A stretch of DNA of 64,000 bases from Deltaproteobacteria bacterium HGW-Deltaproteobacteria-18. Its GTDB lineage: Bacteria > Desulfobacterota > Desulfovibrionia > Desulfovibrionales > Desulfomicrobiaceae. The notes beneath the pieces were generated by a model. It saw only the letters and a list, made by a program, of their open reading frames with translations. It ran no database searches and was not told the origin of the DNA. Within the stretch, counting starts at the first letter, position 1. Each line of letters opens with the position of its first letter. Location: NCBI GenBank assembly GCA_002841885.1, contig PHBE01000001.1, forward strand, positions 186,001 through 250,000. The letters run 5' to 3'. Both the position numbers and the translations under genes were made by a program. Positions 1 to 64,000 of this stretch are shown in pieces.

Positions 1-37
1 TGCCGATGAGTTCGCGGGTCAGCCGGAGCGGATCCAT
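1..37 (-). CDS. N-terminus of an unidentified protein, possibly an M20-type peptidase (partial)
   Basis: Only the first 12 codons are in the window, reading MDPLRLTRELIG, and the gene runs off the left edge. Its ATG overlaps the stop of the DUF1989 gene (TGATG), and a GGGGAGG ribosome site precedes it, so the start is well supported. The N-terminal pattern resembles M20-family amidohydrolases/peptidases (ArgE/DapE type), which would suit an amino acid uptake operon, but 12 residues cannot establish a family. Confidence 0.45.
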   Translation of the reverse strand, partial: MDPLRLTRELIG

Positions 38-642
38 CACGCCTCCCCGAGCACCACGAAGTGAGCTTCGGTGGGCTTGCAGGCCTCGCCGTTGATCGGA
101 ATGATATCCTGGGGACAGGCCGACATGGCCACCACACAGTCGATGGCAGCTTCCAGCACCACATAGTCACCAGGCTTGGAGACAGGGGGCAGCCACACTA
201 TGGCGTTGTCTTTGGCGGGCGTGTTCATCCACAGGTTCAGAGGACTTGGGCAAGTCGGCGCGCTTACTCCAAGTTCGCGCAGGGCTGCGTACATGTTGTC
301 CTGGCAGTTGTCGTGGTATTCCGTAACCCCGAGACCGATATAGCGGTATATGTCACAGGCCGCGATGAGGGTGTCGTGCACGCCCGGGGAGGTGTCTTCC
401 ACGAACTGCAGCATGGGACGGCGACGGTTGGAAACCAGCGTGTCGCCGGCCGCCGGGATGACCTTGTCCAGATAGGCGCGGGTATGCTGCATGGAGAGAT
501 ATTCGCTGGGATCATGGGGATTGAAGGCCCAGGTATCAACGATCTGTGCGCCATGGGTGTTGATGATCTTGATCCGCTGTCCGGCCTTGACCAAGGCGGC
601 CTTGCCGGAACGGGCGGGAATGGTGACGAGTTGCTCGGACAT
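37..642 (-). CDS. DUF1989 / urea carboxylase-associated family protein
   Basis: A 201-residue cytosolic protein with no signal peptide. The pattern (residues 1-60 with an IIxTxGxQIVDTWAF-like core, a YRYIGLG stretch, a DNCQDNMY segment and a C-terminal MSACPQD motif) matches the DUF1989 family found beside urea carboxylase and amino acid or amine utilisation genes. An AGGAG site lies 7 bases before the ATG. It is the penultimate visible gene of a minus-strand operon that begins with a polar amino acid transporter, so a role in metabolising the imported compound is a reasonable inference. The exact reaction is not known to me. Confidence 0.75.
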   Translation of the reverse strand: MSEQLVTIPARSGKAALVKAGQRIKIINTHGAQIVDTWAFNPHDPSEYLSMQHTRAYLDKVIPAAGDTLVSNRRRPMLQFVEDTSPGVHDTLIAACDIYRYIGLGVTEYHDNCQDNMYAALRELGVSAPTCPSPLNLWMNTPAKDNAIVWLPPVSKPGDYVVLEAAIDCVVAMSACPQDIIPINGEACKPTEAHFVVLGEA

Positions 643-685
643 GATAATCTCCTGTTATTGTTCTGGAAGGTTGCACGGTTCCAGG

Positions 686-1486
686 TTAGCTGTTGGTCCT
701 TCGATTCCAAGAACTCAGAAACGTGGCCAGTCTCGGACTCTCCGGAGCGTTGAAAAGTGTCTTTGGGTCGCCCTGTTCGACGATCTTGCCATCCTCCATG
801 AAGACGACGCGGTCGGCCACATCCATGGCGAAGCCCATTTCATGGGTAACGATGACCATGGTCATGCCCTCGGCCGCCAGGGAGCGCATCACGGCCAGCA
901 CGTCGCCGACCAGTTCCGGGTCCAGGGCGCTGGTCGGTTCGTCGAAGAGCATGATGGACGGGTCCATGGCCAGGGCACGAGCGATGGCCACCCGCTGCTG
1001 CTGGCCTCCGGAGAGATTTGCCGGATAGCTGTCCAGCTTGTCCCCCAGCCCGACCTTCTCCAGCATGGCCTTGCCTTTGGCTTCGGCCTTGTCCCTGGGC
1101 CTGAGCTTGACCGAGCGCAGAGCCTCGGTAACGTTCTCAAGCACGTTCATGTGCGGCCACAGGTTGAAATGCTGGAAGACCATGCCCAGATCGCGTCGCG
1201 ACTCGAGCACCCTTGCCGCAGGGGCCTTGCGCAGGGTGCCGTCATACATCTTGACGAACCCCATGGGTTCTTCGTTGATCTTCACCAGGCCCTGCTCATA
1301 GCTCTCCAGGAAATTGATACAGCGCAGCAGCGTGCTCTTGCCCGACCCCGAGGGACCAATGAGGCAGACCACCTCGGACTGGTAGATGTCGAGGTCGATG
1401 CCCTTGAGCACTTCCAGATTGCCGAAGCGCTTGTGCAGGTTCGTGATGTTGATGACAGGGGGAATGTTCGTGCGTGCCAGGCTCAT
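686..1486 (-). CDS. Polar amino acid ABC transporter, ATP-binding protein
   Basis: A 266-residue ATPase of the GlnQ/HisP type. Visible motifs are Walker A (GPSGSGKST), the ABC signature (LSGGQQQR), Walker B ([12 protein letters not shown]) and the switch histidine (VTHEM). The start at MSLARTN was chosen because its ATG overlaps the stop of the upstream permease (ATGA); the open frame continues upstream without gene-like content. It energises import of a polar amino acid or related nitrogen compound together with the two permeases and the binding protein of the same minus-strand operon. Confidence 0.93.
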
Positions 1487-2154
1487 GACGTCCTCCCGGC
1501 GGATGAAGTGATATGGCGATTCATGCGGGTTTCCAGGAGCCTGCCCAGGCGCGAAAGCCCTTCCACCAGCGCCCAGTAGAGCAGCGCCAGCACGAGCAGC
1601 GGCTCGGCGATGGTGAAGGTCTCGTTGATTATTTTCGAGGTCTGCTTTGTCAGTTCCGGCACGGTGATGACGGACAGCACAGCGGAGTCCTTGATCAGGA
1701 TGATGGACTGGTTGACCAGGGGCGGCAGCACCAGGGCGGTCATCTGCGGCAGCTTGATACGCCACAGGACTCTGGAGGGAGAGATGCCCAGACACTCCGC
1801 CGCCTCGATCTGCCCTTTGGGTACCGCCTCGAATCCGCTGCGGAAGATTTCCGCGTAGTAGGCAGCACCGTAGAGGGCCAGTCCGACCACACCTGCGGTG
1901 ACGGGACTGAGCAGCAGCCCGAAGTGCGGGCCTGCGTAGTAGATAAGAAAGATCTGGATCAGAATGGGTGATCCTCGAAAAAACTCCACGTAAATCCGGC
2001 ACGGCATGCGCATCCAGGACAGCTCCTGGCGGACGAGTTCGATGACGAGCCCAAGCACAAGGCCCAAGGCGATGCTGAGGGCGCATATATACATGGTCGT
2101 CCACAACCCGCCGAGGATGGCGCCCTGATATGCTTCGAGAACGGAAAAATTCAT
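1483..2154 (-). CDS. Polar amino acid ABC transporter permease
   Basis: A 223-residue HisM/GlnP-type inner-membrane permease with several hydrophobic segments and the EAA loop ([14 protein letters not shown]) that contacts the ATPase. Its stop overlaps the ATPase start and its own start overlaps the stop of the second permease, both as ATGA, so the three are translationally coupled. A GGGAGGG ribosome site precedes the ATG. The two permeases are similar in length and presumably form a heterodimer. Confidence 0.92.
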
Positions 2155-2825
2155 GCCGTCACCCTCCCCCCGTGATAGAATTTCCTGCGCGCCGTATCGC
2201 TTGCAACCGAGATGGCGATGCTCATGAGGATGTAGAGAAGCGCGGCAGTGAGATAGAGTTCCGTGGGGCGATAGGTGTTGGACACGATCTGCTGGCTGGT
2301 CCGCAGCAGCTCCACCACGGTGATGGAGGACGCCAGGGATGAATTCTTGAGCAGCATGATCAATTCGTTGGTCAGCGAAGGTGCAACCTTGTTCATGACC
2401 TGCGGGATGAGGATACGCCAGAGGATGCGCGACTCGCTCATTCCCAGCGCCCGTGCCGCCTCGGCCTGTCCGGCGGGAATGCTCATGAATCCGCCGCGGT
2501 AGATCTCAGCCTGGAACGCCCCGGAGTTGAGACTCATGGAAAGGATTGCCGCCATGATGGGTGGAATCCCTATCCCGACAAGCGGAAGCATGTAAAAAAC
2601 GATAAGCAGCAGCACCAGAATCGGGATGCCTCGCAGGGCGCTGATGAACACGGCCGCTGGCCAGCTCAGCAGTGTCCTGTTCGAGATGCGGCACAGGCAA
2701 ACCAGCATACCGATCACGAGCCCGAGGGCGATGGACGCCATGGAGATGCCAAGAGTAACCCCGGCACCCTTGAGCAAGGTCGGCAGGCTGCTGAAAACAA
2801 CTTCGAGTTTGAAGGCGGCGCTCAT
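2151..2825 (-). CDS. Polar amino acid ABC transporter permease
   Basis: A 224-residue HisM/GlnP-family permease, paralogous to the next gene. It has about five hydrophobic helices and the EAA motif ([16 protein letters not shown]). An AAGGA site lies upstream of the ATG. A 110-base spacer separates it from the binding-protein gene; that spacer is GC-rich with inverted G/C runs around 2855-2905, which may lower downstream expression relative to the binding protein, an arrangement often seen in such operons. Confidence 0.92.
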
Positions 2826-2935
2826 GTCGACTATCCTTGTGATTAGCGTTCCTGGGCCGCGGCGTCATGCGACCGGGAGGGTCGGGGGCCGGGACGCGCC
2901 TTGCGGCAGCGTGCAGGCCCCCCACACCATGGCCC

Positions 2936-3802
2936 CTACTGGATGGGAACGGGAAGCTCGTCGGCAGGCACAGGCATGGCGAATCCGAACCACTTCTTCT
3001 GCAACTCCTCCATCTTGCCGGAGGTGTTGAGTTTGCGCAGCCCCTCGTCGAAGAAGGCACTCAGGGACTTGGATTCCTCGTCCTTGCGGGCCGCCCAGGA
3101 GAAATAGACCTTGGGGCCGAAGGGCGGCGTGATGATGCGGAAGGCGTCGGGACGCTTCTTCACCGCGTCGGCCAGATTGGGGAAGGACTGGGCCACAGCG
3201 TCCACACGGCCTGCGGCCAAGTCGGCATAAGCCTCGTCGAAAGACACGTATTCCCGCACGTCGGAGAATTTCTTGCCGGCAGCGGCCAGAGTTTCACCCA
3301 GTCCCTTGAGAGCCTGCAGCTGGGCGGAACCGGTCTGGGAGGCGACAATCTTGTCCGCTGTGTCTTCAGCGGCCTTGATATCGGAATCGGCACGAACCAG
3401 CAGGGCCACAGTGGCATCGGCGATCGGCAGACTCAGCGAGTAGCGCTCGTAGCGTTCCTTGGTGGCGGTCACGGAAGTTACAATAAAGTCAAATTTACCT
3501 GCGGCCAGGCCGGGCAGGATGCCCTGCCACGGCACATCCAGCCGATTGGCCTTGACGCCGGGCAGGTCTTTCATGATCTCGGCCAGCAGATCCGCGGAAT
3601 ATCCCTCGATCTTGCCGTCCTGAACAAATTCGAAAGGAGGAAAGGCGGCCTCGGTGCCAATGACGATCTCACCCTTGGCCTTGACCTGCTCCAGCAGGTC
3701 CGCCCGGGCCGTGGCGGTCGAAAGGGTAGCCAGGGAAAGCGCTGCCAGCAGCAGGCTGGCGATTTTCATGAGAGGAAATTTTCTTGGGGTCTGAGGAAAC
3801 AT
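2936..3802 (-). CDS. Periplasmic polar amino acid-binding protein (SBP family 3)
   Basis: A 288-residue secreted binding protein. A short leader is followed by a signal peptide (MKIASLLLAALSLATLS, cleavage near TARA-DLLEQ) and a type II periplasmic-binding fold with the family 3 signature (EIVIGTEAAFPPFEF, then GYSADLLAEI). I keep the first ATG, 11 codons before the hydrophobic core, because an AGGAG site lies 9 bases upstream of it while the inner ATG lacks one. It is the first gene of the transporter operon, preceded by an AT-rich promoter region that carries the 16-bp motif shared with the XRE regulator gene. Confidence 0.92.
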   Translation of the reverse strand: MFPQTPRKFPLMKIASLLLAALSLATLSTATARADLLEQVKAKGEIVIGTEAAFPPFEFVQDGKIEGYSADLLAEIMKDLPGVKANRLDVPWQGILPGLAAGKFDFIVTSVTATKERYERYSLSLPIADATVALLVRADSDIKAAEDTADKIVASQTGSAQLQALKGLGETLAAAGKKFSDVREYVSFDEAYADLAAGRVDAVAQSFPNLADAVKKRPDAFRIITPPFGPKVYFSWAARKDEESKSLSAFFDEGLRKLNTSGKMEELQKKWFGFAMPVPADELPVPIQ

Positions 3803-4242
3803 GGTCTGACTCCTAGTTGCATGTTGATTTTGGAAAGTTTAACTGCAAAACTTGAACATACTAAGCAGCTCCCATGCCAAAACTTTCATGAAATAAAATA
3901 GCAATAAATTACATCACATTCACACGGAATAAATGCAATAAAACATGCTTTGCAGACAGCTTGCGCCGATTATTTTTAACATTAATGTAGAAAAATGGCT
4001 TGTATTTCTTGAATCATATGCACATTATCGGCAAGTCTGCCGACAGGGCGCGAAGCAGCAGGCAACCAAGAACAAGAAACAACATCATGGCAGGATTATG
4101 GAAGGTGCGAAGAGGGAATCAACCGTGACCGCGATGGCGATGCAGAGCTGCCGAATGGGTCCGCCGGAATTTCATCCGGCCGGAAGCAAGAGGGCGTCCG
4201 AGCCCTGCATGCGGAAATGGATGCGTCTTTTCTAGATGGGAA
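3803..4242. promoter_or_regulatory. AT-rich intergenic region upstream of the transporter operon
   Basis: A 440-base stretch with no credible gene. The part nearest the transporter operon (about 3830-4080) is clearly AT-richer than the genes and carries the 16-bp motif at 3876-3891 plus a partial copy (GCAAAACTT at 3845-3853). The distal part, next to the regulator gene's stop, returns to normal composition with a weak CCGG-bounded inverted repeat near 4152-4168. I see no RNA gene. Confidence 0.6.
3876..3891. promoter_or_regulatory. Candidate operator for the XRE-cupin regulator (operon copy)
   Basis: GCCAAAACTTTCATGA lies about 75 bases upstream of the binding-protein ATG. Exactly the same 16 bases, in the same orientation relative to the downstream gene, occur at 4836-4851 upstream of the regulator gene. 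A shared site before both the operon and the regulator is the usual arrangement for an autoregulated local repressor. That the XRE-cupin protein binds it is inference. Confidence 0.6.
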
Positions 4243-4797
4243 TCAGTAGGTTGGAGGAGTATTGACCCAGAGTACGCGTGCCGTGGACGCACCTCTGTTT
4301 TGGAAAGCGTGGGGAAGGTTGGAATCGAAGAAGAAGGAGTCTCCCTCGAAAAGATGGTACTGTTTGCCTTCGACACTGAGCTCAACCTCGCCTTCAAGGA
4401 CGTAACCGACCTCCTCGCCTTCGTGCGAGATCGGCTCGATACTGCTCCCACTGGGCTCGATGATGTGGATGTGGGCCTGCAGATGATGCCCGGGCAGATG
4501 AGGCGAGAGGTATTCAAGGATGACACCCTTGCCGCTGACAAGCTGTGCCAGGTGACGCTGCCCTTTGCGGGACACCAGTTCGAGGGTGGGATTCTGCATG
4601 AACAGTGATCCCATATTCGTATCAAGTGCCTTGGAGATGTTGTGCAGCACGCGCATTGACGGATTGCCCTTGCCGTTCTCGATCTTGGAAAGCATGCTCT
4701 CGGAGCAGCCCACTTCGGCGGCCAGGGCCTGCAAGGTCAATCCCTTGGCCTTGCGCAGATGCCTGATATGCTGTCCCATTGTCGTTCTCTCGTCCAT
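4243..4797 (-). CDS. XRE-family transcriptional regulator with C-terminal cupin domain
   Basis: A 184-residue regulator of the PuuR/SutR type: an N-terminal HTH_XRE domain (about residues 9-62, LTLQALAAEVGCSESMLSKIENG) joined to a C-terminal cupin_2 sensor domain (about 100-178, with HIHIIEPSG and EGEEVGYVLEGE). Proteins of this design often sense small metabolites and control adjacent transport or catabolic genes. A GGGAGG site precedes the ATG. It sits upstream of, and in the same direction as, the polar amino acid transporter operon, and both have the same 16-bp motif in front. Confidence 0.9.
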   Translation of the reverse strand: MDERTTMGQHIRHLRKAKGLTLQALAAEVGCSESMLSKIENGKGNPSMRVLHNISKALDTNMGSLFMQNPTLELVSRKGQRHLAQLVSGKGVILEYLSPHLPGHHLQAHIHIIEPSGSSIEPISHEGEEVGYVLEGEVELSVEGKQYHLFEGDSFFFDSNLPHAFQNRGASTARVLWVNTPPTY

Positions 4798-4835
4798 GCT
4801 GACCTCCCCGCCTTTATTGATACGAGAAATTTATA

Positions 4836-4851
4836 GCCAAAACTTTCATGA
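4836..4851. promoter_or_regulatory. Candidate operator for the XRE-cupin regulator (autoregulatory copy)
   Basis: An exact copy of the 16-bp motif at 3876-3891, centred about 45 bases upstream of the regulator ATG in an AT-rich segment. It suggests autoregulation. Confidence 0.6.
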
Positions 4852-5104
4852 TATTCAAGTTTGATTCATACAGCGTGTGTGAAATGCGATGTACACAAAG
4901 GTATTAATTCCGGCCCGTCCGGACTTGACGCGAAGCACACCCGGATCCGGCACGGCCAGGCCACGAATCTGCCCGGCATCCAGGCGCCCTCTCCGGCTAT
5001 CAAAGCCCGTTGATTTCACCCTTCGAAAAAAGAGCCTTTCTCCCACCAATTTTCCATGATTGAGGGGATATTCTGTGTCGAATTTCAAATGGCCTGAATA
5101 AAAG
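4852..5104. other. Intergenic region with no recognised gene
   Basis: The stretch between the regulator promoter and the tRNA terminator shows no reading frame with a ribosome site or recognisable protein and no obvious RNA fold. I see nothing functional in it beyond the flanking elements. Confidence 0.5.
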
Positions 5105-5135
5105 AAACCCTCGCCGTTATTTTCGGCGAGGGTTT
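5105..5135 (-). terminator. Intrinsic terminator after the tRNA cluster
   Basis: A perfect 12-bp stem (AAACCCTCGCCG, 7-base loop, then its complement). On the minus strand it is followed by a T-rich run (TTTCTTTTATTC). It lies 38 bases past the 3' end of the last tRNA and fits as terminator of the minus-strand tRNA transcript. Confidence 0.85.
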
Positions 5136-5172
5136 GTCTGGTCTGAACCGGTCTGGGACCGGCCGTGAAATC

Positions 5173-5247
<75 letters not shown>

Positions 5248-5252
5248 AATAT

Positions 5253-5327
<75 letters not shown>

Positions 5328-5335
5328 TTTTCTCG

Positions 5336-5411
5336 TGGAGCGGGAAACGGGACTCGAACCCGCAACCCTCAGCTTGGAAGGCTGATGCTCTAGCCATTGA
5401 GCTACTCCCGC
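5336..5411 (-). tRNA. tRNA-Gly (TCC)
   Basis: A 76-nt cloverleaf on the minus strand with encoded CCA. The acceptor stem GCGGGAG pairs with TTCCCGC, the T-arm has GTTCGAGT, and the anticodon loop CTTCCAA gives TCC. It is the first gene of the tRNA-Gly/Cys/Gly cluster. Confidence 0.95.
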
Positions 5412-5471
5412 CCGCGAGGATCAAGCAGCTACTGCAACCGCCCGTGCCCGTCAAGGAAAAATAAGGGGTTA

Positions 5472-5598
5472 CCAGGCTGCCCCAAAACGGCGATCTGCTT
5501 CGTCACTGCAGAAAATCCAGACCCTCACGTATCTTAAAATACGCTTCGGCCCTGGATTTTCTTTGTTCCTCGCATCTCACCATTTTGGAACAGCCTGG
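5472..5598 (-). repeat. 127-bp nested palindromic intergenic element
   Basis: The element is bounded by CCAGGCTG (5472-5479) and its complement (5591-5598). Inside are a 10-bp inverted repeat GAAAATCCAG (5511-5520) with its complement (5552-5561) and a central CGTAT/ATACG pair (5528-5543). Near the outer ends the two arms (CCCCAAAACGG against CCATTTTGGAA) differ only by changes that leave G-U pairs if the minus strand is transcribed, suggesting a minus-strand RNA hairpin. I believe very similar elements are dispersed in other deltaproteobacterial genomes, but I cannot search for them here. Confidence 0.65.
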
Positions 5599-5626
5599 AT
5601 ATTTGTAATTATTCAGGCTGTCAGCT

Positions 5627-7561
5627 CTACCCGAGCCCCTGGCCCGGCTCCATGATGCAGCCGGTGAGCGTGGTCTCGTAGCCACCCAGCTTTTCGATGC
5701 GTTCCTTGAAGGATGCCGAGCGGATCAAATCCAGCGCCACTTCGGTCTTCCAGTCCGCATGTTCAGGCAGAAAGGCCAGATCGTAGCGCTCCCGCGCCAG
5801 GGGCACGAAATCAAGCCCCAGGGCGTTGGCGGCCGCAAAAATCCCCAGTCCGCAGGAGGCCGTCCCGGTCAGCACGTTGACGGCCACCGCCATGTGCGTG
5901 AACTCCTCCTTCTCGTACCCGTTCACCTGTTCCGGGCTGATACCGGCCTGCCGCAGGTGGTAATCGAGCAGAATGCGCGTCCCGGCCCCGCGCTGACGGT
6001 TGATGAAGCGCACCTCAGGCCGGACGAGATCCCCCACTCCGCTGATGCCCAGCGGATTTCCCTTGGCCACGATGAGTCCCTGATGCCGGATGGCCAGATT
6101 GACGCACGAGACGCTGAGGCCGGGCAGGTACTTGCGGAAAAAGGGAAAGTTGAAATCCCCGCTTTGCTCGTCGAAGAGGTGGGTCCCGGCCATGAGCGCC
6201 GAACGGTTTTTAAGGGCCGTGAGGCCGCCCATGGAGCCCACATGGCTGGAGGCAATGCGCACCGGCCTGACCAGGCCCATAAGCTCGTTGCCGAGCACGT
6301 CGATGATGTTGTCGTGACTGCCAACCACGACCAGGGTCTGGTCCAGCTCCGCCGCCGGGACAAGCAGCTCGGCCCGGACCGTCGAGGCGGCCTCGACGCC
6401 CTCGCTGTCTACCGGAATGCGGGTCACGCCCTGGGCGCGGATGAGAGTGGTCAGCATGCCCGCGCCGCGCCCCAGGGGCGTGGCTACCAGCTTCTCCCCG
6501 ACCCGGCCGATGGCCAGGCGGACCAGCTCTTCCGTGCCGAGCTTGGAAGGGATCTTGCGCGCCAGCTCCACGTCCACCACCGGCCTGACCGGAGGCGTCT
6601 TGCGGGACAACCAGGACAGGAGCGGGATGAGCAGTTCCTCGAAACAGACCACCGCGGAAACCGGATATCCCGGCGCGCCGACAATGAGCTTGCCCTCGAT
6701 GACGCCCAGAATGGAGGGCTTGCCGGGCATGAGGTCAATGCCGTGGACCAGGACCCGACCCAGGTTCTCTATGATGGAGCGGGAAAAATCCTTGGACCCG
6801 GCCGAGGACCCTGCGCCGATGACGACGACATGGTTCGGCCCTCTCACGGCCTCGCGCACCGCTGCGGTCAGGGCCTCCTCGTTGTCCGGCACGGGATCGA
6901 CCCTGGTGAAGACGCAGCCCTGGGCAGCGGCCAGGCCTGCGAAGACCTGCGAATTGCTCTCGATGACCTGCCCGGGACGCGGACTTGGGCGCATGTTGAA
7001 ATCGAGGACCTCGTCGCCGGTGGGAATGAAGGCCATGCGCAGCTCTTCCCAGACCGGCACCTCCCAGATTCCGGCGCTCAGGAGCCCGCCCACGTCATAG
7101 GCAGAGAGCAGCCTGTTCTGGGGCAGGAGAAGCTCCGTGGCCACTATGTCCTCGCCGATGCGGCGCACGTGCTGCATGGGGAAGACCGGGGTTTCAAGCT
7201 CGATGAAGTCGTCGGTGTCGCGTACGGCCTTCTCTATCATGAGCACCCCGTCCATACCCTCGGGCAGGGGATGCCCGGTGTTCACGGGCGCGCACTGGCT
7301 GCCCTTGGCCAGGCGCACGGGTCGCCCTTCGCGGGCGGCGAAGGTGGACTCGGCTTTGAGGGCATAGCCGTCCATGGCCGCGCTGTGAAACGTCGGGGAA
7401 GAGCATACCGCGTACACCGCCTGCGCCGTGACCCGGCCACAGGCCTGATGCGAGGGGATCGTCTCCCTGCCGACCAGACGGTCACGGTCAAGGGCGGCCA
7501 TGGTCAGTTGCAGGGCCTCGTCCACGGGCACGGTCTTGAGATATATGTTTCTTTTTTTCAT
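5627..7561 (-). CDS. MoeA-like molybdopterin molybdotransferase fused to a periplasmic-binding-like domain
   Basis: A 644-residue two-domain protein. Residues 1 to about 400 are MoeA-like: an N-terminal dimer region with SAMDGYAL, then the MoCF-binding core (VVIGAGSSAGSKD, GIDLMPGKPS, GYPVSAVVCFEELL). Residues about 410-644 resemble the PBP_like domain (PF12727), related to LysR or ModA ligand-binding domains, with GNPLGISGVGDL and NRQRGAGTRILLD. MoeA inserts metal into adenylylated molybdopterin; the extra domain may bind oxyanion or sense substrate, which is unproven. It lies 14 bases after a classical moeA. The ribosome site is weak, so the start is less certain. Confidence 0.87.
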   Translation of the reverse strand: MKKRNIYLKTVPVDEALQLTMAALDRDRLVGRETIPSHQACGRVTAQAVYAVCSSPTFHSAAMDGYALKAESTFAAREGRPVRLAKGSQCAPVNTGHPLPEGMDGVLMIEKAVRDTDDFIELETPVFPMQHVRRIGEDIVATELLLPQNRLLSAYDVGGLLSAGIWEVPVWEELRMAFIPTGDEVLDFNMRPSPRPGQVIESNSQVFAGLAAAQGCVFTRVDPVPDNEEALTAAVREAVRGPNHVVVIGAGSSAGSKDFSRSIIENLGRVLVHGIDLMPGKPSILGVIEGKLIVGAPGYPVSAVVCFEELLIPLLSWLSRKTPPVRPVVDVELARKIPSKLGTEELVRLAIGRVGEKLVATPLGRGAGMLTTLIRAQGVTRIPVDSEGVEAASTVRAELLVPAAELDQTLVVVGSHDNIIDVLGNELMGLVRPVRIASSHVGSMGGLTALKNRSALMAGTHLFDEQSGDFNFPFFRKYLPGLSVSCVNLAIRHQGLIVAKGNPLGISGVGDLVRPEVRFINRQRGAGTRILLDYHLRQAGISPEQVNGYEKEEFTHMAVAVNVLTGTASCGLGIFAAANALGLDFVPLARERYDLAFLPEHADWKTEVALDLIRSASFKERIEKLGGYETTLTGCIMEPGQGLG

Positions 7562-7575
7562 TGATATTTCGAAGG

Positions 7576-8814
7576 TTAGAAGATCCAGACATCCACATCC
7601 TGACCGGCTCGCATGCCTTCCAGGGACGCAGGCAACCGCACCAGTCCGTCGGCATCAAGCATGGTGCGCAGGAGCCCCGACTTGCCGAGACGCGGCATGG
7701 CCACGATCTCCCCGTCCTGTTCTTCAAGCCGTACCCGCACGTAATCCTCGCGGCCGGGTTTGGAGGACAGGTTGGCCCCGAGTCTGGCCGGACGCATAAG
7801 CAGGCGCCCGGGGTCGAAGGCCCCCGCGTCGCCCCCCAGATGCACCAGGAGCGGCTGTCCGAAGACCAGCATGACGATCTGGGCGGATGTGACCTGACCG
7901 GGGAGCCCAAGCACCGGCTTGCCCCCGACACGCGCAAGAATGGTCGGCTTGCCGGGACTGATGGACACGCCGTGGGCCAGAATTTCGCTGTCCGGGAAGG
8001 ATTCGAGAACCTCGATGGTCAGATCGCGCGTCCCGATGGAACTGCCGCCGGAGATGAAGACCACGTCGTTCTCCTCCAGGCAGCGGACCAGAGCCTCCTG
8101 CAGGGCCTTGCGCACATCGGGAACCAGTCCGTGAGAGCTGACCCGAGCACCCGCCTGCCGGGCCATGCAGGCCAGGGTATGGGAGTTGACGTCCCGGATT
8201 TGTCCTGGTCTGGGCACGGATTCGACCGGGACCAGTTCGTCTCCGGTGGAGACAATGCCGCAGCGGGGCTGGCGAAAAACTTTCGCAGCAAGACAGCCGA
8301 TGGCGGCCATGAGTCCCACTTCCTGCGGGCGCAGACGCCGTCCGGCGGGCACGGCCACCTGCCCCTGCCCCACGTCCTCGCCCCGAAGCATGACATTCTC
8401 GCCAGGGGTAACGGTCTTGCGTATCTCCACGGTCGTGTCCCCAAGCATCTGGGTGTGCTCGACCATGATCACGGCATCCGCACCCGGCGGCAGGCTCCCG
8501 CCCGTGGCGATGCCCATGCATTCTCCGGAATTCAGGGGACGGCTGACGACCTCGTCGATGGCCGCGCTGCGGGCAAGCTCCACATAGGCGGGGTTGCCCT
8601 CGCTCGCGCCGAAGGTGTCGGCCGCACGCACGGCATAGCCATCCATGCAGGAACGGTCGAGGGCCGGGATGTCATCGCCGGAGAGGATGTCTTCGGCCAG
8701 GACGCGGCCAAGACACTCATTGAGGGGCAAAATCTCGGTATCCACGGGCGTAAAACCCTGCAACAGCTCGCAAAACAGGGCCGGGGAAATGACCCGGAAA
8801 AAACCATGATCCAT
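7576..8814 (-). CDS. moeA: Molybdopterin molybdenumtransferase MoeA
   Basis: A 412-residue protein of normal MoeA length. It has the early conserved DRSCMDGYAVRA motif, the MoCF core (VVFISGGSSIGTRD, GVSISPGKPT, LGLPGQVTSA) and a C-terminal domain IV. The enzyme ligates molybdate (or tungstate) to molybdopterin in the cytosol. It follows the ModE-like gene by 2 bases and precedes the MoeA-PBP fusion by 14, forming a three-gene minus-strand operon. Two MoeA paralogues side by side could serve different metals or different cofactors; that is inference. Confidence 0.92.
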   Translation of the reverse strand: MDHGFFRVISPALFCELLQGFTPVDTEILPLNECLGRVLAEDILSGDDIPALDRSCMDGYAVRAADTFGASEGNPAYVELARSAAIDEVVSRPLNSGECMGIATGGSLPPGADAVIMVEHTQMLGDTTVEIRKTVTPGENVMLRGEDVGQGQVAVPAGRRLRPQEVGLMAAIGCLAAKVFRQPRCGIVSTGDELVPVESVPRPGQIRDVNSHTLACMARQAGARVSSHGLVPDVRKALQEALVRCLEENDVVFISGGSSIGTRDLTIEVLESFPDSEILAHGVSISPGKPTILARVGGKPVLGLPGQVTSAQIVMLVFGQPLLVHLGGDAGAFDPGRLLMRPARLGANLSSKPGREDYVRVRLEEQDGEIVAMPRLGKSGLLRTMLDADGLVRLPASLEGMRAGQDVDVWIF

Positions 8815-8816
8815 TC

Positions 8817-9230
8817 CTAGTCCGCCTTGAAAGATGAAAGTTTGGTCTCCGGGTAGGCATCGGCATAATACTGCACTTCCTCGCCGAAAATATCCTGGGC
8901 CTTGCCCTTGGCGTACGTCTCGATGTCGCTCTGCAGCTGCAGAAACTGCCGGGCAAGCTGACGACCCACGGGGGTGAGCTCATAGCGCTGCCCCTTGCCC
9001 TTGATCTTCTGCACAAGTGGTTTGCCGATGCTCTCTTCGGCGGCCTTGAGCTTGCCCCAGGCGGCCCGGTACGACATCTTCATGTCCGTTGCCGCCTGCC
9101 TGAGCGACCCGCACTCCTCGATTTTTTCGAGCAAAAGGGCCCGGCCAATGCCCAGAAAAATCTTCTCGTTGCGTTCAAACCAGACGTGCAGACGCAAGGT
9201 CAGAGTGCCCTCGATTTTGGATTCGGTCAT
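8817..9230 (-). CDS. ModE-type N-terminal HTH regulator without molybdate-binding domains
   Basis: A 137-residue protein matching the LysR-like winged helix of ModE (LEKIEECGSLRQAATDMKMSYRAAWGKLKAAEESIG, then GQRYELTPVGRQLARQF). Full-length ModE carries two C-terminal molybdate-binding domains; these are absent, so if it responds to molybdate it must do so by another route. I chose the ATG 16 codons into the open frame because a GGGAGGGGG site precedes it. It is the first gene of the moeA operon and is divergent from fdhE. Confidence 0.85.
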   Translation of the reverse strand: MTESKIEGTLTLRLHVWFERNEKIFLGIGRALLLEKIEECGSLRQAATDMKMSYRAAWGKLKAAEESIGKPLVQKIKGKGQRYELTPVGRQLARQFLQLQSDIETYAKGKAQDIFGEEVQYYADAYPETKLSSFKAD

Positions 9231-9391
9231 GGATTCCCCCTCCCGGCTGAGGATGATGTGATTATAATTCAGACACATATTTTGCTAAATCAAAGCCAGA
9301 CACAAAACAAGCATTGTGATGTGTCAAAAGACACGCTACTTACGGGGCCGGCCCGGAATCACACCTCGCCTTTCACCAACGGAGAATGCCC
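9231..9391. promoter_or_regulatory. Divergent promoter region between the ModE-like gene and fdhE
   Basis: A 161-base AT-rich spacer serving two divergent transcripts. It contains a short perfect inverted repeat GTGTC-aaaa-GACAC near 9319-9332 and related TGTC/GACA words (for example CAGACACA at two positions), which could be a dimeric regulator site. No binding protein can be assigned from sequence. Confidence 0.4.
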
Positions 9392-10276
9392 ATGATCGAA
9401 GCTGTAAAAGCCCAGGAATTGCTTGCTAAAAAAATCGACACGTGCAGAAAACGGGGTTTTTTACCCGTGGAACTGATCGATCTGGTTGAACAAATCTACA
9501 CCCGCCAGCTCAAGGCCCGAAACAAGGCCCAGGTTCCCGCCGCAGCCACGATCGAAATCGCCGATCCGCTACAGCACAGCCAGGGCGCACCTCTGCTCGA
9601 GAGAGCCAGCTTTCCCTTTGACAAAGATCAGAGCATCGAACTTTTCAGCGAATTTCTGGAGCTGGCCAAATCGGTCAACCCGGCCCTCGGCGAAGCCGCT
9701 GCCGCCATTCAGGCTGCCATCGCGGACAAATCCCTGGACCTGGATCTGGTCATGCAGGCGCATTTGAACGGCGACGAAGGTTTTTTCTCCACCTGGACCG
9801 CCGTTACCCCTTCCGCACCGCGCATCCTGCCCATGCTGGCACAGGCCGCCATGACCCCGTCCCTTGAACGCGCCGCCATCGCGCTCGAAGCCCGGACCGA
9901 CCTTTCGCAGTCCTGGGAACATGGGCACTGCCCCCTTTGTGGCAGCCTGCCGATCATGTCGGATCTACGTGAAAAGGAAGGGTTCAGATACAACATCTGT
10001 GGATTCTGCCACGCGGAATATCATGCGCCCAGACTGCAGTGTCCTTTCTGCCTTGAAAAGGACGCAGAAAAGCTGGAATACTACGAGGCTGATGAAGAGC
10101 CAGGAATACGCATAAACGCCTGCAAGACCTGTAATCTTTACATCAAGCTCACGGACTTCAGAAACCTGGACCGCAGGACTCTGCCCTTGGTGGATGATCT
10201 GGAGTCCCTGAGTCTTGACGTGGCGGCCCAGGAAAAGAAATACAAGCGTCCCACCCTCTCGGCCTGGGGATTTTAA
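9392..10276 (+). CDS. fdhE: Formate dehydrogenase accessory protein FdhE
   Basis: A 294-residue FdhE. The C-terminal half has the paired CxxC zinc/iron knuckles typical of the family (HCPLCGSLPIMSDL, CGFCHAEY, CPFC, CKTCNLY), and FdhE binds formate dehydrogenase catalytic subunits during maturation. The ATG at 9392 is preferred over one two codons earlier because GGAG at 9381-9384 is correctly spaced only from it. It is divergent from the moeA operon, with mobA downstream and fdhAB about 10 kb away. A copy of the structured repeat follows its stop. Confidence 0.92.
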   Translation: MIEAVKAQELLAKKIDTCRKRGFLPVELIDLVEQIYTRQLKARNKAQVPAAATIEIADPLQHSQGAPLLERASFPFDKDQSIELFSEFLELAKSVNPALGEAAAAIQAAIADKSLDLDLVMQAHLNGDEGFFSTWTAVTPSAPRILPMLAQAAMTPSLERAAIALEARTDLSQSWEHGHCPLCGSLPIMSDLREKEGFRYNICGFCHAEYHAPRLQCPFCLEKDAEKLEYYEADEEPGIRINACKTCNLYIKLTDFRNLDRRTLPLVDDLESLSLDVAAQEKKYKRPTLSAWGF

Positions 10277-10368
10277 AGAAAGAAGACTGGTTTCAGACAG
10301 GACCGATTGTTTCTATCCATTCATACGGAGTCCGTCCTCAGCGCTACCCCGACCAGCGCCCGGCCCCA

Positions 10369-10544
10369 GCGTTCCGGGTCGGTCCGGGGCGGGGGCGGCA
10401 ACTGTCTGACTGAGCCAGGAATCGTTTGTTTTCCCGTCGCCTCCCATCCGGAGCGCAGCCTGTTGTTCGACAGCAGCGACGGGAAAACAGTACGAGGCCG
10501 GAGAAGGAGTTTTGGCGGCCCCGCCCCGGACCGACCCGGAATGC
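10369..10544 (+). repeat. Structured intergenic element, copy A
   Basis: A 176-nt element between fdhE and mobA. The outer stem is 10372-10394 with 10519-10541 (23 perfect pairs), extended by GCG/TGC. The inner stem is GTTTTCCCGTCGC (10428-10440) with 10476-10488 (13 perfect pairs). Conserved segments are CTGTCTGACTGAGCCAGG on the left and ACGAGGCCGGAGAAGGAG on the right. Both stems differ in sequence from most other copies but remain paired. No T-run follows, so it is not a plain terminator. Confidence 0.8.
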
Positions 10545-10624
10545 GGCCGTCCTGGTGCAAGCCAGTAAACCAAAAATACCGCACCCGCTGCCTTCCGGCT
10601 GCGGATCGCGGCACAGGGAAAAAC

Positions 10625-11194
10625 ATGATCGGATTGGTGCTTGCCGGAGGAAAATCATCCCGGCTCGGACAGGACAAGACCCGTGTCGTGCACGAAGGGC
10701 AGACCCTGCTCACGCGGACAGCCACGCTGCTGCAACGCCATGTTGACCAGGTCTATCTGTCCTGTCGGCATGCCCCCGCCGTGGACGGCCCCTGGCCCGT
10801 CATCACCGACGAAACGGAACGCATCGGTCCTGCTGGCGGCATCATCACGGCGCTGCGCAAATTCGGGGCACCGACCTTCGTCCTCGCCTGCGACCTGCCT
10901 TTCATGGAGGACAGCATCATCGAAAGGCTCATGGAAGCGCGGGAAAAACGCCCCCAGGATTGCGTGCTGACCACCTGGCAGCTCAAGGATTCGGGGTTCA
11001 TCGAAAACCTGGTCGCGATCTACGAGCCGCAGGCCCTGCCATTGCTGGAGAACGGCGTGGCCCAGGGACTCTTCAAGCTCAGCCGTCTCATCCCGGCCGA
11101 ACTGCGCCACTCGGTGATCTACACCGAAGACGAACGGCACATTTTCTTCAACGTCAATTACCCGGCCGATCTTGAGCAGCTGCAGGGCCGCTAG
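10625..11194 (+). CDS. mobA: Molybdenum cofactor guanylyltransferase MobA
   Basis: A 189-residue nucleotidyltransferase. The N-terminal signature LAGGKSSRLGQDK is the GTP-binding loop of MobA, followed by GPAGGIITAL and the metal-binding ACDLPFM. It converts molybdopterin to the guanine dinucleotide form used by formate dehydrogenase and related enzymes. The frame is open far upstream through the repeat element; the ATG at 10625 begins the family's conserved MIGLVLAGGKS, with a modest AGGGAA site. Its position just after fdhE supports a role in formate dehydrogenase maturation. Confidence 0.92.
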   Translation: MIGLVLAGGKSSRLGQDKTRVVHEGQTLLTRTATLLQRHVDQVYLSCRHAPAVDGPWPVITDETERIGPAGGIITALRKFGAPTFVLACDLPFMEDSIIERLMEAREKRPQDCVLTTWQLKDSGFIENLVAIYEPQALPLLENGVAQGLFKLSRLIPAELRHSVIYTEDERHIFFNVNYPADLEQLQGR

Positions 11195-11200
11195 AAAAAA

Positions 11201-11515
11201 CTATTTCCCGCGAACAAAATCAAGCTTGCCGACCCCCGGAACGTCCAGACGGACATTGCCGCCGTCGATCACGCCTTCGATCACCGCCCCGTCACGAGTG
11301 TGCACGTTCAGCGCCCCCTCGCGCACGGCCCACGAAAAAGGCAGGACCTCCCCCTCGATTTCCCACTTTCCGCTGCCGTCCCCGGCCAGGATCATGACCG
11401 CGTTCACCGACCCGCTGGGGCCCGTGTGCGAAGCCTCGTAGCGTCCTGCGAGGTCGGGCCGGGAGGAACAGGACAGACACAGAAACAGCATCAGAAGCGG
11501 CAGAAATTTCATCAC
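11201..11515 (-). CDS. Small putative lipoprotein
   Basis: About 103 residues with a lipoprotein signal peptide (FLPLLMLFLCLSC, lipobox LCLS-C), then a small beta-rich domain (GRYEASHTGPSGSVNAVMIL, GALNVHTRDGAVIEGVIDGG). It starts at a GTG or the adjacent ATG, overlapping the stop of the MauE-like gene. It is the last gene of a four-gene minus-strand envelope cluster and ends 6 bases from mobA's convergent stop. I do not recognise a specific function. Confidence 0.7.
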   Translation of the reverse strand: MMKFLPLLMLFLCLSCSSRPDLAGRYEASHTGPSGSVNAVMILAGDGSGKWEIEGEVLPFSWAVREGALNVHTRDGAVIEGVIDGGNVRLDVPGVGKLDFVRGK

Positions 11516-11991
11516 AGCCCGAGTTCCTCCGGTTTGAGCATGAAGAGGCGGTCCAGATGGATCAGCCGGTCATAAAAATACACATGAGCGGCCATGGTCA
11601 GCCAGACCAGATCCCTGAACACCGTCCACCACGAGATGGGCTCGCCCACGGACTGGAAGCAGCCGCAACCGATGGGCGTATCCTGAATCAGGGCCACCAG
11701 CACCGCCACGGTGAACATGGCCAGCATCCCGCCGATCAGCAGGCTCGCCGCCCGCACCCTGACGCCGGCCAGAAGAAAGAGTCCGCAGACCAGCTCAAGC
11801 CAGGGCATGAACACGGCCAGCGGATTGATCAGCCAGTACGGAACAATGAGATAGCCTGCGATGTTGTCCCCGAATTCGGCCGGAAAATTGATCTTGTGCA
11901 GGCTGGCGTAGATGAAAATCCCGGCCAAATAGAGGCGCAGGAGCAAGGCAAGGACAGGGTGGGTCAAAAGACCTTTCATTCGCGAGATCAT
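11512..11991 (-). CDS. MauE/DoxX-family inner membrane protein
   Basis: A 159-residue protein with four hydrophobic helices. It has the DoxX-like FIYASLHKINFPAEF segment and the GCGCF cysteine motif followed by SWWTVFRDLVWL, characteristic of MauE/methylamine-utilisation-type DoxX proteins. Members work with secreted thioredoxin-like proteins in thiol-disulfide chemistry. Its start overlaps the stop of the GAF-rhodanese gene, and a TlpA-like thioredoxin fold protein lies two genes upstream, consistent with a redox module. Confidence 0.85.
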   Translation of the reverse strand: MISRMKGLLTHPVLALLLRLYLAGIFIYASLHKINFPAEFGDNIAGYLIVPYWLINPLAVFMPWLELVCGLFLLAGVRVRAASLLIGGMLAMFTVAVLVALIQDTPIGCGCFQSVGEPISWWTVFRDLVWLTMAAHVYFYDRLIHLDRLFMLKPEELGL

Positions 11992-13601
11992 TGCGTGCCT
12001 CCGTCCAGAGCCAATGGCGGGACATCCTTGACGATATAGACCCGCTCATGGTCCCTGCCCAGAAACTTCGCGGCCACGATCAGGTCGTAGCGGCGGCTCA
12101 CGCTGCGTCCGAAAACCACTATGGGCCGCTCGGGGTCCTCGGCGGTCATTTGCATCATGTAGACCAGATCGAAAAGCTGGGCCGGAACATTGACCGCTCT
12201 TTGCGCATGCTCGCGTTCGTAAAACTCGCGCGGCCGAGCATCGACCAGAAGGGCATCCTCATTTTCGATGAGCGCCAGGGCCTGCTCCTGGGTCACGAAT
12301 GGAATTTCGGGGCCGGCCGGTTCGATCAGGGTGATTCCGCGGGGGTTCTGCTGGTTGAACGCCAGCGCCATGCCAAGGCTCAAAACCATGATCAGAAAAA
12401 AGTCGACCGGACGCACCCGGATCAGGCTCAGCGCCTTGCTGTGCACGATGCCGGCGATGCGCCTGCCTGCCGCCTCGAGCATGCTGATCTGGTTCCGGGC
12501 ATGCGTCAGTTCGTCGATGGTGCGGCGCAGCTCCTCGTTTTGCCTGGCCAGACCGTCGTTCAGGGCCATGATGGTCCTGAAGGAATCGGCATTTTTGAGG
12601 TGCAGGACGCCCTGGGAAACAAAGGCCTGCAGCAGGCCGTCCTCGGCGGGGACCATCGCACCGAGGCTTGGCCCCAGAAGCAGCACCCCGTACATGTTCT
12701 CGCGCAGCATGAAGAGATAGCCCCGATCGGGCTCGAAACCCAGCTCGATTTGCGCGGCTCCGCTCATGTCCTCGACAGGTTCGACCTGCAGGGGTTGCAG
12801 ATGCTTTTCCCGGACACCGCCCAGACACAGGAAGAAAAGCCTCTCCACCTCCTGATGGGCGAGCTCGGGCTTTGCCGGCAGACCGCTTGAAATTTCATGA
12901 ATCCGCCCTGAAGCGCGGTCATGCAGTAACAGGAGGCCCTGGGGCCGGGCAAAATGACCGAGCAAGGTCATCAGGAAGGTGGACATGACCTCAGCCATAT
13001 CCACGCGCAGAATTTCTCCGGAGAGGTCGCGCAAGGCGCTCAGGTGATAAATCTGGCGGTCGAGAGTGTCGTTCTGCTTGCTCAGCTCGGCATTGAGCAG
13101 TTCGACACGGGTGGCGTAGAGCGAAAACCTGAGACTGGTCTGGAAAAGGGTGCCAAGGCCCGCCACAAGCTGCCTGTCATTTTCGTCATAGGGACGCCCG
13201 GTCAGACTTTCTTCCAGACCGAGCACTCCATCCCGGCCGTCATCGAGAGGGCAGACCAGAAGGAGCTCGCATTTTCCGGGACAGAGCTCGCCTTGCAGCG
13301 AAGGCACGAAAAAAGAGGATTTGCGCTCCTCGCCCAGGGCGTCCAGGTGCTCGCGCAGCACCCGCGCATATTCGGGCGTCAGGCTCCTTGTGAGGCTGGA
13401 GCGGGTCATGAGCTCAAATTCGCCCTGACCGAGAATGGCCGCAAAACCGCCCCGGGCCCCTATCCCGCCCTGGGCCGAGAGCAGAAAAGCCTCCAGGATC
13501 CTGTGCGGATATCGCGCCCCGCTCAGTTCTGCTGCCGTGTCGAACAGAATCTGAAACTGATATCTGGCGCGATCGGCATCGCTTTCGGTTTGAGCCGTCA
13601 T
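11988..13601 (-). CDS. GAF-like sensor protein with a membrane anchor and C-terminal rhodanese domain
   Basis: A 537-residue protein. Residues about 20-165 and 195-330 look like two GAF-type domains separated by coiled coil (TRVELLNAELSKQNDTLDR). A second coiled coil (335-375) leads to one transmembrane helix (about 398-416, VDFFLIMVLSLGMALAF) and a rhodanese domain (430-535). The rhodanese loop reads VVFGRSVSRRYD where catalytic members have a cysteine, so it is probably inactive as a sulfurtransferase. It sits between a TlpA-like gene and a MauE-like gene with overlapping or near-overlapping ends. Confidence 0.75.
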   Translation of the reverse strand: MTAQTESDADRARYQFQILFDTAAELSGARYPHRILEAFLLSAQGGIGARGGFAAILGQGEFELMTRSSLTRSLTPEYARVLREHLDALGEERKSSFFVPSLQGELCPGKCELLLVCPLDDGRDGVLGLEESLTGRPYDENDRQLVAGLGTLFQTSLRFSLYATRVELLNAELSKQNDTLDRQIYHLSALRDLSGEILRVDMAEVMSTFLMTLLGHFARPQGLLLLHDRASGRIHEISSGLPAKPELAHQEVERLFFLCLGGVREKHLQPLQVEPVEDMSGAAQIELGFEPDRGYLFMLRENMYGVLLLGPSLGAMVPAEDGLLQAFVSQGVLHLKNADSFRTIMALNDGLARQNEELRRTIDELTHARNQISMLEAAGRRIAGIVHSKALSLIRVRPVDFFLIMVLSLGMALAFNQQNPRGITLIEPAGPEIPFVTQEQALALIENEDALLVDARPREFYEREHAQRAVNVPAQLFDLVYMMQMTAEDPERPIVVFGRSVSRRYDLIVAAKFLGRDHERVYIVKDVPPLALDGGTQ

Positions 13602-13615
13602 CTCCCGCTCCGCGA

Positions 13616-14158
13616 TCAGTCGAGCAGTGTCTTTATCTGCTGGTACAACGCGTCAATATCCTGAATCACGCCAAGGTGGTCGTAAACCACGCTCCCGTCC
13701 GGCTTGCAGACGATGGTGTAGGGCGTGAGCGGCTCACCCAGCACCTTGTGCAGCGCGTAGTCGGGATCGCTCAGGACCGGAAACAGGTACTGGCCGGTAC
13801 CCAGCAGTTGCCTGACTTCGGCGTCCGTACCTCCGGCGGCCAGCCCGAACATGGCCACCCGCCCCTTGAGCTTGCCCTTGTTCAAGCGGTTGAAAAGGGT
13901 CTTGAAGCCCGGCGACTGCTTGACGCACTGCGGACAGTACACGCCGATGACCTCGATGAAAACGAGATCGGCGCCAAGGTCGGCAAGCGTGAAGGTCGTT
14001 TTCCCCTGCACTCCGAGCATTTCCTGTGCGGCCGGATCGAAGGGGACGGGCAGGATCAGTTCGGGCATGGTGTCGCCGGTGGCGGGCGGCGCGGCCGAAA
14101 CGGGCCAGGCGGCGAAGAAAAGAAAGAGACATAAAGCAAATCGAATGAAAACCGTCAT
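13616..14158 (-). CDS. Periplasmic thioredoxin-fold (TlpA/AhpC-TSA-like) protein
   Basis: A 180-residue secreted protein. A signal peptide (FIRFALCLFLFFAAWPVSA) is followed by a redoxin domain with the active-site motif GVYCPQCVKQS. The CPQC pair sits where TlpA-like proteins have CxxC, so it is probably a thiol-disulfide oxidoreductase in the periplasm. It starts the minus-strand cluster with the GAF-rhodanese, MauE-like and lipoprotein genes; spacing to the next gene is 14 bases. Its redox partner is probably the MauE-like membrane protein, by analogy. Confidence 0.82.
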   Translation of the reverse strand: MTVFIRFALCLFLFFAAWPVSAAPPATGDTMPELILPVPFDPAAQEMLGVQGKTTFTLADLGADLVFIEVIGVYCPQCVKQSPGFKTLFNRLNKGKLKGRVAMFGLAAGGTDAEVRQLLGTGQYLFPVLSDPDYALHKVLGEPLTPYTIVCKPDGSVVYDHLGVIQDIDALYQQIKTLLD

Positions 14159-14190
14159 GCATACTCCTTGGCCCCGGGCCGAAAAAAAGC

Positions 14191-14904
14191 CTAGACGCAG
14201 GCCTGGTCCAGGCTGTCGAAAATCCGGACCATGCGGGTCAGTCCCACGATGCCGAAAACCTTGCGGAAATTCTCGGAAAGACCGGCCATGACAATCTCGA
14301 TGCCATCCCTTTCGCTCTCCAGCACCAGTTGGGTCAAAATGGCGATGCCGGCTCCGTTCACGGAGGTGTTTGGATCGAAATGCAGCACGATGCGCTGCAC
14401 CTTGGCTTCCTGGGCCTTGGCATAGGCTTCGCGGAGATACGGTTCGCTGTGGGAGCTGACGCTGCCCTGAATTTCAATGACCAGCGCCTGTCCCTGCCGG
14501 CTGACGCTGACCTCGTTCTGTCTGCTCTTGGCCAGCTTGAGCCGCTCTCTGGCCCGGGCCAGGCCCTGTTCGAGGCTCTGCCGCTGGATGGGTTTGTTTA
14601 TGAAATCGGCAGCGTCCAGATTGAGGGCCTGAATGGCCAGATCCATGTCGCCATGCCCGGTGATGACGATGACCTCAGTGGCGGGCGATCGTTTCTTGAT
14701 TTGCTGCAGGACCTCTATTCCGTCCATGCCGGGCATCTTGATGTCGGTCAGGACGATGTCGGGTTTTTCCCTGTCGAAAACCTCCAGCCCCTCTTCTCCG
14801 GATTCAGCGGTGAGAATGTCGAATCCGTAAACGTCCAGAAAAAGCCGGAACATTTTAAGGGTCGCCTTCTCGTCATCGATGACCAGGATTTTTTCTTGCG
14901 TCAT
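14191..14904 (-). CDS. Response regulator with C-terminal STAS domain
   Basis: A 237-residue protein. Residues 1-120 form a receiver domain (ILVIDDEKATLK, phospho-acceptor in DIVLTDIKMPGMDG, then VITGHGD and NKP). Residues about 130-237 resemble a STAS/anti-sigma-antagonist domain (VIEIQGSVSSHSEPYL, VLHFDPNTSVNGAGIAIL), not a DNA-binding domain. Its start overlaps the stop of the sensor kinase by ATGA, so the pair is a two-component system whose output probably acts by protein interaction. Confidence 0.85.
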   Translation of the reverse strand: MTQEKILVIDDEKATLKMFRLFLDVYGFDILTAESGEEGLEVFDREKPDIVLTDIKMPGMDGIEVLQQIKKRSPATEVIVITGHGDMDLAIQALNLDAADFINKPIQRQSLEQGLARARERLKLAKSRQNEVSVSRQGQALVIEIQGSVSSHSEPYLREAYAKAQEAKVQRIVLHFDPNTSVNGAGIAILTQLVLESERDGIEIVMAGLSENFRKVFGIVGLTRMVRIFDSLDQACV

Positions 14905-16955
14905 TGCTCTATCCCGTTGGGTTGCGCCGAACTTTCGTCGACTCGGCTTGCGTTGTGCTCAAGCGCCTGATGACTCTCGGCGCTCGGGAAACTCAATATG
15001 AATGTTGTCCCCTGACCCGGTTGACTGTCAATAGTAATGGTTCCGCCGTAATCGCGGACAATGCCGTATGTTATGGCCAGGCCGAGCCCCATGCCCTTGC
15101 CGGTCTGCTTGGTGGTGAAAAAAGGTTCGAAGATCTTGTTTCGGACCGAATCCGCTATGCCTGGGCCGTTATCGGAGAAAGACGCGAAAACCCGGCCGTC
15201 CTTGGTGTAGGTACGCACCAGGATGTCTCCCCACATGCCGGGTTCGTTTTCCATCTTTTCCTGGATGGCGTCACGGGCGTTGTTGAGCAGATTGAAAAAG
15301 ACCTGCTGCAGCCGGTTGTTGTGCCCCTTGATGTGCGGCAGGCCCTCGCCAAGTTCCAGGCGGATGGTGATGCGCTGAATGGAGAACTGGCGGCCGATGA
15401 TGGACAGTACCCCGCGGATGGGCTCGTTCATGTCCACGCGCTCCATGACCAGGCCCGATTTCTTGCCGAAGGCGCGCAGGTTGTTGATGATGTCCGTGGC
15501 CCGGTCCACCTGCTGGCTGATCTCCGTGGCCATGTCCCGGATCTGGGTTTCGGTCACTTCCCGGTTCTGTTCGATGAGCAGGTTGAGATACTCGCTGCCC
15601 ATCTTGATGGCGTTCAGGGGCTGATTGATTTCATGGGCGATGCCCGCGCTCATTTCACCCAGGGTCTTCATCTTGGCCGCCTGCACGAGCTGCGCATCCT
15701 TCTCCATCATCTCGGTTATGTCGGTCACGGCCACGATCATGGCGTGGGTACCGCCGTAGCTGATGGGACAGGCGTGCATGTTGACGTAAAAGGGCCTCTC
15801 GCCTTTTTTGTAGTGCAGTACCTTGGGATAATAGACGCAGCCACTGTTCGTCTGCGCCTCATTGAGAGAATTCAGACATTCCCGGATCTGATCGTGCCCC
15901 AGAACCATGAAGGACACGCCCAGCAATTCGCCTTTGGAATATTCATAAAGCTCTTCGGCCCTCGGGTTGGCATCGAGTATCCGATCCGTGTTGCAGTCCA
16001 CGACAAAAATTGGATCGGGGCCGGAGTCGAAGAGGGAGCGATACTTCATCTCCGATTCCTGCAGGCGCTTGCGGTAGAGGCGGATGGACCAGACCATGCT
16101 CATGAACGAATCGGCCAACTGAATGACCTCGTCACCCTCCCGCTTGCGGTAGAACAGGCAGGTCGCACAGACTTGGCCTGTCTTACCCTTTGATTTCAAA
16201 GATTTGCGCCCCTGATCATCAAAATGCCAGCAGGGCATGTTGGTGTCCTTGTAGGCCGGGCAGTTGGTCACCGCCCAGTCAAGGCCCTCGCCGAGATCCA
16301 GATGCACATCGAAATTCCCCCGGCTGAGCTCATCGGAAATATTCGTCAACCGCGAAATCGGGCTGGTGATATAGCGCGAAATGCGATGGCTGACATAGAA
16401 GATGATAATAATGACCGCCGAGATGAATCCCAGAAACATGAATCTGAGCTTGGCCACCAGCTTGTCGATATGCTCCTTGCTAAGGCCCACGTGCACCGTT
16501 CCGATGCGGTACAGACCCTCGTTCATGGACACGGCAATGTCATAGGAGGTCTGCGAACCCACCGCGACCAGACGAACGCTGTGCATGTTCCCTTCGAGGA
16601 CTGGATTGGCGGTGCTCAAGGGGTCTGGAAAAGGCACCGTGAACGTGTGGGAGAGAACCTTCTCGCTGCGATCGAGCACATATATGTAGTTGATCATGTG
16701 CTGGCGTTCCCGCAAGCGGGCTTCCTCGAAAATGAGGCTGAGCAGTTCGGAATAGTTCTTGTCGAGCACAAACCCGCCGCCGCGCTCGGCAATGGAATGG
16801 GCCACGGCAATGCCGCGCAGTTCCAGCTCCTTGGTCAGCCCGGAGATGAGAATCCAGCGGGCCAGGAGCGCGATGGTCACGCTGATGAGGAGAATGACGG
16901 CCAGGATGGAGATGAAGATCTTGTTTTTGAGCGAAATGCGTGCGTAGGGTTTCAT
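14901..16955 (-). CDS. Membrane sensor histidine kinase (HAMP, Cys-rich insert, PAS, HisKA, HATPase)
   Basis: A 684-residue kinase. TM1 is near residues 13-36, an extracytoplasmic domain follows, TM2 is near 165-185, then HAMP. A cysteine-rich insert follows ([13 protein letters not shown], then [10 protein letters not shown]; four to five Cys), then PAS (about 300-420), HisKA ([14 protein letters not shown]) and HATPase ([28 protein letters not shown]). The insert resembles the 'two-CW' type seen in deltaproteobacterial kinases. It overlaps the binding-protein gene upstream and the REC-STAS gene downstream (ATGA each), which suggests the binding protein feeds ligand information to it. Confidence 0.9.
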
Positions 16956-18199
16956 CGGGCCTCCTCCTGGCGTAGCTGCTTCCAGTCATCAAGGAGTGTG
17001 AACCGGCCATCCTGCAAGCGGGTGAAATAGACCTTGTCCATGCCCTGATGATCCAGGGGGCCGAAAGTCAGCCCGACATCACCGCCCAAAGAGAAGTTCG
17101 TCATGGAGGTAATGGCTTCAAGGAACGACTGGCGACTCAAATTTCGTCCCGCCCGCCGAAGCCCCTCCACGAGAACCTTGGCGTTGATGTACCCCTCGAA
17201 ACCCACGAAGTTTGGTTCCTCGCCCGGAAAATACTTCTCCAGCAACCGGACGAATTCCTGGGCGCTCTCGGCCACGGTTCCGTCGCTGCCGACAGGCGGT
17301 GGCACCACTTGGGACATGATCACGTCCAGACGATTCGTATCCGACTGCAGGAGGTTGCGCGACAACTCCTTGGCGCCCACGAAGGAAACCATGTAAAAAA
17401 TGGGCGAATACTCATTTTCCAGGGATTTGCGGATGAAATTCGCACACGGATCCGACGTGCCGATCATGACCACGGCCTCGGCCCCGGATTCGCGGATGCG
17501 CTCCAGGCCTTCGCTTATGTCATGCGTGCCGCGAACATAGCTTCCCCTGGCCACGGGTTCCAGTCCAAAGCGTTTCAAGGCCAGTTCCGTGCCGGTCAGA
17601 CCGTCGAAGCCAAAAGCATCATATTGATAGAAGACCGCGATGCGGGTCAGTTTGAGATCCTGCACCAGATGTTCCACTGCGGCGTTGGTCTCCTGGTAGT
17701 ACGAGGCGCGTACATTGATGAGGTAAGGCATGAAGGGCTCGCGCAGCGCATTGGCACCCGTGAACATGCCCAGCAGCGGAACCTGCGCCTCTTCCACCAA
17801 AGGCAGGATTTTGACCGTGGTGGGCGTGCCCACATAACAGAACAGGCCGAAGACCTGGTCCTCGATGAGAAAACGCTGGGTGTTGTCCAGGCATTTGGGC
17901 GGATCGTAGGAATCATCGCGGGTGATGACGCGAATGGTCCGGCCGTGCACCCCGCCCTGTTCGTTGACATGCTGCAAATAGCTCATGGCTCCGCGCAGCG
18001 TTTCCTGTCCCAGGTAGCCGGCGTGCCCCTTCAGGGCCAGAGAGGAACCGAAGGTGACTTCGGTATCGGTCACTCCGAGCGCTACCGGGGCGAGAGGAAT
18101 CTGGACCTCCGCATCCTGCCAGAAGGTCACCCACAACGAGACGCCCGCGGCCAAGAGAACGCAAAGCGCTGAAAGTAAAATCCACAATCCTACGCGCAC
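16952..18199 (-). CDS. Periplasmic ligand-binding protein (Leu/Ile/Val type I fold) coupled to the kinase
   Basis: A 415-residue protein of the branched-chain amino acid-binding family. It begins with an uncleaved-looking hydrophobic anchor or signal (LWILLSALCVLLAAGVSLW), then EVTFGSSLALKGHAGYLGQE, VHGRTIRVITRDDSYDP and LFCYVGTPT typical of LivJ-like proteins. No ABC permease or ATPase is adjacent; instead its stop overlaps the kinase start. It is therefore more likely a ligand sensor for the kinase than a transporter component. Confidence 0.85.
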   Translation of the reverse strand: MRVGLWILLSALCVLLAAGVSLWVTFWQDAEVQIPLAPVALGVTDTEVTFGSSLALKGHAGYLGQETLRGAMSYLQHVNEQGGVHGRTIRVITRDDSYDPPKCLDNTQRFLIEDQVFGLFCYVGTPTTVKILPLVEEAQVPLLGMFTGANALREPFMPYLINVRASYYQETNAAVEHLVQDLKLTRIAVFYQYDAFGFDGLTGTELALKRFGLEPVARGSYVRGTHDISEGLERIRESGAEAVVMIGTSDPCANFIRKSLENEYSPIFYMVSFVGAKELSRNLLQSDTNRLDVIMSQVVPPPVGSDGTVAESAQEFVRLLEKYFPGEEPNFVGFEGYINAKVLVEGLRRAGRNLSRQSFLEAITSMTNFSLGGDVGLTFGPLDHQGMDKVYFTRLQDGRFTLLDDWKQLRQEEAR

Positions 18200-18458
18200 A
18201 TCAGCCTCCCTTCAGGAAATCGTTGTATGCCCGGGCCTTGAGTAGCTAAAAAAAACAGCTTGCGCCACTGAAACTCCTGGGCTTGCTCTCGTGGAGCAAG
18301 GGCTGTATTCTGTGCAAAACCATGAGTTTTATCCATGAGTCCAAGAGTATTGTGTCTTTTATGGCAGAATCTAATCCAGATATATCTTGCTTAAAACAGA
18401 TATCCGCAAAATGCACAGAATCATGATTGCCCAATGTTTTGCACAGGAATATTAATAT
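18200..18458. other. AT-rich intergenic region with an inverted repeat before the transposase-like gene
   Basis: This spacer separates two divergent genes. A 15-16-base inverted repeat flanks its right half: TATTCTGTGCAAAAC (18306-18320) and GTTTTGCACAGGAATA (18436-18451), with a third related word ATGCACAGAATCATG near 18412. It may be a binding site for the zinc-ribbon/HTH protein encoded just downstream, or a relic transposon end. The second arm also supplies the AGGAA ribosome site of that gene. Confidence 0.45.
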
Positions 18459-19319
18459 ATGAATTTTCAAGAATTTGAAAACATAGTAAAAAATGAAAAT
18501 TCAGCAAAAAAATACATGTTGCAATTTTGCTGGAAAAACCATCAGCGTTTTTGCCCCAAATGCCGCAGCCGGAAACTCTACGCGCTTCGAGGAGGAAAGC
18601 GACGCTGCTCGCGCTGTTCGTACACATTCCACGACTTCAGCCAGCGCTTCATAAACAACGGCAACCTCAACGCCCAGCAGTGGCTGCGCCTGATCAAGCT
18701 CTTTGAACTGGAAGTGTCCATGGGCCGCATGGCGGAACAACTCGGCGTCACATACAACACCGCCTACAAGGCGGTGACCACCCTGCGCATGGCCATACTT
18801 GCGCACTCCCTGGATGCACGTCTGATCATCCGTTCCATCGAGGGCCTTGATTTCACGAAATCCGGCAAATTCCATCTGGACATGAGCACCAGAAGCGGAG
18901 CGCGCATGCCCGTGTTCGGCATCGTGGAGCGCGGCACGCACGTGTTCGCCGACCTCATTCCCGAACTCGACGGCGACAGCATCATCCATTTCAAGATGAA
19001 CTTTCACCTGAAGACCGCAAGCCTTGGCAAGATCATCTACACGGACCGTTTCAAGCAGTACGCGGCCCTCCTGGTCGGAGGCAGCAATCTTTCCGCGATC
19101 TACAACATCCGACACACCGACAAGGGCCTGTTCATAGACTCATCCAAAGGCTTCTGGTCCTTTTCCAAGGACTGGTTCAGACGTCTCAAGGGCATCTCGC
19201 CCAGAAACTTCCCGCTTTACATCAAGGAATTGGAATTCCGCTACAATCACAGAAATGAAGACATCTTTCCCATCCTGGCCGAATATCTCTGCGCCATGGT
19301 GCCAGACTTTGAGGATTAA
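18459..19319 (+). CDS. IS1595/ISXO2-like transposase homologue, probably catalytically degenerate
   Basis: A 286-residue protein. The N-terminus is a zinc ribbon (FCPKCRSRKLYALRGGKRRCSRC) followed by an HTH-like region (GRMAEQLGVTYNTAYKAV), then an ISXO2-like domain (MPVFGIVERG, IIYTDRFKQY, FRYNHR). Active family members have DExYxGG at the first acidic position and HTNxIExFWS later. Here these read HLDMSTRSG and FIDSSKGFWS, so the glycine motif and the Asn/Glu are replaced. No clear terminal inverted repeats or target duplication flank it. It may be a domesticated DNA-binding protein next to fdhAB. Confidence 0.8.
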   Translation: MNFQEFENIVKNENSAKKYMLQFCWKNHQRFCPKCRSRKLYALRGGKRRCSRCSYTFHDFSQRFINNGNLNAQQWLRLIKLFELEVSMGRMAEQLGVTYNTAYKAVTTLRMAILAHSLDARLIIRSIEGLDFTKSGKFHLDMSTRSGARMPVFGIVERGTHVFADLIPELDGDSIIHFKMNFHLKTASLGKIIYTDRFKQYAALLVGGSNLSAIYNIRHTDKGLFIDSSKGFWSFSKDWFRRLKGISPRNFPLYIKELEFRYNHRNEDIFPILAEYLCAMVPDFED

Positions 19320-19645
19320 CGATCTCCTTGCATATCTTCCTTTTTTTCATGCATAGCGTTGATCATGAAAGAATCGGAAAACGTATCGAAAACCCCCATA
19401 GCTCTCTCGCAAAAATCAGAATCATCCGGGATGCCGGGCATGTTGCCTTTTTCCGGTCTCGGTTTTGATCTGCGTCCGGTCCTGGCCAGACGCATCTGCG
19501 TGAGGTTGGTTGGACGCGAGGAGACCCGGCCTGCCGAGTCACCTCCGGTTGATTTCGTTCTCCCGTCGGGCCGGTGGCTGCAATTACGCCTCGGCCAAGA
19601 AATTCGTGGAAGGTAAACACCAGAAACATTGTCAGGAGGATCTGC
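19320..19645 (+). promoter_or_regulatory. fdhA leader region, 326 bases, with possible structured RNA
   Basis: No gene is evident. The distal part (about 19520-19615) can fold: CCGAG near 19538 pairs with CTCGG near 19592, enclosing TCACC/GGTGG and TCCGG/CCGG pairs. A short segment around 19443-19475 encodes GLGFDLRP in frame with nothing, echoing GLGFDLAP of the FdhA leader peptide, and could be a degraded duplicate. An AGGAGGA ribosome site lies at 19634-19640 before fdhA. I could not match the structure to the molybdenum cofactor riboswitch. Confidence 0.4.
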
Positions 19646-22600
19646 ATGAAACTGGGAAGAAGAGAATTCGTCAAACTCACGGCCGCAGCTACCGCGGTCA
19701 CGGCCTTTGGAGGCCTGGGGTTTGACCTGGCACCCACCAAGGCCCACGCACAGCTCCTTAGCTTGCGCAAAGGCAAGGAAACCACCTCGGTCTGCTGTTA
19801 CTGTTCGGTAGGCTGCGGGCTCATCGTCACCACCGACGAGAAAACCAAACGCGCCATCAACATCGAAGGCGACCCGGATCATCCCATCAATGAAGGCGCT
19901 CTTTGCGCCAAAGGCGCGGCCATCTATCAGCTGGCCGAAAACCCCCAGCGCATCACCAAGGTCCAGTACCGCGCACCCGGCAGCGAAAAATGGGAAGAGA
20001 AGAGCTGGGATTGGGCCATCACGGAAATCGCCAAGCGCGTGAAAAAAGTCCGTGACGAATCCTTTACCGCGAAGAACGCCAAGGGCGAAGTCGTCAACCG
20101 CACCGAAGGGCTGGCCTCCGTAGGCTCGGCAGCCATGGACAACGAGGAATGCTGGATCTACCAGGCCTTCCTGCGCAGTCTGGGGCTGACGTACATAGAG
20201 CACCAAGCACGTATTTGACACAGCGCAACTGTTGCGGCTCTGGCAGAGTCGTTCGGACGCGGCGCGATGACCAACCACTGGATCGACTTCAAGAACAGTG
20301 ATTGCATTTTGATAATGGGCAGCAACGCTGCCGAAAACCACCCTATCTGTTGGAAATGGGTCACCAGGGCGCAGGAAGCAGGCGCGACGGTCATTCACGT
20401 CGACCCCCGCTACACCCGCACCTCCTCCAAATCGGACATGTATGTTCCCCTGCGTTCAGGCTCCGACATCGGCGTGCTGGGCGGCATGATCAAGTACATT
20501 CTGGACAATGACCTCACCCAGAAGGAATACGTCCTCAACTACACCAACGCTCCCTTCATCGTCTCCAAGGACTTCAAATTCAGCGACGGCCTGTTCTCCG
20601 GTTTCGACGAAGCCGGGCGCAAGTACGACAAGAAGTCCTGGGAATTCGAGATGGACGAGAACGGCGTGCCCAAGCGGGACATGACCTTGAAAGACCCCCG
20701 CTGCGTGTATCAGATCTTGAAGAAACACTACGACCGTTACGACTCCAAGAAAGTATCCGCCATCTCCGGCTCTCCCGAAGACCAGCTGCTGGCTTTCTAC
20801 AAGGCCTATACAGCCACGGGCAAAGCCGACAAGGCCGGCACCATCCTTTACGCCATGGGCTGGACCCAGCACACAGTCGGCGTGCAGAACATCCGTGCCA
20901 TGAGCATCATCCAGCTGCTGCTGGGCAACATGGGCGTGGCCGGCGGCGGCGTGAACGCGCTGCGCGGCGAATCCAACGTCCAGGGATCAACGGACCAGGC
21001 CCTGCTCTTCCACATCATCCCCGGCTACATGGCGACCCCTCGCGCCAACTGGGTGACCCTCGACGACTACAACAAGGCCAACACTCCGGTCAGCAAGGAC
21101 CCCAAGAGCGTCAACTGGTGGCAGCACAAACCCAAGTACTTCGCCAGCCTGCTCAAGTCCTTCTACAAGGAAGCCGACCTGCCCACCGCCTATGACTGGA
21201 TGCCCAAGCTCGACGCCGGGCAGAACGCCTCCTGGCTGGTGCTCTTCGACAAGATGCTCAAAGGCCAGTTCAAGGGCTTCTTCGCCTGGGGCATGAATCC
21301 AGCCGCCAGCGGCGCGGACTCCAACAAGACCCGCGAAGCCCTGTCCAAGCTGGACTGGATGGTCAACGTCAACATCTTCGAGAACGAGACCGGCTCCTTC
21401 TGGAAGGGACCGGGCGTCGATCCCAAAAAGATCAAGACCGAAGTCTTCTTCCTGCCCTGCGCGGTCTCCGTCGAGAAGGAAGGCTCCATCACCAACTCCG
21501 GCCGCTGGATGCAGTGGCGTTATGCCGGCCCGACCCCCATGGGCGAATCAAAGCCGGACGGCGACATCATCTATGAACTCGCGCTCAAGATCCGCGAACT
21601 GTACAAAAAGGAAAAGGGCGCGTTCCCCGATCCGATCCTCGGCCTCAACGTCGACGACTGGGGTGACGGACACGTTTTCGATCCGCACAAGGTGGCCAAG
21701 CTCATCAACGGCTACTTCATCAAAGACACCACCATCAAGGGTGCCGATGGGAAGGAAACCGTCTACAAGGCCGGAAGCCAGGTTCCGAGTTTCGTCATGC
21801 TTCAGGCAGACGGCTCGACCTGTTCCGGCAACTGGATCTACACCGCCTCCTACACAGACAAGGGCAACATGTCCGCCCGCCGCGACAAGACCCAGACCCC
21901 GGAGCAGGCAAAAGTCGGCCTCTTCCCCAGCTGGACCTGGTCCTGGCCGGTCAACCGCCGAGTCATCTACAACCGGGCTTCCGTCGATATGAACGGCAAA
22001 CCCTGGGCGCCGCAGAAACCTGTCCTGGCATGGGATGAAGCAGGCAAGAAATGGCTCATCGACGTTGTCGACGGCGGTGGTGCCCCCGGCGCCAAGCACC
22101 CCTTCATCATGCAGAAGCATGGCGTGGGACAGATCTACGGCCCGGGCCTGAACGACGGTCCGCTGCCCGAATACTATGAACCTCTGGAATGCCCGGTCAC
22201 CGAGCATCCCTTCTCCAAGCAGCTCAACAGCCCGGTGGCGCTCATGTTCTCCGAGGACGCCCACAAGCGCACGACCTGCGACCCGCGCTTCCCGTTCGTG
22301 TGCACGTCCTACCGCGTCACGGAACACTGGCAGACGGGTGTACTGACCCGCTGGCTGCCCTGGCTCACGGAAGCGCAACCGCAGATGTTCTGCGAAATGA
22401 GCGAGGAACTGGCGGAACTCAAGGGGATCAAGAACGGCGAAAAGGTCATTCTGGAGAATCCGCGCGGACAGCTCTGGGCCATCGCCATCGTCACCAAGCG
22501 CTTGAAGCCTTTTGACGTCATGGGCAACCCTGTCCATGTCGTGGGCATTCCCTGGCACTTCGGTTGGGTTTGGCCCAAGGATGGTGGGGATGCAGCCAAC

Positions 22601-22681
22601 CTGCTGACTCCTGCTGTCGGCGATCCGAACACCGGCATCCCGGAAACCAAGGCCTTCATGGTCAACGTGAAGAAAGCGTAA
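19646..22681 (+). CDS. fdhA: Selenocysteine-containing formate dehydrogenase, catalytic subunit
   Basis: A 1011-residue molybdopterin oxidoreductase read through an in-frame TGA at 20216-20218 (codon 191) as selenocysteine, in the context HQARI-U-HSATVAALAESFGRG where formate dehydrogenases carry the Sec/Cys metal ligand. The N-terminus has a twin-arginine signal (GRREFVKLTAAATAVTAFGG) for periplasmic export as a folded enzyme. A 4Fe-4S site follows (CCYCSVGC, then ALCAKG). It oxidises formate to CO2 and probably passes electrons through FdhB to periplasmic c-type cytochromes. Without recoding it would look like two truncated ORFs. fdhB follows after 9 bases. Confidence 0.95.
20216..20246 (+). 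promoter_or_regulatory. UGA selenocysteine codon and candidate bacterial SECIS hairpin
   Basis: TGA at 20216-20218 is followed by a possible minihelix: CTGTT (20229-20233), an 8-base loop GCGGCTCT, and GGCAG (20242-20246), pairing with two U-G wobbles. Bacterial SECIS elements are short hairpins lying within about 40 bases after the UGA, so distance and size fit. The first bases (CACAGCGCA) resemble the E. coli fdhF context. The exact SelB contact is not determined. Confidence 0.65.
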
Positions 22682-22690
22682 GGAGCCAAT

Positions 22691-23425
22691 ATGTCAGGAA
22701 AATCATTCTTCGTCGATCTGACCAAATGTACGGCCTGCCGCGGTTGTCAGATCGCATGCAAGCAGTGGAACAAACTCCCGGCCGAGCAGACCAGAAACCA
22801 TGGGTCGCATCAGAACCCCATGGATGTTTCGGCCATCACCTATAAAACCGTGCACATGAAGGAAGTTGGCGACGACAAGGGCTTCATGGCCGCCTGGCTC
22901 TTCTTTCCCGAGCAGTGCCGCCATTGTACCGAGCCCCCCTGCAAGATGACCGCCGACGCCTATGATGATCAGGCCATCCTGCAGGACGAAGTCACCGGCG
23001 CCATTACCTTCACGGAAAAAACCAAGGATTTGCCGGATTTCAATGAAATCCGCGAAGCCTGCCCCTACAACATCCCGCGTCAGGATGCTGCCACCAAGGT
23101 CATGACCAAATGCACCATGTGTCTGGACAGGGTCCAGAACGGTCTGGTTCCCGCCTGTGTGCAGTCATGCCCGACAGGGACAATGAACTTTGGGGATCGG
23201 GACGAGATGTTGGCTCTGGCTGAAAAACGTCTGGCCGAGGTGCAGAAGAAATACCCCGAAGCGGTGTTGGGCGACGCCGATTCGACCAGGGTCATCTACC
23301 TCTACCAGATGCCGCCGCAGAAGTATCACGACTTCGCAGTGGCCGCAGCCACCACGCCTGGGATCATGAACCGCAAGGCCATGTTCGCCAAGCTCTTCGG
23401 CTCGACTTCCAGAAGCAAGGCCTAG
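22691..23425 (+). CDS. fdhB: Formate dehydrogenase iron-sulfur subunit
   Basis: A 244-residue polyferredoxin-type subunit with cysteine clusters for four 4Fe-4S centres: CTACRGCQIACKQWN, CRHCTEPPCKMT, ACPYNIPR with KCTMCLDRV, and ACVQSCPTGTM. It transfers electrons from FdhA. No membrane anchor or cytochrome b subunit follows, consistent with the soluble periplasmic FdhAB heterodimer of Desulfovibrio-type bacteria. The gene is 9 bases after fdhA and is followed by a strong terminator. Confidence 0.94.
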   Translation: MSGKSFFVDLTKCTACRGCQIACKQWNKLPAEQTRNHGSHQNPMDVSAITYKTVHMKEVGDDKGFMAAWLFFPEQCRHCTEPPCKMTADAYDDQAILQDEVTGAITFTEKTKDLPDFNEIREACPYNIPRQDAATKVMTKCTMCLDRVQNGLVPACVQSCPTGTMNFGDRDEMLALAEKRLAEVQKKYPEAVLGDADSTRVIYLYQMPPQKYHDFAVAAATTPGIMNRKAMFAKLFGSTSRSKA

Positions 23426-23490
23426 TCCATCAGGCCCTCCTCCATCGGTCGGCCGGGAAGACGGCTTCCCGGCCTCTCTCAAAAAAAAAT

Positions 23491-23523
23491 GACCCGCGCT
23501 TCGGACATCCGTAAGCGCGGGTC
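23491..23523. terminator. Bidirectional intrinsic terminator between fdhB and map
   Basis: A perfect 11-bp stem GACCCGCGCTT (23491-23501) with 23513-23523, T-rich on the plus side (TTTCTTTT) and preceded by nine A's, which serve as the T-run for the minus-strand map transcript. Confidence 0.9.
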
Positions 23524-23550
23524 TTTCTTTTCGATACAAACAACGCAGAT

Positions 23551-24384
23551 TCAGAGCGGATACGGCGTCAAACTGCGTACTCCTTTCTCGGTGACCAGCA
23601 CGGTCTGCTCAAACTGGGCCGAAAGGGACCCGTCGGCCGTGACCACGGTCCAGTCGTCATCGAGCCGGTTTATGGCCAGACCGCCCTGGTTGATCATGGG
23701 CTCGATGGTGAAGACCATGCCCGGCACAAGCACGATGCCAAGACCGGGACGCCCGGTGTGGTTGACTTGCGGCTGCTCGTGAAAGGCATGCCCCACTCCG
23801 TGCCCGACCAGCTCGCGCACCACGGAATACCCCGAGCTTTCCGCATGGCTCTGAATGGCGTAGCCCACATCCCCAAGCGTCGCCCCTGGACGCACGGCGG
23901 CGATGCCCCGGGCCAGGCACTGGGCCGTCACCTCCACAAGCCTTGCGGCCTCGGCGGAGACCTCGCCGACGAAAAAAGTACGGTTGGCGTCGGCAAACCA
24001 GCCATTCCTGATGCTGGTCACATCGACATTGACGATATCTCCCTCGCGCAGCTCACGCGGGCCCGGAATGCCGTGGCAGATCTCGTCGTTGACCGATACG
24101 CACGTACTCTTGGGAAACCCCCTGTAGCCCAGGGGAGCGGGCACGGCCCCATGCTCCAGCGTGAAGTCGTGGACCAGGGTATTGAGGGCGTCCGTCGTGA
24201 TTCCGGGGGCGATATGGCCCCCAATCATGTCCAAGGTGCGCACCACGAGCTCACCGGCCTTGGCGATTCCGTCCACGGCGGCCTTGTCCTTCAGCTTGAT
24301 GCGATACCGTTTCCAATATTCTTCCGCCACGGAAGCGCTCAGGCTGCGGCGGTTCAGGCGTAATTTCGAATTGCGAAAAAGCAT
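23551..24384 (-). CDS. map: Methionine aminopeptidase, type I
   Basis: A 277-residue metallopeptidase that removes N-terminal methionine from nascent proteins. Conserved metal ligands are visible in NVDVTSIRNGWFADANRTF (two Asp), GHGVGHAFHEQP (His), FTIEPMI (Glu) and QFEQTVLV (Glu). A roughly 25-residue N-terminal extension (LFRNSKLRLNRRSLSASVAEEYWKR) precedes the catalytic domain. I use the ATG at 24384, which has an AGGT site; the frame is open 40 codons further upstream without family similarity. Confidence 0.93.
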   Translation of the reverse strand: MLFRNSKLRLNRRSLSASVAEEYWKRYRIKLKDKAAVDGIAKAGELVVRTLDMIGGHIAPGITTDALNTLVHDFTLEHGAVPAPLGYRGFPKSTCVSVNDEICHGIPGPRELREGDIVNVDVTSIRNGWFADANRTFFVGEVSAEAARLVEVTAQCLARGIAAVRPGATLGDVGYAIQSHAESSGYSVVRELVGHGVGHAFHEQPQVNHTGRPGLGIVLVPGMVFTIEPMINQGGLAINRLDDDWTVVTADGSLSAQFEQTVLVTEKGVRSLTPYPL

Positions 24385-24506
24385 GGCGTACCTTTGTTTG
24401 ATGTATTTTCGTATCACTTGTCCCAGAACCCACCGTTCTGTCCAGTGTCCACAAACGTTGCCTTCCGCGATCCTTTCGGCCATGGTCGCAAAAAAAGGAG
24501 GCACCC

Positions 24507-24707
24507 ATGCCAGTTATCAAAATTTCAGGAATGTCCTGCGCCCATTGCACGGGTTCCGTGACCAAGCTTTTGCAGGCAACGCCCGGCATCTCGAACATCG
24601 CCGTAACCCTGGACCCCGGTCAGGCCAGCTTCGACGCCGCATCCGAAGTCAATCTCGATCAGGTCAAGGAAGCCATCCGCAAGATCGGCTTTGATCCGCA
24701 GGACTAG
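24507..24707 (+). CDS. Heavy-metal-associated domain protein (CopZ-like)
   Basis: A 66-residue single HMA domain with the metal-binding loop GMSCAHCTGSV (Cys 11 and 14) and a typical ferredoxin-like beta-alpha-beta-beta-alpha-beta length. It probably shuttles copper or another soft metal. An AGGAGG-like site (AAAGGAGGCACCC) precedes the ATG. It is followed 3 bases later by a DUF3592-like gene, not a P-type ATPase, so its partner is unknown here. Confidence 0.9.
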   Translation: MPVIKISGMSCAHCTGSVTKLLQATPGISNIAVTLDPGQASFDAASEVNLDQVKEAIRKIGFDPQD

Positions 24708-24710
24708 AAC

Positions 24711-25211
24711 ATGTTTCCAACCCTGCGCAAACTGATCCTGCTCGTTCTGGGCATTCCCTTCGTCATCCTCGGCACCCGCTTCCTGCTCGATGCCGGTCAA
24801 AGCGCGCTGATCCATTTCGCCGCCGAGTCATGGAAGCCGATCACCGTGGAAGTGCTTTCGGTGGAACAGTTCTCAAGCGCTGACCAGGCGCTGGGCAACC
24901 AGACCGTGGTCCGCTACCAGTACGAATTCGAAGGCCAGGCGCTTGCAGGGCAATTCTCGTGCATCGGCGACGAATGTCCGCAAACGGACCTGCACCAGTC
25001 CCTGCGCGCGGCGCAGGACGAGAATCGGCCCGTGGCGGCCCTGGTCAATCCGGACGACCCCGCACAATCCCTGCTCTATCGGCACCTTTACATGCCGCTC
25101 TTCCTGCTCAAGGCAGGGGTCGGGCTTTTCTGCTTCCTGACCGGCAGCGTGTCCGTCATCTTCGGCGTCTATCTGTTGAGCGGTGCAGGCGCCGCCAAGG
25201 GAGGCAAATGA
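24711..25211 (+). CDS. DUF3592-like membrane protein
   Basis: A 166-residue protein with an N-terminal hydrophobic helix (LILLVLGIPFVILGTRFLL), a central soluble beta-rich segment (VEVLSVEQFSSADQ..VVRYQYEFEGQA) and a C-terminal helix (FLLKAGVGLFCFLTGSVSVIFGVYLL). This two-helix layout with a Y-x-Y-E-x-x-G strand matches DUF3592, of unknown function. It is tightly placed between the HMA gene and the ABM-domain gene, whose start overlaps its stop. Confidence 0.75.
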   Translation: MFPTLRKLILLVLGIPFVILGTRFLLDAGQSALIHFAAESWKPITVEVLSVEQFSSADQALGNQTVVRYQYEFEGQALAGQFSCIGDECPQTDLHQSLRAAQDENRPVAALVNPDDPAQSLLYRHLYMPLFLLKAGVGLFCFLTGSVSVIFGVYLLSGAGAAKGGK

Positions 25212-25513
25212 TTCACGTCGTGGCCCACGTCACCCTCAAGCGCAAAACGGCTCCGCTCTTTCTGCGCGAATTCCGCGACCTGGCCGTCCTGGTCCGCCAG
25301 GAGCCTGGCTGTGTGGACTATTTCCCGGCCCAGGACGTGGACATGGACCTCGAAAGCCAGCACCTTGGCCCGGATTCGGTCACGGTGCTGGAAAAATGGG
25401 CCAGCCGCAAAGCTCTCGAAAGCCACCTGCGCTCCGGCCACATGCGGGGATTCCAGGAGAGAATCAAAGACATCGTACTCGACACGAAACTGATCATCGT
25501 CGAAGAGGTTTAG
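25208..25513 (+). CDS. Antibiotic biosynthesis monooxygenase (ABM) domain protein
   Basis: A 101-residue dimeric ferredoxin-like protein of the ABM/quinol monooxygenase family (VVAHVTLKRKTAPLFLREF, EPGCVDYF, VTVLEKWASRKALESHLRSGHM). Members include quinol monooxygenases and heme-related enzymes; which activity applies is not shown by the sequence. The ATG overlaps the previous stop (ATGA). Two tandem copies of the structured repeat follow. Confidence 0.85.
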   Translation: MIHVVAHVTLKRKTAPLFLREFRDLAVLVRQEPGCVDYFPAQDVDMDLESQHLGPDSVTVLEKWASRKALESHLRSGHMRGFQERIKDIVLDTKLIIVEEV

Positions 25514-25537
25514 CGCCAGCCATTCAACCCTGCTCAA

Positions 25538-25696
25538 GGTCCGCTGCCGCCATCGTCTTGAGGCCCGTCGGCTGTCTGACTGAGCCAGGCATCGATTGTT
25601 GAACCGTTGCCTGACACATCACCAAAGTTTTCCACCCTGTGCGCAACGATTCAACGTTACGAGGCCGGAGAAGTAATTCCGGAGGGTCTAAAGACC
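25538..25696 (+). repeat. Structured intergenic element, copy B (3' arm truncated)
   Basis: It has the conserved left segment (CTGTCTGACTGAGCCAGG at 25572-25589), inner stem GTTGAACCGTTGC with GCAACGATTCAAC (one mismatch) and right segment ACGAGGCCGGAGAAG. The 3' outer arm stops after about 12 bases at GGGTCTAAAGACC, and the right loop is mutated (GTAATT for GGAGTT). A 26-base direct repeat starting CATTCAACCC precedes both this copy and copy C, giving a 175-bp tandem duplication. It is probably the degenerating member. Confidence 0.75.
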
Positions 25697-25712
25697 ATTC
25701 AACCCTGCTCAA

Positions 25713-25887
25713 GGTCCGCTGTCGCCCTGGCCTTGGGGCCCGTCGGCTGCCTGACTGAACCAGGCATCGTTAGTTGAATCGTTGCCTGACGCATCACCGG
25801 AACTTTCCACCCTGCGCGCAACGATTCAACTTTACGAGGCCGGAGAAGGAGTTCCGGCGGGTCTCAAGGCCAGGGCGACAGCGGACC
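25713..25887 (+). repeat. Structured intergenic element, copy C
   Basis: A 175-nt complete copy. The outer arms start GGTCCGCTGTCGCCC and end with its complement, pairing 30 positions; the only two non-Watson-Crick positions are G-U in plus-strand RNA. The inner stem GTTGAATCGTTGC with GCAACGATTCAAC is perfect. The left hairpin is GCCTG-ACTGAAC-CAGGC and the right hairpin GCCGGA-GAAGGAGT-TCCGGC. Confidence 0.82.
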
Positions 25888-25931
25888 GTTTGCCGTACAA
25901 GGCCTCAATCTTGTTCCATTCAAAAAAAGCA

Positions 25932-25964
25932 AAGCCCCCGTTACAATAACCTTGGCGGGGGCTT
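25932..25964 (-). terminator. Intrinsic terminator of cobH
   Basis: A 9-bp stem AAGCCCCCG (25932-25940) with 25956-25964. On the minus strand it is followed by TTTGCTTTTTTTG, so it terminates the minus-strand cobH transcript 31 bases after its stop. Confidence 0.85.
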
Positions 25965-25994
25965 CATTTATTTCATGGACAGATCAATGCCGCC

Positions 25995-26636
25995 TCAGTC
26001 GCCCGGATTCTCCCGCGCCAGCTTGAGCAGAGCGTTGATCACGCATGCCGCGAGGCTGGAGCCTCCCTTGCGGCCGGCAATGGTGATGTAGGGGATGGCG
26101 TCCTGGGCCAGGAGCAGGTCTTTTGCTTCCGCAGCGTTCACAAACCCGACCGGCATGCCGACGATGAGTTTTGGCGGCCGGGCGCCCCGCTCCATCCAGT
26201 CCAGGAGACGATAGAGAGCTGTCGGCGCATTGCCGATGACGAAAATGTCCGCTCCACCATGGGCCATGACCTCGTCCACGGCGGCCCAGGCCCGGGTGAC
26301 GCCTTCGCTTTTGGCCCTTTTGGCCACGGCCGGATCATCGATCAGGCAGCGCACACTGCATCCCAGAGGCTCAAGCCGCCGGACCGGGATGCCGGACAAT
26401 GCCATGCGGGTGTCGGTCACGATGTCGGCTCCGGACAAAAGCGCGTCCTTGCCGGCCTTTATGGCGTCAGGGTGAAAACGGATGTGCGAAAGCAGGTCGA
26501 AATCCGCCGTGGTGTGGATCATGCGGCGGGCGACAGCCCATTGGTCCCCTGCAAAAGGCCGGGGTTCGGGGACCTCTGCATCGATAATGGCAAGAGAGCG
26601 GGATTCGATCTCCAAAGGGGGGACAGATACGTACAT
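25995..26636 (-). CDS. cobH: Precorrin-8X methylmutase (CobH/CbiC)
   Basis: A 213-residue enzyme that moves the C-11 methyl to C-12 of precorrin-8 (cobalt-precorrin-8 in the anaerobic route), giving hydrogenobyrinate or cobyrinate. The catalytic histidine lies in RRMIHTTADFD near residue 43, followed by SGADIVTDTRMALSGI and the C-terminal GRKGGSSLAACVINALLKLA. The gene is isolated from other cobalamin genes in this window. A B12-dependent methionine synthase gene occurs at 58.5-60.9 kb. Confidence 0.93.
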   Translation of the reverse strand: MYVSVPPLEIESRSLAIIDAEVPEPRPFAGDQWAVARRMIHTTADFDLLSHIRFHPDAIKAGKDALLSGADIVTDTRMALSGIPVRRLEPLGCSVRCLIDDPAVAKRAKSEGVTRAWAAVDEVMAHGGADIFVIGNAPTALYRLLDWMERGARPPKLIVGMPVGFVNAAEAKDLLLAQDAIPYITIAGRKGGSSLAACVINALLKLARENPGD

Positions 26637-26702
26637 GAGATATCCTTATGAAGAAGCGCCGGGCAAAATGCTCAAGGGGTTTTGCGGCGCGAAATCAAAA
26701 CC

Positions 26703-27353
26703 TCATTTGGGGGAATCGTCAAAGACCGTTATCGTAAAAAGGCTTTGCTGCTCAAAAAATTCCTGCTCGATGCGACCGATCAGAGGCTCCTCGACATCAA
26801 GCACGATTCTGGCGCGCTTGAACGGCTTGTCCTCGTGACCGACCCTGATTTTGCGGACCATGCGCCCGTCACAGGGGATTTCCCTGGCCAGGTCGGCCGC
26901 CGGCAGAGCGCCGTCGAAGTCGCACACCACCCGCACCGGAAGTGCGGTCTTCAACGTGAACACATCGGGCAGCACGGGGCCATCCAGGTAGATGCGCACC
27001 CGCTCGGCGGAGGCAAGGATCTCGAATTCGACGCGCACTATGCGCTGTTCCCCGAAAAACAGGCAGGCCTTGCCCGAATTCTTCTCGAACACGGGCACGG
27101 AGACATCCGTTCCGGGGGCCAGAAGCGCGGAATGAAAAATTCCCGGATTGAGCTTGGCAAAACTGTCCCGGACCTTGGCGTACTCGACCATGGAGGTGAC
27201 GCAACCGTATTTCAGCAACAGTTGGCGAATACTGTCCCCTTCCACGACACGGTGCATGCGCACTGAATGCTCCGCAGCGAAAAGCTGCCCCAGCGGGCAG
27301 GATACGAAAAGAATCCAGAACAAAATACAGGAAAAACGGATTGATCTCTTCAT
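26703..27353 (-). CDS. Exported protein with LysM-like and AMIN-like regions
   Basis: A 216-residue protein with a signal peptide (FSCILFWILFVSCPLGQLFA). A LysM-like stretch follows (VVEGDSIRQLLLKYGCVTSMVEY..LNPGIFHSALLAPGTDVSVP), then a C-terminal beta-rich region resembling AMIN domains (RVRIYLDGPVLPDVFTL, RVVCDFDGA, ARIVLDVEEP). It is probably a periplasmic cell wall-associated protein. It lies 66 bases upstream of cobH on the same strand; functional linkage is doubtful. Confidence 0.6.
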   Translation of the reverse strand: MKRSIRFSCILFWILFVSCPLGQLFAAEHSVRMHRVVEGDSIRQLLLKYGCVTSMVEYAKVRDSFAKLNPGIFHSALLAPGTDVSVPVFEKNSGKACLFFGEQRIVRVEFEILASAERVRIYLDGPVLPDVFTLKTALPVRVVCDFDGALPAADLAREIPCDGRMVRKIRVGHEDKPFKRARIVLDVEEPLIGRIEQEFFEQQSLFTITVFDDSPK

Positions 27354-27645
27354 GACCGGCTAACATCCATCATTTTAAAACGTCCGTATTTGACAACTTG
27401 GACAGTAACCAAGAAAGAAGAAAAAGAAAATCAATTCCATGTCATAATTTTCATTGTCACGGACGCACTTTTTTGCGCCCTCTCCGCCCCGCCTCGATTC
27501 TCCGCACCCGGTAAGGCAAACAGGGACCGCTTGGATACGTACACGATTTCTGTTAGCCGTAAATACCGTCTCACGACGCATCCGGCGCAAGATCCGGCAA
27601 CCGAAGGCACCTCCCGAACGACCCACCAAGGGGAACACGAATTTC

Positions 27646-29883
27646 ATGAGCATCCGCAAGAATTCCAGCGCACAGGATCTTGAATCCGAACTCAGCGCGT
27701 GCCGAGAAGAGCTTGGTGAACTCAAAAGCCGCCTCCATGAGCGAAGCCCAGTCCAAGAACCGCTGTACGAAGACGCGGCCAGGCTGACGCAACTGGTTGC
27801 GGAACTGGACAAGGCCAAGCGGCAGGCCGAATCCGCAAGCCGCATGAAGTCCCAATTTCTGGCCAACTTCAGCCACGAGATCCGTACCCCCATGAACGCC
27901 ATCATCGGCATGACGGACGTCGTGCTGGGCACGAAGGTCACCCCGGAACAGCATCGCGCCCTGACCATCGTCAAGAACGCCTCGGAATCCCTGCTCAATC
28001 TCATAAACGGGGTCCTTGATCTCTCCAAGATCGAGGCCGGGCAGTTCGCGCTGGAAATACGCCCCTTCGATCTGCGCGCCGAGGTCGAGAGAACCGTCAG
28101 CACCCTTGGCCTCACGGCCGCAGAGAAAGGACTGGAACTGATCTGCCGCCTGCCTGCGGACATGCCCCGGGAAATGCGGGGCGACCCCATCCGCCTGCGC
28201 CAGATACTCATGAACCTGCTTGGCAATGCGCTCAAGTTCACCCCCTCCGGCCATGTCTGCTGCTCCTGCGCCGTGGAACCGGACGAGACGGGCGACTGCG
28301 TGGTCCGATTCAGGATCGAGGACACCGGCATCGGTATTCCCGAAGACAAGCAAGCCGGCATCTTTGAGGATTTCACCCAGGTGGACAGCTCTTCCACCCG
28401 CGTTTACGGCGGGACGGGCCTGGGGTTGTCCATCTCGCGCAAGCTGGTGCGGCTCATGGGCGGCGACATCTTGGTCAAGAGCACCCCCGGACAGGGCAGC
28501 ACCTTCGAATTTCACGCCCGCATGAGCCAGGCCAGCGCCCCGGATATGGAACACGCCGGAATCTTCGATCACGCGGCCACGGTGCTGGTCGTGGCCAACA
28601 ACCCGCTGATCCGGGCCCATGTCGAGGACCTGCTTGCCTTCTGGGGACTGGACACCCAGAGCACTGACTGCATGGAATGCATGGGTCTTGACGGAAAAAA
28701 CGTGGACCTTGCGATCATGGACACAGACTTCGGCGACTTTGCCTGCATGGAACTCACGCCCGCGGGCGGGGTCCTGCACAATATTCCGAGCATCGTGCTG
28801 ACCCAGATGGGCGACAAGTCGATCACGGCCGGCGAGGGACAGATCCGCTCCGTCCTGACCAAACCCCTGCTCCAGGATGAATTGCTGCGCGCCCTGGCCC
28901 AGGTCTTCGGGCTGCGTCTGCATCTGCCGGACAATCAGCCCACGGAGCGGAGCCTGCCCCGGCTGCGCCCCCTCGAAATCCTGCTGGTCGACGACGTGGC
29001 CACCAACAGGGAACTGGCCGGGCTGCTGCTTTGCAAGATGGGACACACGGTACACGAGGCAAGCGACGGCCTGGACGTGCTGACCATGATCAGCAGGCAC
29101 GCCTACGATCTCATCTTCATGGACCTGCAGATGCCGGTCATGGACGGATTCACCGCCACGGGCATCATCCGCGCCTGCGAACAGGGCCAACCCGCCCCCA
29201 CGGACATGGACGACAGCTTTCTGGTCAGGGCCGTGCGCGAGAAGATTCAGGGCACATACACGCCCATCGTGGCCATGACCGCCCACGCCCTGCTCGAAGA
29301 CAAGGAGCGCTGCCTGGAAATCGGCATGGACGGCTATCTGACCAAGCCCCTGCGCCTGGAAGAAGTGCACGCGGTCCTCGCCCGCTTCAGCGAGGCCCTG
29401 GACTCCTCTCCAGCCCATCCCGAGACACTCGAAAGCGTGCCGGAAATGCCGCACCGGACAGTGCCCGACGACGCCCCTGAATCTTTCCCGACACCCGAAT
29501 CGCCCCTTTCTCCACCCGAACCTTGCTCCGGCTTCGTCGAGCGCATGCTGACCTCGTTGAACGCCCAGTACGAACTCGACCGCGAAGAGGCCATGCCGCT
29601 GATCCAGAGCCTGGCCGAGACCCTGACCGTTCACGACCAGGAGTTGCGGACCTGCCTGGAGACGACCGAAACGGGCAAGCTCATGCATCACGCCCACGGC
29701 ATCAAGGGTCTGCTGCTGAACATGGGCCTGACCGGGGAAGGCATGGCGGCAAAAAAACTGGAGGATTCGGCCCACGCGGACGCCGCATCCGAAGACCTGC
29801 GCCGGGAGACCGAGGCCCTGCTGCTGACGACCGGCAACATTCTTGCGGAACTACGCATCGCCCTTGACGGCGAAAACACCTGA
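27646..29883 (+). CDS. Hybrid histidine kinase (HisKA-HATPase-REC-REC-HPt)
   Basis: A 745-residue soluble hybrid kinase. An N-terminal coiled coil (residues 5-60) leads to HisKA ([15 protein letters not shown]), HATPase ([32 protein letters not shown]), a degenerate receiver (about 300-415, with [11 protein letters not shown] at the acceptor strand), a canonical receiver ([33 protein letters not shown]) and a C-terminal HPt domain ([15 protein letters not shown]). No transmembrane or PAS segment is present, so the signal enters by another route. I chose the ATG at 27646, with GGGGAA upstream. Confidence 0.88.
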
Positions 29884-29893
29884 AGGAGGCATC

Positions 29894-30586
29894 ATGAACA
29901 CCCTGACCTGGCACGGCCACTCGGCCTTTGCCATCGCAAGCCAGAATCTCTCGATACTGATCGACCCCTGGTTCGACGGCAACCCGTCGGCCAAGGCCAC
30001 GGCCGACAACATCAACGCGGATCTCGTCCTGGTCACCCACGACCACGGCGACCATGTGGGCCAGGCCCTGGAAATCTGCAAACGCACCGGGGCCACACTC
30101 GGCTGCATCGTTGAGCTTGCAGCCAAGCTCAAAAGCCAGGGCCTGCCGGACAGCCAGATCCTGAACGGCATCGGCTTCAACATCGGCGGCACCGTGACCC
30201 ACCAGGGCATCGCGGTGACCATGGTCCAGGCCACCCATTCCTGTGAATCGGGCGTGCCGGTGGGATTCATCATCCGCCTGCCGGACGGTTACACCATCTA
30301 TCATTCCGGCGACACGGGCATTTTTTCGTCCATGGCCATGTGGGGCAAGCTCTACAAGATCGACCTGGCCCTGCTGCCCATAGGCGGAGTCTTCACCATG
30401 GACGGGGCCCAGGCGGCCTATGCGACGATGATGCTCAGATGCAAAAAGGTCATCCCCATGCACTGGGGCACGTTCCCGGCCCTGGCCCAGAACGTGGACG
30501 CATTCAAGAAGGAGCTGGACAAACTGGACTTGGGCGATGCCCTGATGCAGGTCGAAGTGGGTGTGCCGGTCGGGCTGGTGGGCTGA
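29894..30586 (+). CDS. UPF0173 metal-dependent hydrolase (metallo-beta-lactamase fold)
   Basis: A 230-residue protein of the YtkL/UPF0173 family. Zinc-binding motifs are visible as [34 protein letters not shown] and a C-terminal IPMHWGTFP. It is a cytosolic hydrolase of unknown substrate. An AAGGAGG site lies just before the ATG, 10 bases after the hybrid kinase stop, so the two are probably cotranscribed. Confidence 0.92.
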
Positions 30587-30604
30587 CCCGCCCGGCAACT
30601 TCGA

Positions 30605-31813
30605 TCATCTTGATGAAACCGCCGATTCCGGCAGATAAATGCTGAAACGGGTGATTCCTGGAAGGGGTTCGTACACCAACCGCCCTCCCAAATAGTTCTC
30701 GACAAAAACCTTGGCCATATACAGACCAAGACCGCGATCATCACCCTTGGTTGAAACATAGCGTTTGAAAAGCTGCAGGGCCACCTCCGAAGCGATGCTT
30801 CCGGTGTTGTCAACCGAAATCCGAAACCCGCGCGGCTCAATATCCCAGCTCACCTGGACCGAAGAGCTGGCCGGAGAGGCTTCCAGGGCATTCACAATGA
30901 GATTTGAAAGAACATGCCGCATAAGCTTGGGGTCTGTGAACACGCGGATCCCGGGACCGTCCGCGAGCAGCTTTCTGCCGCGCGAGACAGGTTGGTCGCG
31001 CAACTGCTCGACCAACCGCGTCACAACCTGGGAAACGTCGTGCGCTGCAATCTTAACGGCCAATTTGCCGTTTTCCACGGCCGCGATATCATACTGGTAA
31101 AGCACCTCCTGCAGCATGGCCAGCGCGCTCTGTCGCAGCAAAGGAACATGTTGGCTCAATTCATCATTTTCGGCGCCGGAGAGCATGGAAAACATGGTTT
31201 CCATGCCTCCGGCGGCGTTGATCATGTTATGCAGGAAATTTCGGTTCAAAACCGCAAGACGCCGTTCATGACTTATATCGAGCGCGATGTTGAGGCTGAA
31301 AATCCGATCATCATGCACAAAGGGGCGGGACAGAATCTGGACATCGATGGCGTGCAGCCCCAGGGCATCCTTCGTCAGGATGTGACATTCCCTGCAATCT
31401 TCAATACCCCGCAAGCTTTTCAGGATGGCCAGTACCGCTCCGCAGTGACGGCAATACGCCGAACACCCGCAACCGGCCTCCATTTCCTGCGCAAAGATGC
31501 AGCCTAGGGCCTCACCCGGCCGCAACCCTATGATCCCATTTTGCATGGACGGTTTGGCGGCACGAACAAATAGCGGATTGCTGTACACAATCTGGCGGTG
31601 CGAATCGGCCAGAAAAACCATGAGCGGCAGTCGCTCCAACCACTTCACGTGATCCAGTTGGACGAGTTGCTCACGAAGACCCTCGAGACATTCAGCAGGC
31701 AGCCGCTCTGCAGGAGCGAAAAGAGTAGGCATGGCTATGTTTGTCATTTGAGTGCTCTTACATGCATTTTTTGATTTTTCAAATGCAGAATGCATGAATT
31801 CGTCAATAATCAT
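30605..31813 (-). CDS. Histidine kinase with a cysteine-rich PAS-like sensor
   Basis: A 402-residue soluble kinase. Residues about 50-180 form a PAS-like domain containing a dense cysteine cluster (AGCGCSAYCRHCGAVLAI, then EDCRECHIL; seven Cys in about 37 residues), suggestive of metal or iron-sulfur sensing. The transmitter has an unusual H-box (NRNFLHNMINAAGGME) and a HATPase with NLIVNALEAS and DDRGLGLYMAK. No response regulator is adjacent. The start is uncertain: ATGs at 31813 and 31747 both have weak ribosome sites. Confidence 0.78.
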   Translation of the reverse strand: MIIDEFMHSAFEKSKNACKSTQMTNIAMPTLFAPAERLPAECLEGLREQLVQLDHVKWLERLPLMVFLADSHRQIVYSNPLFVRAAKPSMQNGIIGLRPGEALGCIFAQEMEAGCGCSAYCRHCGAVLAILKSLRGIEDCRECHILTKDALGLHAIDVQILSRPFVHDDRIFSLNIALDISHERRLAVLNRNFLHNMINAAGGMETMFSMLSGAENDELSQHVPLLRQSALAMLQEVLYQYDIAAVENGKLAVKIAAHDVSQVVTRLVEQLRDQPVSRGRKLLADGPGIRVFTDPKLMRHVLSNLIVNALEASPASSSVQVSWDIEPRGFRISVDNTGSIASEVALQLFKRYVSTKGDDRGLGLYMAKVFVENYLGGRLVYEPLPGITRFSIYLPESAVSSR

Positions 31814-31854
31814 TCGTCACAACACACCATGATTACTGAATAAATAAAATCAAA

Positions 31855-31885
31855 ATGGCCCTGCCGAAAAGATCGGTCGGGCCAT
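31855..31885 (-). terminator. Intrinsic terminator of trpB
   Basis: ATGGCCC (31855-31861) pairs with GGGCCAT (31879-31885), with further CCGA/TCGG pairing inside. On the minus strand a TTTTGATTTTATTT run follows. It lies about 60 bases past the trpB stop. Confidence 0.75.
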
Positions 31886-31943
31886 TTATCTAGCAATGCT
31901 TTAATGAAACTAGCTGGTTACACTAAAAAGATCGAACGGCTTT

Positions 31944-33152
31944 TTACAGTGTCGGAGGCACGACCTCGCCGCTGTTGACCATGCGTTCGATCTGGTCCAC
32001 GTCCTTGTCGCCGCGCCCGGACAGGTTGACGATAATGATCGTTTCCGGGGACAGCGCGGGCGCGATGCGCAGGGCGTGCGCCAGGGCGTGGGAGGACTCG
32101 AGGGCCGGGATGATGCCTTCGGTGCGCGAGAGCAGGAAGAAGGCGTCCAGGGCCTCGTGATCGCTTGCGTGGACGTACTCGGCCCGGCCCAGATCCTTGA
32201 GATGGGCGTGCTCGGGGCCGACGCTCGGATAATCGAGGCCCGCCGAGATGGAATAGACTTCCGCGGGCTCCCCGGCCGGATCCTTGAGCATGTAGGAATT
32301 GAACCCGTGCATGACGCCCGGTTCGCCAAGACAGAGGGTGGCCGCGTGCTCGCCGTATCCAAGTCCCCTGCCGGCAGGCTCCACTCCGACGAGCCTGACT
32401 TCCTCGTGGGGAATGAACTCGGAAAAAAGGCCCATGGCGTTGGAACCGCCACCCACGCAGGCGATGCAGTAATCGGGCAGGCGGCCTTCGGCCTCCAGAA
32501 TCTGCGCCTTGGCCTCCCGGCCGACGACGGACTGGAATTCCCGCACCATGACCGGATACGGGTGCGGCCCCACGGCGGAACCGAGCAGGTAGAATGTGTT
32601 CTGCGCGTCCTGAACCCAGGCCATAAGCGCCTCGTCCACGGCCTCCTTCAGGGTCTTCTGGCCGCTCTCGGCGGGAACGACCTTGGCTCCCATCATCTGC
32701 ATGCGGAAAACATTGAGCTTCTGCCGCTCCACATCCACTGCGCCCATATAGATGGTGCACTCCATGCCCATGAGCGCCGCCGTTGCCGCAGTGGCCACAC
32801 CGTGCTGGCCCGCACCGGTCTCGGCGATGATCTTCTTCTTGCCCATGCGCTTTGCGAGCAGGATCTGGCCAATGGTGTTGTTGACCTTGTGCGCGCCCAG
32901 GTGGTTCAGATCCTCGCGCTTGAGGTAGATTTTGGCTCCCCCGCAACGTTTGGTCAGGTTGGCGCAAAAATAGAGCGGATTGGGGCGGCCGGTAAACTGC
33001 TTCTGGTAATACTCGTATTCCTTGATGAAATCCGGATCGTTGCGATAGCGTTCAAAAGCCTCCGCCAGTTCATTGAGAATGTCCTTGATCGGTTCGGGAA
33101 CGAACTGTCCGCCGTAGGCGCCAAAAAAACCGTCTGCAGTGGGCATGGTCAT
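31944..33152 (-). CDS. trpB: Tryptophan synthase beta subunit
   Basis: A 402-residue PLP enzyme that joins indole and serine to make tryptophan. It has the PLP lysine motif ([13 protein letters not shown]), [10 protein letters not shown], the phosphate-cup glycines ([10 protein letters not shown]) and the C-terminal LSGRGDKD. The residue before GAHK is Leu where Thr is usual. It is encoded alone, with no trpA or other trp genes alongside, and is of the TrpB1 type. An AAGGAG site precedes the first ATG. Its 170-base leader contains a tandem-Trp leader peptide and an intrinsic terminator, indicating attenuation control. Confidence 0.94.
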
Positions 33153-33176
33153 GAGGAGTCTCCTTGGGGTTCAAAT

Positions 33177-33211
33177 AAAAAAAACCGCGGTCAGTCTGCA
33201 CTGCCGCGGTT
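33177..33211 (-). promoter_or_regulatory. trpB attenuator: intrinsic terminator in the leader (segments 3:4)
   Basis: On the minus strand AACCGCGG (33211-33204), a 13-base loop and CCGCGGTT (33190-33183) form an 8-bp GC-rich stem followed directly by eight T's, 25-30 bases before the trpB ATG. Segment 2 (TGCCGTGG, 33263-33256) can instead pair with CCGCGGCA (33209-33202) by 8 pairs including one G-U, which would prevent the terminator. Segment 2 itself pairs with segment 1 as CGGCATG-AAATA-CATGCCG (33277-33259). This is the classic 1:2, 2:3, 3:4 logic. Confidence 0.85.
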
Positions 33212-33238
33212 GGTATTTTGCTTATCCTTTGACGGATT

Positions 33239-33316
33239 TCAGGCCAAGACGCATCCCACGGCATGTATTTCATGCCGCCACCAAAGAAGGGAAACGCTGC
33301 TGGTCGTGTTATTCAT
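33239..33316 (-). CDS. trpL: trp leader peptide with tandem Trp codons
   Basis: A 25-codon ORF reading MNNTTSSVSLLWWRHEIHAVG plus CVLA. Tandem TGG TGG codons are at 33283-33278, immediately before the 5' arm of hairpin 1:2. Ribosome stalling there under Trp shortage would cover segment 1 and free segment 2 to pair with segment 3. The stop lies between segments 2 and 3, so a non-stalled ribosome covers segment 2 and the terminator forms. No Shine-Dalgarno site is visible, so translation may be leaderless; the start is therefore less certain than the rest. Confidence 0.75.
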   Translation of the reverse strand: MNNTTSSVSLLWWRHEIHAVGCVLA

Positions 33317-33347
33317 GGAGAAAATAACTGCCCACGCACTGAGCGTT

Positions 33348-33353
33348 TGTCAA
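33348..33353 (-). promoter_or_regulatory. Candidate -35 box of the trpB leader promoter
   Basis: A perfect TTGACA on the minus strand. Possible -10 sequences (AGTTAT or GTTATT) lie 18-19 bases downstream, which would start transcription close to the trpL ATG. The -10 match is poor, so the promoter is tentative. Confidence 0.45.
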
Positions 33354-33406
33354 GCCATAATCGATCGGATACACAAATGCGTCACGATCACCAAAGGAGT
33401 ATCCGC

Positions 33407-33754
33407 ATGATCACCAAAAATGAAGACGCCGTCTGGCACGAGCTCATCCCGGGCATCAGTGTCAGCACCCTGGTCCATGGAGACAAGACCCTCATGGCCC
33501 GTTTCGAACTCAAGGAGCACTCGTATCTCCCCATCCATTCGCACATGCACGAACAGACCGGATACCTGGTCTCAGGGGACATGACCATGACCATCGACGG
33601 AGAGGAGCACCGCTTCGGCCCCGGCGACAGCTGGTGCATCGCCCCCGGAGTCGAGCACGGCGCGGTCATTCACGAAACCTGTATGGCCATAGAGGTCTTT
33701 TCCCCCGTACGCGAGGACTACAAGCCCTACCTGCCGCAGGGAAAAGCATATTGA
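33407..33754 (+). CDS. Cupin-domain protein
   Basis: A 115-residue single-domain cupin with metal-binding motifs (IHSHMHEQTGYLVSG, then GDSWCIAPGVEHGAVI) and a C-terminal FSPVREDYKPYL tail like that of KdgF and similar small cupins. Substrate unknown. An AAAGGAG site precedes the ATG. It is divergent from trpB and translationally coupled (TGATG) to the pseudouridine synthase gene. Confidence 0.87.
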   Translation: MITKNEDAVWHELIPGISVSTLVHGDKTLMARFELKEHSYLPIHSHMHEQTGYLVSGDMTMTIDGEEHRFGPGDSWCIAPGVEHGAVIHETCMAIEVFSPVREDYKPYLPQGKAY

Positions 33755-34593
33755 TGCACGCCGACACATTTTCCCGCACCTTCACGGTGGAAGAAACAGC
33801 CTCGGCCTGCGACACGCTGGCCGGTCTGACAGGACTGCCCAAGAGCCGCATCAAGGACTGCATGGCCAAGGGCGGCGTGTGGTGGTCCCGTCCCGGACGG
33901 GCGACCACGAGGCTTCGACGCGCGTCCACGCCGGTCAAGCCCGGTGAACGCCTGGAGATCAACTACGATCCGGCCCTTCTGGCGCTGGTCCCGGCCCAGC
34001 CGGAGCTCATCGCCAAGACCAAGCACTATTCGATCTGGAACAAGCCTGCCGCCGTCCTGTCCCAGGGCACCCGCTTCGCGGATCACTGCACCCTGCCCCG
34101 CCTGGCCCAGGCCAAACTTGGGGCCAGAAACGAACTGCACCCGGTTCACCGCCTGGACCGGGAAGCGCGGGGGATCATGCTCCTGGCCCACGACGGCAAG
34201 GCCGCAGCGAAGCTCGGGGAGCTTTTCCGCCAGAGCAAGATCGAGAAGGAGTACCTGGCCATCGTGCGCGGCATTCCGGACTGGACGGATCTTGAGGTCA
34301 ACGAACCGCTAGATGGCAAAGAGGCCCGCTCACGCTTTCACGTCATCCAGAGCGACCCCGCATCCGACATGACCCTGCTGATCGCCCGCATCGATACCGG
34401 ACGCAAGCACCAGATCCGCCGCCATCTTCACGGCCTGGGGCATCCCGTCATGGGCGATCCGCGCTACGGCCGCGGTAACAAGCGGGTCGAAGAGCTGCAG
34501 CTCGTGGCCAGAAGCCTGGCCTTCACCTGCCCCTTCACCAACGCGCCCAAGCAGTGGGTCGTTCCGGATATCCCGTTTCCGCTGTCGGACTGA
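33754..34593 (+). CDS. RluA-family pseudouridine synthase
   Basis: A 279-residue RNA-modifying enzyme. An N-terminal S4-like region (about residues 20-80) precedes the catalytic domain with the RluA motif HPVHRLDREARGIML (catalytic Asp) and KEYLAIVRG, RIDTGRKHQIRRHL and GDPRYG. It isomerises uridines in rRNA or tRNA; the exact site cannot be read from sequence. The start overlaps the cupin stop. A long terminator hairpin and three structured repeats follow. Confidence 0.9.
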   Translation: MHADTFSRTFTVEETASACDTLAGLTGLPKSRIKDCMAKGGVWWSRPGRATTRLRRASTPVKPGERLEINYDPALLALVPAQPELIAKTKHYSIWNKPAAVLSQGTRFADHCTLPRLAQAKLGARNELHPVHRLDREARGIMLLAHDGKAAAKLGELFRQSKIEKEYLAIVRGIPDWTDLEVNEPLDGKEARSRFHVIQSDPASDMTLLIARIDTGRKHQIRRHLHGLGHPVMGDPRYGRGNKRVEELQLVARSLAFTCPFTNAPKQWVVPDIPFPLSD

Positions 34594-34652
34594 ATCCCTT
34601 CTGAGATCACGCCAACACACGATACCTGCCTGACATTTCTGGTTTTTTACAT

Positions 34653-34695
34653 AAAGACCTCACTTGAAAAAACCATGTTTTCAAGTGAGGTCTTT
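34653..34695 (+). terminator. Long intrinsic terminator after the pseudouridine synthase gene
   Basis: AAAGACCTCACTTGAAAA (34653-34670) pairs perfectly with 34678-34695 around a 7-base loop, an 18-bp stem whose 3' side ends in TCTTTGTATTT. It separates the cupin/RluA operon from the repeat array. Confidence 0.85.
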
Positions 34696-34756
34696 GTATT
34701 TCGATCTCAAATCAATTTATCTTCCGCCTCAAAAGCACTTCTCTTCAGCACCTCAA

Positions 34757-34931
34757 GGTCCGGTGTCGTCATGGTCTTGAGGCGCGTCGGCTGTCTGACT
34801 GAGCCAGTCATCGTTTGTTGAACCGTTGCCGGACGTGCCGCCCCGATTTTTCGCCCTGCACGCAACGGTTCAACTCTACGAGGCCAGCGAAGGAGTTCCG
34901 GCGGGCCTCAAGGCCATGGCGACGCCGGACC
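34757..34931 (+). repeat. Structured intergenic element, copy D1
   Basis: First of three 175-nt copies in a 270-bp tandem array. The outer arms start GGTCCGGTGTCGTCATGG and end GGCCATGGCGACGCCGGACC; three T-for-C differences in the 5' arm leave U-G pairs in plus-strand RNA. The inner stem GTTGAACCGTTGC with GCAACGGTTCAAC is perfect. The P2 hairpin carries one change (CAGTC for CAGGC). Confidence 0.82.
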
Positions 34932-35026
34932 GCGTGCCGCAGAAAACCCCTCATGCTCCGCCAAGTCAGATCAAAAATTCCTCTTCCAACTCACCGCAAC
35001 AAAAGCACTTCCCGCCAGCGCCTCAA

Positions 35027-35201
35027 GGTCCGGTGCCGTTATGGTCTTGAGGCGCGCCGGCTGTCTGACTGAGCCAGGCATCGTTTGTTGAACCGTTGCC
35101 GCACGTGCCGCCCCGATTTTTCGCCCTGCACGCAACGGTTCAAATCTACGAGGCCAGCGAAGGAGTTCCGGCGGGCCTCAAGGCCATGGCGACGCCGGAC
35201 C
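35027..35201 (+). repeat. Structured intergenic element, copy D2
   Basis: Second tandem copy, 175 nt, 270 bases after D1. The outer arm has GGTCCGGTGCCGTTATGG, again differing from full complementarity mainly by U-G changes. The inner stem is intact apart from its last pair (CAAA for CAAC). The 95-base spacers between copies are also repeated nearly exactly (for example CGCGTGCCGCAGAAAACCCC). Confidence 0.82.
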
Positions 35202-35296
35202 GCGTGCCGCAGAAAACCCCCTCATGCTCCGCCAAGTCAGATCAAAAAATCCTCTTCCAACTCACCGCAACAAAGCACTTCCCGCCAGCACCTCAA

Positions 35297-35471
35297 GGTC
35301 CGGTGTCGTCATGGTCTTGAGGCGCGTCGGCTGTCTGACTGAGCCAGGCATCGTTTGTTGAACCGTTGCCGGACGTGCCGCCCCAATTTTTTGGCCTGCA
35401 CGCAACGGTTCAACTCTACGAGGCCAGCGAAGGAGTTCTGACGGGCCTCAAGGCCATGGCGACGCCGGACC
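35297..35471 (+). repeat. Structured intergenic element, copy D3
   Basis: Third tandem copy, 175 nt, 270 bases after D2, with outer arms like D1, a perfect inner stem and a slightly altered P4 3' side (TTCTGACGG for TTCCGGCGG). Downstream the composition becomes AT-rich, leading to the rhodanese gene. Confidence 0.82.
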
Positions 35472-35535
35472 GCGTGCCGCCAACATCTCTTTTACCATAC
35501 GCATTTCTGACAGGCCCACTTTTATCTACAAAATT

Positions 35536-35952
35536 TTAAAACTCAGTATACTCTATTGGCAGCCCTGCATTGAGCCATTCATCAAATCCACCATCCAGAA
35601 TGTACATATCTGTAAATCTCAATTTTTCCAAATCCCGCCTTGCGAGAGGGCTTTGCCTGCCTTTCTGGCAATAAAAAAGAATTTTTGAATCCCTTTCCAG
35701 TTGAGAAATGATCCTTTTGAAATTTGTTGCATAATAAGGAATAAGTCTTGCACCTTCGATATGCCCACTATCAAATTCATTTTTCGACCGTAAATCAATA
35801 ATGACGAATTTAGGGTTGTCCCTGTTGTCTGCAATGAACTTTTGCGCTTCCAGCGGCGGTAGCAGATGCTCATTCGCGGCGGCAATTCCAGGCAAAGCAA
35901 AAAAAACACATAGAATGAGCGCAAACACTCCACGAAACCTTGAATTATTCAT
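35536..35952 (-). CDS. Exported rhodanese-like protein
   Basis: A 138-residue protein with a signal peptide (FRGVFALILCVFFALPGIAAA) and one rhodanese domain (FVIIDLRSKNEFDSGHIEGA, active-site loop ILFYCQKGRQSPLA with Cys, GGFDEWLNAGLP). It is probably a periplasmic sulfurtransferase or persulfide carrier. The open frame extends 27 codons upstream, but the signal peptide fixes the likely start at 35952. Codon use and base composition are clearly more AT-rich than the neighbours, suggesting acquisition by transfer. It follows the triple repeat array. Confidence 0.78.
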   Translation of the reverse strand: MNNSRFRGVFALILCVFFALPGIAAANEHLLPPLEAQKFIADNRDNPKFVIIDLRSKNEFDSGHIEGARLIPYYATNFKRIISQLERDSKILFYCQKGRQSPLARRDLEKLRFTDMYILDGGFDEWLNAGLPIEYTEF

Positions 35953-36134
35953 AATTAATCCATTTGCTAAAGCAAAATTGAACGTATGTGGCTGAAATCC
36001 GACATAACCATTATCTATGTTTTTTTGGTCCACCGCGCAACCTGCCCGGCCTCCAAATCAGGAAAACAGCATTTCCCTCCCTGCACATGCCTTGACTTGC
36101 CGCCTGTTTTCATTCAGCAGCCCTGATTCAAGGC

Positions 36135-36185
36135 AGCGGACAAGTGGCAACCCGCTTTAGAAATTCTCCCTCACCCCCGGCGCGA
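36135..36185 (+). promoter_or_regulatory. Candidate preQ1-I-like riboswitch aptamer upstream of queD
   Basis: AGCGG (36135-36139), a 12-base loop ending GGCAAC, then CCGCT (36152-36156) and TTAGAAATT. The arrangement 'AAC + 3' stem strand + UUA + A-rich tail' parallels the class I type 2 preQ1 aptamer (GUAACCCCAGUUAACAAAA in Thermoanaerobacter). A CCCGGC/GCCGGG hairpin and CACC/GGTG pairing downstream could mask the queD AGGTGG ribosome site. The P2 pseudoknot is not obvious (only GUGG with UCAC), so the call is tentative. Confidence 0.4.
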
Positions 36186-36212
36186 AGCTGCCGGGCCCCA
36201 TAGGTGGCTCAC

Positions 36213-36629
36213 ATGCTCACTATCACCAAAGAATTCTCCTTTCATGCGGCCCACCGGCTGCATCTTCGCGACCTTTCCGAAGCAGACAACCTGCGTATCT
36301 ACGGCAACTGCGCCCGCCTCCACGGCCACACCTACCGGCTGCAGGTCTGCCTTGCCGGACGGCCCGACGAAACGGGCATGATCCTGCATTTCGGAGAGCT
36401 CAAGAACATTGTCCAGAAAGAGATCCTGAACCGCTACGATCATGCCGACCTGAGCGATCTTCCGGAATACCTGGACCTGCCCGCCACGGCCGAAAACATG
36501 GCCGAGCACATATTCAGGACCCTGGACCGCGCCCTTCAGTCCGACCGCTTCCGGCTTCAACAGGTCTCGGTTTTCGAAACCCAGACAGCCTGGGCGACCC
36601 GGACCCGGGATGGAGGCGAACATGCTTGA
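36213..36629 (+). CDS. queD: 6-carboxytetrahydropterin synthase QueD
   Basis: A 138-residue PTPS-family enzyme converting 7,8-dihydroneopterin triphosphate to 6-carboxy-tetrahydropterin, the first committed step toward queuosine. Zinc ligands and catalytic residues are visible in FSFHAAHRL, CARLHGHTYRL and the C-terminal VFETQTAWATR (Glu). An AGGTGG site is spaced 5 bases from the ATG. It begins a four-gene queDECF operon. Confidence 0.94.
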   Translation: MLTITKEFSFHAAHRLHLRDLSEADNLRIYGNCARLHGHTYRLQVCLAGRPDETGMILHFGELKNIVQKEILNRYDHADLSDLPEYLDLPATAENMAEHIFRTLDRALQSDRFRLQQVSVFETQTAWATRTRDGGEHA

Positions 36630-37245
36630 GGTGTGTGAAATCTTCGTCTCTCTGCAAGGCGAAGGGCCATTTGCGGGCAGGCCTGCCGTCTTTGTCCGCC
36701 TGGCCGGTTGCGTGCCGCCCTTCTGCGACTGGTGCGACACCCCGCAAGCTCTCGGCGGCGGACGCCCCATGAGCGTTGAAGCCATCGAAGGCGAAATTGC
36801 CCGGCATCCACATGCGCTTGTGGTCATCACCGGCGGCGAGCCCTTCCTGCAGTGGGATGCGGGGCTCAAGCGTCTGGCGTGCGAGCTTGGCGCGTCCAGC
36901 CGAAAGGTGCAATACGAAACCAGCGGCAAGGCGGGTATCCCGGCGGACCACGGCGGCTTTGTGGTCTGCTCGCCAAAACCCCTCCACGCACCGGTGCTCG
37001 ATCCGGATGCTGTTTCCCGGGTGGACGCCTTCAAGTTCGTGGTCGGGGAAGACATCTCCCCGGTGCTCGACTTTGTCGTGGCTCACGGCATCGATGCGAG
37101 CAAGGTCTGGCTCATGCCCCTTGGAGCCGTCAGGCAGGATCAGATGCGACGCATGGCCCCTGTATGGGAGTTGTGCGTGCGCCATGGCTTCAACTTCTCC
37201 CCCCGCCTGCACATTCTGACATTCAACGACAAGAGGGGTGTATGA
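36622..37245 (+). CDS. queE: 7-carboxy-7-deazaguanine synthase QueE (radical SAM)
   Basis: A 207-residue radical SAM enzyme that ring-contracts 6-carboxytetrahydropterin to CDG. The N-terminal FVSLQGEGPFAGRPAVFVRLAGC is typical. The cluster motif reads C30-VPPF-C35-DW-C38 (CX4CX2C) instead of the usual CX3CX2C, one extra residue. SAM-binding GGEPFLQ follows. I use the ATG at 36622, preceded by GGAGG, which overlaps queD by 8 bases; an earlier in-frame ATG lacks a site. Slightly short but within the family range. Confidence 0.92.
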   Translation: MLEVCEIFVSLQGEGPFAGRPAVFVRLAGCVPPFCDWCDTPQALGGGRPMSVEAIEGEIARHPHALVVITGGEPFLQWDAGLKRLACELGASSRKVQYETSGKAGIPADHGGFVVCSPKPLHAPVLDPDAVSRVDAFKFVVGEDISPVLDFVVAHGIDASKVWLMPLGAVRQDQMRRMAPVWELCVRHGFNFSPRLHILTFNDKRGV

Positions 37246-37901
37246 TGGATAGCGTCATTGTCCTTTCCGGCGGCATGGATTCCGCCGTCCTTCTGGCCCA
37301 TGAACTCTCTCTTGGAGCACGGGTCGCGGCGCTGAGTTTCGACTACGGCTCCAAGCACAACCCGCGTGAACTGCCCATGGCCAGCGAAATCTGCGCGCGC
37401 CTGAACGTGGGACACAGGATCGTCGGGCTGCCATTCATCAATGAACTGTTTGCCTCGTCCCTGCTCCAGTCGGGCCAGGCCATACCAGAGGGTGCCTACG
37501 ATGCGGACTCGATGAAGAGCACCGTGGTCCCGTTCCGCAACGGCATTCTCATTGCCATCGCCGTTGGCTACGCCGAGTCCGTCGGGGCCTCCCGCGTGCT
37601 CATCGGCTCACATTCAGGCGATCATCACATCTATCCCGACTGCCGCCCCGAGTTCAACGCAGCCATGGACGAGGCTGCACGGCTCGGCACGGACGACGCG
37701 GTACGCGTGGCGTTCCCCTTCTCGGCCATGGACAAGCGTGAAATCGGCGACCTGGGACGAACACTGGGCGTCGATTTCGCCCGGACCTGGACCTGCTACA
37801 AGGGCGGGGAACTGCATTGCGGGACCTGCGGTGCCTGCGATGAACGAAAGTTCGCCCTGCGCCACGACCAGGGCCTCGATCCGACGCGATACTTGAGATA
37901 A
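37242..37901 (+). CDS. queC: 7-cyano-7-deazaguanine synthase QueC
   Basis: A 219-residue ATP-dependent ligase making preQ0 from CDG and ammonia. It has the PP-loop SGGMDSAVLL and a C-terminal zinc-binding set (TCYKGGELHCGTCGACDERK). There are two adjacent ATGs (37242 and 37245); the first overlaps the queE stop as ATGA, and a GAGGGG site precedes both. Confidence 0.94.
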   Translation: MMDSVIVLSGGMDSAVLLAHELSLGARVAALSFDYGSKHNPRELPMASEICARLNVGHRIVGLPFINELFASSLLQSGQAIPEGAYDADSMKSTVVPFRNGILIAIAVGYAESVGASRVLIGSHSGDHHIYPDCRPEFNAAMDEAARLGTDDAVRVAFPFSAMDKREIGDLGRTLGVDFARTWTCYKGGELHCGTCGACDERKFALRHDQGLDPTRYLR

Positions 37902-37912
37902 GGGAGAAAAAA

Positions 37913-38734
37913 ATGCCCCATTCAAACCGCATGGTACTTGGCAGGCAGGTGGACTACAGCCGACGCTACGATCCGGCCCAGCTCTGCCCCATTCCCCGCT
38001 CCCTCGGACGCGGGGCAGCCGGGATCGAAGGCGCGGAAACTTTCGGCCATGGCGAGGATATCTGGAACATCTTCGAACTCTCCTGGCTGAACCCATCGGG
38101 CAAGCCGCTGGTGGCCATGGCCGAAGTGCGGGTGCCCTGGAATTCGCCTTGCCTCATCGAATCGAAATCGCTCAAACTCTATTGCAACTCCTTCAACATG
38201 ACCGCCCTTGAAAACGCCGGTGAGCTGCGCGAAACCATGGCGAGAGACCTCTCGCTGGCCGCCGGGGCGGACGTGACAGTGCAGATCCTCGCCGCCGAAG
38301 AGTTTTCGCGATGCGTACTGGCCGAACCCGAAGGAACATGCATCGACGGGCTGGACATCACGGGCTTCACCTATGAGCCGGATGCTACCCTGCTCGGGAC
38401 CGCATCCGACCCCGCACGCGAAACTCTCTTCACCCGGCTGTTCCGTTCCTGCTGCCCGGTGACCGGCCAGCCCGACTGGGCCACACTGCGCATCACTTAC
38501 GCCGGTCCTCGCATCCTGCACGAAGGTCTGCTGCGCTATCTGGTCTCCTACCGGGAGCATCAGGGCTTCCACGAAGCCTGTGTGGAAAAGATTCACGCCG
38601 ACATCCACCGTCACTGCGGCGCGCAGGAACTGGAGGTCAGCGCGCGCTTCACCCGGCGAGGAGGACTGGACATCAACCCCGTTCGCTCGACCCGCCCGGG
38701 CTCTTGGGCGAATCTGCGCGACCCGAGGCAATAG
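37913..38734 (+). CDS. queF: NADPH-dependent 7-cyano-7-deazaguanine reductase QueF (long form)
   Basis: A 273-residue enzyme of the long, YqcD-type QueF family, reducing preQ0 to preQ1. The N-half substrate motif ESKSLKLYCNSFN and the C-half catalytic Cys motif RSCCPVTGQPDWATL followed by YRGPR-like ITYAGPRI are present. GGAGAAAAAA precedes the ATG. It completes the queDECF operon, which supplies preQ1 for tRNA queuosine. Confidence 0.94.
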   Translation: MPHSNRMVLGRQVDYSRRYDPAQLCPIPRSLGRGAAGIEGAETFGHGEDIWNIFELSWLNPSGKPLVAMAEVRVPWNSPCLIESKSLKLYCNSFNMTALENAGELRETMARDLSLAAGADVTVQILAAEEFSRCVLAEPEGTCIDGLDITGFTYEPDATLLGTASDPARETLFTRLFRSCCPVTGQPDWATLRITYAGPRILHEGLLRYLVSYREHQGFHEACVEKIHADIHRHCGAQELEVSARFTRRGGLDINPVRSTRPGSWANLRDPRQ

Positions 38735-39052
38735 CGCCAAAAAGGCCCAAAAACGTCCGCGTCCTGCTCGGGCTTTTCAAGCTGAAATCCAAATCACACC
38801 ATACTGCCTGATCCGCGGATGAATCTTCGCGGACCAGGCGTCCTAACCTGCCGAAAGTTCAGAGCTTACAACAAATTTAGCCCCGGCATTGCCAAATATT
38901 GGCCTGCACGCTATGGTTTCATCAACCAGCAAATTTTGATTGCATCCCCACGTGCAGCCCCCTTTCCTTCGCCCTCCTTTTCTCCTCCCCTTTGCACAAG
39001 CTTGGTTGCAGGCGTTTTTTCATTCTTTCACTTTTTATTCATGGAGGTCGGC
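38735..39052 (+). other. Intergenic region after queF with one hairpin
   Basis: 318 bases without a credible gene. An 11-bp hairpin with one mismatch (CCTG-a-TCCGCG at 38807-38817 with CGCGGA-c-CAGG at 38828-38838) may end the que transcript, although no T-run follows. The right half is moderately AT-rich with a GGAGG at 39041-39046 that serves the next gene. I see nothing else. Confidence 0.4.
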
Positions 39053-39439
39053 ATGACACGACAATTGTCTTTCAAAGCGCAACAGCGTGAGGTGGAGCCG
39101 CATTTTCGAAGCCAGATCGACGCGGCCGAGTCAACGGAAGACGTGAAGAAATTCTATGAAAGGACGATCCTTGATTTTCTGACCAGGGCGATCGGGGATC
39201 AGGTCAAAATCGAGCCCGGGGACGTGGTGCTCGATCCTGATGAAAAACAGGGATACCAGGTCAGCCACAGATTGCGAGATGATGACGATTTCAACAGGAT
39301 GCATGAGGAATCCGATCTGCCCGCCATCATGCTGCTGTTGACCGAAAGGGCTCTGAACCGACATAAACATCTGGTCACCAAGCATCCGGACAAGACCGAA
39401 CTAAAAATATTCCAGGTTCCGGGATCGCGCAGAAACTGA
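39053..39439 (+). CDS. Conserved-looking hypothetical protein, 128 aa
   Basis: A small hydrophilic, charged protein without signal or membrane segments (SFKAQQREVEPHFRSQIDAAE, TILDFLTRAIGDQVKIEPGD, LPAIMLLLTERALNRHKHL). GGAGGTCGGC before the ATG is a good ribosome site and the coding bias matches neighbours, so it looks real. I do not recognise the family. It precedes the pirin gene by 105 bases on the same strand. Confidence 0.65.
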   Translation: MTRQLSFKAQQREVEPHFRSQIDAAESTEDVKKFYERTILDFLTRAIGDQVKIEPGDVVLDPDEKQGYQVSHRLRDDDDFNRMHEESDLPAIMLLLTERALNRHKHLVTKHPDKTELKIFQVPGSRRN

Positions 39440-39544
39440 TTTCCCTGGCAACCCGGACGAACCGCCCCACCAAGCGCCGCAAACCCCAGGCGCTCATTTC
39501 GCGAACCGGCGCCGCAAGCGGACGCGCCATAACCAGGAGCGATC

Positions 39545-40402
39545 ATGCGACGAGCGATCAAGGCCATTTACAAGGGCGAACCCGTAACCGAAGGGGCGGG
39601 TGTGAAACTGCGACGGATTTTCGGCTATAACGAAGCCCCCGATTTCGACCCCTTCCTCATGTTCGACGACTTCAGGTCCGACAGGCCGGAGGATTTCAAA
39701 CGCGGTTTCCCCTGGCATCCGCACCGGGGCATTGAGACCATCACCTATGTCATCAAGGGAGATGTCGAGCACGGCGACAGCATGGGCAACACGGGCGTCA
39801 TCTCCAGCGGCGACGTGCAATGGATGACCGCGGGCTCCGGCATTGTCCATCAGGAGATGCCTAAAGGGGACTCGGACGGCTCCATGCATGGTTTTCAGCT
39901 CTGGGCCAATCTGCCCGCTGCCGAGAAAATGATGGCTCCGCGCTACCGTGGGCTGACCGCCGCACAGATACCCCAGATGCCCCTGGCCGACGGCACGCTG
40001 ATCAAGGTCATCGCCGGACATGTCGAGGGCGTGCATGGCCCCATGGACGACATTGTGATCCAGCCGCAGTATCTGGACTGCTTCGTCCCTTCCGGGATCG
40101 GTTTCACGCACGCCCTGCCCGATGACCACACCGCCTTTATCTACGTCATCGAGGGTGCGGGCGTAGTGGAGGGCCAGGCGGTGGCCAACCGCGACCTGAT
40201 CCTCTTCGGGTCCGGAGACTCGCTGGCCGTCGAGGCCGGTCCTGAAGGCATCCGCTTCCTGCTGATCAGCGGGCGCCCTCTGGATGAACCCATCGCCTGG
40301 CGCGGACCCATCGTCATGAATACCAAGGCCGAACTCGATCAGGCCTTCAAGGAATACCACGAAGGGACCTTCATCAAGCATCCCGTCAACCACCCCATCT
40401 GA
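39545..40402 (+). CDS. Pirin-family protein
   Basis: A 285-residue bicupin pirin. The metal site is visible in FPWHPHRGIETITYVIKGDVEHGDS (three His plus Glu) and the pirin signature in AGSGIVHQEMP and GFQLWANLP. Bacterial pirins include quercetinase-like dioxygenases and redox regulators; the role here is not defined. A terminator follows. Confidence 0.92.
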   Translation: MRRAIKAIYKGEPVTEGAGVKLRRIFGYNEAPDFDPFLMFDDFRSDRPEDFKRGFPWHPHRGIETITYVIKGDVEHGDSMGNTGVISSGDVQWMTAGSGIVHQEMPKGDSDGSMHGFQLWANLPAAEKMMAPRYRGLTAAQIPQMPLADGTLIKVIAGHVEGVHGPMDDIVIQPQYLDCFVPSGIGFTHALPDDHTAFIYVIEGAGVVEGQAVANRDLILFGSGDSLAVEAGPEGIRFLLISGRPLDEPIAWRGPIVMNTKAELDQAFKEYHEGTFIKHPVNHPI

Positions 40403-40405
40403 AAA

Positions 40406-40436
40406 CGAGCAGGCCCGGCAAAACCGGGCCTGCTCG
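40406..40436 (+). terminator. Intrinsic-type terminator after the pirin gene
   Basis: CGAGCAGGCCCGG (40406-40418), loop CAAAA, then its perfect complement (40424-40436): a 13-bp stem 3 bases past the pirin stop. The following T-run is short. Confidence 0.75.
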
Positions 40437-40679
40437 ACTCTACCCCTGCCTTGATGCATCCCAGCCTGCTGATTTCCTGAACAATCGGTCCGAAGTGGTT
40501 CATTTTCGGCCAAACGTTGCCAAAGAACGCCGGGAGAGTTATGTTTTAACCAAACATCGACTGCTCAGTTCTCGACAGCTCAATCTGCGACAATCCCACA
40601 TTACCCCGTTTGACACAGACGATGTGATTTAGCCTTGCATGGAGGACAAAAGAAACCCGTTTTAATGGAGGATGAAAGA

Positions 40680-41102
40680 ATGAAAATTCTGGCGGCTCTC
40701 GATCAATCGACCTACGCGTCTCTGGTGCTCAAGAAGGCAATGGAAACTGCGGCCAAGGAAAATGCGGAACTCACGACCCTGACCATTTCCACTGCGCCCT
40801 TCAACAACCTGTATCTCGGAGAAATTTCAGGCGAGTTTCAGGAAAGGATTCGCCAAGGCGTCCAGGAAACCGTGCAGCGCATCAAGGACCAAGCCAAGGC
40901 CGCCGACGCCAAGGTGAACGTCGTTGTGCAGGAGAGCCCGTCTCCGGCGGACGCCATCGTCGAATATGCCGAAAAGAACGGAATCGACCTCATCGTCATC
41001 GGCAACAAAGGCGCAGGAGCGGTCGAGCGGTTCCTCATCGGCAGCGTCTCGAGCAAGGTTGTTTCGCATGCGCCATGTTCGGTCATGGTGATCAAGAAAT
41101 AG
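40680..41102 (+). CDS. Universal stress protein (UspA family)
   Basis: A 140-residue Usp domain with the ATP-binding signature GNKGAGAVERFLIGSVSSKVVSHAPCSVMVI and an N-terminal ILAALDQSTYA strand. A GGAGG site lies 8 bases upstream of the chosen ATG; in-frame codons exist further upstream but with poorer context. A TTGACA box at 40610-40615 may be its -35 element. It is monocistronic, with a very long terminator hairpin after it. Confidence 0.9.
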   Translation: MKILAALDQSTYASLVLKKAMETAAKENAELTTLTISTAPFNNLYLGEISGEFQERIRQGVQETVQRIKDQAKAADAKVNVVVQESPSPADAIVEYAEKNGIDLIVIGNKGAGAVERFLIGSVSSKVVSHAPCSVMVIKK

Positions 41103-41129
41103 CCAAACAGGCGCGCTCCCGAAAAAAAA

Positions 41130-41190
41130 CCGTCCGCCAAGACGTCAAAAAGCCCGGTCGTATCGGGCTTTTTGACGTCTTGGCGGACGG
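41130..41190. terminator. Bidirectional terminator with a 27-bp perfect stem
   Basis: Positions 41130-41156 pair perfectly with 41164-41190 around a 7-base loop (GTCGTAT). The central part AAAAAGCCCG/CGGGCTTTTT is a usual terminator; the stem extends 17 more pairs outward. It lies between the convergent usp and dxs genes and can serve both. Confidence 0.9.
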
Positions 41191-41206
41191 TAAAAGATAC
41201 TGAAAA

Positions 41207-43114
41207 TCAGCGCACCAGCGCCCGCAACGCGCTCAGCATACCGTCCCGGTTGATGCCGAGCCTGGCCCGCAGTTCCTTCTGGCTGCCGTGTTCGACAAAA
41301 CGGTCGGGGACGCCCAGACGCATCACGCGCAAGCTCGAAAGTGCGTCGTGATCGGCGAGCAGTTCCAGCACGGCGGAACCGAAACCACCGGGCAAGGCGT
41401 TCTCCTCGACCAGGAGCATGAAGGGTTGCGACCTGGCCAAGGCCAGCAGTTGAGCTTCGGGCAACGGCTTGACGAAGCGAGCGTTGAACACGGCCACTTC
41501 CTTGCCTGTCTCCTCGCTCAGCATCCGCGCCGCTTCCAGCGCAGGACTCACCCGGCTGCCGAGCGCCACGATGACTCCATCCGTACCCTCGCGCAGCAGC
41601 TCCCCCTGGCCGATAGGCAGGATTCGGGGCGTGTCCGTCAATGGCGCGCCCTCGCCCACTCCGCGCGGATATCTCAGCGCCACGGGCCCATCAAAAGCCA
41701 GGGCCGTGGCCAGCATGTTCTGCAGTTCGGGTTCGTTGCACGGGGCCATGAGCACCAGATTTGGAATGTGGCGCAGAAAGGACAGGTCGAAAACGCCGTG
41801 ATGCGTGGCCCCGTCTTCCCCCACCAGACCACCCCGATCAAGACAGAGGGTCACGTTCAGGTTCTGCAGGCAGACGTCGTGCACGATCTGATCATAGGAG
41901 CGCTGCATGAAGGTCGAATAGATGGCGACCACGGGTTTCATGCCCTGCGAGGCAAGCCCGGCGGCAAAGGTCACGGCATGCTGCTCGCAGATGCCGACGT
42001 CGAAAAAACGTTCCGGATACGTATCCGCAAAGCAGCTCACGCCGGTGCCTTCGGGCATGGCGGCGGTGATGGCCACGATGCGTTCGTCCTTCTCGGCCAG
42101 TTTGCAGAGCGTGGAGCCGAAAACTTCAGTGTAGCTGGGCATCGAGCAGGCGCCAAACTTTCGGGCCGCGCCGGTCTCGGGCTCGAAACAGCCCACCCCG
42201 TGGTAAAAGGTCGGATTGGTTTCGGCCGGCTCGTAGCCCTTGCCCTTCTTGGTCAGGACATGCACCAGAATCGGCCCTTCAAGTTCCCTGGTCTGCTGAA
42301 ACACGTTGGTCAGCATGCGCATGTCGTGGCCCTGCAGGGGGCCGATGTAGGTGAAGCGGAAGGCCTCGAACAGCATGCCGGGAGTGAAGAAGCTCTTCAG
42401 GGAATCTTCGCTGCGCCGGGCGTATTCGGCCAGATCGTCACCGATCCTGGGAATCTGGCGCATGATGTTTTCCGCTTCCTTCTTGAAGCGCTGCACCCAG
42501 CGTTTGGACAGCTTACGGCTGAGGAATGACGACAGCGCCCCGACGTTGCGCGATATGGACATCTCGTTGTCGTTCAAAACCACGACCATGTTCTTGCCCA
42601 GCCCACCGGCCTGGTTGAGGCCCTCGTAAGCGAGCCCGGCGGTCATGGAGCCGTCGCCGATGACGGCCACGACCTTGTGGTCCTGATGGGCCAGGTCGCG
42701 AGCTGCGGCCATGCCCAAGGCGGCGGAGATGGAGGTCGAGGAATGGCCCACGCCGAAGTGGTCGTAGGGGCTCTCGCAGGTGCGGGGAAAACCGCTGATG
42801 CCGTCCAGCTGGCGCAGGGTGTGGAAGCGTTGCAGGCGGCCGGTCAGAAGCTTGTAGGCATAGGCCTGGTGGCCCACGTCCCAGATTATGCGGTCGCGGG
42901 CGGGGTTGAAGACGCGCAGGAGCGCCATGGTCAGTTCAACCACGCCAAGGGATGGGGCAAGATGCCCGCCCGTGGCGGACACGGTCTGAATGATCATGCG
43001 GCGAATCTCTTCGCCAAGCCTGGTCAGTTCCTTTTCATCCAGGGTCTGCACATCGCCGGGACTCTTTATGGCGGCCAGAGTGGGAAAAAGTTCCTGCAGG
43101 GTCTGCTCAGTCAT
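41207..43114 (-). CDS. dxs: 1-deoxy-D-xylulose-5-phosphate synthase
   Basis: A 635-residue thiamine diphosphate enzyme making DXP from pyruvate and glyceraldehyde 3-phosphate, entry to the MEP isoprenoid pathway. ThDP binding is seen in VIGDGSMTAGLAYEGLNQAGG..NDNEMSIS, the transketolase histidine in FGVGHSSTSIS, and the C-terminal domain in GLVGEDGATHHG and LRYPRGVGEG. It is the last gene of a minus-strand operon with ispA, 8 bases apart. Confidence 0.96.
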   Translation of the reverse strand: MTEQTLQELFPTLAAIKSPGDVQTLDEKELTRLGEEIRRMIIQTVSATGGHLAPSLGVVELTMALLRVFNPARDRIIWDVGHQAYAYKLLTGRLQRFHTLRQLDGISGFPRTCESPYDHFGVGHSSTSISAALGMAAARDLAHQDHKVVAVIGDGSMTAGLAYEGLNQAGGLGKNMVVVLNDNEMSISRNVGALSSFLSRKLSKRWVQRFKKEAENIMRQIPRIGDDLAEYARRSEDSLKSFFTPGMLFEAFRFTYIGPLQGHDMRMLTNVFQQTRELEGPILVHVLTKKGKGYEPAETNPTFYHGVGCFEPETGAARKFGACSMPSYTEVFGSTLCKLAEKDERIVAITAAMPEGTGVSCFADTYPERFFDVGICEQHAVTFAAGLASQGMKPVVAIYSTFMQRSYDQIVHDVCLQNLNVTLCLDRGGLVGEDGATHHGVFDLSFLRHIPNLVLMAPCNEPELQNMLATALAFDGPVALRYPRGVGEGAPLTDTPRILPIGQGELLREGTDGVIVALGSRVSPALEAARMLSEETGKEVAVFNARFVKPLPEAQLLALARSQPFMLLVEENALPGGFGSAVLELLADHDALSSLRVMRLGVPDRFVEHGSQKELRARLGINRDGMLSALRALVR

Positions 43115-43122
43115 TGATGCTC

Positions 43123-44010
43123 CTAATGCGTTCGATCCAGAATATAGAGGGCCACGGCCCGCAGAAAATCCGCGCGCGGGTGCGAAAATTCCGACAGCGC
43201 CGCCAAGGCCTGATCCACGCTCTGCCTGGCCAGAACCCGGCTCTGGTCTATGCCGAGCAGGGCCGGATAGGTCGATTTGCCCTGGGCTTCGTCGCTACCC
43301 ACGGGCTTGCCGAGGGCAGCTTCGTCCCCGACCACGTCCAGAATGTCGTCCGTGACCTGAAAGGCCAGCCCGATGGCCCGGCCGTATTCCGAGGCAAGGG
43401 CCTGCTCGGGGTCGCCGCCGCCTCCGAGAATGCAGCCCGTGACACAGGAAGACTCGATCAGCGCTCCGGTCTTTTTGGCATGCATCTCGCGCAGTTGCGA
43501 AAGGCTTGCGGACTTGCCGGTCAGGCCCATGTCCAAAACCTGGCCGCCGACCATGCCACGTGGACCGGCAGCAGTCGAGAGGTGAAAAATGGCCTTCAGA
43601 ATCCGGTCCGGTTGCAGTGCAACAGACGAGGCCAGGGTGAAGGCCTCGGTCAACAGGCCATCCCCGGCCAAAATGGCCGTGGCTTCGTCGAATTTTTTGT
43701 GGTTGGAGGGCTTGCCCCGGCGCAGGTCGTCGTCATCCATGGCCGGCAGATCGTCGTGAATAAGGGAGTAGGTGTGGATGCACTCGATGGCGCAGGCGAA
43801 ATCAAGCACCTGGTCCGCACGGCCTCCGACCAGTTCCGCCCAGGCCAGGCAGAGCACCGGACGCAGCCTTTTACCCCCGGCCATGAGCGAATAGTCCATG
43901 GAGGCGGCCAGCAACCCGGGAGTTAGGCCGTCACCGAAAATCGTGGCCAGCCGGGCTTCCACCAACGCGCCAAGAGCCCCGAGTTCGGCCTTCATTTCCT
44001 GCGGGTTCAT
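43123..44010 (-). CDS. ispA: Polyprenyl (farnesyl/geranyl) diphosphate synthase
   Basis: A 295-residue head-to-tail prenyl synthase. It has the first Asp-rich motif (LIHDDLPAMDDDDLRRGKPS), GGQVLDMGL and the second Asp-rich motif (VTDDILDVVGD). Two residues between the first motif's Asp groups (DDLPAMDDD) are typical of bacterial FPP synthases. Its start overlaps the xseB stop (ATGA), and dxs follows, linking two isoprenoid steps. Confidence 0.93.
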   Translation of the reverse strand: MNPQEMKAELGALGALVEARLATIFGDGLTPGLLAASMDYSLMAGGKRLRPVLCLAWAELVGGRADQVLDFACAIECIHTYSLIHDDLPAMDDDDLRRGKPSNHKKFDEATAILAGDGLLTEAFTLASSVALQPDRILKAIFHLSTAAGPRGMVGGQVLDMGLTGKSASLSQLREMHAKKTGALIESSCVTGCILGGGGDPEQALASEYGRAIGLAFQVTDDILDVVGDEAALGKPVGSDEAQGKSTYPALLGIDQSRVLARQSVDQALAALSEFSHPRADFLRAVALYILDRTH

Positions 44011-44234
44011 GCGTCATCTCCCGAAGCATCGGATTGCGCCGAGGATTCCTGGCCGGCGCTCTCCACAATGACGCGGGCCTGCTCGAGTTCCGCGCCGCAT
44101 TCCCTGGAGAGCCGCACGCCCTCCTGAAAGAGTTTCACGCCCTGCTCCAGAGGCAGGTCGCCTCCTTCAAGCAGCGCCGTGATCTCCTTGACCCGCTCAA
44201 GCCGCTTTTCGAAAGTTTGCTGTGTCTTTGCCAT
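44007..44234 (-). CDS. xseB: Exodeoxyribonuclease VII small subunit
   Basis: A 75-residue XseB (FEKRLERVKEITALLEGGDLPLEQGVKLFQEGVRLSRECGAELEQA) of normal size, which multimerises on XseA in exonuclease VII. It overlaps ispA and lies 12 bases after the M23 peptidase gene, in the order xseA-M23-xseB-ispA-dxs. Confidence 0.95.
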   Translation of the reverse strand: MAKTQQTFEKRLERVKEITALLEGGDLPLEQGVKLFQEGVRLSRECGAELEQARVIVESAGQESSAQSDASGDDA

Positions 44235-44246
44235 GTCGCGCCTTTT

Positions 44247-45122
44247 TTATTGGACAGAATTTGCGAAAAAGAGAGCCGCCGGGTCCATCGCCAGATCGAG
44301 CACATAAAGGCCAAGGTGCAGATGCGGGCCAGTGACCCGGCCGGTCTGGCCCGCAAGTCCGAGGATCTCCCCGGCCTCGACCATGTCCCCCTGCCTGACC
44401 TTGAATTCGTCCAGATGCATGTAGACGGTGAAAACGCCCAGGCCGTGATCAAGAAAAACCGAACGCCCACCATAATAGTGATCGGCAACGAGCACGATCC
44501 GCCCGGGAGCAGCGGCCCTGACCGGATCTTTAAGCGCAGCCCGCAGGTCGAGCCCGCGGTGGGGATTGCGCTCCAGATCGTTGAAGAAACGCTTCAGGCC
44601 ATAAGCGCTGCTGGCCTCGCCCGGAACGGGGCGCATGAGCGGGAGGACCAGATGGTTGTCGGGCGTTACCGTGTCGAGCACAGCACGCACCTCGGCATTT
44701 TCCCGCGCGATGCGCTCCTGCACCGCCGCCGGCGGACTGGCCATTTCCGTCGGTACCGTCAGGCGCTGTTCGGGAAATTCACGATTCTCGACCAGAATCG
44801 AGGTCTGCACGGCCAGGGGGCTAAGGCCCAGCTTGAGGATGCGCAGGGTCTCTGTGCCGGGCCTGGATTTGAGCACGTCCGTGCCGAGCAGAAATTCGAC
44901 AGCCGTTTTTCCGGCCCCGGGCACATCAAGCTTCTTCCCGGCCCACTCCACGCGAAGCCTGTCCAGAGGCTCGTCGGATTCGACCCTGACCACGAAGGGC
45001 AGGCCGATGCCGACAACCTCTGGGCATTCCAGGCGCAATTGCGCGGCGAAAAGACCGCTGCCGGGCGTGGCGAGAAGGGCCGTGGCCAACAGTATGAAAA
45101 AAAGGAAACGTCGCAACATCAT
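44247..45122 (-). CDS. M23-family metallopeptidase (LytM-like)
   Basis: A 291-residue exported protein. The signal peptide (FLFFILLATALLATPGSGLFA) is followed by a beta-rich N-domain and a C-terminal peptidase M23 domain with the zinc motifs HRGLDLRA (HxxxD) and GPHLHLGLYV (HxH), the metal ligands of an active endopeptidase. It probably acts on peptidoglycan cross-links. It is embedded between xseA (start overlaps by ATGA) and xseB. Confidence 0.9.
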   Translation of the reverse strand: MMLRRFLFFILLATALLATPGSGLFAAQLRLECPEVVGIGLPFVVRVESDEPLDRLRVEWAGKKLDVPGAGKTAVEFLLGTDVLKSRPGTETLRILKLGLSPLAVQTSILVENREFPEQRLTVPTEMASPPAAVQERIARENAEVRAVLDTVTPDNHLVLPLMRPVPGEASSAYGLKRFFNDLERNPHRGLDLRAALKDPVRAAAPGRIVLVADHYYGGRSVFLDHGLGVFTVYMHLDEFKVRQGDMVEAGEILGLAGQTGRVTGPHLHLGLYVLDLAMDPAALFFANSVQ

Positions 45123-46489
45123 GGCAGCACCTCCGCTGAAAATTCTCCGTCCGCGACCTGTACACGGATTTCATCCCCCGCCCGCACATCCTCCCGCGAA
45201 CGCACGAAACCGGCTGAGCCCCGGACCAAAGCGTAGCCTCGCGCCAGCGGAGCCGCAGGGTCCAGGGCGGCGAGACGGCCTTCGAGCCCACGCAGGGCCT
45301 CCAGACGGACGCGCACAAAGCGGGCTCCGGCCTGCTCCAAGGCTGATTCGGTCCGATCCAGGTCGGAACGCAGGGACAGCATCGCGGCCGGGCCCAGGGA
45401 GCGGTGCATGCGATCCTCCAGACGCGCCAGGGCCGTGGCGCGGCTGTCGAGCTGCGTCCTTGCGGCCTGGCGCAGACGGTCCCCAAGCCGCTCCAGCTCA
45501 AAGCCCCAGCGCTCGATGCGACGAGCCGGAGAATGCCAGTTCAGTCCTTGCACCTGCTGTTGCAGGCTCCGCTCCCGCGCTTCCAGCAAACGCTCCATGC
45601 CGCGGGCCAGGGCCAGGAAAATCTCGTCGGCCTGCTGACGCAGCACCCCGCGCTCGGTCCACAAAAGCTGCGCCGCGTGGGAAGGCGTGGCCGCGCGCTG
45701 GTCCGCCACCAGGTCCGCGATGGTCGTGTCCACCTCGTGCCCGACCCCGCAGACCACGGGCAGGCGGGAGCGGAAGATGGCCTCGGCCACGGGCTCGGTG
45801 TTGAAGGCCCACAGATCTTCAAGGGACCCGCCGCCGCGAATGAGCACGATGACATCGGCCCAGCCGTCGCGGTCGGCGCGGTCCAGGGCGGCGGAAATCT
45901 GGGCCGAAGCGCTGTCGCCCTGCACCAGGCTCGGGTACACCCGGATGGTGGCGCCATAGCCCCGGTCACCTGCAATGCGCAAAAAATCCTGCAGGGCCGC
46001 GCCCTGGGGCGCGGTGACCACGGCGACCCGGCGGGGATTGCGCGGCGGCGTCATCTTGCGGTCCGGATCGAAATACCCCTTGGCGGAGAGCTTGGCCTTC
46101 ATGGCCTCAAAGGCCACGGCCAGCTCGCCCAGCCCCTGGCCCTGCACAAGCTCCGCCACCAGCTGATAGGCCCCGCGCGGCGGATACACATTCATGCGCC
46201 CGGCCACGAGCACTTCCTGCCCATCGCAAAGCTGAAAAGGCTCCCCGCTCTCAACCTCGCCAGTGACGGGATTGACCCGCTCGCCACCACCGGCGGCCCC
46301 CTTGGGCTGCGCCCCCTTGAACCAGACCACGCTCAAGGTTGCGTCATCGTCCTTCAAGGAAAAATACACATGCCCGGACGGCGGCCGGGAAAGGTTCGAA
46401 ACCTGCCCCCGCACCCAGACGAACGGGAATTCGCCTTCGAGGACATCCTTGATGGCTTGGGTCAGGGTTCGGACGGAGAATATGTGCAT
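45119..46489 (-). CDS. xseA: Exodeoxyribonuclease VII large subunit
   Basis: A 456-residue XseA: an N-terminal OB fold (FPFVWVRGQVSNLSRPPSGHVYFSLKD), the catalytic domain (VAVVTAPQGAALQDFLRI, GGGSLEDLWAFNTEPVAEAIF, GVGHEVDTTIADLVADQRAATPSHAA) and long C-terminal helices. It degrades single-stranded DNA with XseB. It is the first gene of the xseA-M23-xseB-ispA-dxs set, 71 bases after proS. Confidence 0.95.
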   Translation of the reverse strand: MHIFSVRTLTQAIKDVLEGEFPFVWVRGQVSNLSRPPSGHVYFSLKDDDATLSVVWFKGAQPKGAAGGGERVNPVTGEVESGEPFQLCDGQEVLVAGRMNVYPPRGAYQLVAELVQGQGLGELAVAFEAMKAKLSAKGYFDPDRKMTPPRNPRRVAVVTAPQGAALQDFLRIAGDRGYGATIRVYPSLVQGDSASAQISAALDRADRDGWADVIVLIRGGGSLEDLWAFNTEPVAEAIFRSRLPVVCGVGHEVDTTIADLVADQRAATPSHAAQLLWTERGVLRQQADEIFLALARGMERLLEARERSLQQQVQGLNWHSPARRIERWGFELERLGDRLRQAARTQLDSRATALARLEDRMHRSLGPAAMLSLRSDLDRTESALEQAGARFVRVRLEALRGLEGRLAALDPAAPLARGYALVRGSAGFVRSREDVRAGDEIRVQVADGEFSAEVLP

Positions 46490-46560
46490 GTTGCGATGAT
46501 ATCGGTTGGGCCGGAATGTCGCGACATCGTCGCATCAGTCCGGCACGTTCCGGCGGCAGG

Positions 46561-48303
46561 TTATGCCAAACCCCATTCCTTCATCACTTCCTTGCGCCAT
46601 TCCAGAACCGCATTCTGCCAGTCGGCCACGGGCAGTTCACGCTTTTCGCCCGTCTTGCGGTTCTTGGCCTCGAGCACGCCCTTTTCCAGGCCCTTGCCGC
46701 CGATGACGATCTGCATGGGGGAACCGAGCAGGTCCGCTTCGTTGAACTTGACGCCGGGTCGTTCGTCGCGGTCGTCGAACAGGGTGTCGATGCCCTGGCC
46801 CTCAAGCCAGTCATGGATTTCGCGGCACTGGGTCATGACCTTTTCGTCCTTGGTGGACATGGCAAGGAGGGTGACCTCGAAGGGGGCGATGGACGGCGGA
46901 AAGATCATGCCGTGGGCGTCGTTGTTCTGCTCGATGCATGCAGCCACCACGCGGCTCACGCCGATGCCGTAGCAGCCCATGATGAGTACCTGTTCCTTGC
47001 CGTTCTCGTCCAGAAAGGTCGCGTTCATGGCCTTGGAATACTTGGTGCCGAGCTTGAAGACATGGCCGACCTCGATGCCCTTGGGCATGATTATGGGGCC
47101 GCCGCAGGCCGGACAGGGATCGTCCAGGGTGATGGAGCGCAGGTCCGCGTAGCCCGTGGGCGCGGCGTCGGTGGACAGGGTGATGTCGCGGCGCGGGTCG
47201 ACGTGAACGAGGTGCGCGTCGGCGGCGTTGGCGCCGCAGACAAAATCCGTGCCCGCCGCGATTTCATGGTCCGCGTAGATGGCGTCGACCTTCAGGCCCA
47301 CCGGTCCGGCGAAACCCACGGGCGCGCCGGTCCAGGCCACAACCTGCTCCGGGGTGGCCAGTTCGACGTTGGTCGCGCCGAGCAGGTTCTTGAGTTTCAC
47401 GTCGTTGACTTCGCGGTCGCCTCTCAGGAGCACGGCCACGGATTTGCCGTCCACATCAAAAAGCAGGGTCTTCATGACCTGGGTCGTGCCCACGGCCAGG
47501 AACCCGGCCACGTCTTCCACCGTGTGCTTGCCCGGAGTGGCCACCTGCTCATGCGCGGCGCAGGTCTGCGTGCACATGGGCAGAGGTTTCGTCTCCGCCT
47601 TCTCCAGGTTGGCCGCGTAGGAACAGGACGTGCAAACGGCCAGGGTGTCCTCGCCCGTGTCGGCCAGGACCATGAACTCATGGGAAAAACTGCCGCCGAT
47701 GGCGCCCGAGTCGGCGCTTACGGCGCGAAATTCAAGGCCCAGGCGGGTGAAGACGCGCTCGTAGGCGTCGTACATGGCCTGGTAGCTTGCGTTCACGCCC
47801 TCGTCGTCCTTGTCGAAGGAGTAGGCGTCCTTCATGATAAATTCGCGGCCGCGCATGAGTCCGAAGCGGGGCCGGATTTCGTCGCGGAACTTGGTCTGGA
47901 TCTGGTACAGATTGATGGGCAGCTGGCGATAGGACCGGACCTCGCCGCGAACAAGATCGGTGATGACCTCCTCGTGGGTGGGTCCGAGACAATAGTCGCG
48001 GCCGTTACGGTCTTTGAGGCGCAGGAGCTCCTTGCCGTAGAAATCCCAGCGCCCGCTCTCCTGCCACAGGTCGGCAGGCTGGACCATGGGCATGGAGATC
48101 TCCTGGGCCCCGGCCCGGTTCATCTCCTCGCGCACGATGCTTGCGACCTTGTTGATGGCGCGAAGGCCCAGCGGCATGTAGGTGTAGATGCCGCTGGTCA
48201 GCTTGCGGATCATGCCCGCGCGCAGCAGAAGCTTGTGGCTTATGACCTCGGCCTCGGCCGGGGTTTCCTTCAGGGTGGGCACGTAGAATTTGCTGAACAG
48301 CAT
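46561..48303 (-). CDS. proS: Prolyl-tRNA synthetase
   Basis: A 580-residue bacterial-type class II synthetase. Motif 1 and 2 regions ([31 protein letters not shown], then [25 protein letters not shown]), the YbaK-like editing insertion (about residues 230-390), motif 3 ([18 protein letters not shown]) and an anticodon-binding domain are all present. Activates proline and charges tRNA-Pro in the cytosol. Confidence 0.96.
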
Positions 48304-48490
48304 GAAATGTCTCCTCGATAATATATCTAAGTAAATAAATTAGTTAAATTAAATTTAGATTTGCCGGAGTACTGCAGGCCCGATTCTGCCCGACGGAACG
48401 TGCAGCGGGCTGCTGCACAAGTTGAAACGCAGTACCCTCAAATAAAACAGACCACAGTGCCTCAAAGCGCAGCATCATAGTCGGCGAAAG

Positions 48491-49582
48491 TCACGCCTTC
48501 AACTCCCCTTCCGCCTGCTCCGCAAGCCTCTCCGCCAGTTCCAGCAGATCGGTGCCTCGCGCAAGGCCGTCCGTGAAGCGCCAGGGAATGCCGGAAAGTC
48601 CCGTCTGGGCCCCGACCAGGGCTCCGGTCAGGATGGCCCTGGCCTGATTCTGTCCGCCGCCGTTCACCGCGTGGAGCACAGCGGATTCAAAATCGTCACG
48701 AAAACGTGCCGCCAGATAGTACGCCGCGGGCAGTTGATGGTAGATGGCGCAGGGCATGCCATAGACCAGGGAGACCTTCCAGGCCGGTTCGATGCGCACG
48801 TCAGGGTCCGCAGCCGCAGCGGCCATGTAAGCTGGGGACAAGAGCGCATCCGGAGACGCGAAACGACCGGCGCGCGGCGGATCGGGATCCCCCGGCCTTG
48901 GCGGCTGAAGGTTCTCGCGGGTCACGGCGTGAAACGGCAGGTCCCCGGTCTTGACCAGCTTCATGAGCCGGTCCGAAATTAGCGCGTCCAGCGGATGCCC
49001 CTGCACCAGTTGCCCGAGCACGGCGCAGTAGGCCACGGTCAGGGACAGAACGAGGTCGTCGTCCTGAGTCAGGGCAGCGTTGTCGGCCACGGCCGTGGCA
49101 AGCTGCGCAGGATCCTTTGCGTAGCGCACCGCAATGGCCAGGGTGCGCTCGATGGCCTCGGTGGTGTCGGCCTGTCCTGCGGTCTGCCCCCATGGCAGTT
49201 TTTGCTTTACGCGCCGCCTCCAGGCTTCGCGGATGGACTGACTGGTGTAGCTCCCAGGTCCGCTCACGGGCGTCCCGTCGAGCAGGGGAAACAGCTCATG
49301 GTCCATGCGCTGGCAAAAATCCTCGACGTCATGGCCGCCGCGCTCCACCAATGAGGCCAGGGTCAGTTCGAGGATGAACCCCGCCTGGGACTGCTGCCCG
49401 GCCCGCAAGCCGTCATGATAGCGGCCGGGTTTCGGATCTGTGTAGCCGGTGATCCAGTCGCCGTAATCGCGACGCAGGTCATCCAGATCGTAGTACCAAT
49501 GGGGTCCAAGGGCCAGGGCGTCCCCGATGAAGGCCCCCATGATTGCCCCCGCGGCGCGGTCCTGAAAATCCTTACCAGGCAT
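48491..49582 (-). CDS. ADP-ribosylglycohydrolase-family protein
   Basis: A 363-residue ADP-ribosyl-glycohydrolase fold protein. The N-terminal AAGAIMGAFIGDALALGPHW contains the family's GDALG-like motif and the C-terminal AVNGGGQNQARAILTGALVGAQTG corresponds to the metal-binding GGDxDT region, with Asp replaced (GGGQNQ), so hydrolase activity may be changed. A GGAGGAG site favours the ATG at 49582. It lies between proS and ispG. Confidence 0.8.
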   Translation of the reverse strand: MPGKDFQDRAAGAIMGAFIGDALALGPHWYYDLDDLRRDYGDWITGYTDPKPGRYHDGLRAGQQSQAGFILELTLASLVERGGHDVEDFCQRMDHELFPLLDGTPVSGPGSYTSQSIREAWRRRVKQKLPWGQTAGQADTTEAIERTLAIAVRYAKDPAQLATAVADNAALTQDDDLVLSLTVAYCAVLGQLVQGHPLDALISDRLMKLVKTGDLPFHAVTRENLQPPRPGDPDPPRAGRFASPDALLSPAYMAAAAADPDVRIEPAWKVSLVYGMPCAIYHQLPAAYYLAARFRDDFESAVLHAVNGGGQNQARAILTGALVGAQTGLSGIPWRFTDGLARGTDLLELAERLAEQAEGELKA

Positions 49583-49636
49583 GTCTCTCCTCCGTTCGGC
49601 AGGCATTTTCATAAGCGGGCATCGGCAGGCACGCTT

Positions 49637-50776
49637 TCATGCAATGCCCCGCCGCTCTTCCAGAAATTTCTCCAGCTCCTCCATGAAGGCAGGCAGCAGC
49701 TCCGCGCGGCCCTTCACCTTGCGCACGACCTCGCCCTTGCGGAAGATGAGCCCCGAGTCCCGTCCGCCGGCCACGCCGATGTCCGCTTCCCGCGCTTCGC
49801 CGGGGCCGTTGACCACGCAGCCCATGACCGCCACGGTAAAAACCTCTTCCACTCCGCGCAGCCTGTCTTCCACGGCGTTGGCCAGCTCGATGAGACCGAT
49901 CTCGGTTCGACCGCAGGTCGGGCAGGACACGATCTCCGGACCTCTGGACCGAAGCCCGAGGGCGCGCAGGATCTCCCAGGCCACGAGCATTTCCTCGACA
50001 GGATCAGCGGTCAGCGAAACCCTGAGCGTGTCGCCGATGCCCTCGGCCAGCAGGATGCCGAGACCCACCGAGGACTTGACCGCCCCGCGCATGGCCGTCC
50101 CGGCCTCGGTCACGCCGATGTGCAGCGGATAGTCCACGGTTTTCGCCATGAGACGATAGGCGGCGACCGTGCCGAGCACACTTGATGATTTGAGCGAAAT
50201 CTTGATAGCGTCGAATCCTCTCTCTTCAAGCAGACGCACATGCTCAAGCGCGCTCTCGACCATGGCCGCCGGAGTAGGACCGCCGTATTTTTGCAGCAGG
50301 CCCTTGTCCACGGAACCGCTGTTCACGCCGATGCGGATGGGCACTCCGGCCGCCCGGGCCGCATGCACCACGCGGTCGACCTTGTCCGGCCCGCCGATGT
50401 TGCCGGGATTGATGCGCAGGCCCTTCACGCCCGCTTCCACGGCCTGCACGGCCAGGCGGGAATCGAAGTGAATGTCGGCGATGAGCGGAACGGGCGTTGC
50501 GGCGCAGATGCTTTTGAGGGCCAGGGATGCTTCAAGGTCCAGCACGGCCAGGCGCACGATCTCGCAGCCGGCGGAGGCCAGGGCCGCAATCTGGGCCAGG
50601 GTCGCGTCCACGTCGCGGGTGTCCGTATTGGTCATGGACTGCACGCGCACGGGATTGCCACCGCCGATACCCACGCCGCCCACGAAGAGGGAGCGGGTCC
50701 TGACGCGCGGGGCCAAAATGGGAGAATCCGCACAAAGATCCGGACAAGGATGCGAGGAGGCAGCTGGGGTTGTCAT
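49637..50776 (-). CDS. ispG: 4-hydroxy-3-methylbut-2-enyl diphosphate synthase (GcpE)
   Basis: A 379-residue iron-sulfur enzyme of the MEP pathway converting MEcPP to HMBPP. It has a TIM-barrel start (PVRVQSMTNTDTRD), LRINPGNIG, and the cluster cysteines in VSCPTCGRTEIGL and AVMGCVVNGPGEAREADIG. The N-terminal about 25 residues are variable and the ribosome site is poor, so the start is approximate. It is functionally tied to dxs and ispA of the same region. Confidence 0.95.
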   Translation of the reverse strand: MTTPAASSHPCPDLCADSPILAPRVRTRSLFVGGVGIGGGNPVRVQSMTNTDTRDVDATLAQIAALASAGCEIVRLAVLDLEASLALKSICAATPVPLIADIHFDSRLAVQAVEAGVKGLRINPGNIGGPDKVDRVVHAARAAGVPIRIGVNSGSVDKGLLQKYGGPTPAAMVESALEHVRLLEERGFDAIKISLKSSSVLGTVAAYRLMAKTVDYPLHIGVTEAGTAMRGAVKSSVGLGILLAEGIGDTLRVSLTADPVEEMLVAWEILRALGLRSRGPEIVSCPTCGRTEIGLIELANAVEDRLRGVEEVFTVAVMGCVVNGPGEAREADIGVAGGRDSGLIFRKGEVVRKVKGRAELLPAFMEELEKFLEERRGIA

Positions 50777-50842
50777 GGCGGGGGAGCGTAATGAATTTGA
50801 CCGTCAAAGCCAAGGACGGGAAATCCGAAAATATCCCCCCTC

Positions 50843-50858
50843 TGTCAGCTAGGCGACA
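50843..50858 (+). promoter_or_regulatory. CooA-type operator upstream of cooS
   Basis: TGTCA-GCTAGG-CGACA exactly matches the TGTCA-N6-CGACA half-site arrangement known for CooA in Rhodospirillum rubrum. Its centre (50850.5) would be about 42 bases upstream of a start near 50892 if TAGAAC (50881-50886) is the -10 element, the class II activator position. It is 116 bases from the cooS ATG, and a cooA-like gene ends the same cluster. Confidence 0.8.
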
Positions 50859-50973
50859 GACAGAAAAACGTGCAATGGTCTAGAACAGTCCAAATGGACC
50901 GCCAATGGGCGGCGTGACGTATTCATCATCCCAAAGTCCGGCGATAGGCCGCGAAACCAAAAGGAGGACGTGC

Positions 50974-52857
50974 ATGGCCAAGGAAAGAGAAATCCAGGAT
51001 TTGAGCCCCTGGGAAGACGCCCAGAAAATGATCGCCAAGGCTGGACGCGAGGGAGTGAATCTCGTCTGGGACCGGCTCAAAGACCAGACCCCCCACTGCA
51101 CCTTCTGCGAACAGGGCCTGACCTGCAGCAAATGCGTCATGGGCCCCTGCCGCATCAATCCCAAGGGGCCGAAGAAAATGCTCGGCGTGTGCGGCGCCGA
51201 CGGCGACCTGACCGTGGCCCGCAACTTCGGGCGCTTCGTGGCCGCCGGGGCCGCAGCGCACTCGGACCATGGCCGCGATCTGCTGGAGACGCTGGCGGCC
51301 ATCGGCGAGGGGCAGACCACCGACTACGGCATCCGCGACGAGGCCAAGCTTGAACGCATCTGCAAGGAACTGGGCATTGAGACCCAGGGGCTGACGGTGC
51401 GCGAACAGGCCAAGGCTCTGGCGAATCTGTTCTTCGAGGATTACGGCTGCCGCTCCCACAACGTGGCCTTCAGCAGCCGCGCACCCCAGAAACGCAAAGA
51501 CGTCTGGAAACGTTTCGGTTGCACCCCGCGCGGCATCGACCGCGACTGCGTGGAGATGCTCCACCGCACGCACATGGGAGTGGATTGCGACCCGGTCTCC
51601 ATCTGCCTGCACGCCAGCCGCGTGGCGCTAGCCGACGGCTGGGGCGGATCCATGATCGCCACCGAAATCTCGGACATCATCTTCGGCACGCCCAAACCCG
51701 TCAAATCCCTGGTCAACCTGGGTGTCCTCAAGGAGGACCAGGTCAACATCCTGGTCCACGGCCACAGCCCCATCGTGTCCGAGATGATCCTGGCAGCGGC
51801 CCGCGAGCCCGAAATCCTGGCCAAAGCCAAAGAGGTCGGAGCCCAGGGCATCAACATCGCGGGACTGTGCTGTACGGGCAACGAGCTGCTCATGCGCCAG
51901 GGCGTGCCCATGGCCGGCAACCATCTCATGACCGAGCTCGCCATCGTGACCGGCGCGGTGGAGATGGTCATCGTGGACTACCAGTGCATCATGCCGAGCC
52001 TCGTGAACGTGGCAAACTGCTATCATACCAAATTCGTCTCAACTTCGGACAAGGCCAAGTTCCCCGGCGGCATCCACATGGAATTCAACTTCAAAAACGC
52101 CCGCGAGAAAGCCCGCGAAGCAGTGCTCATGGCTGTTGAAGCCTACTCGCGCCGCGATCCCGACAAGGTCGAGATTCCGTCGAAGCCCATGTCCATCACC
52201 TCCGGCTTCTCCAACGAAGCCATCCTGGGCGCCCTGGGCGGAACCCCCGAACCGCTCGTTCAAGCCCTGGCGGCCGGAAAGGTGCGCGGCGTGGTCGGCA
52301 TCGTTGGCTGCAACAACCCCAAGCTCAAGCACGACCATGTGCACGTGAACCTGGCCCAGGAGCTGATCAAACGCAACATCCTGGTGTTAGCCACTGGCTG
52401 TGCTACCGTAGCCATGGGCAAGGCCGGACTTCTGGAGCCGGAAGCGGCCTCGCGGGCCGGGGCAGGCCTTAAGGAAATCTGCCAGGCGCTGGGCATCCCG
52501 CCGGTGCTGCATGTGGGCAGCTGCGTGGACAACTCGCGCATCCTGCACATCTGCGCCGTGCTGGCCAACCATGCGGGCCTGGACATCAGCGATCTGCCAG
52601 TGGCGGCCAGCGCGCCCGAATGGTACTCTGAAAAGGCGGCAGCCATCGGCCTTTACGCCGTGGCCAGCGGAATCTACACCCACCTCGGCCTGCCGCCGCA
52701 CATCCTGGGCAGCTCCATGATCACGACCCTGGCGCTAAAAGGCCTGGATGACGTCTTCGGGGCATGCTTTGCCGTTGAACCCGGCCCCTTGCAGGCCGCG
52801 GAACTGATCGATGAACGCATCAAGGCCAAACGTCTGGCCCTGGGCTGGCCCGCCTAG
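50974..52857 (+). CDS. cooS: Anaerobic carbon monoxide dehydrogenase, catalytic subunit
   Basis: A 627-residue Ni-Fe-S CODH. The N-terminus has the D- and B-cluster cysteines (CTFCEQGLTCSKCVMGPCRI), and C-cluster ligands lie in the VHGHSP (His), GLCCTGNE, VGCNNPK, ATGCATVAMGK and GSCVDNSRI segments. It oxidises CO to CO2 in the cytosol. AAGGAGG precedes the ATG. cooC follows, but no cooF ferredoxin or hydrogenase genes are present, so electrons must go to a carrier encoded elsewhere. Confidence 0.95.
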   Translation: MAKEREIQDLSPWEDAQKMIAKAGREGVNLVWDRLKDQTPHCTFCEQGLTCSKCVMGPCRINPKGPKKMLGVCGADGDLTVARNFGRFVAAGAAAHSDHGRDLLETLAAIGEGQTTDYGIRDEAKLERICKELGIETQGLTVREQAKALANLFFEDYGCRSHNVAFSSRAPQKRKDVWKRFGCTPRGIDRDCVEMLHRTHMGVDCDPVSICLHASRVALADGWGGSMIATEISDIIFGTPKPVKSLVNLGVLKEDQVNILVHGHSPIVSEMILAAAREPEILAKAKEVGAQGINIAGLCCTGNELLMRQGVPMAGNHLMTELAIVTGAVEMVIVDYQCIMPSLVNVANCYHTKFVSTSDKAKFPGGIHMEFNFKNAREKAREAVLMAVEAYSRRDPDKVEIPSKPMSITSGFSNEAILGALGGTPEPLVQALAAGKVRGVVGIVGCNNPKLKHDHVHVNLAQELIKRNILVLATGCATVAMGKAGLLEPEAASRAGAGLKEICQALGIPPVLHVGSCVDNSRILHICAVLANHAGLDISDLPVAASAPEWYSEKAAAIGLYAVASGIYTHLGLPPHILGSSMITTLALKGLDDVFGACFAVEPGPLQAAELIDERIKAKRLALGWPA

Positions 52858-52981
52858 CCCGGTACCGCCCACTCTCAAGCGGGTAAAAACAGGGGAGCCT
52901 GCGCTCCCCCATCCAAACTGGCTGCCTAAAGAATTCAAAATTCGCAGGCCGTTTTTGAGCGGCCTGCTGAAGGAGCATCGC

Positions 52982-53758
52982 ATGAAGATCGCATTCGCGG
53001 GCAAGGGCGGCGTGGGCAAGACCACACTGTGCGCCTGGCTGGGGGATTATCTGGCACGGCAGGGGCACGACGTGCTGCTGGTGGACGCGGACACGGCGCT
53101 CAGTCTGGGCCAGGCCAGCGGACTTGAGGCCGCAGAGCTGCCCGTGCCCCTCTATGCGCGCGAGGATCTGGTCCGCGAACGCATCGGCAGCGGCTACCTG
53201 AGCCTCAATCCAGACGTGTCCGACCTGCCCGAAGAACTCAGCGTCGAGCTGCCGGTGCAGAACGACGGAGGCCCGCGCCCGGGTCGCAAGCGGCTGCTGA
53301 CCATGGGCTCCATCACCGGGGCCGGGGACGGTTGCGCCTGCGCGGCCAACGCCCTGCTCAAGTCCGTGCTGGCCCATCTGGTACTGCGGGAAGAAAACTA
53401 CGTACTGGTTGATCTGGAAGCCGGGGTGGAACATCTGGGACGGGGCACAGTGGCCGGGGTCGATGCCCTGGTGGTGGTCAGCGAACCAAGCCGCCGGTCG
53501 CTGGAAACGGCGGCCAGGGTAGGCGCACTGGCCGAAGAACTGGGACTTTCGCGACAGGTGCTGGCAATCAATCGGGGCGTCGGCGAACCCGAACTGCCCG
53601 CAATGGCGGGACTGCCCGAAAACGTGGTGCATCTGCCGATCCTGCCGAGCCTGGTCGACCGGCAACTGATCCAGGCCAGCGTCCTGAATCTGGCCGACGG
53701 CCCTGTGGTCGATGCCGTATGCGCCCGGTTGCTCGCAGCAATGACTCGAAATTCCTGA
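52982..53758 (+). CDS. cooC: CO dehydrogenase nickel-insertion ATPase CooC
   Basis: A 258-residue MinD/ArsA-like P-loop ATPase (AFAGKGGVGKTTLCAWLGDYL) with the CooC CxC metal motif (DGCACAANALLK). It supplies nickel to the CODH C-cluster using ATP. I chose the ATG at 52982, with AAGGAG upstream; the open frame begins earlier without similarity. It lies 124 bases after cooS. Confidence 0.93.
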   Translation: MKIAFAGKGGVGKTTLCAWLGDYLARQGHDVLLVDADTALSLGQASGLEAAELPVPLYAREDLVRERIGSGYLSLNPDVSDLPEELSVELPVQNDGGPRPGRKRLLTMGSITGAGDGCACAANALLKSVLAHLVLREENYVLVDLEAGVEHLGRGTVAGVDALVVVSEPSRRSLETAARVGALAEELGLSRQVLAINRGVGEPELPAMAGLPENVVHLPILPSLVDRQLIQASVLNLADGPVVDAVCARLLAAMTRNS

Positions 53759-53897
53759 AAGTTGCCTGCGGCCTCACGCCGAGACGCTGGACACATGGCC
53801 CGCAAACCAGCATGAATCCGCAAAAGCGGGGGGGCATCCAGGCCGATTCCTTCGCCCGGAGTCCCTTTCTTCCACGGATCACAAGCCGGAGCTGCCC

Positions 53898-54575
53898 ATG
53901 CGCCTGACCGAAATCACGCTGCTGCAAGACCTCCATCGCCCGGAGATGGCTCCCGTCCGCAAGCTCTTCAGCTCCCGGAAGTTTGTCCGGGGAGCCTTGG
54001 TCTTCGAGCCCAAGGCCGGGGACCAGATCTTCATCGTGACCTCCGGGCGGGCCCGCGTGTACCTTGCCTACCGCGACAAGGAATTCACCATGGCCATGCT
54101 CGATGCCGGCGATGTTTACGCGACCCACACCAGAGCCTACGTCCAGGCTCTGGACGACCTTGAAATCCTCATCGCCAGCGTTTCCGAAGTCCGCCGCTAT
54201 CTTGGCTCCATGCCCAGCTTCAACTCCGCCATGATCCACGTGCTGGGCGACCTTCTGTCCCACGCCATCTCGGTCATCGATACCCTTGCCTTCAAGGACG
54301 TGCGCAACCGGCTCATCGAATTTCTGGTCTACGAGGCCAGACGCCTGCCCCGCTGCCGGGAATGCCGCCACTGCGGCCAGTGCGAAGACGGCGGCATGGT
54401 CTCCCTGGGCCTCAATACGGAGCAGATGGCGACCATCATCGGCTCATCCCGCCAGACAGTCTCATCCCTGCTCAACGCCCTGGCCAAGGAAGGCGTCATC
54501 CAGCTCAAAGGCCGCGGCGTCATCTGCATTCCCGATATCGCGGCGCTCGAAGGCTGCGCGGCGCAGGAAAACTGA
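53898..54575 (+). CDS. cooA: CooA-type CRP/FNR-family CO-sensing regulator
   Basis: A 225-residue CRP/FNR protein: an N-terminal cyclic-nucleotide-binding-like sensor domain, a long dimer helix and a C-terminal HTH (MATIIGSSRQTVSSLLNALAKEGVI). Histidine 77 in GDVYATHTRA falls at the heme-ligand position of R. rubrum CooA (His77), while Cys75 is replaced by Ala. A cysteine-rich loop (CRECRHCGQC) sits before the HTH. Together with the cooS-cooC context and the TGTCA-N6-CGACA site, CO-dependent control of cooS is likely. Confidence 0.87.
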   Translation: MRLTEITLLQDLHRPEMAPVRKLFSSRKFVRGALVFEPKAGDQIFIVTSGRARVYLAYRDKEFTMAMLDAGDVYATHTRAYVQALDDLEILIASVSEVRRYLGSMPSFNSAMIHVLGDLLSHAISVIDTLAFKDVRNRLIEFLVYEARRLPRCRECRHCGQCEDGGMVSLGLNTEQMATIIGSSRQTVSSLLNALAKEGVIQLKGRGVICIPDIAALEGCAAQEN

Positions 54576-54691
54576 TTCAACAGCACATTTAAGTTGCAAT
54601 GCAGTGGGATGGGAAAGTGAACGTGGATTGCAGGACTAAACTGCATGAAATGCACGGATTGCTCGGCTGCACTCGCAATGAGGCGATTCGA

Positions 54692-54865
54692 GCGTTCCGG
54701 TTTGAGCCGGGCGAGGGGCGCCGACTGTTTGACTGAGTCAGGCATCGTTTGTCCAATCGTTGCCGTTCGTCTTGCGCCGGCTTTTCGGGTCGGCACGCAA
54801 CGACTGGGCATTACGAGGCCCGCGAAGGAGTTTCGGCGGCCCTCGCCCGGCTCAAACCGGAACGC
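54692..54865 (+). repeat. Structured intergenic element, copy E
   Basis: A 174-nt copy between cooA and the convergent radA. The outer stem is GCGTTCCGGTTTGAGCC-led and pairs 26 positions perfectly with its 3' arm ending CCGGAACGC. The inner stem is GTCCAATCGTTGC with GCAACGACTGGGC (one U-G, one mismatch), and the left hairpin is GTTTG-ACTGAGT-CAGGC with two U-G pairs. The right segment is ACGAGGCCCGCGAAGGAGTTTCGG. Outer and inner stems differ in sequence from the other loci but remain paired. Confidence 0.82.
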
Positions 54866-54885
54866 GACCGCCCCACCTCAACCCA

Positions 54886-56217
54886 TCATTCCTTCCCCGG
54901 CTGCCCGAACAGCATCTTCTGCACATCCCCAATCCTCGACCATCCCTTGCCACCGGCTCCGGTCTTGGGGTGGACCATGGGCGCGTAACCGAGGTTCGCC
55001 GCCTGGCGCAGCCTCACTTCATGCCCCGTAACCGGCCTGATCTGCCCGTTCAGGTCCACCTCACCCCAGAACACGGCGCCCTCGGGCAGGGAGCGGTCGT
55101 AAAAGGATGACAATATGGCCGCGACAATGCCCAGATCAAGCCCGGGATCCTTCATGCGCAAGCCGCCGCCGACCTTGGCGTAAACATCGACCTGCCCCAG
55201 GCTGATCTGCAGCCGTTTCTCCATGACCGCGATCAGAAGGTGCAGGCGGTTGGCGTCAAAGCCCAGGGCCGTACGCCGGGGAAAGGCCAGAAAGGTGCGC
55301 GTGACCAGCGCCTGGACCTCGACCACAAAGGGCCGCTGGGACTCCATGGACATGACCAGGGCCGTGCCCGAGAGCGCGGTGTCGCGGGCCTGCAGAAAGA
55401 AGGTCGAGGGGTCCTCGATGACGCTCATGCCCTTTTCCCGCATCTCGAAAAGCAGGATCTCGTTGGATGGACCGAAGCGGTTCTTGACCACGCGCAGGAT
55501 GCGGAAAAGGTGTTCCTTGTCCCCTTCAAGGTACAGGACCGTGTCGACCATGTGCTCCAGCAGCTTGGGGCCTGCGATCTGCCCGTCCTTGGTCACGTGC
55601 CCGACCAGGATGACCGTGACTCCGGTCTGCTTGGCCCGCTCGGTCAGGGCCGTGGCCACGGCCCGGACCTGGCTGACGGAACCGGGCAGACCCTCGACCC
55701 TGGATGAAATCATGGTCTGCACCGAATCCACGACAATGAGCGCAGGGCTGTCCTCCATGCAGGCCAGGATATCGTCCACCTGATTGGTCGCAAGCGCGGT
55801 CAGCCGGTCCCCCAGCATGCCCAGGCGCTCGGCCCGACTACGGATCTGGGACAGGGATTCTTCACCGGAAACATAGATGACGCCCTTGCCGGAACGCTCG
55901 ATGGATGCTCCCACCTGCAGGAGCAACGTGGATTTGCCGATGCCCGGCTCCCCGCCGAGCAGGATGACGCCTCCGGGCACGAACCCGCTGCCGAGTATTC
56001 CGTCAAGCCCGGACAGCTGAGAGCTGATCCGGTCTTCAAGAAGCGTCGGCAGCTCGCGCAGGTCGACGGGACGGTTCAGCGGCATGTCCCTGGACGGGCC
56101 GGAATGTTGCAGTGCCGGCTCAAGGGTGTTCCAGGCCAGGCATTTGGGACACTGCCCCTGCCAGCGGGGGCTGACAGCCTTGCAGGCCGTACACACGTAA
56201 GCGCTCTTTGTTTTCAT
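54886..56217 (-). CDS. radA: DNA repair protein RadA
   Basis: A 443-residue RecA-like branch-migration protein. It has an N-terminal zinc finger (YVCTACKAVSPRWQGQCPKC), Walker A (GGEPGIGKSTLLLQ), the RadA-specific KNRFG motif (VVKNRFGPSNE) and a C-terminal Lon-like domain (GGLRMKDPGLDLGIVAAIL). The family start is MKTKSAYVCTACK at 56217, only a few bases past the T-run of the upstream gene's terminator, with no clear ribosome site. Confidence 0.94.
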   Translation of the reverse strand: MKTKSAYVCTACKAVSPRWQGQCPKCLAWNTLEPALQHSGPSRDMPLNRPVDLRELPTLLEDRISSQLSGLDGILGSGFVPGGVILLGGEPGIGKSTLLLQVGASIERSGKGVIYVSGEESLSQIRSRAERLGMLGDRLTALATNQVDDILACMEDSPALIVVDSVQTMISSRVEGLPGSVSQVRAVATALTERAKQTGVTVILVGHVTKDGQIAGPKLLEHMVDTVLYLEGDKEHLFRILRVVKNRFGPSNEILLFEMREKGMSVIEDPSTFFLQARDTALSGTALVMSMESQRPFVVEVQALVTRTFLAFPRRTALGFDANRLHLLIAVMEKRLQISLGQVDVYAKVGGGLRMKDPGLDLGIVAAILSSFYDRSLPEGAVFWGEVDLNGQIRPVTGHEVRLRQAANLGYAPMVHPKTGAGGKGWSRIGDVQKMLFGQPGKE

Positions 56218-56222
56218 GAGGG

Positions 56223-56252
56223 AATAAAAAAGGCAGACTTGCGCCTGCCTTT
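56223..56252 (-). terminator. Intrinsic terminator between the zinc-ribbon gene and radA
   Basis: On the minus strand AAAGGCAG (56252-56245), a loop and CTGCCTTT (56236-56229) are followed by TTTTATT. It lies 19 bases past the zinc-ribbon gene stop and only a few bases before the radA ATG, so radA transcription must start inside it, read through it, or begin downstream. Confidence 0.8.
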
Positions 56253-56270
56253 CGTGGGTCAGAAGTTGTG

Positions 56271-57395
56271 CTATTGTTGCGGGACGCTGGACTGGATCAC
56301 TTCCAGCCCGAATTCCTCGACAGAGTCCGGGGTCTGGAAGAACACGGCCATGAACGGCACGGACGCCCCGGGCTGAATGTTGGTATTGTTGGTCAGTATG
56401 CCGACCTTGGCGGTGAGGGCATTCTCGATGTCCGCCCTGGTCGAAACCTGAAGCTGATAGAGGGAGACAACATTGCCGCACATGAATTCCTGCGTAGCGA
56501 CTTCGGTTCCCTGCCGGTCAAAGAGGGCGGCCTTGATGCGGATCAGTTCGCGCGCCTCGGGGAAACGGTTCACAGCCTTGCCTTCAATAATGAAGAGCTG
56601 GCCTTCCTTTTCGTTGGGGACAAAGTACTGGCGCACGTTTTCAAGGGCGATCTGGGCCGCGCCTTCCCGTGCGACAGTTTCCTGGGTCGCGGGGGCATCG
56701 GGCACCGAAGGCGCAAGTCCGAGCAGGCCCGGCTGGAAGAAATAAACTGCGCCCAAGCCGCAGGCCAGAAGCAGAACCACAAGACCAATGATGAGGCCTG
56801 TGCTCCCGGATTTTCGAGACTTGCCGGCAGAGCTGTCGGCGGATCGCAAATCCTGGTCCAGCTGATCGCTCAAAGGCTGTTGAAAGGCGCCCTGAAGATC
56901 GGCAATCATTTCCTTGTCCACCGCGGACTTCGATTCGGCCTTGGTTCTTTTCTCGTCCAGCATGGCCGTCAGATCGTCTTCAAAGGATTCGTCCGCGGGA
57001 GATTTCGGCATGCGCTGGGATTTCTGTCCATCCAGCATGGCCGCCAAATCATCTTCAAAAGCATCGGCATCGGCAGACTTCTTGGATGCCGGCGCAGCCT
57101 TTACATCCTCGAACATGGCTGCCAGCTCATCCTCGAAGGATTCGTTCGCAGCTGCTGGGGCACTCTTCTTATTCTCGAAAGCCGACGCCGGATCGTCATC
57201 AAAAAAATCATTATCGAAAGCACCGTCCGCCGGAGAAGGTTCTGGGATCTCCGGCGTCGCGACATCTTCGGAGATGGGGCGGAACACGGTGAACACGTTC
57301 TTGCAACGCGTACAACGGACCTTGCTGCCGTCGTGTCCGATCTTGCTTTCATCCAGATTGTACTTGGTGGTGCACTCAGGGCATTGAACGAGCAT
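56271..57395 (-). CDS. Zinc-ribbon (MJ0042-type) membrane protein with DUF3426-like domain
   Basis: A 374-residue protein. The N-terminal zinc ribbon (VQCPECTTKYNLDESKIGHDGSKVRCTRCKNVF) is followed by an acidic low-complexity region with three repeats of FEDDLAAML (residues about 90-165), one transmembrane helix (GLIIGLVVLLLACGLGAVYFF) and a C-terminal domain (about 250-374) resembling DUF3426. Related proteins occur near tRNA and purine genes in delta- and betaproteobacteria, function unknown. hpt lies 38 bases upstream. Confidence 0.78.
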   Translation of the reverse strand: MLVQCPECTTKYNLDESKIGHDGSKVRCTRCKNVFTVFRPISEDVATPEIPEPSPADGAFDNDFFDDDPASAFENKKSAPAAANESFEDELAAMFEDVKAAPASKKSADADAFEDDLAAMLDGQKSQRMPKSPADESFEDDLTAMLDEKRTKAESKSAVDKEMIADLQGAFQQPLSDQLDQDLRSADSSAGKSRKSGSTGLIIGLVVLLLACGLGAVYFFQPGLLGLAPSVPDAPATQETVAREGAAQIALENVRQYFVPNEKEGQLFIIEGKAVNRFPEARELIRIKAALFDRQGTEVATQEFMCGNVVSLYQLQVSTRADIENALTAKVGILTNNTNIQPGASVPFMAVFFQTPDSVEEFGLEVIQSSVPQQ

Positions 57396-57433
57396 GGCCT
57401 TTCCTTGAAAAAGTTCAGTCTGGAGGCAGGGGT

Positions 57434-57958
57434 CTATGCTTCCGAGAATTTGAGGTCGTATATTCCGTCAAGTTCTCTGTATTGCTCGGCGTAGTCAAGC
57501 CCATAGCCGACGATGTAGCCTTTATCCAGTGGGAAACCCACAAAATCCACATTCACATCTACCTCGCGGCGCTCTGTCTTGTCGATCATGGCCGCGATCT
57601 TGATGGATTTGGGACTACGCGCTTCGAGAACCTTGATCAAGAAACCCATTGAATGGCCCGTATCGACGATATCCTCAACGACAAGCACATGCTTGTCCCT
57701 GATATCGATCTCCATGTCCTTGGAGAAAACCATCTTCGATTTGCGGGAAGTCTGATCCGCATAACTGGAAAGACGAACAAAATCCATGGTGGGATGGATG
57801 GTCAAATTACGCATCAGATCAGTAAAAAATGCGTAGGCGCCCTTGAGCACGCATACGCAGACCAACGGTTCATTACCGTAATGGCTGGATATTTCACGCC
57901 CCAGTTCCTGGGCTCTTGCTTCGATTTGCGAACGGTCAAAAAGCTGTACAAATTTCAT
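57434..57958 (-). CDS. hpt: Hypoxanthine phosphoribosyltransferase
   Basis: A 174-residue purine salvage enzyme with the PRPP loop VLVVEDIVDTGHSMGF and the family's VCVLKGAYAFFTDL and VGYGLDYAEQYREL segments. It makes IMP or GMP from the base and PRPP. I use the ATG at 57958, preceded by AGGGAGA; the frame extends 14 codons upstream. Confidence 0.93.
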   Translation of the reverse strand: MKFVQLFDRSQIEARAQELGREISSHYGNEPLVCVCVLKGAYAFFTDLMRNLTIHPTMDFVRLSSYADQTSRKSKMVFSKDMEIDIRDKHVLVVEDIVDTGHSMGFLIKVLEARSPKSIKIAAMIDKTERREVDVNVDFVGFPLDKGYIVGYGLDYAEQYRELDGIYDLKFSEA

Positions 57959-57989
57959 GAACTCTCCCTGAGAACCGATATGTCGTAAC

Positions 57990-58457
57990 TTATAATTCAA
58001 TCATCATGGCCACTTCGTCGCATTCGGGAAACTGGGGACATTTGAGACAGTCGGCCCAGACCTTCTGCGGCAGAATATCCTTGCTCACTTCCAAAAAACC
58101 CAGCTTCTGAAAAAAGGGCACCTGATAGGTCAAGGCGAACACCTTGTAAACACCAAAGGTCACGGCATCGCTGACGCAAAATTCCACCAGTCGGCGCCCC
58201 AGACCCTGGCCCTGAGCGCTGTCGGCAACCACCAGCGAACGGACTTCGGCCAAAGCCTCCCACGTGATGGTCAAGGCGCAGCAGCCGACCACCGTACCGG
58301 TTTCCGAGTCCTCGGCCACGATAAAATCCCGCAGGTGGGAATAGAGTTCTCCGAAAGACCGGGGCAGAAGCAGCCTCTTGGTGGCGCAATCCATGAGCAG
58401 CCGGTGAATGGCTTTGACATCGGCGATTGTCGCCTTTCTGAGTGTATGTTTTTCCAT
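57990..58457 (-). CDS. ArgA-like GNAT N-acetyltransferase
   Basis: A 155-residue GNAT protein (VRSLVVADSAQGQGLGRRLVEFCV, the acetyl-CoA loop) with the C-terminal signature LPQKVWADCLKCPQFPECDEVAM seen in short, stand-alone N-acetylglutamate synthases of delta- and other bacteria. It probably makes N-acetylglutamate for arginine biosynthesis. It lacks the amino acid kinase domain of classical ArgA. It is 31 bases from hpt. Confidence 0.82.
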   Translation of the reverse strand: MEKHTLRKATIADVKAIHRLLMDCATKRLLLPRSFGELYSHLRDFIVAEDSETGTVVGCCALTITWEALAEVRSLVVADSAQGQGLGRRLVEFCVSDAVTFGVYKVFALTYQVPFFQKLGFLEVSKDILPQKVWADCLKCPQFPECDEVAMMIEL

Positions 58458-58485
58458 GTTTGTTCCTGCTTGAATCTGTAAAAAC

Positions 58486-60897
58486 TCAGGCCGAACGGAC
58501 CTCGGCGCAGAGCCGGGTGGCTACCCGCACCGCCGCCACAGCGTCGTCGGCATAGCCGTCGGCGCCGATCAGATCCGCATAGGACTGACTGACCACAGCA
58601 CCGCCGACCATGACCCGGCAGGGAAGAGCCTGCTCCCGAACCAGGCGCACGGTATCCTCCATGCGGACCATGGTCGTGGTCATGAGCGCGGACAGCCCGA
58701 TGACCGAGGCCTTGTGCGTCACGGCCGCCGCGACAATGTCCGCGGCAGCCACGTCCTTGCCGAGATCAATGACGGTGTAGCCGAAATTCCTGAGCATCAG
58801 GCAGACGATATTCTTGCCGATGTCATGAATGTCGCCCTCAACCGTGGCCATGACGATGGTGGCCTTGACCTCCTGCCCCTCCCGCACGAGCAGGTGCTTG
58901 ATGGACTCGAAGCCGATCTGCATGGTTTCGGCGCAAAGCAGGAGCTGCGGCAAAAAATACTCTTTCTTCTCGTACTTTTCACCCACCTTGGCAATGGCCG
59001 GAATCATCTCGCCGTCGACAAGGACAAAAGGGTCCTCGCCGCCCGCGATGCGCTCCTGAAGGAGGTCGACGATGCGATCCTTCTGGCCTTTTATCACCGC
59101 CAGCGCCACGGGGCTGCCGTCCTCGTCGGCCGGTCCGGAAACGGTCGCGGTCACGGGACTTCCCGGATTCCACCCGGCATAGGAGGCGATGAAGCCCGCG
59201 GCCTGGCTGTCCCGGCCAAGGAGCACTTCCGCCGCCGCCAGATTCTCGCGGATGCGTACCGCGTTGGGGTTGGCGATGAAGGAAGTCATGCCGACGCCCA
59301 TGGCCATGGCCAGGAAGGTCGAATTGATCAGGTCCCGGGCCGGCAGACCAAAAGAGATGTTGGACAGCCCCATGGTCGAGCCCAGTCCCCAGCGCTCCCG
59401 GCAGTGCCGGATGACATCCAGGCATGCCTTGGCCGCCTCGGGCTTGGATGACACGGTCAGGGCCAGGGCGTCGACCAGGATGAGACGCCTCGGGATGCGC
59501 AGGCTTTCGGCCTTGACCAGAAGTTCCTCGATGATGGCCAGCCGCTCGGTTGCCGTGACGGGAAGCTTGCGCCCTTTAAGCGGCAGCAGGATGAACGGCG
59601 CGCCATAGTCGCGACACAGCGGCCCCAGGATATCCATCCGCTCTTCCTCGCCGCTGATGGAATTGATCAGCGCCGAGCCGGGGTAAGCCTCAAGGCCCGC
59701 CCGGATCGCCGAGACATCGCTGGAGTCCAGGCACAGGGGGATGGCGTGGGCGCTGGTCAGGGCCTGGACGGCCAGGGGCAGCATGCGCGCCTCTTCGACC
59801 ATGGGCGCGCCCACGTTGACATCCAGAAGATCGGCTCCGCGCGCGACCTGCTCCTCCGCGTAGGTCATGAGACGGCGGGTCTCAAGACGCTGCAGCTCGG
59901 CCGTGAGTTCGGCCTTGCCCGTGGGGTTGATCCGCTCTCCGATGATGCGACAGGGTCGATCAAACCCGAACTCCACCGCCTGGGAACGGGACGTGACTAC
60001 AAGACAGGGGGGATTGAAAATCTCGGGACGCGACACTGTCTTGCCTGCGCAAAGCGCGTTCAGGGCCTGGATGTGCTCCGGAGTCGTGCCGCAACAACCG
60101 CCAAGACAGGAGACCCCAACTTCCACAAGAGTAGAAACCGTAGCGGCAAAAGGGTCCGGGGGCAGGCGAAAAACCGTGGCCCCGTCAACCAGTTCGGGCA
60201 AACCCGCGTTGGGCTCGATGAGGACCGGAGTCCGGCTTACGCGCAGCATGGCCCTGGCGATCTCGATCAGCTGCTCGGGCCCTGCGCTGCAATTGGAGGC
60301 GACAAGGTCCACGCCCATGTTTTCCATGGTCTGGACAAAGACTTCCGGGGTGGTTCCGGTCAGGCTGACTCCGCCCTCGAAGGTCATGCTGATGCCCACA
60401 GGCAGATCACAGACTTCGCGCGCGGCCACGACCACCGCCCTGGCCTCGGCCAGATCGAAGTGGGTCTCACCCAGGATCAGGTCCGCACCGCCTGCCGCCA
60501 GGCCGCGAATCTGCTCCTTGAAGACGTCCACCAGCCCGCGGAAGGAGATGTCCCCCAGAGGCTCGATCATCTTGCCCGTAGGCCCGACGCTGCCGGCCAC
60601 AAAAACCGCGCCACCCACGGCTTGACGCGCGGCGCGGGTCATGCTTTCATTGACCTCGAACACGTCCATACCGTGCGGGAGCTTGTAACGGGTCGCGCCA
60701 AACGTGTTGGTGGTGACCACATTCGCCCCGGAACGGGCGTATTCGGCATGGATCGCCGCGACAACATCCGGCCGCGCCATCCCGAATTCCTCGGGGGACT
60801 GTCCGGCCTTGAGGCCGCGACGCTGGAGCAGGCTGCCCATGCCCCCGTCAAAGATAAGAACGTTTCCGCCCTTGAGTGCCTGGCGAAAATCGCGCAT
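58486..60897 (-). CDS. metH: Cobalamin-dependent methionine synthase, short form without reactivation domain
   Basis: An 803-residue protein. It has a homocysteine S-methyltransferase domain (residues 1-290; zinc cysteines in SNCSAGPEQ and LGGCCGTTPEH), a pterin-binding domain (about 315-575; GERINPTGKAEL, DVNVGAPMVEE, LCLDSSD) and a B12-binding module (about 600-803; VEGDIHDIGKNIV base-off His motif, IGLSALMTTTM). The C-terminal SAM-dependent activation domain of E. coli MetH is absent, so reactivation needs another protein or route. Confidence 0.93.
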   Translation of the reverse strand: MRDFRQALKGGNVLIFDGGMGSLLQRRGLKAGQSPEEFGMARPDVVAAIHAEYARSGANVVTTNTFGATRYKLPHGMDVFEVNESMTRAARQAVGGAVFVAGSVGPTGKMIEPLGDISFRGLVDVFKEQIRGLAAGGADLILGETHFDLAEARAVVVAAREVCDLPVGISMTFEGGVSLTGTTPEVFVQTMENMGVDLVASNCSAGPEQLIEIARAMLRVSRTPVLIEPNAGLPELVDGATVFRLPPDPFAATVSTLVEVGVSCLGGCCGTTPEHIQALNALCAGKTVSRPEIFNPPCLVVTSRSQAVEFGFDRPCRIIGERINPTGKAELTAELQRLETRRLMTYAEEQVARGADLLDVNVGAPMVEEARMLPLAVQALTSAHAIPLCLDSSDVSAIRAGLEAYPGSALINSISGEEERMDILGPLCRDYGAPFILLPLKGRKLPVTATERLAIIEELLVKAESLRIPRRLILVDALALTVSSKPEAAKACLDVIRHCRERWGLGSTMGLSNISFGLPARDLINSTFLAMAMGVGMTSFIANPNAVRIRENLAAAEVLLGRDSQAAGFIASYAGWNPGSPVTATVSGPADEDGSPVALAVIKGQKDRIVDLLQERIAGGEDPFVLVDGEMIPAIAKVGEKYEKKEYFLPQLLLCAETMQIGFESIKHLLVREGQEVKATIVMATVEGDIHDIGKNIVCLMLRNFGYTVIDLGKDVAAADIVAAAVTHKASVIGLSALMTTTMVRMEDTVRLVREQALPCRVMVGGAVVSQSYADLIGADGYADDAVAAVRVATRLCAEVRSA

Positions 60898-61107
60898 TTC
60901 AACACCTCACGTAGTTCAAAAATTCACACTCCGGTGAACGAAGGGCCCTACTGAAAATCATTGAAAAGGACAAACAAAAACTCTATGATGGAAAACTCCG
61001 AAATGACGGATTGATTCTCCACAACGCTTCTCACGGAACAGCCCCGGGCACCCTTTTCACATTTGCAGCACGTGATGCCCAAGAACCACCTCCAGCTACG
61101 CACCATC

Positions 61108-62148
61108 ATGAATCCCAATAAGCGACCCGAAAACAATGCTCTGGATGAAGAGCTCGAAACGCCCTTATCAGAGGACACCGATGAATTCGATGTCGATGTC
61201 ATCGACGATTCCGACGACGAGGCTGATACTGCCGAGATCGACGAAATAGCCCCGCTGGTCCTGGCCACCGTGCCCCGACGCGAAGTCGCGACCCTGGACC
61301 CGCTGCACATCTACCTTCAGGAAATAAAGAAATTCAAGCCGCTGGAGCAGGACGAGGAATTCGATCTGGCCAGACGCTACCGGGACGAAAAGGAGGAGCA
61401 GGCAGCCTTCATCCTCATCACTTCCAACTTGCGACTGGTGGTCAAGATCGCCATGGATTTTCAGCGGCGCTGGATGAAGAACGTGCTCGATCTGATCCAG
61501 GAGGGCAACGTGGGCCTCATGAAGGCGGTCCAGAAATTCGACCCGGACAAGGGCATCAAGTTTTCCTATTATGCCTCGTTCTGGATCAAGGCCTACATCC
61601 TGAAATTCATCATGGACAACTGGCGCATGGTCAAGATCGGAACCACCCAGGCCCAGCGCAAGCTCTTCTACAACCTGGGCAAGGAGCGCCAGCGTCTGCA
61701 GGCCCAGGGTTTCGACCCCAGCACATCGACCCTCTCCAAAAACCTGCAGGTTTCCGAAGCCGACATCGTGGAAATGGGTCAGCGCCTGGGTCAGCACGAC
61801 GTGTCCCTGGACATGAAGATCGGGGACGACTCGAGCTTCACGCCCATGGACTTCATTCCGGCCCTTGAGGCCGGAATCGAGGAACAGATGGCCGCCGACG
61901 AGATCAGCGTGCTCATCCATGACAATATTGATGCCATACGGGACGGCCTGAATGAAAAGGAGCTCGACATCCTTGAGCAGCGCCTCCTGGCCGACTCGCC
62001 CATCACCCTGCGCGAGATCGGCGACAAGTACGGGATCACCCGCGAGCGGGTACGCCAGATCGAAGCCCGTCTCCTGCAAAAAATAAAGGCCCAGATGTCG
62101 AGCACCATCCAAGATTTCTCCGCAGAGTGGATTGAACATGAAGAATGA
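61108..62148 (+). CDS. rpoH: RNA polymerase sigma-32-type heat-shock factor
   Basis: A 346-residue group 3 sigma factor with the RpoH box (QRKLFYNLGKERQRL), region 2 (DLIQEGNVGLMKAVQKFDPDKGIKFSYYASFWIKAYI) and region 4.2 (TLREIGDKYGITRERVRQIEARLL). An acidic N-terminal extension of about 60 residues (EDTDEFDVDVIDDSDDEAD) precedes it. Start codons at 61108 or 61075 are possible, with no strong ribosome site. It is followed by an HD-domain gene overlapping by 11 bases. Confidence 0.9.
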   Translation: MNPNKRPENNALDEELETPLSEDTDEFDVDVIDDSDDEADTAEIDEIAPLVLATVPRREVATLDPLHIYLQEIKKFKPLEQDEEFDLARRYRDEKEEQAAFILITSNLRLVVKIAMDFQRRWMKNVLDLIQEGNVGLMKAVQKFDPDKGIKFSYYASFWIKAYILKFIMDNWRMVKIGTTQAQRKLFYNLGKERQRLQAQGFDPSTSTLSKNLQVSEADIVEMGQRLGQHDVSLDMKIGDDSSFTPMDFIPALEAGIEEQMAADEISVLIHDNIDAIRDGLNEKELDILEQRLLADSPITLREIGDKYGITRERVRQIEARLLQKIKAQMSSTIQDFSAEWIEHEE

Positions 62149-62911
62149 GACTCTCCTTCGCATCAAGCAGGAAAGCGCAGCTGTAACACCTGACGCCCTG
62201 CCAAGCTTTTATACGGCCATGAGCGCGGAGCTCGCCTCCGCCCGGGACACGTTCTTTTCGCACCCCATGGTCCTGCGGTGCCGGGAGGATGTGCTGCCCT
62301 TTCTGAACGACGAGTTCGGGCACGGCATCGACCACTCCAAAAAAGTCGCCATCGAGTGCAGCGCGCTGATCCTTGGCGAGGCGGAGGCGCTGGGGCTGGA
62401 GCAGGCGCGGAGACTGAGCCTCATGGCCATGCTCGCGGGCCTGCTGCATGACACCTGCCGCCTTGAAGGCGACCACGCCACTCGCGGCGCAGACCTTGCG
62501 TTGCTGATCCTGCGGGACTATCCCCTCACGGACGAGGAAAAGCAGATGATCGCCAACGCTGTGCGATGCCATGAAGCCTTTTCGGCTCCGGCCGAGTTCG
62601 ACAATCCCGGGACGCAACTTTTGGCCGATGCGCTTTACGACGCAGACAAATTTCGTTGGGGGCCTGACAATTTCATCACCACCCTGTGGGAAATATGTAA
62701 TTATCAGGAGTGGACCCTTGAGCAGATTCTGGATAAATTTCCCGCCGGACTTGAGGTTGTGGCGTCCATCCAGAACACGTTCCGCACTCCGGCCGGAAAA
62801 ATTTACGGACCGGAATTCATTGAACTCGGGCTCGACATGGGCAAAAAGATTTATCAAATAATCCAGGCATTTTGTAGAAAAAATGACTGCTCCGGACACA
62901 TCACTGCATGA
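62138..62911 (+). CDS. HD-domain phosphohydrolase-like protein
   Basis: A 257-residue HD-superfamily protein. Metal-binding residues are seen in HGIDHSKKVAIEC (H..D), LAGLLHDTCRLEGDHATRG (HD) and CHEAF, with a late DALYDADKFRWG (Asp). Such proteins hydrolyse phosphate esters of nucleotides or similar compounds; the substrate is unknown. Its ATG overlaps the rpoH stop region, and the next gene overlaps its stop, giving a tight rpoH-HD-TPR transcript. Confidence 0.85.
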   Translation: MKNETLLRIKQESAAVTPDALPSFYTAMSAELASARDTFFSHPMVLRCREDVLPFLNDEFGHGIDHSKKVAIECSALILGEAEALGLEQARRLSLMAMLAGLLHDTCRLEGDHATRGADLALLILRDYPLTDEEKQMIANAVRCHEAFSAPAEFDNPGTQLLADALYDADKFRWGPDNFITTLWEICNYQEWTLEQILDKFPAGLEVVASIQNTFRTPAGKIYGPEFIELGLDMGKKIYQIIQAFCRKNDCSGHITA

Positions 62912-64000
62912 TCAGAAAGCTTGTCCTCTGGATCCTTCTTCCCGCCGCCATAGCGGCTTCCCTGGGGTGCGCCCACCAAACCGCATCGGCTCCCCCGCTT
63001 TCGCCTCCAGCTCAAGTTCCGGCCTCTTCCGAAGCCGAAGCCATCTATTCCTATCTGGCGTATCGCGAACTGCTGCAGGAAAACAAGAAAGAACAGGCAG
63101 CCCAGGCACTTGAGCAGGCCATCGCCATCAAGCCCACGCCTGAACTCTACCTTGAACTGGGCAACCTGCACTGGCGCGCCTCCAGATTTTCCGATGCCCT
63201 GGTTGTCCTCAATCAGGGTCTGGCCCGTTATCCGGACTCCGAAGCGCTGGTCAGCACCCTGGGCAAGACCTATGCGGCTCAAGGCCGTTTTGACGACGCC
63301 GTGCTCATCCTGGACGACTACCGCAAGAATCATCCTGAACAGACCGACCTGGCCCATGAAGCCGCGCTCTATCGTCTGGAGCAGGGGGAGTTCGGCGAGG
63401 CAGTGGACAGGCTCAATGCCATCCCTCCAAAAGACGCCACCCCGACAACAAAGTTTCTCCTCGGCAAAGGTTTTTTCGGACTCGAACTCTATGACAAGGC
63501 CATCACCGCCTACCAGCAGGCCGTGGCCCTGGACCCCGAATATTACAACGCGTGGATAGAGCTCGGCCTGACGTACGAAATCCAGAAAAACTATATCGAT
63601 GCGGAACGCGTCTTCGCCAAACTCGTGGATTTGGGGATTGGAAACCAGCAGATCCTCTTTCGCCTGATCGAACTTAACCTGAAGCTCAACAATCCAGACC
63701 AGGCTCTCTCCTACGTGCAACAGGGCGCGGATGATCAAGGGCTGGTTCTGGAAGCGGCCAACCTGCTGCTGAACCAGGATTTCTTTGACCATGCGGCGGA
63801 GCTTCTGGACCCAATGGCCCAGGAAAATCCCATCCCCAGCGACGCACTATTTTTCCTGGCCGTGCTCGAATACGAAGGCCGCGACAATCCGGACAAGGCT
63901 TTGGCCTATCTGGAATCCATTCCCGCGAGCCATCAGCACTATGAGCGCAGCCTGATATTCCGCATCCACCTTCTCCACCAGAAAAATGAGAGGGAAGCGG
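62908..64000 (+). CDS. TPR-repeat lipoprotein (partial, runs off the window)
   Basis: At least 364 residues. A lipoprotein signal (LVLWILLPAAIAASLGC, lipobox ASLG-C) is followed by a proline-rich spacer and successive tetratricopeptide repeats (for example TPELYLELGNLHWRASRFSD, SEALVSTLGKTYAAQGRFDD, YYNAWIELGLTYEIQKNYID). It is probably an outer-membrane-anchored scaffold. The ATG overlaps the HD gene stop (ATGA). The 3' end lies outside the window. Confidence 0.88.
   Translation, partial: MIRKLVLWILLPAAIAASLGCAHQTASAPPLSPPAQVPASSEAEAIYSYLAYRELLQENKKEQAAQALEQAIAIKPTPELYLELGNLHWRASRFSDALVVLNQGLARYPDSEALVSTLGKTYAAQGRFDDAVLILDDYRKNHPEQTDLAHEAALYRLEQGEFGEAVDRLNAIPPKDATPTTKFLLGKGFFGLELYDKAITAYQQAVALDPEYYNAWIELGLTYEIQKNYIDAERVFAKLVDLGIGNQQILFRLIELNLKLNNPDQALSYVQQGADDQGLVLEAANLLLNQDFFDHAAELLDPMAQENPIPSDALFFLAVLEYEGRDNPDKALAYLESIPASHQHYERSLIFRIHLLHQKNEREA

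Follow-up and report, generated by a model that had tools for sequence, protein, structure and literature searches.

What are the seven similar intergenic repeats in the 64-kb window (the whole stretch of DNA analysed here): a structured RNA, a mobile DNA unit, or both? Alignment and repeat finding placed all seven, and upheld what an earlier note had ascribed to them: a common segment on the left, another on the right, and long outer stems. Three of the complete plus-strand hairpins are copy A (10369-10544; arms 10369-10401 and 10512-10544, 33 nt, 91% complementary), copy C (25713-25887; arms 25713-25746 and 25854-25887, 34 nt, 91%) and copy E (54692-54865; arms 54692-54724 and 54833-54865, 33 nt, 97%). 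Copy B (25538-25696, plus strand) is truncated, lacking the greater part of the right outer arm where copy C starts, and it scored 133.1 bits against 154.9 for copy C in the search of its own genome. The complete hairpins D1 (34757-34931), D2 (35027-35201) and D3 (35297-35471), also on the plus strand, belong to a tandem array at 34724-35490 (three 227-nt copies at a spacing of 270), D2 and D3 being tandem duplicates of a 270-bp unit. Since this duplication includes the flanks, the seven copies represent four independent loci. Folding energies of D1, A and E were 9.2 to 10.7 SD below those of dinucleotide shuffles, with none of 200 shuffles reaching an equal value.

The plus strand folds as one continuous rod, not as the four-way junction proposed earlier. 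A basal stem of ~30-34 bp (about three helical turns), nearly free in sequence, leads to a conserved asymmetric internal loop, CUGUYUGA/GAGUU (CTGTYTGA/GAGTT in DNA), above which an upper stem of ~20-25 bp (P2 + P3) precedes a variable apex. Within the window, the left loop strand reads CTGTCTGA in copies A (10402-10409) and D1 (34791-34798), CTGCCTGA in C (25747-25754) and CTGTTTGA in E (54725-54732), and the plus-strand GAGTT opposite lies at 10507-10511, 34893-34897, 25849-25853 and 54828-54832, respectively. Among 36 non-redundant copies, 89.6% of the cells are paired (66.8% when shuffled), 35 of the 39 rod pairs have changed on both sides, and the covariation score is 0.583, compared with 0.179 in shuffles and at most 0.153 when the pairing is slid. 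RNAalifold returned the rod independently, with kept two-sided changes at 31 of 35 pairs. In this single rod GGCAUCGU on the left strand has its partner in ACGAGGCC on the right, a pairing that other copies realize as GGAUUCG/CGAAGCC, GCCUGCG/CGCAGGC or GCCCUGC/GCAGGGC. Conversely, the hairpins P2 (GUCUG/CAGGC) and P4 required by the junction do not covary: P2 has no two-sided change and is paired at 87.8% (87.7% in shuffles), and P4 is paired at 53.2% (54.0% in shuffles). The claim of covarying helices therefore stands, although for another fold, and the outer stem P1 does vary in sequence while its pairing covaries; it is, however, not nearly perfect, given 86 mismatches that are neither G-U nor A-C in the stem interiors of Desulfomicrobium copies. 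Of 64 Desulfomicrobium copies, 54 have a basal stem of 30-34 bp, as do 48 of 70 other copies. The internal loop recurs in a distant family. A kink-turn reading of it was rejected by eye, as the helix beside the bulge does not fit. Tandem G-A pairs (GANNGA/GANNGA) can be read in most Desulfomicrobium and g7 copies (left strand 128/134, right strand 113/134), but not as a general feature, because the inner G-A pair is missing in the distant family.

These repeats are members of a large family of ~175-base hairpins dispersed in Desulfomicrobium and related bacteria. A covariance model built from the seven copies, used in local mode at E up to 1 on 150 of 651 first-look candidates, recovered at least 41 places in the window's genome, 7 of the 48 matches listed being antisense readings of places already counted. 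As 25 places lie on the contig plus strand and 16 on the minus strand, the plus-strand uniformity noted earlier holds inside the window but not genome-wide. Of 199 genomes sampled from the order, 34 hold relatives, as do 13 of 17 genomes of a distant family. Matches number 41 in the window's genome (G000), 51 in G001, 42 in G015 and 68 in G041, and within Desulfomicrobium 11 genomes carry the element and 5 are free of it. Desulfomicrobium copies are mostly common to sister genomes at equal loci. The locus of copy A is also filled in the sister species G009 and G015, where its stem shows paired changes, and that of copy C holds one copy in G001, G009 and G015 and is empty in G002, G003, G012, G013 and G014. 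Apex length is almost constant, except in one long-apex form. Among the candidates scored, only full-length copies and one copy cut by a contig end were seen, which speaks against an autonomous version carrying a gene in the apex, and the exact right-core pattern was found in none of the viral contigs. Rfam 15 identified only three tRNAs in the window and, in nine element loci searched at E up to 1, no match reaching the gathering threshold; its sole match, in one of the distant copies, was to a plant microRNA at 33.5 bits, the cut-off being 139.7. The element thus belongs to no known Rfam family, as had been supposed, and we found no description of it in the main text of the open-access articles searched.

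Orthologous copies further revealed how the fold is maintained. The sister pair G009/G015 has 30 one-to-one orthologous copies, 28 of which were used. Single changes in their basal stems turned Watson-Crick pairs into G-U in 44 cases, into A-C in 7 and into other mismatches in 19, while 11 double changes from one Watson-Crick pair to another affected isolated, non-adjacent pairs at 7 loci. Apex transitions between the two genomes were balanced (C/T 31, A/G 32), so no mutational asymmetry operates there. The 44:7 excess of G-U over A-C with no such asymmetry indicates selection on the plus-strand fold, which in Desulfomicrobium has been kept after insertion; the balanced apex transitions and the isolated double changes argue against a strand bias in mutation and against a palindrome perfected by template switching. 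Across stem interiors, Desulfomicrobium copies give a G-U:A-C ratio of 121:10 and the distant long-apex form one of 39:1; the bias is weaker (48:17) in another genus, where the copies often lie in miniature inverted-repeat transposable elements (MITEs). These counts, along with better folding of the plus strand than of its complement in six of the seven window copies (the exception is the truncated B), bear out the earlier remark that stem changes leave G-U pairs if the plus strand is the RNA. G-U over A-C biases as strong as 44:7 or 39:1 are more typical of RNA. The basal stem hence combines covariation above shuffles with strand-specific G-U use, as a structured RNA should, and most simply, we infer, the folded and selected strand is RNA. 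P3 covaries, yet without a clear G-U excess over A-C (57:69 in all copies, 3:4 and 6:0 in non-redundant ones, 6:2 among recent changes). Divergence between G009 and G015 is 1.8% in the upper stems (P2 8/448, P3 13/728) and 10.9% in the apex (97/886); none of 140 sites changed in the right loop strand GAGTT, and the right-strand stretch directly 5' of it diverged by 6.6% (13/196), comparably to alignable flanks. As a separate observation, recent changes to other mismatches outnumber those to A-C (19 against 7), although simple selection for pairing should deplete both equally.

In this second genus the hairpin often forms the inner part of a MITE, and the MITEs are of two unrelated types. The 73 copies outside Desulfomicrobium comprise 35 in GTAACTACTCAG frames (type a), 11 in CAGGGCA frames (type b) and 27 in neither. 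Target duplications of 8 bp (at most one mismatch) flank 20 of the 35 type-a units, and 10-bp duplications (at most two mismatches) flank 6 of the 11 type-b units; exact 8-bp duplications occur at 12 of 26 listed end pairs, some of which lack the core. Terminal inverted repeats and target duplications thus coincide outside Desulfomicrobium, which supports the earlier guess that a mobile unit is possible. That the element so often lies inside a transposon was missed earlier, and it comes close to the hit to an IS-derived repeat family that had been named as evidence against a new structured RNA. Desulfomicrobium copies display only short semi-conserved ends (AGCG before the stem, a CGCGNCCGC-like sequence after it), and no target duplication was spotted by eye at their flanks or at occupied/empty loci. 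Palindrome loss, inversion and duplication events are found among related genomes, including one at locus D of G015 where the unit seems to have been inverted precisely between unchanged flanks. GTAA ends and an 8-bp duplication are the hallmark of IS66. IS66 transposase genes are present in G033 and G049 and were not found in G024, G041 and G029, and this transposase was not found joined to the type-a terminal repeats: the sole exact repeat near such a gene faces the other way, and a further gene intervenes. The element's distribution does not require a reverse-transcriptase partner. RVT_1 was not found in three element-rich genomes (G000, G001 and G015; divergent retron reverse transcriptases may escape this search), which disfavors a retron or other reverse-transcriptase-linked RNA. 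Y1/RAYT genes were found neither near the copies in G000 nor anywhere in G041, G014 and G003 (a fragmented assembly), so that the element's distribution does not require a RAYT gene and a REP/RAYT system was discarded. One copy (L042) lies near what we take, from its motif, to be a RAYT-like remnant, a proximity that we read as coincidence.

The reading that we favor, with a probability of about 0.53, is that of a mobile palindromic family of ~175 nt whose plus-strand rod is kept folded by selection because a double-strand-RNA-binding or -processing protein recognizes the RNA and thereby sets the stability or processing of transcripts. The anatomy, the covariation, the plus-strand selection and the mobility in a related genus are observations; the partner protein and its effect on transcripts are our guess. 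In at least one related genus the family has spread as cargo of MITEs, presumably mobilized in trans by cellular transposases; Desulfomicrobium copies mostly sit at the same loci in sister genomes, their folded state maintained by selection. The putative protein, most obviously an RNase III-type enzyme, would read stem length plus loop and act on transcripts crossing the intergenic region. A bolder version is unlikely: a mobile structured RNA that stands on its own and is selected for what it does itself, its stem a "ruler" of three turns and its CUGUYUGA/GAGUU loop invariant. Two or more unrelated MITE frames would have carried it between bacterial families, and in each genome it would provide a predicted, dedicated processing protein with tens of double-stranded hairpins, each specific to its locus. 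The parallel with the scattered hairpins from which small RNAs are made elsewhere would be one of logic only.

Gene context bears on the least probable of the alternatives, an ordinary 3'-end element, that is, a long hairpin tolerated between convergent genes and shielding mRNA 3' ends with no recognition protein of its own. Such shielding has been proposed for REP and boxC repeats. By our home-made gene calls, which are rough and noisy (the gene before copies B and C was mis-called), convergent sites indeed outnumber divergent ones, by 20 to 2 in the window's genome, 13 to 3 among the remaining copies of Desulfomicrobium, 10 to 5 among those of other families, and 14 to 1 and 15 to 2 at the loci of the sister genomes; moreover, at locus BC a stop codon lies on one side of the element and a terminator-like inverted repeat (25923-25973) on the other. 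A generic hairpin, however, has no need of a stem of set length or of an invariant loop such as the unchanged GAGTT, let alone one found again in a distant family. Nor do the copies lie consistently in the sense direction: by the same rough calls, co-directional sites divide (++ vs --) into 8 and 3 in the window's genome (11 and 3 with doubtful overlapping ORFs), 6 and 0 in other Desulfomicrobium copies, 19 and 20 in other families, and 9 and 8 or 7 and 9 in the sister genomes, which does not support a fixed position behind sense genes.

This lack of orientation bias in the sister genomes would also suit the foremost alternative, still an unlikely one, in which the selected fold is that of single-stranded DNA, exposed on the lagging strand, in conjugation or in transposition, and stem and loop make up a REP/RAYT-like DNA recognition site for a recombinase, HUH-type transposase or nuclease. 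No sigma-70-like promoter and no T-run were found beside the hairpin in 93 copies of G009 and G015, and the inversion of locus D and the tandem duplication are DNA-level events at the hairpin. The G-U bias could likewise reflect G-T pairs in DNA, though single-stranded DNA favors these less strongly and the 44:7 and 39:1 excesses are more RNA-like; nor do the RAYT/Y1 searches and the 8-bp duplications of the other genus, presumably of the DDE kind, point to such an enzyme. Improbable, too, is a functionless parasitic palindromic MITE with pairing upheld by strand-switching repair and by young or gene-converted copies. The duplication-flanked frames in the genus with the weaker G-U bias, the losses, inversions and duplications, and a copy A stem that is closer between G000 and G009 than between the sisters G009 and G015, as conversion would give, all agree with it. 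Yet palindrome perfecting predicts equal G-U and A-C, not 44:7 beside a symmetric apex, and the mismatched internal loop is kept, the upper stem diverges six-fold less than the apex and compensatory changes hit isolated pairs.

Bacterial hairpin repeats are commonly dismissed as transposon debris or generic mRNA-end stabilizers. Here, the same loci compared between sister genomes show that inserted copies have recently been under selection for the fold of one strand; stem length but not sequence is retained across families, and one conserved loop is carried by different transposable frames. The resulting prediction, a protein that gauges stem length and recognizes the loop, is testable in a culturable sulfate reducer and, if it is true, the family would illustrate the spread of a regulatory RNA through transposition.

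Among known systems, 6S RNA likewise forms a rod, comparable in length and with a conserved bulge at its centre, but it is encoded by a single gene and its bubble is promoter-like; the lack of an Rfam 6S match, the copy number and the mobility argue against 6S here. REP/REPIN sequences are intergenic palindromes spread by a trans-acting RAYT transposase that reads single-stranded hairpins. REP units span 20-40 bp (compare PMC3116915, PMC3733652), as against ~175 nt for the present hairpin, which adjoins no RAYT gene in the window's genome. We regard the family as a new variant akin to the mobile hairpin repeats ERIC, Correia and bcr. ERIC and Correia/NEMIS, in a review (PMC2229807), are dispersed, non-autonomous, MITE-like elements of <200 bp, most of this type with terminal inverted repeats and TA termini, whose transcripts form long stem-loops; NEMIS RNA is a proposed RNase III target, and ERIC RNA is proposed to change mRNA stability. 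The present hairpin shares the size below 200 bp, the dispersal, the MITE link and the long stem-loop. Unlike in those elements as there described, the interior is the common part, the outer stem is sequence-free and length-fixed, one interior sits in two unrelated terminal-repeat frames, and the hosts are other bacterial groups (sequences compared via Rfam alone). The bcr1-bcr18 repeats of the Bacillus cereus group are dispersed and intergenic, partly MITE-like and partly with conserved RNA secondary structure, and 84 of 165 and 62 of 155 copies lie in transcripts in two strains (PMC3446304); they occur in other bacteria, and the account consulted describes no stem of measured length interrupted by a conserved internal loop. 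In Geobacter, the multicopy nucleotide sequences form many dispersed, partly palindromic intergenic families (PMC2700814); the core GRCGTAGCGCTGCTACGCC quoted for one family showed no match by eye, and the present element could still coincide with one of these families. Like the present family, they are dispersed palindromic repeats in a genus of the former Deltaproteobacteria.

Repeat finding and alignment bore out the seven hairpin copies proposed for the window in the earlier note (A, 10369-10544; B, 25538-25696; C, 25713-25887; D1-D3, 34757-34931, 35027-35201 and 35297-35471; E, 54692-54865). These represent only four independent loci, since D1-D3 repeat a 270-bp unit in tandem and B, which is truncated, pairs up with C. 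Searching the window's own genome (G000; 3.99 Mb) with a covariance model built from the seven copies gave 41 places, distributed over both contig strands. The tRNA genes at 5173-5411 (minus strand) make up an ordinary Gly(GCC)-Cys-Gly(TCC) cluster. A perfect 18-bp inverted repeat that looks like a terminator, shared with genomes G002 and G013, sits at 34653-34695, after the gene upstream of the D array and before the array itself.

For structure analysis, 36 non-redundant copies were drawn from the 139 collected, and a single rod accounts for the data on them. From base to tip, it comprises the basal stem P1, the loop CTGTYTGA/GAGTT, two covarying pairs between tandem GA steps (CT/AG in 99/134 copies, CC/GG in 15/134), P2 (GGCAUCGU/ACGAGGCC, plus variants that covary), P3 and an apex of variable sequence. 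Two-sided changes affect 35 of the 39 rod pairs in this set, filling 313 cells versus 91 in shuffles, and RNAalifold, unprompted, returned the same rod. The earlier fold was a four-way junction, of which neither the P2 nor the P4 hairpin yielded any covariation signal. The sequence of P1 is almost free and its length nearly fixed: 33-34 bp in 48/64 Desulfomicrobium copies, 30-34 bp in 48/70 copies of other groups (most of the others are shorter, some being truncated or out of register), and 30-36 bp in a distant family, in the 16/24 copies measurable by the stem finder. The loop was found again across Desulfomicrobium, other and distant copies, with some single-base variants.

Of the 27 stretches of public genome records that the exact core pattern matched, 19 came from a single assembly labelled simply Proteobacteria, 4 from Desulfomicrobium and 1 from Desulfovibrionales; the other 3 were single matches in unrelated records. 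Matches occurred in 11/16 Desulfomicrobium genomes and in 8/8 sampled genomes of g7, a genus from another family of the order, with up to 71 in any one genome. A broader model matched at least 34/199 genomes of the order, in at least 8/43 genera (lower bounds because 16 candidates per genome were scored), as well as 13/17 genomes of the distant family, which belongs to the same phylum. When the phylum was sampled evenly, with 8 candidates scored per genome, 3/395 genomes had matches, namely two from the distant family and the window's own.

In g7, the hairpin often forms the interior of MITEs. A frame census of 73 copies outside Desulfomicrobium placed 35 in a type-a frame with GTAACTACTCAG-type terminal repeats, where 20 copies have 8-bp target duplications (≤1 mismatch), and 11 in a type-b frame with CAGGGCANTTTTGTTCTCAC-type repeats, six with 10-bp duplications (≤2 mismatches); neither frame fits the other 27. 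Two unrelated frames thus carry one and the same hairpin core. Ends of type b are present in three families (locus L049 of G017, locus L042 of G035 and the g7 genomes), and the type-a terminus in genome G029 also surrounds a quite different, core-less interior. No IS66 transposase gene linked to type-a ends could be established; the IS66 label is merely suggested by GTAA ends and 8-bp duplications, both hallmarks of that family. G029 harbors a second MITE population (L179, L182, L188, L194 and others; 161-192 bp) that has the same GTAACTACTCAGCA termini and, in several cases, exact 8-bp duplications, but a different interior whose TCGGAATC-type repeats form their own hairpin; the end pattern, at ≤1 mismatch, matches 76 times forward and 80 reverse in this genome. 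At L042:1004-1321, not far from the best copy of the element in G035, the remnant of a transposase gene, RAYT-like by its HFHLV motif, lies between two CAGGTTGATTAGTTGACA copies.

Desulfomicrobium copies showed only short, semi-conserved ends, and no target duplication was noticed in the flanks inspected. The site of B and C holds one copy in G001, G009 and G015 and is empty in G002, G003, G012, G013 and G014. Locus D carries two copies in G002, G009 and G013, with remnants of lost copies in the last, and none in G012; its one copy in G015 (L089, G015:C1:1040204) has the whole hairpin inverted, apparently with precise breaks at the ends of the stem, and the flanks outside the stem unchanged. 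Two more dispersed palindromes, a GGATTCCCGCCTTCGCGGGAATGAC-type repeat and CAACCACCCCGCCCTTCGGGCACCCCTCCTTGGCAGGAGGGGAG, adjoin elements in intergenic flanks of G009 and G015.

The sister complete genomes G009 (52 matches) and G015 (42 matches) share 30 one-to-one orthologous copies, of which 28 were compared. The apex diverged by 10.9%, P1 by 6.1%, and P2 and P3 by 1.8% each. The left loop strand differed by 3.1% and the right one (GAGTT) at 0/140 sites; the two strands that link the loop to P2 gave 3.1% and 6.6%, and alignable flanks, a biased subset (22/56), 6.7%. Single changes in P1 left 44 G-U pairs, 7 A-C and 19 other mismatches with the plus strand folded, while in 11 pairs both partners had changed. 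Selection for pairing alone gives no account of A-C being rarer than other mismatches. Apex transitions were symmetric (31 C/T, 32 A/G) and the double changes were isolated pairs spread over seven loci; the pattern is therefore not explained by strand-biased mutation or by conversion of tracts. Standing G-U:A-C ratios in P1 interiors were 121:10 in Desulfomicrobium (86 other mismatches) and 48:17 in other groups (61), or 18:4 and 8:1 without copies >80% alike, and 39:1 in the long-apex form; P3 alone exhibited no clear G-U excess (57:69 in all copies; 3:4 and 6:0 without copies >80% alike). At the locus of copy A, G000 and G015 differ by several matched substitutions in P1, which is nearly alike in G000 and G009 even though G009 as a genome is closer to G015; copies may therefore also convert or replace one another.

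The size of the G-U excess, together with a mismatched loop conserved on one strand, leads us to favor RNA as the folded strand, single-stranded DNA being a possible alternative. The most economical reading is that of a mobile hairpin element with a plus-strand fold that, once inserted, serves either the host or the element itself. ERIC and NEMIS (PMC2229807) and the transcribed bcr repeats (PMC3446304) suggest a function by analogy: a dsRNA-processing protein would recognize the measured stem and loop, and this recognition would affect neighboring transcripts. The mismatch spectrum in P1 slightly lowered our confidence in this account and slightly raised that in two rivals, and we hold the mobile-element reading as a whole, proposed function included, at a little better than even odds (about 0.53).

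Intergenic hairpin repeats that resemble MITEs and give structured transcripts are a known kind; searches of open-access literature turned up no description of this element. What distinguishes it from the families open to comparison is a sequence-free stem of measured length with one conserved loop, together with transport in unrelated frames and selection seen directly at fixed loci; the Geobacter multicopy families (PMC2700814) could be compared only more coarsely than at the level of single bases.

As for gene context, promoter-like or T-rich flanks did not exceed the control level in 93 copies, and co-directional gaps displayed no consistent sense bias in G000, the other copies or the sister genomes, with rough gene calls. 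Convergent gaps outnumbered divergent ones by 20 to 2 in G000, 13 to 3 among other Desulfomicrobium copies and 10 to 5 in other families, and loci in the sister genomes were distributed 14 to 1 and 15 to 2.

Follow-up and report, generated by a model that had tools for sequence, protein, structure and literature searches.

A predicted ribosome-mediated tryptophan attenuator with a leaderless-looking leader peptide before a solo trpB gene in a Desulfomicrobium-like bacterium and its relatives

The enteric trp attenuator (E. coli trpL, RF00513) combines tandem Trp codons in a leader peptide, four RNA segments able to form the mutually exclusive pairings 1:2, 2:3 and 3:4, and an intrinsic terminator placed before the structural gene. 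A translated leader may also be the end of an enzyme gene, as in the E. coli rph-pyrE attenuator, where the end of the upstream gene serves as leader for the intercistronic terminator, UTP being sensed through the distance between polymerase and ribosome. In Sinorhizobium meliloti, the attenuator transcript of the leaderless trpL (rnTrpL/peTrpL) has the leader ORF's ATG at its very 5' end and acts in trans (PMC7298713). Comparative genomics has predicted trp attenuators in actinobacteria, including one before the C. diphtheriae trpB2A operon (PMC1262725). The uORFC-8-2 motif, found before cysS in Rhodobacterales and consisting of a short uORF that carries its regulatory codons in tandem at roughly codons 14-15, has been read comparatively as a ribosome-mediated attenuator (PMC8632094). 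Our literature search, outside whose scope lay the key attenuation papers on proteobacteria, gave no account of the attenuator described below in Desulfovibrio or other deltaproteobacteria.

The locus lies on the minus strand of the window, i.e., the whole stretch of 64,000 nt that was analysed (Table 1). A sequence-only reading had described a 25-codon leader with tandem TGG codons, a hairpin 1:2, a competing pairing 2:3 and a terminator (3:4) ending in eight T's, and each of these elements was indeed found in its place. The leader folded at -50 kcal/mol, compared with -38.6 +/- 3.7 kcal/mol for dinucleotide shuffles (z = -3.1, with 1 of 200 as good). The trpB start is situated 25 nt downstream of the terminator, and the gene has its own Shine-Dalgarno site between the attenuator and its start codon. 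The Rfam search at E <= 5 returned chance matches only, with no RF00513 (Trp_leader), T-box or other relevant match; the leader is not a member of RF00513 as modelled, and the RNA element is missing from Rfam. As trp genes of Firmicutes use T-box or TRAP-type leaders, another Trp-sensing RNA of this sort could be envisaged, but this blank in the neighborhood of the gene, together with conserved translated Trp codons, which are characteristic of ribosome-mediated attenuation, makes it a highly improbable explanation. The sub-threshold snoRNA and microRNA matches of the same search likely arose from a long inverted repeat on the plus strand of the window (34653-34695, AAAGACCTCACTTGAAAA...TTTTCAAGTGAGGTCTTT), which is probably a terminator.

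Table 1. Positions of the leader elements and neighboring genes in the window, and of the candidate at the tyrA-trpE junction.
Feature	Position	Strand	Remarks
-35-like TTGACA	33348..33353	-	37 nt upstream of leader ATG
-10-like region, CAGTTAT	33324..33330	-	weak, poor consensus match; read from sequence; scores barely above shuffles
Leader peptide ORF, MNNTTSSVSLLWWRHEIHAVGCVLA-stop	33239..33316	-	25 codons; ATG at 33316
Tandem Trp codons 12-13 (TGGTGG), putative sensor	33278..33283	-	invariant in 21-sequence alignment
Segment 1, CGGCATG	33271..33277	-	directly after Trp codons; pairs with CATGCCG 33265-33259
Segment 2, CATGCCGTGG	33256..33265	-	5' part is partner of segment 1, TGCCGTGG of segment 3
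2:3 pairing, TGCCGTGG with CCGCGGCA	33263-33256 with 33209-33202	-
Segment 3, AACCGCGGCAGT	33200..33211	-	terminator 5' arm and partner of segment 2
Segment 4, ACTGACCGCGGTT	33183..33195	-	terminator 3' arm
Eight-T run	33177..33184	-	end of intrinsic terminator
Solo trpB, tryptophan synthase beta chain	31944..33152	-	402 aa; ATG 33152; Shine-Dalgarno AAGGAG
Probable terminator after trpB, AAATGGCCC...GGGCCATTT then T-rich	31853..31887	-	read from sequence
Small cupin-domain protein gene	33404-33754	+	divergent, starting just upstream of trpB promoter region
tyrA-trpE junction	L003:12271-12430 (G000:C3 190270-190429)	-	candidate Trp attenuator

The source genome is Desulfomicrobium-like, orthologues of the solo TrpB with 94-97% protein identity being present in records named Desulfomicrobium or Desulfovibrionales. 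This protein, which scored 601.2 bits with NCBIfam TIGR00263 (cutoff 392) and 175 bits with the TrpB-related TIGR01415 (cutoff 519), is an ordinary TrpB1-type beta chain. On the 3' side of the gene, the probable terminator, which the consensus scan did not flag, is followed by a sensor-kinase-like gene. The description of a lone trpB in the sequence-only reading holds for its position, where it stands alone, but not for the genome, which also contains a complete aro/trp cluster comprising, as assigned from translations, a pheA-type gene, aroA, tyrA, trpE, trpG, trpD, trpC, trpF, trpB and trpA. Because this trp operon is complete and has a trpB of its own, whose product is 55% identical to the solo TrpB, the solo gene is a paralogue and not the sole tryptophan synthase beta gene. 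TrpA-independent TrpB proteins of the LBCA/plTrpB Res6 type bear the residues E36, E42, T53, S187, A279 and M280 in LBCA numbering (PMC11917138). Mapped on the alignment to 5EY5_B, the solo TrpB has D, E, N, S, F and N at these positions, i.e., two of the six, and was rejected as a Res6-type stand-alone enzyme. With four of the six residues missing, stand-alone activity therefore gains no support from this test, and other routes to such activity may exist. The solo TrpB would perhaps be an auxiliary enzyme, acting for instance, under Trp shortage, in indole salvage (Trp from indole and serine).

Conservation of the leader was evaluated with a covariance model built from 21 leaders (MAFFT alignment), which gave one strong match in the source genome (E 3.6e-19) and matches in 109 of the 348 genomes of the order. 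Almost without exception, the matches with E < 1e-4 that were fetched lay directly upstream of a solo trpB; the weakest matches include unrelated genes. Once duplicates were removed and TTGAC was required 33-41 nt upstream of the ATG, 54 distinct leaders were retained, all with two or three tandem Trp codons that start 30-42 nt after the leader ATG. Unselected regions upstream of solo trpB in relatives agree with this set, with few exceptions (L047, L198, L216), in their short WW/WWW ORFs and in the TTGAC spacing. Conservation in 54 distinct orthologous leaders rules out chance as the origin of the leader elements. The leader peptides are otherwise widely different (MNNTTSSVSLLWWRHEIHAVGCVLA, MQKTNNSSILSLRNWWWRW, MNVSYSNFTLYSWWWRS, MVIAHTHRSWLDWWWLC), so it is the mechanism that has been kept and not the peptide. 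The position of the leader stop codon also varies, being 14 nt past segment 2 in Desulfomicrobium, whereas other genera (Halodesulfovibrio-like group) have it in the loop of 1:2. This leader is missing from nearly all solo trpB genes of genus g12, and from similar trpB genes in termite-gut Burkholderiales.

Within these leaders, segment 1 either overlaps the last Trp codon or starts directly behind it in 21 of 21 aligned sequences. A consensus structure derived automatically from the MAFFT alignment put stem 1:2 out of register between lineages and was dropped, and pairs were read instead in a register anchored on the GGC that follows the Trp codons. Read in this way, stem 1:2 is kept despite sequence change: the pair at index 10 is A-U in 16 leaders, G-C in 19, U-A in 7 and C-G in 8, and substitutions on both sides likewise occur at the sixth pair (index 12), these covarying pairs being taken from predicted folds of sequences that are related to one another. 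Arms swapped between the main lineages formed 2-5 of 6 pairs, versus 6 of 6 for native arms. Segments 3 and 4 hardly vary (CCGCGGCAG and CTGACCGCGG). In one genus, however, segment 2 changed from CGCC to CGTC (CGTCGCGG), segment 3 from GGCAG to GACAG (CCGCGACAG) and segment 4 from CTGACC to CTGATC (CTGATCGCGG), so that both 2:3 and 3:4 are preserved; an attenuator would require just such a joint change of all three segments. Median predicted energies were -13.6 kcal/mol for 1:2, -16.5 kcal/mol for 2:3 and -18.9 kcal/mol for 3:4. In a single-locus shuffle test, 2:3 energies were modestly better than controls, with 28 of the 54 leaders at or below 0.05; this test is weak alone because the segments are G+C-rich, and the case therefore rests on conservation and covariation. 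The three mutually exclusive pairings thus appear to be present, with compensatory changes in 1:2. The comparison of trpB leaders in relatives, which the sequence-only reading had proposed as a check, showed that the Trp codons and the alternative pairing are kept, and neither of the two outcomes that it had named as refuting appears in the comparative data; its interpretation as trp attenuation is supported by elements conserved in 54 leaders and by their compensatory changes. Comparative evidence of this kind argues strongly for ribosome-mediated attenuation.

We consider it very probable that the leader acts as a transcription attenuator of the ribosome-mediated, tryptophan-responsive type, with leaderless initiation of its peptide. 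What the sequences show are the elements themselves, their conservation, the compensation within 1:2 and the concerted change of segments 2, 3 and 4; the transcription start, ribosome stalling, Trp dependence and auxiliary role of the solo TrpB are inferred. RNA polymerase would start at or beside the leader AUG, and a ribosome would load on this 5' AUG without a Shine-Dalgarno site. When charged tRNA-Trp is scarce, the ribosome would stall at codons 12-13 and, given the known size of its footprint, cover segment 1; with segment 1 masked, 2:3 would form, no terminator would arise and RNA polymerase would continue into trpB. When Trp is plentiful, the ribosome would pass segment 1 and reach the stop codon, which would prevent 2:3 and allow the 3:4 hairpin to form, and transcription would end at the T run. 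A strong terminator 25 nt before trpB would also suit a constitutively terminated small RNA with no Trp-dependent read-through, perhaps trans-acting like rnTrpL, the S. meliloti attenuator RNA that begins with the trpL ATG and works in trans (PMC7298713). A plain small RNA would nevertheless have no need of in-frame Trp codons and exclusive pairings, on which selection has evidently acted, and we regard this explanation as very unlikely. The leader RNA may have an additional role in trans.

The position of the transcription start was approached through the promoter-like elements. Among the 54 leaders, a set selected for TTGAC at 33-41 nt, 52 have this motif 35-39 nt upstream of the ATG. Under standard promoter geometry, this spacing places the predicted start at the A of the ATG or a few bases before it; for the TTGACA of the source genome, it falls at the leader ATG or within about 2 nt. 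The base at position -1 is C in 44 leaders and T in 10, hence a pyrimidine in 54 of 54, and all four bases occur at this position before trpB. A Shine-Dalgarno site of at least 4 bases is absent in 49 of the 54 leaders, that of the source genome having none upstream of its ATG, and is present before trpB in 42 of 54. The consensus promoter scan of the locus gave no sigma-70 site and no clear -10, and because of this blank and of the weak -10-like region no argument on promoter strength was drawn from it. The weakness of this element, and a start deduced from sequence, would also fit the same Trp attenuator with a short normal 5' UTR, transcription starting further upstream and the leader peptide having no recognisable Shine-Dalgarno site. 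Leadered versions do exist, since the trpE leader of genus g12 has TTGACA about 59 nt before its ATG and a Shine-Dalgarno-like AAAGGAA. Such a UTR is nonetheless unlikely before trpB, where the observed spacing would leave it 0-4 nt under standard sigma-70 geometry and where the -1 base is always a pyrimidine. The leaderless leader peptide at which the sequence-only reading had hinted, with a start at or next to the AUG, is thus supported by the TTGAC spacing, the pyrimidine at -1 and the missing Shine-Dalgarno site.

A second candidate was found at the tyrA-trpE junction, the second-best covariance-model match in the source genome (E 0.048). TyrA ends there in ...ALWWWRKQHDPGGPAS-stop (WWWRKQHDPGGPAS-stop), a terminator stands before trpE, and the last tyrA codons, GGACCGGCT, are complementary to the terminator 5' arm, AGCCGGATCC, with which they could pair. 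A C-terminal WW or WWW was present in 50 of 50 TyrA proteins read from the order and in 0 of the 25 that came from other families in the phylum, and most tyrA-trpE junctions of the order carry a terminator. In some lineages (L148, L166, L171, L174, L225), the tail codons pair with the terminator clearly better than shuffled sequences do, but this does not hold for the other Desulfomicrobium. A purely regulatory meaning of the WWW was rejected, as it is also found where trpE was not found adjoining or where trpE follows too closely for a terminator to fit (L230, L232, L235, L237, L218, L224); its retention without an adjoining trpE makes a role in the protein possible. The 3' end of tyrA may itself sense Trp, the C-terminal tail of the full-length TyrA then serving as the leader peptide. 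A wider proposal is that both trpB copies of the order are under Trp attenuation, the leader of the trp operon being the C-terminal tail of TyrA (WWW...GGP-stop), whose last codons would pair with the trpE terminator, and that dedicated leaderless leaders are one form of an order-wide network reaching salvage genes (solo trpB, arylacetate-CoA ligase). We put it forward tentatively, as somewhat more apt to fail than to hold.

WW/WWW leaders elsewhere are usually coupled to a terminator; the names of the genes that they precede are readings of translations, save that trpE within the order was identified by a tblastn match. Genus g12 (L205, L208, L211, L214) has a dedicated trpE leader, ...QGWWWRNQLRGGDVRAK-stop, with a normal UTR and the Shine-Dalgarno-like site, and its resemblance to TyrA tails suggests a possible evolutionary link between tail and leader peptide. 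In genus g35 (L207, L195), a phenylacetate-CoA-ligase-like gene is preceded by a leaderless-looking Trp leader (MNPRTNPTFEGLWWRLP-stop in L207) and by a terminator of the same type. A gene of this type in genus g3 (L213, G017) is preceded by a Phe/Tyr-rich leader, MNQTFTTFSLFYFYFFTFAHKGESVVSA-stop, and a CCGCGG-type terminator, possibly a Phe attenuator of an arylacetate salvage route. A short ORF, MKVIVASISYTWNLNWWWRFW..., stands before a gene for a TRAP-type substrate-binding protein in L206 (G069), which could possibly be a Trp-controlled transporter. In other families of the phylum (L238, L239, L240, L242, L244), WWW leaders and terminators were seen before genes read as trpD, trpS, trpE, TrpB2-like and iorA (indolepyruvate oxidoreductase-like).

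The kind of system described here is already known, and what is new is a leaderless-looking, order-wide family placed before a solo trpB. These results would extend the known reach of ribosome-mediated Trp attenuation to a large number of sulfate reducers, with an RNA element outside Rfam, and they supply wide comparative evidence for leader peptides whose start codon opens the transcript. They also lead to the prediction that a shortage of Trp-tRNA is the specific signal that turns on the extra trpB. The possible attenuator with the end of tyrA as sensor, to which this analysis led, is its most unusual lead and stands as a candidate.

Compared with the E. coli trpL system, the leader has the same tandem Trp codons in a leader peptide, segments 1-4, exclusive pairings and intrinsic terminator before the structural gene. 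It departs from the enterobacterial style named in the sequence-only reading by its apparent lack of a 5' UTR or Shine-Dalgarno site and by its stop codon 14 nt beyond segment 2 in Desulfomicrobium, the genera with a stop in the 1:2 loop being closer to E. coli; the gene controlled would, moreover, be a single trpB paralogue. The predicted start at the leader ATG, deduced here from sequence, is shared with S. meliloti trpL, which differs in controlling trpE(G) rather than a solo trpB, in belonging to another phylum and in its unrelated leader sequence. The actinobacterial case, also predicted by comparative genomics, concerns an operon whose first gene is a second trpB, but in another lineage and with trpA following trpB, which is alone here. 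The uORFC-8-2 motif differs by its Cys codons and its cysS gene, in place of Trp codons and trpB. Finally, the tyrA-trpE candidate resembles rph-pyrE in using the end of an upstream enzyme gene as leader, with the difference that the tyrA tail would sense Trp-tRNA through its Trp codons.
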